NCBI RefSeq assembly: GCF_037975245.1
Contig: NC_092565.1
Span: 15,839,499-15,903,498, forward strand
Direction of reading: 5' to 3'
Length of the DNA stretch: 64,000 nucleotides
Origin: Apostichopus japonicus
Lineage: Eukaryota; Echinodermata; Holothuroidea; Aspidochirotida; Stichopodidae
Positions 1-64,000 of this stretch are shown here, in pieces. Every line of letters begins with the position of its first letter. Position 1 is the stretch's first letter. The notes under the pieces were generated by a model, which was not told the DNA's origin, did not search any database, and was given only the letters and a program-made list of their open reading frames with translations. The translations under genes and the position numbers were made by a program.

Positions 1-115
1 TACCGATTGCTAGGGCATCCGGGTGAAACGTGTATTAAGCATTACCCTGGTTACATGAGATTCTCAGCTGTTCGAGGGAACATGTACGTGTGTAGGCCTA
101 CTATAGGGCCTATAT

Positions 116-800
116 GAATCAACGAGGTAAATGAATCTGGAGAAACTATCACACAGTAAATACGCGCGTACGCGCGTACCATGTATGGAGGGTCATGTGA
201 TGTGTTCCAGGGTGGTACTAATATACTACTCTCCCTATTACGCATGATGATTTCATCCAACTAGTACGTAAATGTGTTTGCGTGCTTAGAGCAGCAGACG
301 ACACCCGTTACCTAGCAATAACCGTGCCTGTAGCCTAACGTGATAGCTATATTCACGTCGAGCAGCATTAGGCTCTGTTCCATGGAGAATTCCGTGGTTG
401 CACTGAACTAAACATTTCCCCACATTTCCCATTTCTACATTCACTTATAGCATGTAGTAATAACGTTAGGCCATATGAGACAAAGCTTGCCCCTAGAGCT
501 GTATTAATAAGTAAGATTATGTAGGAGGCCTGCCTTCAATCAAGAGAATAAGGTTGAACGTTAGCATATTAGCACTATTTCGTAGGCCTGAAGTACCAGT
601 ACCTTCTTATGCCGTTAGTTCCCATGTCCGAACCGACCAATCTTTCACGAAGTCACTAACACTGTTCTCGAACTGCTACAGAGAAATATCAGTATAGTAC
701 CACCCTGGAACACATCACATGACCCTCCATACATGGTACGCGCGCACCCAATTGACATGAATCCTCCAGATTCATTTACCTCGTTGATTTGAATACTATG
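116..800. repeat. Foldback (inverted) repeat
   Basis: The left arm at about 116-229 and the right arm at about 691-800 are reverse complements over roughly 110 bp. Both contain the run CCATGTATGGAGGGTCATGT or its complement, and the block AACGAGGTAAATGAATCTGG or its complement. The arms differ by small indels next to a CGCGCGTA alternating tract. The spacer is about 460 bp and shows no gene. It could be a foldback transposon or a decayed non-autonomous DNA element; no target duplication was found. Confidence 0.75.
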
Positions 801-1016
801 AGGGTGCATATATGTACTATATCAATACCTAGGGCGCAATAATACATTTTGTTGTTATAGGGCCAATGAAGCCTACAGTCAACTATTTTTGCTTTATAAA
901 GACGCTTTATTTGAAAAGATCGCACTGCGTTTATGGTAGACGAGAAATGAAGCTAAAAAAGAGCCGTACATTAACGAAGATGCATAAATGTAGGCATGAA
1001 AATATTCTTATCCCTG

Positions 1017-1125
1017 GCATTTGGTGGGGGGGGGGGATATGGTGCATTACATCCCCTCCACCCATTTTCATGTGGGGATATATCCCCCCTCCACCCAGGA
1101 TCGCCGTCCGTGGCCATATGTGATC
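1017..1125. repeat. Transposon terminal fragment with G/C runs
   Basis: A run of G, an ATAT-rich stretch, then CCCTCCACCC and GGATCGCCGTCCGTGG. The order and spacing resemble the right end of the composite element that ends at 63622 (GGTGGGGGG, ATAT, CCCCCCACC, GATCGCCGCCCATG). I read it as a solitary end of the same or a sister family. The partner end was not found. Confidence 0.45.
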
Positions 1126-1379
1126 CATTTTTCGACCTTAAAAATAAGCAACATTTCCAGTAAATATGGACACAAAATGCACAATTTAGTATGGCTGGCA
1201 TGTCACTTAGTGTTTATAGTGATAATACAAACACAATTACCATCTATGTTTCTAAAACTATTATGCCGCCGAACTTCGCCAGAACCTTTTTTTGGCAAAC
1301 AAAAAATAAAGCATACGGGAGGGGGGGGGGGTGTTGAGCGATCACGGACATCTCACATAAAGGTCGTCATCAATTTTTT

Positions 1380-1463
1380 TTTTTTTTGCTAAACTTCTTT
1401 TTTTTGGGGGTGACGGCCAATAGGGGGGCGCGCGCCTGTTGCGCCCCCCTGGATACGCCCCTG
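1380..1463. repeat. Solitary transposon right end
   Basis: Ends in GGATACGCCCCTG, the reverse complement of CAGGGGCGTATCC, preceded by an inner C-run and a CGCGCGCC tract. This end type (CAG, a GC-rich dozen bases, then a G-run) is shared by the better-defined hAT-like elements in this window. No matching left end or target duplication was found. Confidence 0.4.
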
Positions 1464-2706
1464 GTTAGTAAAGGTTAACTTGGCGTCAATATCAACTCCT
1501 AAGTACATAGCATGAGATCCTACCCGCTCAACAATGGAGCCTTGAACACAAGTTTACAGTTTGCTATCTAGATGTATTGTATTTTACTTATTATTTTCAG
1601 TTTTAAAATTAATCGTAATACATGATGGAGATTTCTTCCTCCTTTAACCTTTTCCAAAAGTACATTACTTTATAAGATAATTTAACTGCAATATGTGGAA
1701 ATATGACAGATAAAGGAATTCCTCCTCTTTTTTTTCCTTCTTTTTCTTTACAGGTTACAGCTTGTGTGTTTGGTAACGTATATTATCCTCTCAAACCAAG
1801 CTGGTTGTTTGTTATACAAAATAACTGGAAAATGTAATTTACTACTAATTGTTTACGACAGCAAATAAATATCGTTCCTGTATTTGAACGGCTGTTATAA
1901 TATTACGTGATATCTTGAAATGCGATTGAGTCAGTTCATTGCGATGTTATATACACATAGTATTCCTTGCGGACCTGAATCTGTTTATGGGATGCTCTTT
2001 GTAGGGCAAGGATTGTTGTGGAACTCTGAGGGTGTTCGAACTTTGATACCTGGTTTGTTTATGATTCCACGTACAGACAAACAGTGTGTATAGACTATAG
2101 ACCATATATCATTAGGTCTAAACGCTAATACATCCGCATATACTTTTAATTGCAATCCAAGGCGTTATGTTTAATGTTCATCTTCGGCAAGAATTGCAAA
2201 CTTCAGTTTGTTGTTTGAGATATAAAATATTGCAGTTTACTCACTTAATTGAGATGAGTATTAATAATCTGATTTAATCAATAAATGTTGTTATTTTTCT
2301 TAAACATTGAAATGATTACATAACCGTTATATAATCCTATAATTTATACAACAACAGTAAAGCATATACAGGTAGTCATGCATTTAATTGTGAAATATAA
2401 ACTTACTAAAAAAAAAACATTCATCCAAATTAAATGACTAAACTAACGGCCTGCTGGAACAGGCTATCAAGATGGGAACTGGAAGAGCCAATGTCTTTTT
2501 TTTAATTTATTATGTACAGTATAGCTCAACGTTCTTTGTTTGTTTCACTTTTGTCGTTTAATGGTTTTGGACTTCACTAACCCAGTTGGAAGTCTGACCT
2601 CAATATATGGCCGTTACTAGCAAATTTTCGAGCACAGCTACTTGACCCGGAAGTAATTGTTTCGTGCAAATCCGGTTCTACGGACTTCGGTTCGCTACTT
2701 CCATGT

Positions 2707-2880
2707 ATGGATGTAATCGGTAAAATTCGCAAACATCCCAATGTCATTCGGGTTTACGAGTATCGTAGCTCGATAAAGGATACTTTAGAGACTCAAATAC
2801 GATCATTTCCGGAAAGAAACGAAGATTTTACCAATAGAACAGTGCATTTTCTTATCGACGACCAACGCAAAAACATAAAG
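2707..2880 (+). CDS. Unidentified exon-like ORF
   Basis: A 58-codon open frame from ATG at 2707 runs straight into a good splice donor (AAG|GTAAGT at 2878-2886). The peptide is charged and lacks hydrophobic segments (contains KIRKHPNVIRVYEYRSS and VHFLIDDQRKNIK). I do not recognise the family, and no downstream exon that continues it could be identified. About 125 bp of the sequence just after the donor has a diverged copy at about 6855-7045, which suggests a duplicated gene start or part of a repeat. It could be a real first coding exon or an old transposon fragment. Confidence 0.3.
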
Positions 2881-2884
2881 GTAA

Positions 2885-3075
2885 GTCAAATCGAGTCGAC
2901 GTCTATCGTTATGTGACTTTCGCGTCTTAGACAACTTTTAACCGTAAAAATAGCATTTTTGTAATATATAAGCTTGAATCTTACTCATATTTTTCAGAAA
3001 AGTTGTAACTCCCCCGAAAAGTGTGATTTTTTGGTCAACGAAAATGGTGCTCCTATGTGCTTTTGGTTGCCCCTA
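2885..3075 (+). repeat. Diverged duplicate, copy 1
   Basis: Shares with 6855-7045 the ordered blocks GTCGA...ATCGTT.TGTGACT, CGTCTTAGACAAC, GTAACTC and AATACATGT, at similar spacing and in the same orientation. The 17-mer CAGTTGGAAGTCTGACC near 2584-2600 recurs inverted near 7268-7284, so the two copies lie between inverted flanks. Confidence 0.5.
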
Positions 3076-3079
3076 ATAC

Positions 3080-4850
3080 ATGTATCCTAACGTACATAAT
3101 ACACATATACACGAAAGCACCGTATCCTATAACGTGCAGCCTAGCGCTATATGTCGACTATGATGTAGCTAGTGCTAGATTTGCAACGTCTCGTATTTTT
3201 CGTAATCTTTCTATTCGGCATAGATTCCCTTCATTTTTTTGCGTTAATATGGAAAAACCAGGGAGTTGATAAGTCACGGTACTACTTATGGCTACTAAAT
3301 AGTTAAAATTTAAATTTCGAGGGCATAGCGGACAGTAATATTACTGTACTAGGCCCCTAGTACAAGCCTAGGCTAGCCTATAGGCCTAGTACTTTTGTAT
3401 TTACTAAAGTAATATACTACGACAAGTTTTTACTACAGGTAGGCCCTAGCCTAGTTTTAGTAATACTAGAATACCTGCATAGTTTAGTCCAATTTTAATA
3501 ATGGACTAAGGCCTATAACCTTTAGTTCTTAGCCTACGCCTTCTCGTCCTTGTGTAATAATTCTAAGGGGCCTGTTCTTGAAAAGATTTGGACTGCATAA
3601 GATACAATTTAGTATTATTATTATTTTACAAAAATTATTAGTAGTACAAGTAGACTGCCTTTGTACTATGTATAAGTTAAGATCATGGCTTATGATGAGT
3701 TTTATTAAAGCTGGACTGGGTGAAAATTTCCGCCATCCTGGGATCGGGATCCATTTCAATGTCACTTTGTTACAAGTGTTCAAGACCGGTATTAGATCCA
3801 TGACTTAAGTCTAGGCCCAATTCCCTATGCTTAATATGTAGAGCAAGATACGTAACACAGAAATAAAACTAGCTTGCTTTATACTGCTTACACTTTATAC
3901 TTATTGCTATTACAGTTAGACCTACTGCTGGTACTTGAGAACAATTGCACCTCATAGAGCCATGTAGTTGTACATAGCTACTTATAATTCCAGGTGACTT
4001 AAAACAATATCAGGGATCATTTTGTGACAACATGTTTTGCTGTTAACGAGAGTTTACGATCTTTTTATTGTTATGTTGTTTTCTATGATAGGTACAGTAG
4101 TAGAAGTACTTAGTTAGTCATTCACGTACAGTCTTCCCTATGTGTGTGTGTGTCACACACAGATTTCTCTAAGGTGCTTTCCCATGTATATATGACCAAA
4201 AAAAAGTTATTCCCAAAAAGAAGAAAAGTTTCATTCACTATTAGATTTGTTTTGTTATGTATAATGACTAACATTGCAAAATGCAGTTCCACTGGTATTA
4301 AGTATTAGCCCAGAGAGCTTCCAGAGTTTATTACATCCTCATGTTTATTATCCTCATATCTGAAGTCTTCATATAAGAGTTTATTTATAGAAATCTGTTA
4401 ATAAATGTAGTCTCACATTCTATTTAATACTATATATCTTTAAGTTCCTAGCTCTCTTATATGTACCCGTAGTAAGAAGGAATGCAGCCTGTGGATCAGT
4501 TAAGTGCCTGTTGTTACAACTCTGCTCCAAACTATTGTTTGTTTAATCAGGTTGTATTATTAGTGTGCTACCTTTAAGCAATTTTGTTTTCTATATATGT
4601 GTAATTTACATTTTTCCTCAGTTTCTGTTATACTCTTATAGAAAGAACAAGTTGTGTGCAGCAACAGGCTGTAATATACTCAGCAGTCTCATGCCTATTC
4701 TCTAGCTAACTCGAACAGGTTATTGGCCCAGACACATACACTGGAAGTTAACTGTGTAGAATAGATTGTTGTTTGGAATTTATGTTCTGATTTTGGAACC
4801 ATTTCTTGGGAATTGTCGGTACTTAAATTGGTTAATTTAGTCGTGACAAC
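3080..4850. other. AT-rich region without gene
   Basis: Only short open frames occur here and none looks like a protein family. There is a small GTGTGTGTCACACAC palindrome near 4141-4160. Possible 5' sequence of the copia element that follows could lie here, but I could not define a long terminal repeat. Confidence 0.5.
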
Positions 4851-4858
4851 TGACCAAT

Positions 4859-5340
4859 ATGGCTGGAACAACAGAAAATATGACGTGGAAAATTAACAAA
4901 ATGGATGGCTCGAACTGGCTGACATGGAATTTCCAGATGAGACATTTGTTTCTTGCAAAAGGCCTGTGGGCTATGAGGATGGCTCAGGAAAGTTGGGGGT
5001 TACTGTATGTGAGAAGTAGAAGAGTGCAAACTTGAAAAAGACACAACTGGCATTTTTCACCATTGTGCTTGCAATAGCATCTAGTCAGCTGGAATTAATT
5101 ACAACAAGTGAGAAACCTAGTGATGCTTAGGATGCCTTGCGTACTCTGTTCGAAAAGGATTCTCTAACCAACAAAATTCAGCTCAAGAAAAAGTACCTCA
5201 GAACTGAAATGGCAGAGGGCAAGTCAGTTGGAAATAATTTGAATTATATGAAAGGAAGTATGGATCGTTGGGCTGCTATTGGTGCTCCTATTTCTGAAGA
5301 AGATCAGGTTGTTAAAGTTATATGTCAAGTTTGGACTTAT
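4859..5340 (+). pseudogene. Decayed Ty1/copia retrotransposon gag fragment
   Basis: Conceptual translation from ATG at 4859 reads MAGTTENMTWKINKMDGSNW then LTWNFQMRHL, the N-terminal gag pattern of copia elements (DUF4219/UBN2-type, 'L.G.NY..W'). Near residue 42 a frame change is needed to continue through GYEDGSGKLG. Two in-frame stops (near 5020 and 5128) interrupt before ALRTLFEKDSLTNK and LKKKYLRTEMAEG, which match the UBN2 region. No zinc knuckle, protease, integrase or reverse transcriptase follows and no LTR pair was seen, so this is a broken 5' fragment. Confidence 0.8.
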
Positions 5341-6830
5341 TTATTTACTTTCTACTCTTACCTTTTAATTTTATATATTTGTCTTTTAATTTTAATCTTA
5401 TGCTATATGTCACAGGTATATCTCACCATTTCAAAGTTACAAAACTATCCATCCTGCCACCTGAACTGTTTTTGCTATGTCATGCCTTCACTATGCCACC
5501 TTGAAATACCCCTTCCAGTCATAATGCACTTGACATTGTGTGTGATTTTTTTTCAGACAACATTATTGTATGAAGTCTTCACAGTATGAAGTGTGTTTCA
5601 TTTCAAGAAGTATTCAAATTTTGTTAAGCTATTCCTTCCATTTGAACAAAGTATTTCACTTTGAAGTGATCGAAGTAATTTATATTTCATGCCCATATTT
5701 TCACAGGACATTAAAACATGTTCTTTCATGGAGAGTGTCACACAAATGTTTTTTGTTTTCTTTTTTCTGTTGCTTAAAGTGCCTTATTGTTACAGTTATA
5801 AAATCAATAAAAGACCAGGCAACTCTATTTCCACTGTTGACTTATGTTCTACTATGCATGTGCAAAAGAAAAAGAAAACAGCCCTACTCAAAATATTTGG
5901 TCAGAGTATCCATAGAACGTAATGTATCCAAACACGTCCTGTGTACTGAAAGTCAGCTTTTAATTAAAGTCCCCATATGTGGCAAAACCACCTCATCCCT
6001 CCAAAATACCCTAACTCTTCCCAAAGCTGGTGAACACCACACCCATCCCAAAGCTGGGAAACTCCAAACCCTTCCCCACATCCGCTAAGCACCACATTCC
6101 CTCCCCAAAACCCCTAAAAACACCACACCCCTCCCCTAAACAACACACCCCTACCCAAGCCACAGTACTTAACTTCAATATTGGCAAGCAGTTATGTAGT
6201 GTGATACATGAACCAAACAAGGATTGGTATTGACTGGAAAACTGTTAACTGATATTTATTGATGAATATAAGCAACAGATGAGTACCCAGCTTTGCAGAA
6301 TCTCACTGAGTAAGGGCTACTGTGGAATTATGGTAAGTGGGTAAGTATAAATCATTTGGTATTGTAGGTATAAATCATTCGGAATTGTTGGAAGTTCCTT
6401 AGAAAGCAACTAGAAATAAGGTTTGGCCTAGGCCATGTTACCTTTGTATATTCAATGTGGTATGACCCCTTCAGTTTTGACAACAGACTCAGGAAAATTT
6501 GTGTTACCTTAATAGTTACCACCATTAATTTAGCTAGAAAGGAAACACCATCTCCCTTGCCCCCTCCCCCATTTTGTCTCTCTTACCCCTCCCATACGCA
6601 GCTCTCAGTAATTTCACATTTTACCTAATCATATATTAGAATTTGGGACAAAATTTCTTCCAAACCTTAGCACAACTTAAATTACTTAATTTCACGCCAC
6701 AAAACCTAACATTCCTAATAGACCGTACACTAAAGGAATGGGTTCCACTACATTGAAAACGATTTGAATGAAGTCTTGTCGGTAGTAGCCCATAGCATGA
6801 AAACGGCTTGGCGAAAGTCTACCTAATTTC
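5340..6830. other. AT-rich region without gene
   Basis: Longer open frames here (5570-6088, for example) are compositionally ordinary and have no family resemblance. A C-rich degenerate repeat lies at about 5985-6165. Confidence 0.5.
5985..6165. repeat. C-rich degenerate minisatellite
   Basis: Loose repeats of an AC-rich unit such as CCCAAAGCTGG, CACCACACCC and CCCTCCCC recur about every 17-20 bases. The open frames on both strands across it are by-products of this composition. Confidence 0.5.
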
Positions 6831-6833
6831 AAA

Positions 6834-7045
6834 ATGGCGGCGACAGCAACAAAATCGCCGAGTCGAGGTAATCGTTTTGTGACTGGCCGTCTTAGACAAC
6901 CATTTCACCGAAACTTTACAGCATCATGTAGGAGAGTATAAGATCCACAAATGGGAGAACTTTTTTGCTGTAACTCTCTTTCGTTGGTTCGTTTTGGCCT
7001 ATTTTGTGTCAGTTAGGAATACATGTGTGAGGACGAAGTTCAATT
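6834..7045 (+). repeat. Diverged duplicate, copy 2, with a possible mini-exon
   Basis: The second copy of the segment at 2885-3075. It begins just after ATGGCGGCGACAGC (6834), which could encode an 11-codon start running to a donor-like GAG|GTAATC at 6867/6868. No continuing exon was found, so I treat the coding reading as weak. Confidence 0.4.
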
Positions 7046-7370
7046 GCAATCGTTGTTTCATAGGTTTTCGTTGATTTTTTCTCGGGTATCTTTGCCCTAC
7101 CATACATTGGAATTACTTTTAATCCATTCTGCGAGGTTCCGGTAAGTTGTAAACTATCAATGTCTGTAAATTCTGTGAGTGAAACGTAGGACCGACTTTA
7201 CGTTAAATGCGGGCAAATTCAAATTTAATGATATGCGTGATCGTTGATCATTCTTCGAGGTCACGGGGTCAGACTTCCAACTGACCCTTCACGTATCCAC
7301 TGTGTTGTAATTATTAATATCTGCCAGGCGCGGCGGAACGGAAAAATTATTGGGGGGCTAATGTGTTGAG

Positions 7371-7470
7371 ACTATCTAAGCGGAGCGCCACCATCGGTTG
7401 GCGCGGAGCGTACAAGAAAATTTTGGGTTTTTTTCAAACCCCCAGATGGCCGGAAACGGCACTTCCCGAG
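7371..7470 (+). repeat. Hairpin core module, copy a
   Basis: Core ACTATCTAAGCGGAGCGCCA followed by CCATCGGTTGGCGCGGAGCG, then an A/T stretch and CCAGATGGCCGGAAACGGCAC. The GCGCCACC/GGTTGGCGC arms can form a short stem. Other copies lie at 7708-7760, 57771-57867 (minus), 61815-61917 and 63346-63448. Confidence 0.8.
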
Positions 7471-7641
7471 TGTTTTATGCTGCGAATACCTAGCCCTTAA
7501 ATATGGGTCTCAAGCCTGCAATTTCTCAGATTGAACGAGAAAGTTTGTAAAAACATTGTAATTTGTATATTCGATGGTGTTTTAAGAGAGTAGCTAGTAC
7601 TCGTAGTGTACTCGCAAAGACGTTTTTGAGTGTAGTAAGGG

Positions 7642-8042
7642 CAGTGGCGGAGCTAGGGGTATTGGTCAGGGGGGGGGGACAAGAATGGTCTGTAGGGCGC
7701 TTTCGACACTATCTAAGCGGAGCGCCACCACAGGTTGGCGCGGAGCGTACAGAAAATTTTTGAATAAAGATACTCTATAGATTGCAGGAAATGACCCTTT
7801 CCGTGCCTTGCTAATTTGTAGATAAACGGAGAATAAATAGGTGTAGTCGCCATTTTGTCGGAAAATTACACCAACAGAATATGACAAATGTCAATAGGTA
7901 GATGAGAGCGCTATAAAATAGTCAATAATAGCGAATAAGTAAAAAGTAGTGAAAAGCTGAAAAGTGCGCCAGCAGTCCATTTGAGTCCGTCAGGGGGGGG
8001 GGGGGCATCTGCCCCACTGACTGTATGGACGCTCCGCCACTG
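7642..8042. mobile_element. hAT-like MITE nested in the 7325-8404 element
   Basis: Ends CAGTGGCGGAGCTAGG (left) and CAGTGGCGGAGCGTCC (right, complement), with an exact 8-bp duplication AGTAAGGG at 7634-7641 and 8043-8050. It is 401 bp, has G-runs just inside both ends, and carries its own partial copy of the hairpin core at 7708-7760. It lies wholly within the outer element, so it inserted later. Confidence 0.88.
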
Positions 8043-8412
8043 AGTAAGGGGATGTTGGAGAACTGGCTGAAATGAGGCAAGTCATTGTCCTAAGACGAAA
8101 TTGTGTTGCGCTTACCGGTACTCCACGGTACTTCCACTTTTCACGGGGCGTGAAGACGCGGTTGGGGTGACAATGTGGTCTATAGTCAGGGGACGGGCCG
8201 AGGGTCCCCCCAGCATTTACTAAAATTATTACATCTATATAGTATACGTGTGCATCGGACAGATCGACAAGTATGCATTGAAAAATGGGCAGATGCACGT
8301 TTCGGAGCCTTGGTAAATATTGGGGGGCTAATCATGCATTTGCCCCCTCAACTTTTTCATTGGGGGGCTGAGCCCCCCCAAGCCCCCCGGTTCCGCCGCC
8401 ACTGATATCTGC

Positions 8413-10410
8413 CTGTACAGTTTAGCCTTATGAAACCGTTTACAGATTCTCCGTCACTTGGAAGGAGTCTATTCAACCTGTGGGAACAGACACAGGTTTC
8501 TAATACTTAGGCCTACTACGTACTTTGGTGGGAAAAAAAATAATCTGAAACTTCAGTGACGTGGGTAAAAAGTATGACGGGAAGGAGGGGCGAGTGGTAT
8601 AGTGAATGGGAGGGATGTGGACATAAGCTCCAGTATGTTTGGGGTTTCTTCTCTAGCGGCAATTGCAAAGGTACAACCGTTCAACCTGAACATTTAAGCA
8701 GCCCATCCCCCAATTTACCAAAGTCTCTGAAAATGGGAGGGGACACCCTTCCTCTGGTGCAAATGTGCCCCAAAAAAACTTCTTTCATAGTAATCTACTT
8801 GATAGTTACATTTTGAAAATCAGCCGTTGTGGGCGGGACGTTTCCACTGTACGGTAATAACTACGGAATCGTATAAACGACATAAACTAAATGACATATA
8901 CATCTACATGCACAATCACACAGTAAAAACCATGCAAATCTGGGATTACCAACTTTTTTTTCGTCAGGGACGTCAAAAATATGTAAATTATAATTTCGTA
9001 CACTTTCATACCACCATGGTAAAAAACTATTTTTGATGAAACTTTGATTATCTGTGAAATGGTGGAAATCTGACTTTACTCTTCTATCCGAGTCAGATGG
9101 CTGTGCCAAGGAAGGGGGGGGGGGTGTCAGAGCCGTATATATATATATAGACACGGCTTTGGGGCATGCGTGGGGAGAGACATGTTTCCTCCAATCATGA
9201 TGCGTCCGCCGGCCCACCGAACATTCGGTTGCGGTAAAAGAAAACTAGAACACCTTCTCTTCTGTCTACATTTCCCAGATTTGGGTAATATTAAAGGCTA
9301 ACAAACTGCTACAAGTTCACCGGGCTTTGAAGTTTCAGTTATATTCAAAGTAGTCAAGTAGTAGCAAGAGACCTATATCTGAAAGCAGGGTCCAAACTCC
9401 AGGGCTCGGGACTACCTTCCAGAGAATTTCAGTTCCTCTTTCTGAAACTTTTGCAGGTTCAAGTGCCCCTGGGGCCCAAGGGCTTTAGTATAAAATTCCA
9501 TGCAGATTATTATTCGGGGTTTAATTGCTCGTTACTAGAGAACAGAGATATCTGAAAACGCTCAGCCTGAGCGTTACCCTGGGTCCCCTCTTGACCCCTG
9601 AGATACATTACATAGAAATTAAGGCGTTTAATATATACTAGTGTTTGCGCTCCAAAATCGCTTCGAAAGCGAACAAGACTGTTTAACAAATAATGCCATA
9701 TAGCTGTAATTATATTAAAGCAAGTTGCCGCTTATGTTGTTCAGGTAGCCTATAGTCACTACAGTCGATTGCCGAAAGCTAATTGGAGTTGAAATCGATC
9801 AACTTCCCTCTTGGAAAATGGTGAATGTGCGACTCTGGTTATACGACATTGAAATCTGTCGCAACTTTAAATTTCCTGTAAACTTAAAATTTCAATAAAT
9901 TACATTTTGGATCACCAGTGGAGTTTGGGGGAGGACGCGTTTCCCCGATCTCCTACCGGCCCCTAAATTTGCCCGTAATGTTCTCTTTATACAGGCGCGT
10001 TTTCAGTATTTTGCCTTCTTATCCTGAGGGCATAACTTTTTGCTTGCTCCCAGTTGTCCCCCTACTCTGAAAATCCTTCTAACGCCATTGAAGCTCCTAA
10101 CAAGTCCAATTCTTGTGAATTATCTATCGTTTTGAGGAGCGTTTCTCTCTTTCCAAATTGTAACGAAATGTCTGTTATATGCTTCCGTAATAAAGCTTCC
10201 ATAGACTTTCATTGAAAGAAGGGCGGGCGTGACTGATTCCGCAAAAGCAGAGCTGCACAAAAGTAGTAAACATTACTAAAAGGGTTGGCGTTGCGAGGAA
10301 GCTGGCATAGTCGACAGTTTTCTTAGAAGGGTAACACAGACGTAAGTGTTCGGATCGTTTTGCCAATTTTCTCATTTTCCAAGTGACAAAGCTTATCGAA
10401 GCATTTGAAG
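8413..10410. other. Region without recognised gene
   Basis: No coding exon was recognised. It includes a G-run with a short inverted AGAGCCGTATATA/TATAGACACGGCT motif at about 9105-9165 and a dispersed repeat at 9940-10000. The last part should contain the promoter and 5' UTR of the Skeletor-like gene, but no clear core promoter motif stands out. Confidence 0.5.
9940..10000 (-). repeat. Dispersed repeat, partner of 19733-19795
   Basis: The complement of this stretch contains GCGCCTGTATAAAGAGAACA and TTACGGGCAAATTTAG, matching 19738-19780 almost base for base. It is a shared end of an unclassified interspersed repeat. Confidence 0.65.
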
Positions 10411-41843
<31,433 letters not shown>

Positions 41844-42049
41844 ACAGTAGGTTTTAAAAAAAATGATTAAATTTACATCCTTCAGATACATATATCTAAG
41901 ATCAGCTCATTGCAAATTAGGCAACATTTGATTTTTGAAGAGTGAAAGTTGGAGGGTGTCAAGATGGGAATTCCTTAAATCACATTCTCCGTGAAGAGGC
42001 AGGTAGAAGGGCTTCTGTAGGTAGCCTTACAAATATTTTACATATTATG

Positions 42050-43060
42050 TCACTTACATATCCAACCCTGGCATCATTACCTTACCCCTTGTTTGACTTA
42101 CATTACCTAGCCTGACCTAATACCTTACCTATTATTTGACTTACACAGCTATCTAGCCATAAATGATATCTTTACCTATTATTTTACTATTCATTACCTA
42201 GCGTGACCTCATATCTTACCTATTTTTTTGACGTACACTACCTAGCCTTAACTGATACCTATACCTATTATTTTACTATTCATTACCTAGCATGACCTAA
42301 TACCTTACCTATTATTTAACTTACATGACTTAGCCTGACCTAATACCTTACATATTGTTTGACTTACATTACCTAGCCTGCCCTAATACCTTGGCAATTA
42401 TTTGACTTACATTACCAAGCCTGACCTAATACCTTACCTAATGTTTGACTTACATTACCAAGCCTGACCTAGTACCTTACCTATCATTTTACTTACATTA
42501 CCTAGCCTGACCTAATACCTTACATATTGTTTGACTTACATTACCAAGCCTGACATAATACCTTACATATTTTTGACTTACATTACCTAGCCTGACCTAA
42601 TACCTTGGCAATTATTTGACTTACATTACCAAGCCTGACCTTATACCTTACCTAATGTTTGACTTACATTACCAAGCCTGACCTAATACCTTACCTAATG
42701 TATGACTTACATTACCTAGCCTGACCTAATACCTTACCTAATGTTTGACTTACATTACCTAGCCTGACCTAATACCTTACCTATCCTTTGAATTACATTA
42801 CCTAGCCTGACCTAATACAAATTACTTATTGTTGGAATTACATTACCTAGCCATGACCGGTTTCTTACCTAATATTTGACTTTTCATTACCTACCCTGAT
42901 ATCTCCTCAATTTTTTTGACTTACTTTACCTAGCGTTTACAATATTTTCAACTAGAACTTGATTTGTACTACCTATTCGTAAATGATACCTTACCTATAA
43001 TTTGTCTTTCATTAACAACTTTACTTCATTTAACTTACCTATTATTTGAGTTACATTTAT
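42050..43060 (+). repeat. Tandem array, 43-bp unit
   Basis: More than 20 copies of a unit made of TTACATTACCTAGCCTGACC, TAATACCTTACCTA and a variable ATTATTTGAC. It starts about 200 bp after the Skeletor-like stop codon, so it may be transcribed in the 3' UTR. Confidence 0.95.
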
Positions 43061-46000
43061 GCTATACATTTCATTTCTTATAGAGTTGAGCTCAGTCTGA
43101 TGTCTGTGCCACTGTTGCCATGGTAATCATCTGATGGCTCTCCACAAGAAGTGCAAACAGTCAATATACTACTAGTACTGTATTGTATTAATTACAAGTT
43201 TCTAATCAGAAGCAATAGTTTTTAGTCTTTCTGTCTTGTGTTTTCTTTTGCTAGAAACTTTTCAGTAACTGTTTAGAAGAACCACAGTTAACCAGTCCAA
43301 TTCCCATGTATTTAACTATTAAATGAATTTCATACATCATAAATTCATAGTTCACCCGTTGGAACATAAATTTCAGCATCTTTAAAGCTTTAAAAGTTTT
43401 GAATTGTTTGGCATATAAATAGTTGTTCCTGTTTCATATACACTAAGATTTAGAAATCTGTCAACTGCATATCGTTTGGGAACGAAATTTTTTTTTTTCA
43501 AAGATAAAAACTAGAATATTAGTTGGTTGTCTATATTTGTTCATCATTATACTGTTAGATGTGATTAAGTTATTGCAAAGTTCCAAAACAATTGAGTCGC
43601 TTCAAATTTGAGAATTTACAAACAAAACATGAAGGTGGCCTTACTTAGTGGCTGAAATACAGGAAGATGACATTAAGCACTTGCTAGGTGTTGGGAAGCA
43701 TTAAAAAATTTCTTCGTAAAACATTCTTCAATAGTGTGCTTTTCAAAATTCTATCTTAGATTTATAGACTTTTCATGTATATTGACTTTTCAAATATTAT
43801 GATAGGTTAGTGTTAGTTTTTAATAGTCAATCCTATTTACAAAATGCCATTTTCCTGCACCAGTTTGTTCAGAGGACAGTCTTTCAGTGAAGTGTTGCCT
43901 TTTTTTGTTTATCAAGTACAGAGTTTTAGTTAAAGTGTTTGTCTAGATAGAGTATCTCACACTGTTGACATCTTTTTTTGTAATCATGATGTTGATTTTG
44001 TTGATAAGCAATCTTAACCAATTCCTCAGAAAACAGACTTAATGTAATACCTCAATTTGTTGATGCTGGTAATAGCTTTTATACACAAGTCAGCATGTTG
44101 AGATAACTTTTTTCAACATGTTGACTTACACCAACATGGATGAGTATTAGACCTTTTATTATGATGACTGCTACTTAAAGTCTACATTGTGTCAGAAGCT
44201 GTTGACATTGGAAAATATCAACATGGTAAAATTAGTTACCTCAACATGGTTACATTTGGTTTGTTACCTTTGAGATCTCTGTCATAGGGATTAAGCTATA
44301 TATGTTGTCAACTTTTGGACATCAGTCTCAGAATTATAGCTAAAACAAAGAACTTATTTGTTCTAATTTAGTAGGATTTGATGGCTAGTCATTGTTGTCA
44401 CTAAATCACTTATGTGGCACTTTTAACAAAAGAAGCACAGAACAGTCACATCAAAGCCATGTTACTAGGGAAGGGTGTACCATCCCTTCCAGTACCCCAT
44501 CACATCCGACAGGATGATGAAATGTAATTAGACAATTTCTTCATTAAGTAATGGTTCCAGATTAGTGGACATAATAAGGAAATAATGACAGGATAAATAT
44601 TGCAGCAATTTGAAGCTGTGAACAGAAATGAGAGATTTAGAATTTGTAATAAAAATTGTTTATTGTCTGAGTGGGTTTTCAGGGTTTTTCTTCAGTACTA
44701 AATTATATGAGGCTATTCCATAGAGTGAAATTTGTAGTAAAATATGTATTTTTTTGTAATCAAATTTCAAAGTTAACTTTTTAATCACATTTTACATAGT
44801 TCTATTTCTGTTTGGGTAAGTCTATGAATAATAGCTTTGCTCCTGCAATACTTTAACAACAACGAAAGATGTCAATGCTTATTTTGGAATATCACCACAG
44901 CACTGAAATAATTATATTTGTCTTCATCAATTGTCAATTTTGTAAATGAACTTCTGTTTAGATAGACAAAGTGGCCTTAAGAATACGGGTGGCTGCACAT
45001 TGTTCCTTTCTCTTGTTTTTACCCAAAAATTTGATTTGTTGCTGCTGAAATGATTAAATATATTCTTAAAGAGTGTATGAAAGTGGGTTTAGAACCATTA
45101 AGTCTTTCAGGATGAAAAACAGATAAAATGTGACAATCAATTTCCCAAAAATATTTGAAAAGAGGGCTGTATGGAAATATTTAGCATAATGTTGTCAAAG
45201 AGAGAATGTCAAAGAGAAAAAGGGTTTTAGATTCAATTTCATAAAAAAAAAATGAAGAAGTAACATGTTAAAAATAAATTCACATGGACAGCTCAATGGG
45301 GACAAAGAAACACTGCATTCTGAATAATCGACCAACTTTTGTGTATAGTTTGCCAAACCATCCCATATTATGTGTTTGATGTTTTTCGACCTATCAGACC
45401 ACCAAATTTGTGACTGTTCAAACTTCTGTTATTTTTATAATTGCATGAGAACTAAAAAATAGCCATCGTTGTCAATAAAACGCTGTTAACACATCCGATG
45501 CGACGTTTTAATGGTCATGTGACTAGGAAGCATGTATACAACACCAGTACCCTACCTGGAGCTAGCGGGATGTAATTATACAGTGTTTTGATGGTAGTGA
45601 GACTACATGGAGGTATTGTCAGAACACTCGCTACTTCCTTCAGAAGCAGAGGTTCTCATCAAAGAAAACCCAGCAAAGTAGCCAATGGAAATTATTAATT
45701 GTTGGAATCAAGGGAAAAGGGCAAATATTTATGACACAGTGGACCAAGTTTAATTCCCTTAGTTTGAAATTAAATGAATCAATTTTCCCTCTAATCTCTC
45801 TCTCTCTCTCATTTCCCAAGTGAATTTTGTTAAGTTTTACAGTTTATGTTATTTTGTATTTGCTAATGTGGTGAGACGCATCTTTCAAGCACAAATTCTT
45901 TCAATTGAATAACATTTCCCATACTCTGGGATTATGAATAATGATTATATGAATGCTTTACATTTTTAACTTTACATACTTGAGATTGCACAAAGTTTTG

Positions 46001-48169
46001 TCTTATTGTCCATATACGATGAATATTGGTTCATGGAAATTGCTTTTGTGTGTGTATATCATCAATACAATTTATTCTTGTTTTATTGGCTTAGTTACCG
46101 TCAAAATATAGTAATTTTGTAGTATTTTCAATGAGAAATGTTGATACTTCAGTGATCTTCAATAGTATTAGTAGATATGTCTTTCAGCAAACTTCTCCTC
46201 AATGATGTTATCTTAACTGGTAAGTTTGTTCTTCATCTGAAATTGACCAGGTATATCAATGAGATCTCCTTAAACAGAATAGTACATATATCGTTTGTCA
46301 AAGATACAGAGGAAAGTGCATGTATTATCGGGGCTACACTTTGCCCAAACTTGTACCATTATTGTTAATAACACTAGAGTGTACCACTACACTCCTAGAA
46401 GAAGATGCAAAATAAATTCAGGTGGAATTAGCAATTTTGAGTAATTTTAGTTGCGACAATGTAACATCTTTATTCCTCCTCATGTACACAAACAAGTAAA
46501 CAGGAGATGTTTTTAGATAAATATTACACTGATCTTAAGATTACTTACACCTTAAGTTTGGTTGGGTGTAATTTGCCATACGTACGGTAGCACAAAATAA
46601 TAAACATACCATATGCATGTACAGCAGCACATGTTCTGTACATGGCATATTGCTATATAATATTACTTACGAGATTGTTCACAAATGTACAATGCATTTA
46701 TTAAAAGAGTTTTACAAACCCTACTCTCGCACCCCTCATTATATCCATGTTTTTAAGTATAGATCTTCACCTGCACATAGTGTTATGGATTTTTCACATA
46801 TGTCATATCGTAACAATTATCAAGTTTGTAATTTTTAAAGAATTTTTTTAGAATTCTCCGCACAAAATGTCAATAAATATATTGGGTTAATGTATGCTTG
46901 TTTTGAAATGGTATATTTTTCTTTATGTGCGTTAAGGTACTTAAGGATTCCTTTACAAAAAAAACGAAGAAATCACTATTAACTTTTAAGGCTTCTTGTG
47001 TTACTTCCCAATTATCGCTCCCTAAAGACGCCCTCTATTTAACTCAATCCCTTTCCCGGTTACTGAAAAGTCTCTTTTGCTCTGTCCCGTTTGATATCAA
47101 CAGATAAAGTCAGAAAACATTTTAGTTATGGTAATTGCAAGAGCTTGGATGCCATTAATGGTGGTAGGTAGGTCCCCATCATAGCAAGAACCGTCTCTGT
47201 CAGCAACCGTTATAGCGAATACATGAAAGTCTGCGCAAGATCGGCTTGAGGTATTGAAGACCATCTATCATGGTGACGGTTGTTGGCACCGTAAATTATC
47301 CTTGTGAGAATATCTGAACCCTACCCTACCCCGCCCCCCCCATCCCTGTTTAAGACTGGAGTAATCAGAAAAGATTTTCGAAATCTACAAATCATTTGTT
47401 TATATGGATGCAGAAGGGAAATTTCCCACATAAACAAAAGGAGGCGAGGGTGGCGGAAGCTCGTTGGGTCTACCTCCGAAACGAGCTTGTTTCTTGCATT
47501 TCATTGTAATAATCTTTTCGAGCAATGTTTATACAGTTTCATCCCTTTCATTGGTTCAATCTGGCTAAGAGGTATGTATATGGGCCAGGGGGGGGGGGTG
47601 GGGCACAGGTACATGTTTGAGTGGGGACCCTGTCTGATTGTCTAAATGGACATAGAAAAAGTCTTTCAGGTGAGGCAGGAAGGTGAGTACATCACGTGTG
47701 ACCGACTGTTCTTCACGTACAGATGGAAAGAAGGGTTATCGATCAACAAGCCCCAATCTTGGTCAAAGGTTACGTAAGCGAGGTACGCTGCATTTTCCGG
47801 TACTACCGGATTCATTTGACTTAATTTCCTTTCAAAGTGGTCCGAATGAAGGTAAATTATATCTTAAGTTAACTCCTGGACTTTTAAACATAAGATAGAC
47901 AATCTTAATTGCTTCCTTTTGGTTATGAGCCAATGGTATATATGGGCTTATAGTGATTAATTTGAAATAGGTAGTTTGTCATTGTTTTTTTTTGGTAGGA
48001 AGGCATTTACACAATGAGGAAATCAACCTTTTCGTGGAGTAGTTGAACTCTTTACCAATTAACTTTATCATTTCAAAAAAAAAAAAACATTCTTGACTGC
48101 GTACCCTGATATATCTAAGCTACTCGCTCCCCTTCTCATAAAATTAGAACAGTTTCTCATCTAACTAAA
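43061..48169. other. AT-rich intergenic region
   Basis: No exon with family resemblance on either strand. AATAAA hexamers occur (one near 45475), but the poly(A) site of the upstream gene cannot be fixed. A diverged duplicate pair lies at 44395-44530 and 45465-45595 (shared CAGTACCC and GGGATGTAATTA-like blocks). G-runs occur at 47585-47605. Confidence 0.5.
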
Positions 48170-51100
48170 ATGTTGACTTTTAAATGTGCCATCTTTTTGG
48201 GAATACTTTCAATGTGCTTCTGTGGAGCATTTGGATGTGATCGACGCTCGGTGGAGAGGGTCTACGTCAATGTTGATACTGGTAAGTATTCCTTACTACA
48301 TTCTATAGAATAAGTTTTTAAAGAAACGTGGTGTGAAGTGGGCGGGGTTGGAGGGGTGCTTTGTGACCTTTGCTGCCCATCTGTACAGAAAAGAATCACG
48401 GTACGGTACCTCGTCAAAATGAAAAACCCATGGAAGCCGTAACTGTAACATTTATGGCGCATATATGCAACAGACATGAGTTTCTCGATGTAACGGATAG
48501 GCAGCTTCATTGCCGTTGGTTACTTTGTTGGAACGCCGCTATCTTCCCAGGTTCCTACATCTGTATATAATGGTAGGAGGGTACGTTACATGAATGTCAA
48601 GGAATCATTTGATATGGTACCTGAAAACAATCCGTTTCTCTGAAGTATACAAAAATCGCCATTTGGAATGGGAAAGTAAAACAAGGTTTGCGAATATAAC
48701 AGTATAATACATTTAATTTGTGGGACAAATTTCTGTATGACATGAGAAGGTGAATCACTCAATTACTATACAAGAAGTATAGAATCAGGCAAGTGGGTTG
48801 TGTCTTTGCTAGAATGAGAGTGTCCGATAATTATGAGTGAATATTACATATCTTGTTCAGAGAAATGCAAAGTCATTGAACGCAAAATGTAGCTCGAAGG
48901 TTGTCATTAGTTACGGAAAATGTTTGTCAGGAGTAGTGGCGTATAGGCAGAGGAGGTAGGTGGGAGCAAGGGCGTAGGAACCGGGGGGCTGGGGGGCGCC
49001 AGCCCCCCCAGTGAAAAATGTGGAGGGGCGGAAGTATCATTCCACCCCCCCCCCCCGGTTCGCAAGTCAGAAAACCCCTTCTTCATTTCCAAATGAGAAA
49101 AAAAATCTCATTTGGAGCACCAAATTGCATCTTAGGCCAGGTGAAAATACAAAATTAAGTTTACAAAATGGAGTGGGTATTGAAGTGTGCTATATTGCAA
49201 CAAATTGCATCTGAGGCCACCTGGAAATGCAAAACTAATTCCAAAGGGGAGGGGGACACCCCCTCCCCTTAGACCCCTCCCCCAGGCCGGCCATCAGTGT
49301 TCAGCCCCCCCCCCCCACTCAAAAGTACCTTCCTACGCCACTGGGTGGGAGTAAGGGTGGGATCTCCCCACAGACGTTTTCAGGTACGAAATGGGTTGGC
49401 AAAAGATATAAATAGCCATGATATATATGCTATTGGATAGGACACTTGTTTTATAGAACTGTGTGATTTGCTTCTCAGAAGGTTTGTTTTTTCAATTAAG
49501 CGATATCCTCAGCATGGAGAGAGATTTCTCTGACCAAGTTAACTTGATTCAGTGATTGTCAAAGTTCCGTGCGTCGTATGTAACTGGATTGTCGTTTATT
49601 TAATTAAAATATAAACATATTTTCATTTGGTTCATGCATACACTATAGATGTAAGCGATATATACCTACGTGTAACTATACCCACACGTATATACTGTTA
49701 CGTATTTGTAATCGTTTCATATCGTTAATATGTACGGTACAGGGCAGTATATCCACTGAGGACAATATTACACTATAGGTAATGTTACTTTAGGTTGTAT
49801 GATATTACGTAACACTGGCGGATCCAAGGGGGGGCAAGGGGGCCATGGCCCCCCAAAGGTGAGCCAAAAAGTGTTTCCGAACATCCGCTAAAACATATGA
49901 TTGGAACTTAAAAAAAATCGAGAGGAATAGCAGTGGTAGACTAGTCTAAACCTTTTCGTTTTCTGGTTTAAAATTAAATGCAGAGCTCCCAACTGACCCG
50001 CAATTCGCGGGAATTAGACCCGCATTCTAACACCCAAACCCGCTGACCCGCACAAGCGTCCGAAAAAAACCGCATTGTAATTGTCAAGTATACATAAAAA
50101 AATTTGCATCAAATTTTGACTTAGCAACCATCATTTCTTTAGCATTTAGCATAATAGAGTATAAAACCTCCTTTACAGCATCATTTGAACCTCAAATTAG
50201 CCTATATTTCTTTTCATTTGGGGCGAGCAGCGAACATTTTCATGCCACGGGAAAGAATGAATTATCACCTACTATTCAATTTATTGATGTTACACACAAA
50301 AAAATGCATATTTCTCAGAAAATTTTGGGTGACAAAAGCCTTTCTAAGTGCCACCATTTTACATGTAGGCATCACCAGGATTCCAAAAAAATCCAAAAGG
50401 GGGAGGGGGACACCCCCTCCCCTTATACCCTTCCCCCAGGATGGCGATTCGATGCATGGACCAGCATTTGCATTCTCAAGAGTTGGGAGCTATGTAAATG
50501 TATGAGCATGAGGAATTACAGTTTAACACCATTTTGCAGTTACAGGCTGGTTGTAAGAAATTTATAACCTATGAGAAATAAACTTTCTTGAGAAAGATGA
50601 TCCCAACTTTGTTTTATAAATATTTTAGAAAATTACACCTGGGAAACATTTTTTTTAGAAGTAAATTTACATCACCATTGTACACTTTTGTCGCACCAAA
50701 TTGCATCTGAGGGCATTCAGCAATAGAAAATTTTCCAAAGGGGAGGGGGTCACCCCCCCTTAGACCCCTCCCCCATATCACTCTAATGCCACTTTGGCCC
50801 CTCCCAAACAAAGGCCCTGGATCCGCCAGTGTTACGTAATAGTATATTACTTCATATTTTAGTAGTCTTAGTGATATAGGTAAATCTCAAATTCCCCCAT
50901 GATCAACTGTGGTTTGATCGCTTATCTCCAATTTGCCTCTGAAAGCAATATCATAGCAATTGTTGGTGTTTTGGGGGTAAATCTTTTTTTCTCTTTAATC
51001 CAAACTGATCCCATACATTTAAGGGGATCAAATAAAACGAGTGCATTTGTTGCAAAGGGTTTAAGATTGTGTCTTCGAGAAAGAAAACAAATGTAATCAA

Positions 51101-53870
51101 TTAATTAATTTGCCTTTTCTTTACAGTTGATATGCAAGAGGTATGTTTCGATGGGTTGGGATGTTTTAACAACAGCCTGTATTGTCACCGATTCGGTTTC
51201 CCTCCCGACCATCCGGATGCGACAAATACTCGGTTTTACTTATACACCAGATCAAACCCAGATCAACCGGATCAGCTAGATAGAAACGACAAGAAGACAT
51301 TTGGTCGTTTTGATCCTGTCCGAGAAACTAAAATAATCTTTCACGGTTACATGGATAGCCACCAAGTATCACATATGGTCAACCTGAGAGAGTCGATTTT
51401 ACGCACAGTAAGTGAAAAGATTAATAACGACAGGGGCGGATACAGGTTTTACAAAAGGAGGGGTGTGTGGCTTTCAGGTTGTTGATATCGACTCCTTTAT
51501 AGATGGGGGTGGGGTGGGGGTGGTGGGTATATCCCCAACGGAAGAAAACTCAGACTGGTAGTCGTGCTAATAACTACCTTAATTTTCGTGTGTAGCTGAA
51601 AAAGTATGCACACTCGCAGGCTTTCCCCTGGATATCCGCACACTGAATGAATGCCTACAAAATGATGAAGTTTTAGTTGCAGTTTGAAATTGACCGTAAC
51701 CACTGTCAGATAAATTTACTTTTTAATACCATTTTTGCGTTTGATTGCTAGCATTTGTCAAACAAATGTACGGAAGGTTAACTTTAATCAGGCATGTTGC
51801 AACAGGAAAGTTATTATCTTCAATAACTCATTTTCCAATATATTGTAGTTTTTCTTCAGTGACCAAAGTACACCAAATATTTTAGTGATTTTGTTTTAAT
51901 ATTTCTATTTAGCTTAAATAATGTCTTTGATTCAATTATAAGATTATTAAAACAATGGATTTACCATGGCGAACAGGGCAGAACTAAACATACAGACGTC
52001 ATCATGGAATTGGTGGTAAGAGAAAAAAAATCAGATATTTTAAATTTGAATATCGTAAAGTAAAATATAGTTGGATAATTGCCTAAATATAAGCGCAAAG
52101 GTTTGTGCTATGTTGTAGCACTATCGATGATATATCGACACTAAAAGTATATAGAAAGACATACAGAAGCGCATATAAACGGAATGCTTGACTGAAGACA
52201 TTTGATGTGTAATTTTAATAAGTAACATGTTTAAATCGTGACTCCTATAGGCTATACTTTATAATATGATGCGCTGTTTCCTATATATATGATTATTGTT
52301 TACACTCTCACAGGCTTCGTAGACAGGCCGGGCACAGGGGAGGCGACTTGTCCTTCCCACCAAACGTCCACCCCAGCGCAGACTACATGTTTGCCCGGGT
52401 CCACCTAAGCAACCATCACATGTACAAAAACTGCCCTTCCGACATAAACGCGGTCCCTCCTACTCAAAATTCCTGGCTCCGGACCTGTTTATTAATATTC
52501 CAAGCTGATGATGTCATTACATTTTACTCTTTACTTTATTCCACCCACAGGATAACGTTAACCTGATTATGGTCAATTGGAATGGAGGGGCTGATGGACA
52601 CTATCACACAGCACGTCTAAATATTAGAGTCGTTGGTAGACAGACCGCTACCATGATAAAGTTCATCAGAGAGAACTTTAACTCTGATATGAATATTCAT
52701 TTAATTGGTCATAGCCTTGGAGCTCATGCTGCTGGGTATGCAGGCGAGGAAGCTGGTGGAATACAAAGAATCACTGGTATTTAAATATATTCTTCCAAAT
52801 TCTTGCAAATTTAATATATTTACTATTTATTTGGACAAACGACTGTGTATGGGAGGCTATCACTTTGGAGTTATATCCTTACCACATCACGTGACTTTAT
52901 GTGAAACTGAAGTAGATTGCTCGTGCGCAGTTGTAAGAAACAATAGCAAATTCAGTCGTAAGATATAAGCAAACCTTTCTCCATTGATGGCGATCAAAAT
53001 AAATTTAGATAACATGTGCCAAGCCGTCATGACGTCATCGCAAGCGAATTACAATACTGTTCTTGAGAAGCAGTACTCGCGAGAAGGAACTTCGATATAA
53101 CGATCAAATCAAATTGATATGAAAGCAAAATTAAAAGAAATTCATATTCCGTCAAGCTGCTTTGAGATATTGAAGATATGTTTTACAATCTTATATCGAC
53201 AGGGCTGGACCCGGCTGGTCCTTGGTTTAGAAATGAAGTGAATCCTTGCCGCCTAGACATCACAGATGCTTCGTTTGTCGACGTCATACACACCAATGCA
53301 AACGCATATGGGTTTGGCCTCCCGGATCAGGTAGGATTTCGGTGATATCAAAATAGGACTGAAGGGCATATTTTGATTAACCGTAACATAACACCCCCCC
53401 CCCCCAAAAAAAAAAACAGTGGGAAGCTGCAAATGTAGATTTTTCGAAGCGTAATTTCTAGTACATATTGAAGCCGTATCAATGTGGTAGGTTAGTGTTC
53501 ACGTAACTGCATGTATTAAGTCGGTAACATGATCCAATTTTATCATTCCCAAAATCAAACCATTTCTTGTTTTTAACAGCTTGGCCACCAAGACTTTTAT
53601 CCAAATGGCGGGTCGAGCATGCCAGGATGCGGTATGTTTAGCGTTATCTGTCATCATCTTCGCAGTATTGGATATTTCATTGCAAGTATGAGCTGTCCAT
53701 TCACTGCGTACCGATGCGACAGCTGGGAAGATTTTACTTCTGGTGTTTGCAACACTGACTGTTCTAACGGAGTGTGTGCTGAGATGGGATATCACGTAGG
53801 GCAAAACCAATCAAGTGGAAAATATTACCTGAGAACCGAGAAATATGAACCATTTTGCTCTTCAAACTAA
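48170..53870 (+). CDS. Secreted pancreatic-lipase-family enzyme, short-lid, 345 aa
   Basis: Exons 48170-48281, 51127-51407, 52551-52776, 53203-53330 and 53580-53870 join in frame with GT-AG borders. Residues 1-22 are a signal peptide (MLTFKCAIFLGILSMCFCGA). The N-terminal VCFDGLGCF and TRFYLYTRSNP motifs are typical of the family. The catalytic triad is complete: Ser186 in GHSLGAH, Asp209 in GLDPAGP, His275 in CHHLRS. FHGYMD, RLDITDASFVDVIHT and GHQDFYPNGG also match. The lid loop between Cys266 and Cys273 is only six residues, and there is no C-terminal PLAT domain; both features are usual in phospholipase A1-like members rather than triglyceride lipases. It probably cleaves lipid esters outside the cell, with substrate inferred. 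Three hAT-like elements sit in intron 1. Confidence 0.95.
48967..49343. mobile_element. hAT-like MITE (377 bp)
   Basis: Ends CAAGGGCGTAGGAA (left) and CAGTGGCGTAGGAA (right, complement), with an exact 8-bp duplication GGTGGGAG at 48959-48966 and 49344-49351. G/C runs lie just inside both ends. The G/C-run module occupies 49113-49298, including a repeated AAATTGCATCT motif. It sits in lipase intron 1. Confidence 0.88.
49813..50831. mobile_element. hAT-like element (1019 bp, outer)
   Basis: Perfect 14-bp ends CACTGGCGGATCCA, flanked by an exact 8-bp duplication TTACGTAA at 49805-49812 and 50832-50839. The G/C-run module is at 50693-50775. No transposase is visible. Another TIR element (49981-50494) is inserted inside, so the original insertion was about 500 bp. 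Confidence 0.92.
49981..50494. mobile_element. TIR element nested in the 49813-50831 element
   Basis: Ends CAGAGCTCCCAACT (left) and CATAGCTCCCAACT (right, complement) match at 13 of 14. TAAATG flanks both sides (49975-49980, 50495-50500). It carries its own G/C-run module at 50350-50450 in the same orientation as the host element's copy. The direct repeat is six bases, so the superfamily is less certain. Confidence 0.78.
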
Positions 53871-54069
53871 ATAAGCAGGCTGGACACTTAGAATAGTATC
53901 TTGTCGAGCAATTCATAGTTTTAGATTATGTTCGTAATTTAAGGTGTTGACTATTAAATAATGATGACAAAATCAAAACTTGAAGCAAAACGGAAATACA
54001 TCAGTTTTGAAATTAATCGAAGTTTTAGACCAACATGTTTGTTATTATACAAATAATGAATGGTTATGA

Positions 54070-54190
54070 GTGCAATAGTGCAAATATTTCATGAGTTGAA
54101 AGATGTAATTTGTTCCATTCAACGAGGCGCAGCCGAGTTGAATGGAACAAATTACATCTTTCAACGAATGAAATATTTGAACTATTGCAC
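54070..54190. repeat. Near-perfect hairpin, 54-bp arms
   Basis: Arms 54070-54123 and 54137-54190 are complementary with few mismatches: GATGTAATTTGTTCCATTCA pairs with TGAATGGAACAAATTACATC. The loop is GAGGCGCAGCCGA. It lies 200 bp after the lipase stop codon, so it may be part of the lipase 3' UTR and fold as RNA, or be a small foldback element. Confidence 0.92.
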
Positions 54191-55854
54191 GAATGGAAAC
54201 CATTCATTATTTGTTTTATACAACATATTTTATTAAGATGGGTAAAATGCACTCATGCAACAGATTGTTTTGAACAGACAGGTTTCTCTGCTCTCTTACC
54301 ATTGAAAAAAGGGCTACCAAAAAAGTATAACCCATGGTTCTATTTCATAGAGTGGAATAGAGCGGATTTTGCATGCAATCAACGAGCCATTGACCAATCA
54401 AATGACCAGAATGCAATTAGATGTTGTATAAACTCCTTTAATATATATAACTCATGAATTGCACTGGTGAACCACGTTATAGAGCATCACGGATACCAAA
54501 CTTAACCTGAAACCAGTTCTAAAATATGAAACCTTGTTGCAGGTACTGTATGGTTTCAAAGCAAGCATTACCATTAGCATTGTCGAAATGAACGTTATCC
54601 CCTAAAGAAAGAATAAACATGTAAAACAGTCAAACTTATATATACATGACTTTCACCTGTGATTCTTATATACGGTGACCGGCTTGCGTATTTTTTTCTT
54701 CCCCCAGGACGAACGTGGGTTTCTGGTTTTTTCAGGAATTTACAAATTCGTTTGAAATCAGAGTTAGGGTTTAGAAAGTGGGAGACCGGCTTTACACACC
54801 TTCTACTTGAAATCAGTGACCTTTATACACCGCTCTAGTTGATGTGTTTGTTGGAAGGAACTTGTAACAGATGCAGTGTATACGTTTTCACGATGTAGGC
54901 TAACGATTATCCTCCATGTATTAAAGGATTGGTTCAGGTGTCTGACATGTCTATCTTGTATGAAAGAGCTTAAAAAGACAAACAGAATAGTGAAGAAACT
55001 ACCATGATAGAATTCTCCGTTAAGGAGATATCACATTTTGAAGATTTCAAAATAAATTTCTTTGCAAATGACTGGTGTAGAAAGACTAACTGTGAGGGTG
55101 TGATGTCACATCCTCACTTCCTTAACATGTGTCAATATATTTCATTAAAAAATAATTACATTTTTTTTCACAAATCTAAAAAATATAATCAAACATTCTT
55201 CAGATGCTAAATCTCAAATACTTCCCTTGACACATAAGAGATCTCCTGACGTATATTTTGGTTGTAAGTCATAAAATCTTACAAAATATTTTAATAAAGT
55301 AACAAAAACTTTTCAGGAATGTGAGGATATGACGTCACAGCTAGTCTAATTTCAGCAGTTTCTACACAATCAGATAGAACTTTAAACTTGAATATCTCCT
55401 AAACGGAAAAAGATATTTGAATAATTTCTTCACTATTGGGTTTCTTTTATTGCCCTCTTTCATATAAGATAAACATTTGTGACACCTAAACTATTCCTTT
55501 AATCAATTGCACAAAGCTACATGTTGGCAATAAAATTTATGTTGAAACGATCGTTGACTTAAATGATTGACTAATGATTGTTTTCATCAGACTAATTAAC
55601 TATCGCAAGTGAAAAATGTTCGCATCTTTCAGTTTAGTAATCTAAAATGAAATATCGCTGATTTCACTATACACGTCTATATCCGTTACCTGAAAATTTG
55701 AGGTATTATGGGCCGGGGAATTTCATATTGTTGACAATGTTATTGTATAGACATTTCGCGCTTCTGCTATTGCTGATTGCTATTGGTCAGTTCCTTGTAT
55801 CTGTAGGTTGAGTTAGTTTGAATTGGTTTTTCTTTCAGATACCCTTGTATACAA

Positions 55855-56150
55855 TTACTAATCTCTTCTAAAAATGTCAATACACCTTATCGTCTCACCA
55901 TAACATTACTTATACCGGACTAAACTTTTGGAATCATGCATTCCTGATCATTTAAAACTCCCTTGTAGCAAATCCGCCTTTAAGAATAAGGTAAAACGTT
56001 ACTTAATTAGTCGGCTGGCGATTAATGCTTTCATCTAAGGCTCACAGACCTTATGTGTTTGTGTTCATCTATTCTTCTTGCTTTGTTTTGCCTTGTCTAG
56101 TTTTGATAATTATACTTTACGTAATTCTGTTATGAAATGGAAGCCGCCTA
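55855..56150 (+). pseudogene. LINE ORF2 C-terminal remnant
   Basis: Translation with a frame change reads LYRTKL, then HLKLPCSKSAFKNKVKRYLI and SRLAINAFI before a stop. The 'LP..L...S...FK.KVKRYL' ending is common at the C-terminus of non-LTR retrotransposon ORFs. It continues into a divergent tail. The family is uncertain. Confidence 0.6.
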
Positions 56151-56903
56151 CGTTTACAAGCTTTGTATAGCTATCTGTGGGTTCCTCCAAAGCTCGTTCA
56201 CTTTGTTATTTTGTATTTTGTTACAACAAAATGAGTTTAAATAAATGTTACGAAATCGAATTATCATCTCATGTTTATAGAACATGTGTGAACTACGTTG
56301 ATAAAGTGTTATATCAATAAATATGGAATCAACCAATCACGTAATCACGGAGATGCGTCTTTTGGAAGAGCTAAATTAACCCGATTGCCTGTGGACTGTT
56401 ATATTTCAAATGAACGTTATTTTAGAATTGTAATATTCCACCAAAATGTGCTAAGTGAACTGGCCGCATTATTTGAATAAAAGATCTCTTCATAATTTCC
56501 TTTTTGTGATTGATAGTAAGTTACAGAACGCTTCTGACCATATAGGTGTGTATCGAGTGGACGAGGGAGAGAGTGGACGGAAATCATTCAGCAAATGTAG
56601 AGTTTACAATAATGATCACAATTTCACGCCAGGATTTCATAAGTTCAAATATCCTTGTACTCACGTTTTCTCTAGTAATTTTTTCTTGTGTGTGTTTCAT
56701 ATGTGTGAGATCTCTTATGTGACAATATAGGCTGCAATTATAATGTATTTTTAATTAATGACGTAAAGTCGAGAAATAATCGCTTTACGGCCGTTCGGCC
56801 AAGAACATGTTCCCCTTCAAGGTGACTCGCGATACACATCTGACGATGATCGCTGCACAGTCTCGATGCAAGCTGAGGACTGGGTTTGAGAGCGGATCAG
56901 TCG

Positions 56904-57930
<1,027 letters not shown>

Positions 57931-58325
57931 ATCAGTCGTTTGGTTTTACGTGCCCAGTTCTATCCTGGCTGATTTAGAAAGTATCATGTTCCTTGTAGGA
58001 AAACCGTGGTATACTCACCTGACAAATGATGATCACACAGTCTCGATGTAAAGGGACTGGGTTTGAGAGCGGATCAGTCGTTCGAATGTTTGGTTTTTCG
58101 TGCCCAGGTACTTTCCTGGGTGCCACTTTCTTAAAAATGAATTGTTCCTTCCCATGAGATTCGTGATACACATCTCACTATCATCACACAGCCATAGTCT
58201 CGGTGCCAAGGAGAGGGTAACAATACAAGAAAAAGACTGAATGACTCGAATCATGGGTGTAATATTTGTTGTTATGTTCAATTGTCTTGCTTCCTAATGC
58301 TGAATGACATATCGCGAGTGGATCA

Positions 58326-58720
58326 GCTAATAATAATAATAATAATACACAGTTCTTATAAAGCGCAAATACACACTTAAGTCTCAGTGCGCTGATTATT
58401 ATTAACCCCTGGTCATTGGTAACTTGTCACACCCACACACCAAAGTGTGCACAATTCAATCAATCTCTCCTGGGGCACCACAGTGCACCACAACCACGTG
58501 TCCCCTGGGGGACTTCCCATAGGGTGCAGCCACAAACCGGCGCACGCAACTATATTTACAAGTTACCTCGCAGGTCCCCATTTATACACCTGGGTGAAGA
58601 GAGGCAATGGAGATAAAGCGCCTTGCCCAAGGACACAACGCAATGATCTGGCCAGGGCTCGAACCTGTAATCCTTAGATCACAAGTCCACTGCCTTAACC
58701 ACTTGACCACAACGCCCCCC
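58326..58720 (-). repeat. tRNA-derived SINE, minus strand (about 390 bp)
   Basis: On the minus strand the head reads GTGGTCAAGTGGTTAAGGCA (A-box region TGGTCAAGTGG), followed by GTGATCTAAGGATTAC and B-box GGTTCGAGCCC. The body contains CTTGGGCAAGGCGCTTTATC, and the element ends in (ATT)n. The copy at 28880-29165 is shorter and more diverged. Confidence 0.88.
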
Positions 58721-58897
58721 CCCCCCCAGCTAGGGAGCGATGTCTTCTAAAAGTATGGTATAGGGATGCAAATGCGGCTTTCAGGAAGACTATGAATTTA
58801 CAAAATGCCCCTGAGCAAGTTTCTATGCTGCCAACGGAGGAACAAGTTCAAAGTATTAACCCTAAGATATTGACTTGGTATCAAAGTACCACATCCA

Positions 58898-58903
<6 letters not shown>

Positions 58904-58945
<42 letters not shown>
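58904..58945. repeat. (TA)n microsatellite
   Basis: About 20 TA dinucleotides. Confidence 0.95.
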
Positions 58946-58946
<1 letters not shown>

Positions 58947-59929
58947 CAAACTATGAAAGAAACAATTACTATACAAGCTAAAGAAGAATAAGTGACTAAA
59001 TCTGCTGCTGCAGTTTATACAACTTGGGAAATAATTAATCCTGCAGCGCCTGACTATGACGATGTTTCATATACAATATGGTATACTCAACGACTTGGCG
59101 CACTGTATTAGCTATAGAGCGAGACTTTCTTTTTCACTTCGAACCCCAGTGAAGGCTTTTGCCGATCTTTTGCACCTCATGCTTGCATTAGGAGCCCTAA
59201 CTATTAGATAATCAGCATAATATCTCAACCGATACAGTGGCGCGACGGCTGAAAGAGCAGATATAATGTTTTAGCTCAATATCGGATAAAATTCACTACA
59301 TCAAAATTAAATTCAAACGTAAGATTGAGGGTATGTGGCGATTTTATATATTTTAAGGATTTATCATCTTTAGGCTGTTGTGAAAAGGAAAAGGTCAACG
59401 GTATTTCGACAGATCAGTCCGTTACTGAATACGAATCCATGGTCCTGTTTTGAAACCCTTCTATGATGGGCGGTATAGCAATTCCGGACGTAAGAAAGAG
59501 ACCTTGTAATTGTTTTACATTAAAAACACTGCTCCATTGCAGAAGTGATAATTGTAACGACCCATGTAACCCGAACGGATAGTTAAAAAATGTAGTCCCA
59601 AGCCTTATTTTACTTAATTTAGTTTTATGCACGTGTAATCCTTACTAGATCGTGGTGGACTGGGCATAAATAATTGATATCGCCTCAGTGATCCCGGTGA
59701 CGCTGGGACTTTGAACCGAGTGAAGCATTTTGGGCCCATGGTGAAACTATACTGCATCATTTCAGATCAAGAGGAAATTGGCGCCTCGGGTCTAGCAATA
59801 TATCGGTTCCCGAGTCGGTAAATATTATGACAAACTTAACGATTATAAAATCATGCAGCCGATGCTTACATTCTTCATAACGGCCATAACGGCAATAAAG
59901 TAGGATTAATATTCGGCATAACCAGTATT

Positions 59930-60160
59930 TTCTAATAGGGTTGTGAATGAGTGGAACGGTTTGCCTTAGAAAGTTGTACTTGCAAGTAGTGTCAATGGGT
60001 TTAAGAATGCTTTGCACAAGCACTTTAAGCATTGTAATCGGGTCTGAGTGTTTGTGTCTTCAGTTTTTTTCTCTCTCCTATATAGGGTCCTTGATGGGGA
60101 CAATTGAGTGTCCCCCTGATCCTTTTTTTTTCTACTAAACTAAACTATAACTAAACTAAA
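59930..60160 (+). pseudogene. CR1-like LINE 3' fragment, copy 2
   Basis: Matches 26815-27030: RVVNEWNGLP is followed by an in-frame stop in place of Glu, then VVLASSVNGFKNALHKHF and the same 3' UTR (AGGGTCCTTGATGGGGACA) with a CTAAACTAAACTA tail. It is a 5'-truncated dead copy, only about 230 bp. Confidence 0.88.
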
Positions 60161-60626
60161 TTTTGCTGTCCGAGTCATTGACTTTCACCAATTATCGCTG
60201 CTGTAGGCTGGTTTCAATGCACGCGTCAATTTTACCACCAAAAAGTGCAAGTTTATGCCATTTACGCCAGTTTATGCCAGATCTTTCTGTGAGTGGTTAA
60301 TGGTACACATTTGGGACCGGGACCTAGCGTGCATGCGACTCCTTATCTTACGGTTATCTTTCACCGCATACTTTAACCAGGGACTTGCTATCTTAATGGC
60401 AACTTCCTGCTTTAACAACGCTATAGCTTGCGCTCAGTAAAGCAATTTAACTTTGACTTCTGTATGGCGATTTGTTTTTGCTGCGCTTTTTGGCACCCAT
60501 TTGCTTATCATAACCATTTTGGAACGGGGTTGGCTTTCCCCAGTCTAGCGTTTTTCTCAATTCCATAATGGTAACTGTAGTTTGAAGTTACAAATTTGTT
60601 CGCGCTAAACCAAACCAGAGGAAAAC

Positions 60627-63600
60627 ATGGCGAATATAATAGAACAGGTGCCCAGGTTTTATTCTCAACAATTAACAAAACTCTTCTGGGATACTTTTCT
60701 TGAAGCATTTCATATATGTCTTTTGAAACTTATCGTAGTCACCTGAAGTTACGAATAACATATATTTAGAGCGATGTTTACTACAGAACCATGTTTTAGG
60801 CTAATCTCAATTCACCTTAATATGTTAGGCTCTTAGAAACATGTCCTAGTGTTACATGTAAACATGTACCGAAGTCTAGACTTCACTTGGCTTCACCTAA
60901 CTTGTGTAGGCCTACAGCACAGATCACATGTAGCAAAATAAGAGTAAAACGAAAGATTTGCTCAAAAATTGTCGAGATTATTTACTAACTATTGTACCTT
61001 TTATGTTTTTGTTAGGGCTGGTTTGATTGATCTTGTTCACATCAAAGAATTATAGAGTGTTCTTCATTCATTATTAATTGGAATGAATGAGATGAATTCT
61101 CAGTATAGTCTTTGGATTTAGCCTCAGCCTAGACTTAATCCTAAGCTAGCCTTGGATGCCTTGAATATTATGGTGGTATACATTAACTTCACATGTCCCC
61201 TAACTTTGTATAAGTACTGTCTCGTACAAGGCTATGTTAGCCTAGCTGTCAAATTATAGCCACTTTTTCAATCACAATTTTAATCTGCAAAGCATTAATG
61301 AAATGGCTTAATTGCCACAGTGAAGCAAGGATATATTAATTTTGTATTTGAGACACTTAACTAGATTATTCCGCCCAATTTGTGAAATTATACAGTAAAC
61401 TTCCAATGCATGTGCAAAGTTAGGGAAATTTTTTCCTGCTCTGAGCATTTTGCTTCCCAACCTTTACATGTGTAACTCAAGATTTCTATTTCTGGCAGAA
61501 TCTGGTCAAACCATCCATGAAGTAGCATAGCTAAAGGATAGAACTAAACCACTGAGCAACATGAGGGATATTTTTATCACTGCGATACTTGAAAAGAACA
61601 ATAAAAGAAACTGTCGCAAATTTAACATATACCATCATACTAGATCGGGGGGGGGGGGGGATAGGCTGGCCCAACTTAGAATGAATTTCCATGCTTTGTG
61701 AGTTAAATAGGAGGAATAGCTCTTCAACCTTTAGCCCCTGCCTAATACTAGTACCAGGGGTGGCGATTTGTTTCAAATATGGGGGGGGGACATTTGCTTG
61801 GGTGCAGGCGAATTACTATCAAAGCAGAGCGCCACCATTGGTTGGCGCGCAGCGTACAAGAAAATTTCTGGTTTTGATAGCCCCCCAGATCACCGGAAAT
61901 GGCACTTCTCGGACTTGAAAATGACCAACCAGATGTTTACTTTTGCCTGAGAACCAAGTTTTTCCCAATAGTTTTTTTTCATTCATAACCTTTTTCAAGA
62001 TTGTCATCAGTCACACTTCATGTTCGACCTCATCGCATCTCCTGTGGATCATTGCTTTTGTAGGTTATTCTACGTAACGCCCCACAATACCCGTCAGCCC
62101 CACTTTTCAAGGTTTTAAGCCCATTATTTGTTCAGAATTTGAATAATAAATTCACTTCAAATCATACCCATAATGTTGCACAAAATTTCATCTATGGACA
62201 ACCAATATTGAAAAACCACCTTCAATCCCTAACAGACCGGTCAAAATTGCACGAATAGAGGGAAATATGATGCAGGATGTTGGTCAAGGAATTTTCGAAA
62301 ATTCAGACACAGTTAATTTCTTGGTGTACATATATTAAAACCTCTTATAACGGCTACTATAAAATTATAACCTCCTCCCCTTGGCTACGCGCCTGCGGTT
62401 AGAAATCTTGTAGGAAACAGGTCAAATGGAAACCCTGTGAACCCATATCGATGTGGATCATATATGTGATTGTACGTACTTACACTCATACACAAGAGAT
62501 GTACAGACAATATGATAATAATCATGAGTGACAACATGCTATACGGTCAGTGGTCACAAAAACGACCACGAAGAGTCATTTACCTCATGCAGCATGTGTT
62601 GGATGAAGTTTTAGCCACCGCAAAATATGATTTGGATAAATAATCTCACGCATTATTTTCTATTTATAGCCACACAAAAAAATCATGCCACCAAATATTG
62701 GTGGGGGGGACACTAGTTACTATTAGATATACCGTATATCCCCCACCTAAAATATTGGGGGGACATATATATACATATATATATATATATAATATATATA
62801 TACAGGGTTATAGCCAAGCCGGCCGGCGGCGGCCGGTGGTAACCGCCACTCACGCCTGCCGGCCGGCATTGGAAGTGAATAAACAGTCCACCGGCCGGCA
62901 CAAAAAAATAGTAAAATGCTTGTGAAATACAACAAAAGTAACAAATTTATCTTTCCCTTGCCGTAAAACATGATAATAGCGTCACCTTTTTCTGTTATTT
63001 ACCAAAATACCCTTGACCCCACTGGGGCGTTGCCCTGGACCCCACCAGGGGCCCTTAAGCGGGCCCCTGGACCCCTGGCCGTGAGATGCAAGAGCTTCGC
63101 TCGCTACGCTTCGCAAATTTATTTAACCAGCACTCACAATCTCCTAGCTATAACCCTGTATATATATATATATATATATTTTCCTTATTCATCGGCAAAC
63201 CAAATTTCATTACGGATGCGGTCCGTCTAGGTATTCATTTCGAAAAAAGTAAAACCTATACTTTCGGCTGTAGTAACAAATTGTGACACGGTTAGACAGG
63301 CGCCATGCGAGAGATTTGCCAGGTAGGGGCGAAGCTTGTAGGCAAACTATCTAAGCGTAGCGCCACCATAGGTTGGCGCGAAGCGCAAAAGAAAATTTTG
63401 GCCGAAAATGCCTCCCAGATCGCTGGAAATGGCACTTCCCAGGCCTTGTAAGTTGCATCTAAGCATTTTCTATTTTGAAATTATTAACGATATCATGAAA
63501 AAACTACAAAAAATATGCTAAAAAAAAACTATGCCACCAAATATTGGGGGGGATATTAGATACTATATCCCCCCACCTAAAATATTAGGGGGGACATGTA

Positions 63601-63971
63601 CCCCCCATGATCGCCGCCCATGACTAGTACACAGCGCATCATCGGTGTCATGATCCAACAACCATAATGCTATGACTGAGAGCCCACTAGTAAGAGGCAT
63701 GTCGTCAAGAGCAACTGTGGACAAAGACACAATTGATAAGTGGGGTTGCCTTCTTTATGTCAAAGCTTTGTCATTTCATTTCACGTTCATCTACTACCCA
63801 GCTTTCCCACTTTTTCATTCACTTTAGGACCTGGTACAGTTAGAAAGACTTTGTAAGCAGCTCTACGAGAGTCCTGACAGTGCACAGAGAGCACTAGCCG
63901 AAAAAGCACTGGTTGAGTTTACCAATGCTGCAGATCTCAACAAATGCCAGATGCTCTTAGAAAGAGCTGAT
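60627..63971 (+). CDS. XPO7: Exportin-7, 5' partial
   Basis: Exon 63828-63971 encodes [17 protein letters not shown] followed by [16 protein letters not shown] and [10 protein letters not shown], closely resembling the N-terminus of vertebrate exportin-7 (importin-beta family nuclear transport receptor, first HEAT repeats). It is flanked by TTTAG and GTAAGT and is in phase 0 at both ends. I propose a first coding exon at 60627-60647 (MANIIEQ), also phase 0, fitting the short leader that precedes this region in the family; its donor CAG|GTGCCC is weak, so this exon is less sure. The rest of the gene lies beyond the right edge. The intron holds a composite transposon. Confidence 0.85.
61755..63622. 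mobile_element. Composite hAT-like element in exportin-7 intron 1 (1868 bp)
   Basis: Left end CAGGGGTGGCGAT and right end (complement) CATGGGCGGCGAT are flanked by an exact 8-bp duplication ACTAGTAC at 61747-61754 and 63623-63630. The interior is duplicated: hairpin core copies at 61815-61917 and 63346-63448, and TGCCACCAAATATTGG-type right-end blocks at about 62687-62765 and 63530-63600, all in the same orientation. A separate TA-flanked element (62803-63158) lies between them. Confidence 0.85.
62803..63158. mobile_element. TA-flanked TIR element nested in the composite
   Basis: Perfect 12-bp ends CAGGGTTATAGC sit between TA dinucleotides in an ATAT-rich target. It is 356 bp, strongly GC-rich inside (repeated GCCGGCCGGC and CCCCTGGACCCC), and so differs sharply from its AT-rich surroundings. 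The superfamily is undetermined because the target is itself (TA)n. Confidence 0.75.
63828..63971 (+). CDS. XPO7: Exportin-7, exon with first HEAT helices
   Basis: 48 codons with consensus acceptor and donor. The blocks [17 protein letters not shown] and KCQ.LLER are the identifying signature. The next exon should continue with the SQLLA-type helix but is outside the window. Confidence 0.92.
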
Positions 63972-64000
63972 GTAAGTCCACACTTTGCAATGTACTTATC

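Follow-up and report, generated by a model that had tools for sequence, protein, structure and literature searches.

Two short interior blocks, a hairpin core (M1) and a G/C block (M2), recurred in transposable elements of a 64,000-nt stretch of Apostichopus japonicus DNA (the window), and both occupied one slot, about 34–90 nt inside one terminus. They are read here as alternative subterminal modules of hAT elements that act in cis and can be exchanged, and that would be kept for aiding mobilisation (probability roughly 0.57). Across the 671.6-Mb assembly, 20-base cores with at most two mismatches were counted at 21,262 places for M1 and 5,560 for M2, against 0 and 4 for reversed-pattern controls. 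No report of such hAT modules was found in open-licence PMC texts, among the matches listed. MITE families are commonly classified on their termini. In this genome the termini and a block that looks functional assort partly separately, and end-based classification can therefore misjudge relatedness. If the reading is true, a cis part serving several transposases would help to explain how short elements come to be moved by transposases of other elements and where new families come from in a genome with >20,000 module copies.

Elements and modules in the window

A scan for CA…TG termini with flanking 8-bp duplications gave seven candidates in the window, against 0–1 per Markov resample (20 resamples, six candidates in total). 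Chance origin of the elements and modules was rejected on these resamples and the reversed-pattern counts (0 and 4). Six of the seven candidates (7325, 7642, 30306, 48967, 49813 and 61755) were among nine elements with flanking duplications listed in an initial annotation, and a relaxed search added 56904–57930 (exact 8 bp) and 25181–25641 (7 bp only). Target duplications of 8 bp flanked seven of the nine listed elements (exact in six, with one mismatch in the other); 25181 (7 bp) and 49981 (6 bp) lacked them and were therefore not filed as hAT. Short inverted ends starting with CA were found, partly by construction since the scans required CA…TG. The ends had been thought to share little beyond CA, which was wrong, because at least one end of seven of the nine fits CANNGGCG; those of 25181 and 49981 do not.

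Both recurring blocks were located in the elements named for them. M1 cores were found at 7371, 7708, 57847–57866 (minus strand), 61815 and 63346. The non-autonomous hAT element at 7325..8404 (plus strand; end type F2, CAGGCGCGGCGGAACG / CAGTGGCGGCGGAACC; target duplication ATATCTGC) holds M1 at 7371..7468 (plus), 46 nt in from its left end. It also holds an F1 element at 7642..8042 (plus; CAGTGGCGGAGCTAGG / CAGTGGCGGAGCGTCC; duplication AGTAAGGG) whose own M1 at 7708..7800 (plus; inner limit approximate) lies 66 nt in from the left end. In the hAT element at 56904..57930 (minus; F3 ends, CATAGGCGTACG / TATAGGCGTACG; exact 8-bp duplication ATCAGTCG), M1 at 57743..57866 (minus) reads inward, 64 nt in from the right end. 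The hAT element at 61755..63622 (plus; F5 ends, CAGGGGTGGCGATTTG / CATGGGCGGCGATCAT; duplication ACTAGTAC) has M1 at 61815..61911 (plus), 60 nt in from the left end and with two mismatches within the 20-base core; a second M1 (63346–63451) belongs to a nested F7-type element remnant at 63296..63503 (plus).

M2 G/C blocks were found at 25577, 31048, 49274, 50428 and 50693–50775. The element at 25181..25641 (plus; ends CAGGSATGAGAC; 7-bp duplication ATTCAAT; superfamily left unsettled) carries an outward-reading M2 at 25509..25598 (plus), its core ending 45 nt from the right end; this end type with M2 occurs also in L088, L091 and L097. At 30306..31153 (plus; duplication TGGAATAT/TGGAAGAT, one mismatch) a hAT element that retains a degenerate C-terminal part of a transposase has M2 at 31021..31067 (plus), past the transposase relic and 86 nt from the right end. 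A hAT MITE at 48967..49343 (plus; CAAGGGCGTAGGAACC / CAGTGGCGTAGGAAGG; duplication GGTGGGAG) has M2 at 49197..49295 (plus), ~50 nt from the right end. The hAT element at 49813..50831 (plus; CACTGGCGGATCCAAG / CACTGGCGGATCCAGG; duplication TTACGTAA), with M2 at 50693..50775 (plus), encloses a further M2 element at 49981..50494 (plus; ends CAKAGCTCCCAACT; 6-bp duplication TAAATG, by eye; superfamily unsettled), with M2 at 50384..50453 (plus).

Several window elements are thus nested composites (7642 within 7325, 49981 within 49813, and the 63346 copy in a nested second element), and the view of nine independent elements had to be given up. The site at which 7642 lies in 7325 was used likewise in L015, L018, L024 and L032, and the 49981-in-49813 composite, its flank included, recurred in L085, L092, L096 and L098; such composites amplify as units.

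Slot and boundaries of the modules

Finer comparisons used non-random samples: for M1 the window together with the initial ~5.5 Mb of contig C1, and for M2 contigs C1–C3 with an exact core required. Where both termini and a duplication of the host element were found, 26 of 27 near-end M1 copies lay 41–90 nt in, the exception being L044 at 10 nt; two elements were entered twice in this list, one row represents two loci, and an AT-rich candidate in L012 was excluded. Nineteen of 20 sampled M2 copies lay 34–86 nt from a CA-type terminus, two of those 19 ends having been seen once.

Each module could be a small unit, mobile in its own right, that has inserted into hAT elements, as its sharp outer boundary and its occurrence in many hosts might suggest; the initial annotation had likewise raised the possibility that modules spread on their own, and had named independent insertion as an outcome that would tell against its scheme. 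However, duplications of 8–9 bp flanked none of 82 M1 and none of 20 M2 copies, 7-bp ones flanked one of 82 and one of 20, within the swap level as were shorter matches, and slot and orientation are fixed. The module as its own insertion was rejected on the 8–9-bp counts, spreading of the modules by themselves found no support, and an independent unit is very improbable.

Ends and modules

M1 was found under more than 10 end types by sequence, and about eight of its end types (F1–F5, F8, F10 (by eye) and F15) were seen with both ends and a duplication. The end CAGGGGCGTATCCAGGATTTTC preceded M2 in 479 places, and its variant whose fifth base is C or G preceded M1 in 1,688 places (controls 0 in both cases); its M1- and M2-bearing versions were identical at 32 of 37 positions and then switched at the module. 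One interior was also found with two ends. The 61755 element and 12 F6-type loci matched over ~556 bp of interior (85–89%), and in 11 of the 12 the match broke 7 nt outside M1. The F6 end was defined by the abrupt flank change between copies, and the scan found no F6-ended copy with both ends and a duplication. There was no crossover for the F1 end (1,960 places with M1, 0 with M2) or for the CAGTGGCGGATCCAGG end (0 places with M1).

These data support the decoupling of ends and modules, and the sequence comparisons support an exchange of modules between hAT families. A single family with continuously diverging ends, against which the initial annotation had asked to be checked, was not seen and was rejected, the end types being discrete and one end occurring with either module. 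The initial reading of ends and interiors was partly supported: that interiors in general are kept found no support, conservation between families being limited to a ~90-bp block near one end and the rest of the interior being mostly unconserved. That no element carries both modules held in the window but failed genome-wide, where an M1 element lies inside M2 in L031, L046 and L099. In these three loci and in L032, an F2 element lies within M2, and its orientation is the same in all four.

Transposases of the module carriers

The transposase-bearing carriers of the modules are hAT elements. Among 10 window frames and strings searched against Pfam, the joined 30306 relic alone was above cut-off (Dimer_Tnp_hAT, PF05699, E 1.4e-4 on the joined pieces); its pieces taken singly gave no such match. 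Weak matches below cut-off among the window frames were to DUF7762 and SF1-HH. L011 has a hAT dimerisation domain (E 5.8e-11), and its hATC reads toward M1. A genome search for this domain gave 633 candidates, and all 150 that were scored matched.

Twenty hATC 3′ flanks were inspected, a non-random set selected mainly for long frames. Four had M1 (two lineages) and four had M2 (three lineages), and in all eight the module lay between the stop codon and the 3′ terminus. The 796-aa frame of L061 is followed by a 3′ end and M1 matching the 7325..8404 element, and the 752-aa frame of L059 by a 3′ end and M2 matching the 48967..49343 MITE. In the other 12 flanks neither module was convincingly recognised within ~1.2 kb, apart from a weak M1-like piece in L057 and a weak M2-like piece in L069; the modules are therefore not required by hAT in general.

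Transposase identities were computed on ~340 C-terminal residues (162 for L072). L061 and L068 have transposases 29% identical and M1 copies 90% identical over 93 nt. The L059 transposase, associated with M2, is 33% identical to those of L061 and L068, associated with M1, and 24% and 23% identical to those of L058 and L063, associated with M2. In a small tree of eight sequences with long branches, one clade of M2 transposases (three lineages) was rejected (AU p 0.0009 with eight rows, 0.0001 with seven), a single M2 origin appearing in 3% and 10% of bootstrap trees, respectively; one M1 clade was not rejected (AU p 0.175). M2 copies matched one query at 72–80%, and pairwise values between transposase lineages were lower: M2 DNA was 61–77% alike among the three lineages, the L059 copy matching those of L058 and L063 at 65% and 61%, respectively, over ~150 nt. 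At such values (61–65%) the sharing of M2 may date far back and be maintained by constraint, not due to recent exchange.

Simple common descent would derive all carriers from one ancestral hAT element with the module, selection keeping the module while ends and transposases diverged. It is consistent with the hAT nature of the transposase-bearing carriers, the CANNGGCG shared by most window ends, the M1 clade that was not rejected, the variation of M1 copies by family and the distance of the L059 M2 from other M2 (61–66%). We regard it as quite improbable, given the rejected M2 clade, the pairing of one end with two modules and of one interior with two ends, and the likeness of M1 between the distant L061 and L068 transposases.

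Proposed role and known systems

On the preferred reading of exchangeable subterminal modules, many co-resident hAT families carry M1 or M2 at a position 3′ of the transposase gene, and recombination would have swapped between families either the modules or, just as well, the terminal 35–80 nt outside them. Possible routes are template switching during gap repair, ectopic gene conversion, or insertion of one element into the slot of another with later deletion. The findings suggest that the shared block helps elements to move or spread, and the modules may have been retained for such help. They would most likely give it as additional DNA bound by the transposase or as an extruding hairpin aiding transposase assembly on one end. 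A tentative version, possible though less probable, is that hAT elements share a pool of interchangeable 3′-side cassettes (M1, M2 and perhaps the L057 piece) serving transposases from more than one clade. The long-lived unit would then be the cassette and not the terminal repeat, and a cassette would be replaced when another element inserts in its hairpin, as the F2 elements lying in M2 would suggest.

The proposed role is modelled on subterminal sequence in Hermes and Tol2. In the parts of PMC10368747 considered, Hermes needs sequence beyond the TIR for mobilisation, with BED-domain binding and asymmetric ends, and Tol2 is cited as needing subterminal sequence likewise. The Hermes subterminal repeats described there consist of 4-base motifs and were examined with a single transposase, whereas the block here is ~90 bp and, for M1, common to 29%-identical transposases.

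Closest in pattern are the CMITEs of Acropora corals (Wang et al. 2010, PMC2872659), ~100-bp piggyBac/TTAA elements whose internal region is, in the portions of that paper considered, of unknown origin and mostly absent from the one autonomous partner identified. As here, MITE families with differing terminal repeats have a common internal region more conserved than the ends (here true of the ~90-bp block), tandem arrays occur and nesting creates new elements. CMITEs have one internal region, whereas here there are two alternative modules in hAT elements, beside open transposase frames and in a defined slot 3′ of the gene. Instead of TTAA duplications or piggyBac ends, 8-bp duplications and CA ends were found in the window. 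The coral pattern becomes testable here, since open-frame candidate transposases followed by corresponding 3′ ends were identified.

The mPing, Ping and Pong elements belong to the PIF/Harbinger superfamily. Internal sequence alters the transposition frequency of the mPing/Ping MITE (PMC9921582), but the parts of that paper considered concern rice mPing, Ping and Pong only and describe no block common to distant families.

Conservation and folding of the modules

Twelve M1 lineages, six of them single copies, were compared in 66 pairs. The 44-nt core was 92% identical (shuffled 50%), the inner 22 nt 81% (45%) and the next 40 nt 53% (46%); the 30 nt outside the core were 46% identical (45%). 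The stem between the two conserved blocks was 51% identical between lineages and yet mostly complementary (swap p 0.006, 11 lineages; two of the 11 stems poor).

The modules could also be passive, that is, abundant GC-rich homologous tracts that recombine often and whose hairpins are insertion hot spots, with no benefit to mobility. Three of 10 M1-sampled F2 copies (L031, L032 and L046) lay within M2, though M2 makes up ~0.08% of the genome, and composites multiply as units, both as would be expected of passive tracts. Passive copying would give more even divergence, so the uneven conservation of M1 (blocks of 92% and 81%, a stem of 51% that is mostly complementary) counts against it, and we consider it unlikely.

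Covariation in the M1 stem was modest: four pairs had both sides changed (equalled in 48 of 500 shuffles), and the score was reached by nine of 500. Module folding z-scores were −0.7 to −3.5, and the RNAalifold consensus fold was weak. An RNA role, in which the module would form a structure toward the 3′ end of the transposase transcript (for stability, 3′-end formation or as a small-RNA source), would account for the compensatory changes and for the placement past the stop codon. It appears improbable, as short gene-less elements retain the module and nothing in the window reached the gathering score of an Rfam family. Highly conserved domains of SINEs, including a V domain inside a MER6 MITE (PMC6887750), resemble the modules as conserved blocks in elements of differing make-up; as described in the parts of that paper considered, they are mainly in retroposons, whereas M1 and M2 are in DNA transposons and had no Rfam match in the window.

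Viral contigs had no exact match to one M1 pattern. By eye, the inner parts of M1 and M2 resemble each other (p 0.036 and 0.049 in a weak local alignment test), and no common origin is claimed. A GCGNAGC motif, to which we attach no claim, was seen by eye in M1 and in some ends.

Elements in the window and their ends

The window lies in an assembly of 671.6 Mb in 35 contigs. Scanning it for CA...TG ends with 8-bp duplications gave seven candidates, against 0–1 in each of 20 Markov resamples, and such elements are real. Six of the seven belonged to the nine listed in the initial annotation (at 7325, 7642, 25181, 30306, 48967, 49813, 49981, 56904 and 61755), whose ends had been said to share little beyond CA; this proved too strong, CANNGGCG fitting at least one end in seven of the nine. 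The element at 56904–57930 had an exact 8-bp duplication, and in that at 30306 the remains of a hAT transposase were recognised (PF05699, E 1.4e-4 with the pieces joined). The duplications at 25181 and 49981 were only 7 and 6 bp, so neither element is assigned to a superfamily. A separate element (117–789) had inverted arms of ~100 bp, about 85% alike, near-duplicate flanks ATATGAAT/ATTTGAAT, and ends (CAACGAGGTAAATG) unlike those of the other elements.

The two modules

M1 (hairpin core) and M2 (G/C runs) are blocks of ~90 bases just inside one transposon end. Genome-wide, M1 (ACTATCTAAGCGGAGCGCCA, at most two mismatches) occurred at 10,592 + 10,670 places (control 0) and M2 at 2,882 + 2,678 (control 3 + 1). 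M1 was compared between 12 lineages (six majority strings and six single copies). Identity was 46% in the 30 nt outside M1, i.e. shuffle level (45% shuffled), 92% in the 44-nt core, 51% in the stem region between the two conserved blocks and 81% in the inner 22 nt, inward of which homology faded (53% versus 46%), indicating that M1 is a ~90-bp block with a sharp outer edge. M2 started 34–86 nt from a CA-type terminus in 19 of 20 sampled copies. One genomic locus (L025:1501–2062) carried three tandem M1 copies spaced about 190–245 bp, the inner two diverged.

Both modules could fold (z-scores −0.7 to −3.5). The M1 stem was GAGTA/TACTC, GGGTTT/AAACCC, GGCA/TGCC, GGTTT/AAACC or GTCT/AGAC according to lineage, and right-arm swaps among 11 lineages matched the observed pairing at p 0.006, with arms split after seeing the data; evidence for other helices was weak. 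These results are only suggestive of structure.

One end with two modules, one interior with two ends

Sorting 83 M1 copies (78 on contig C1 and five in the window) by the sequence immediately outside the module gave discrete end types: F1 (17 copies), F6 (14), F7 (13), F3 (12), F2 (9), F8/9 (5) and others (13). The two ends of an element matched wherever both were found, an agreement that the scan itself requires.

End CAGGSGCGTATCCAGGATTTTC was joined to M1 at 844 + 844 exact places genome-wide (control 0), with the G form in 24 of 100 among the matches listed, and in its G form to M2 at 254 + 225 places (control 0). The CAGGSGCGTATCCAGGATTTTC-M1 and CAGGSGCGTATCCAGGATTTTC-M2 sequences were identical at 32 of 37 positions and diverged near the module boundary; this end with either module is the clearest single case of exchange. 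Weaker same-end pairs were L048/L090 and F3/L057. One interior was also found with two ends: window element 61755 had ~556 bp (85–89% identity) in common with 12 F6-type loci, the match ending 7 nt outside M1 in 11 of them and 3 nt in L027, and beyond this breakpoint the ends differed. Free shuffling of ends and modules is spoken against by the genome-wide counts for the F1 end (1,960 places with M1, 0 with M2) and end CAGTGGCGGATCCAGG (0 with M1).

Modules beside transposase genes

In a genome search for PF05699, 150 of 633 candidates were scored, and ~1.2 kb downstream was fetched for 20 of the 150, chosen mainly by long frames. M1 was present in four of these hAT 3′ flanks (the near-copies L061 and L067, and L068 and L070, which do not differ here) and M2 in four (L058 and L060, related; L059; L063), in all eight after the stop codon and before the 3′ terminus; a convincing M1 or M2 was absent from the ~1.2 kb of the other 12. 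L061 and L067 ended in CAGGCGCGGCGGAACGG, as does window element 7325, and L059 in CAGTGGCGTAGGAAGG, as does 48967. These matches of 3′ end and module suggest plausible candidate autonomous partners with the same module for 7325 and 48967, the match covering the 3′ ends. One hAT 3′ flank (L057:240–350) had an F3-like end (CATAGGCGTAGGAGCC), and its module slot was filled by a different GC-rich piece, which may be a third module.

M1 of L061 and L068 was 90% identical over 93 nt, their transposases 29%. The transposase of L059 (M2) was 33% identical to the M1 transposases of L061 and L068, but its identity to those of L058 and L063, which also have M2, was 24% and 23%. M2 DNA of L059 was 65% (L058) and 61% (L063) identical over about 150 nt, and that of L058/L060 versus L063 73–77% over 89–95 nt. 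Likeness of M2 between transposase lineages is clear and not close, so an old common origin kept by constraint is possible for M2. As evidence for exchange, the transposase tree grouped L059 with L061 (89/88) and L058 with L063 (100/99), and forcing the three M2 rows together was rejected (AU p 0.0009; 0.0001 without L072); on the same tree, forcing the two M1 rows together was not (AU p 0.175).

Nested elements

Five of the 17 F1 copies (L015, L018, L024, L032 and the window copy) occupied one site inside F2, and four (L006, L019, L036, L047) a second common site. The latter four had M1 copies in an F6-F1-F7 series spaced about 700 bp, with CGCGGCGG preceding F1 in each and exact duplications in L006, L019 and L036. 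Where outer ends were found, outer duplications of composites differed between copies, indicating that composites transposed as units.

An F2 element lay within M2 in three of 10 M1-sampled F2 copies (L031, L032, L046). M2 makes up about 0.08% of the genome, which gives a chance probability of ~7e-8 for this, ignoring shared composite descent. Another was present in L099 (M2 sample, fetched on one side only), and M1 was toward the outer end every time. M2 resumed beyond the insert in L031 and L046; no right end was found in L032. M2 hairpins, as DNA hairpins, are a possible insertion hot spot for F2 elements. Insertion of F2 into M2 with M1 outermost offers a concrete route by which a module could be exchanged for a different one without a change of slot, and this route may have been used.

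Comparison with known systems

In cells, Hermes requires ~220 bp or more at each of its ends, and the binding of its BED domains to subterminal repeats is asymmetric (PMC10368747). By analogy with this subterminal sequence, M1 and M2 probably serve as accessory sites at one of the two ends. Auxiliary transposases binding further inside Hermes ends are argued there to be unlikely; by extension, a host factor or DNA structure might act at M1 and M2. For Galileo, PMC4168063 names template switching during gap repair, and also ectopic exchange, as ways in which structural variation arises. Coral CMITEs, of the piggyBac superfamily, show the same odd pattern (PMC2872659), so this kind of system is already known; what is added here is its occurrence in a hAT setting, the use of one slot by two alternative modules, the presence of modules beside open transposase frames and the evidence for exchange.

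Other features

Tandem arrays occurred in the window at 37165–37729 (56-bp unit), 40283–40946 (mixed units, 28–168 bp) and 42078–42899 (43-bp unit). An exon-like stretch at 63828–63972, which by eye we take to resemble exportin-7, had no match among PDB sequences at E 0.01. An open frame of 486 aa, by eye reverse transcriptase-like, started at L040:6189 (+).
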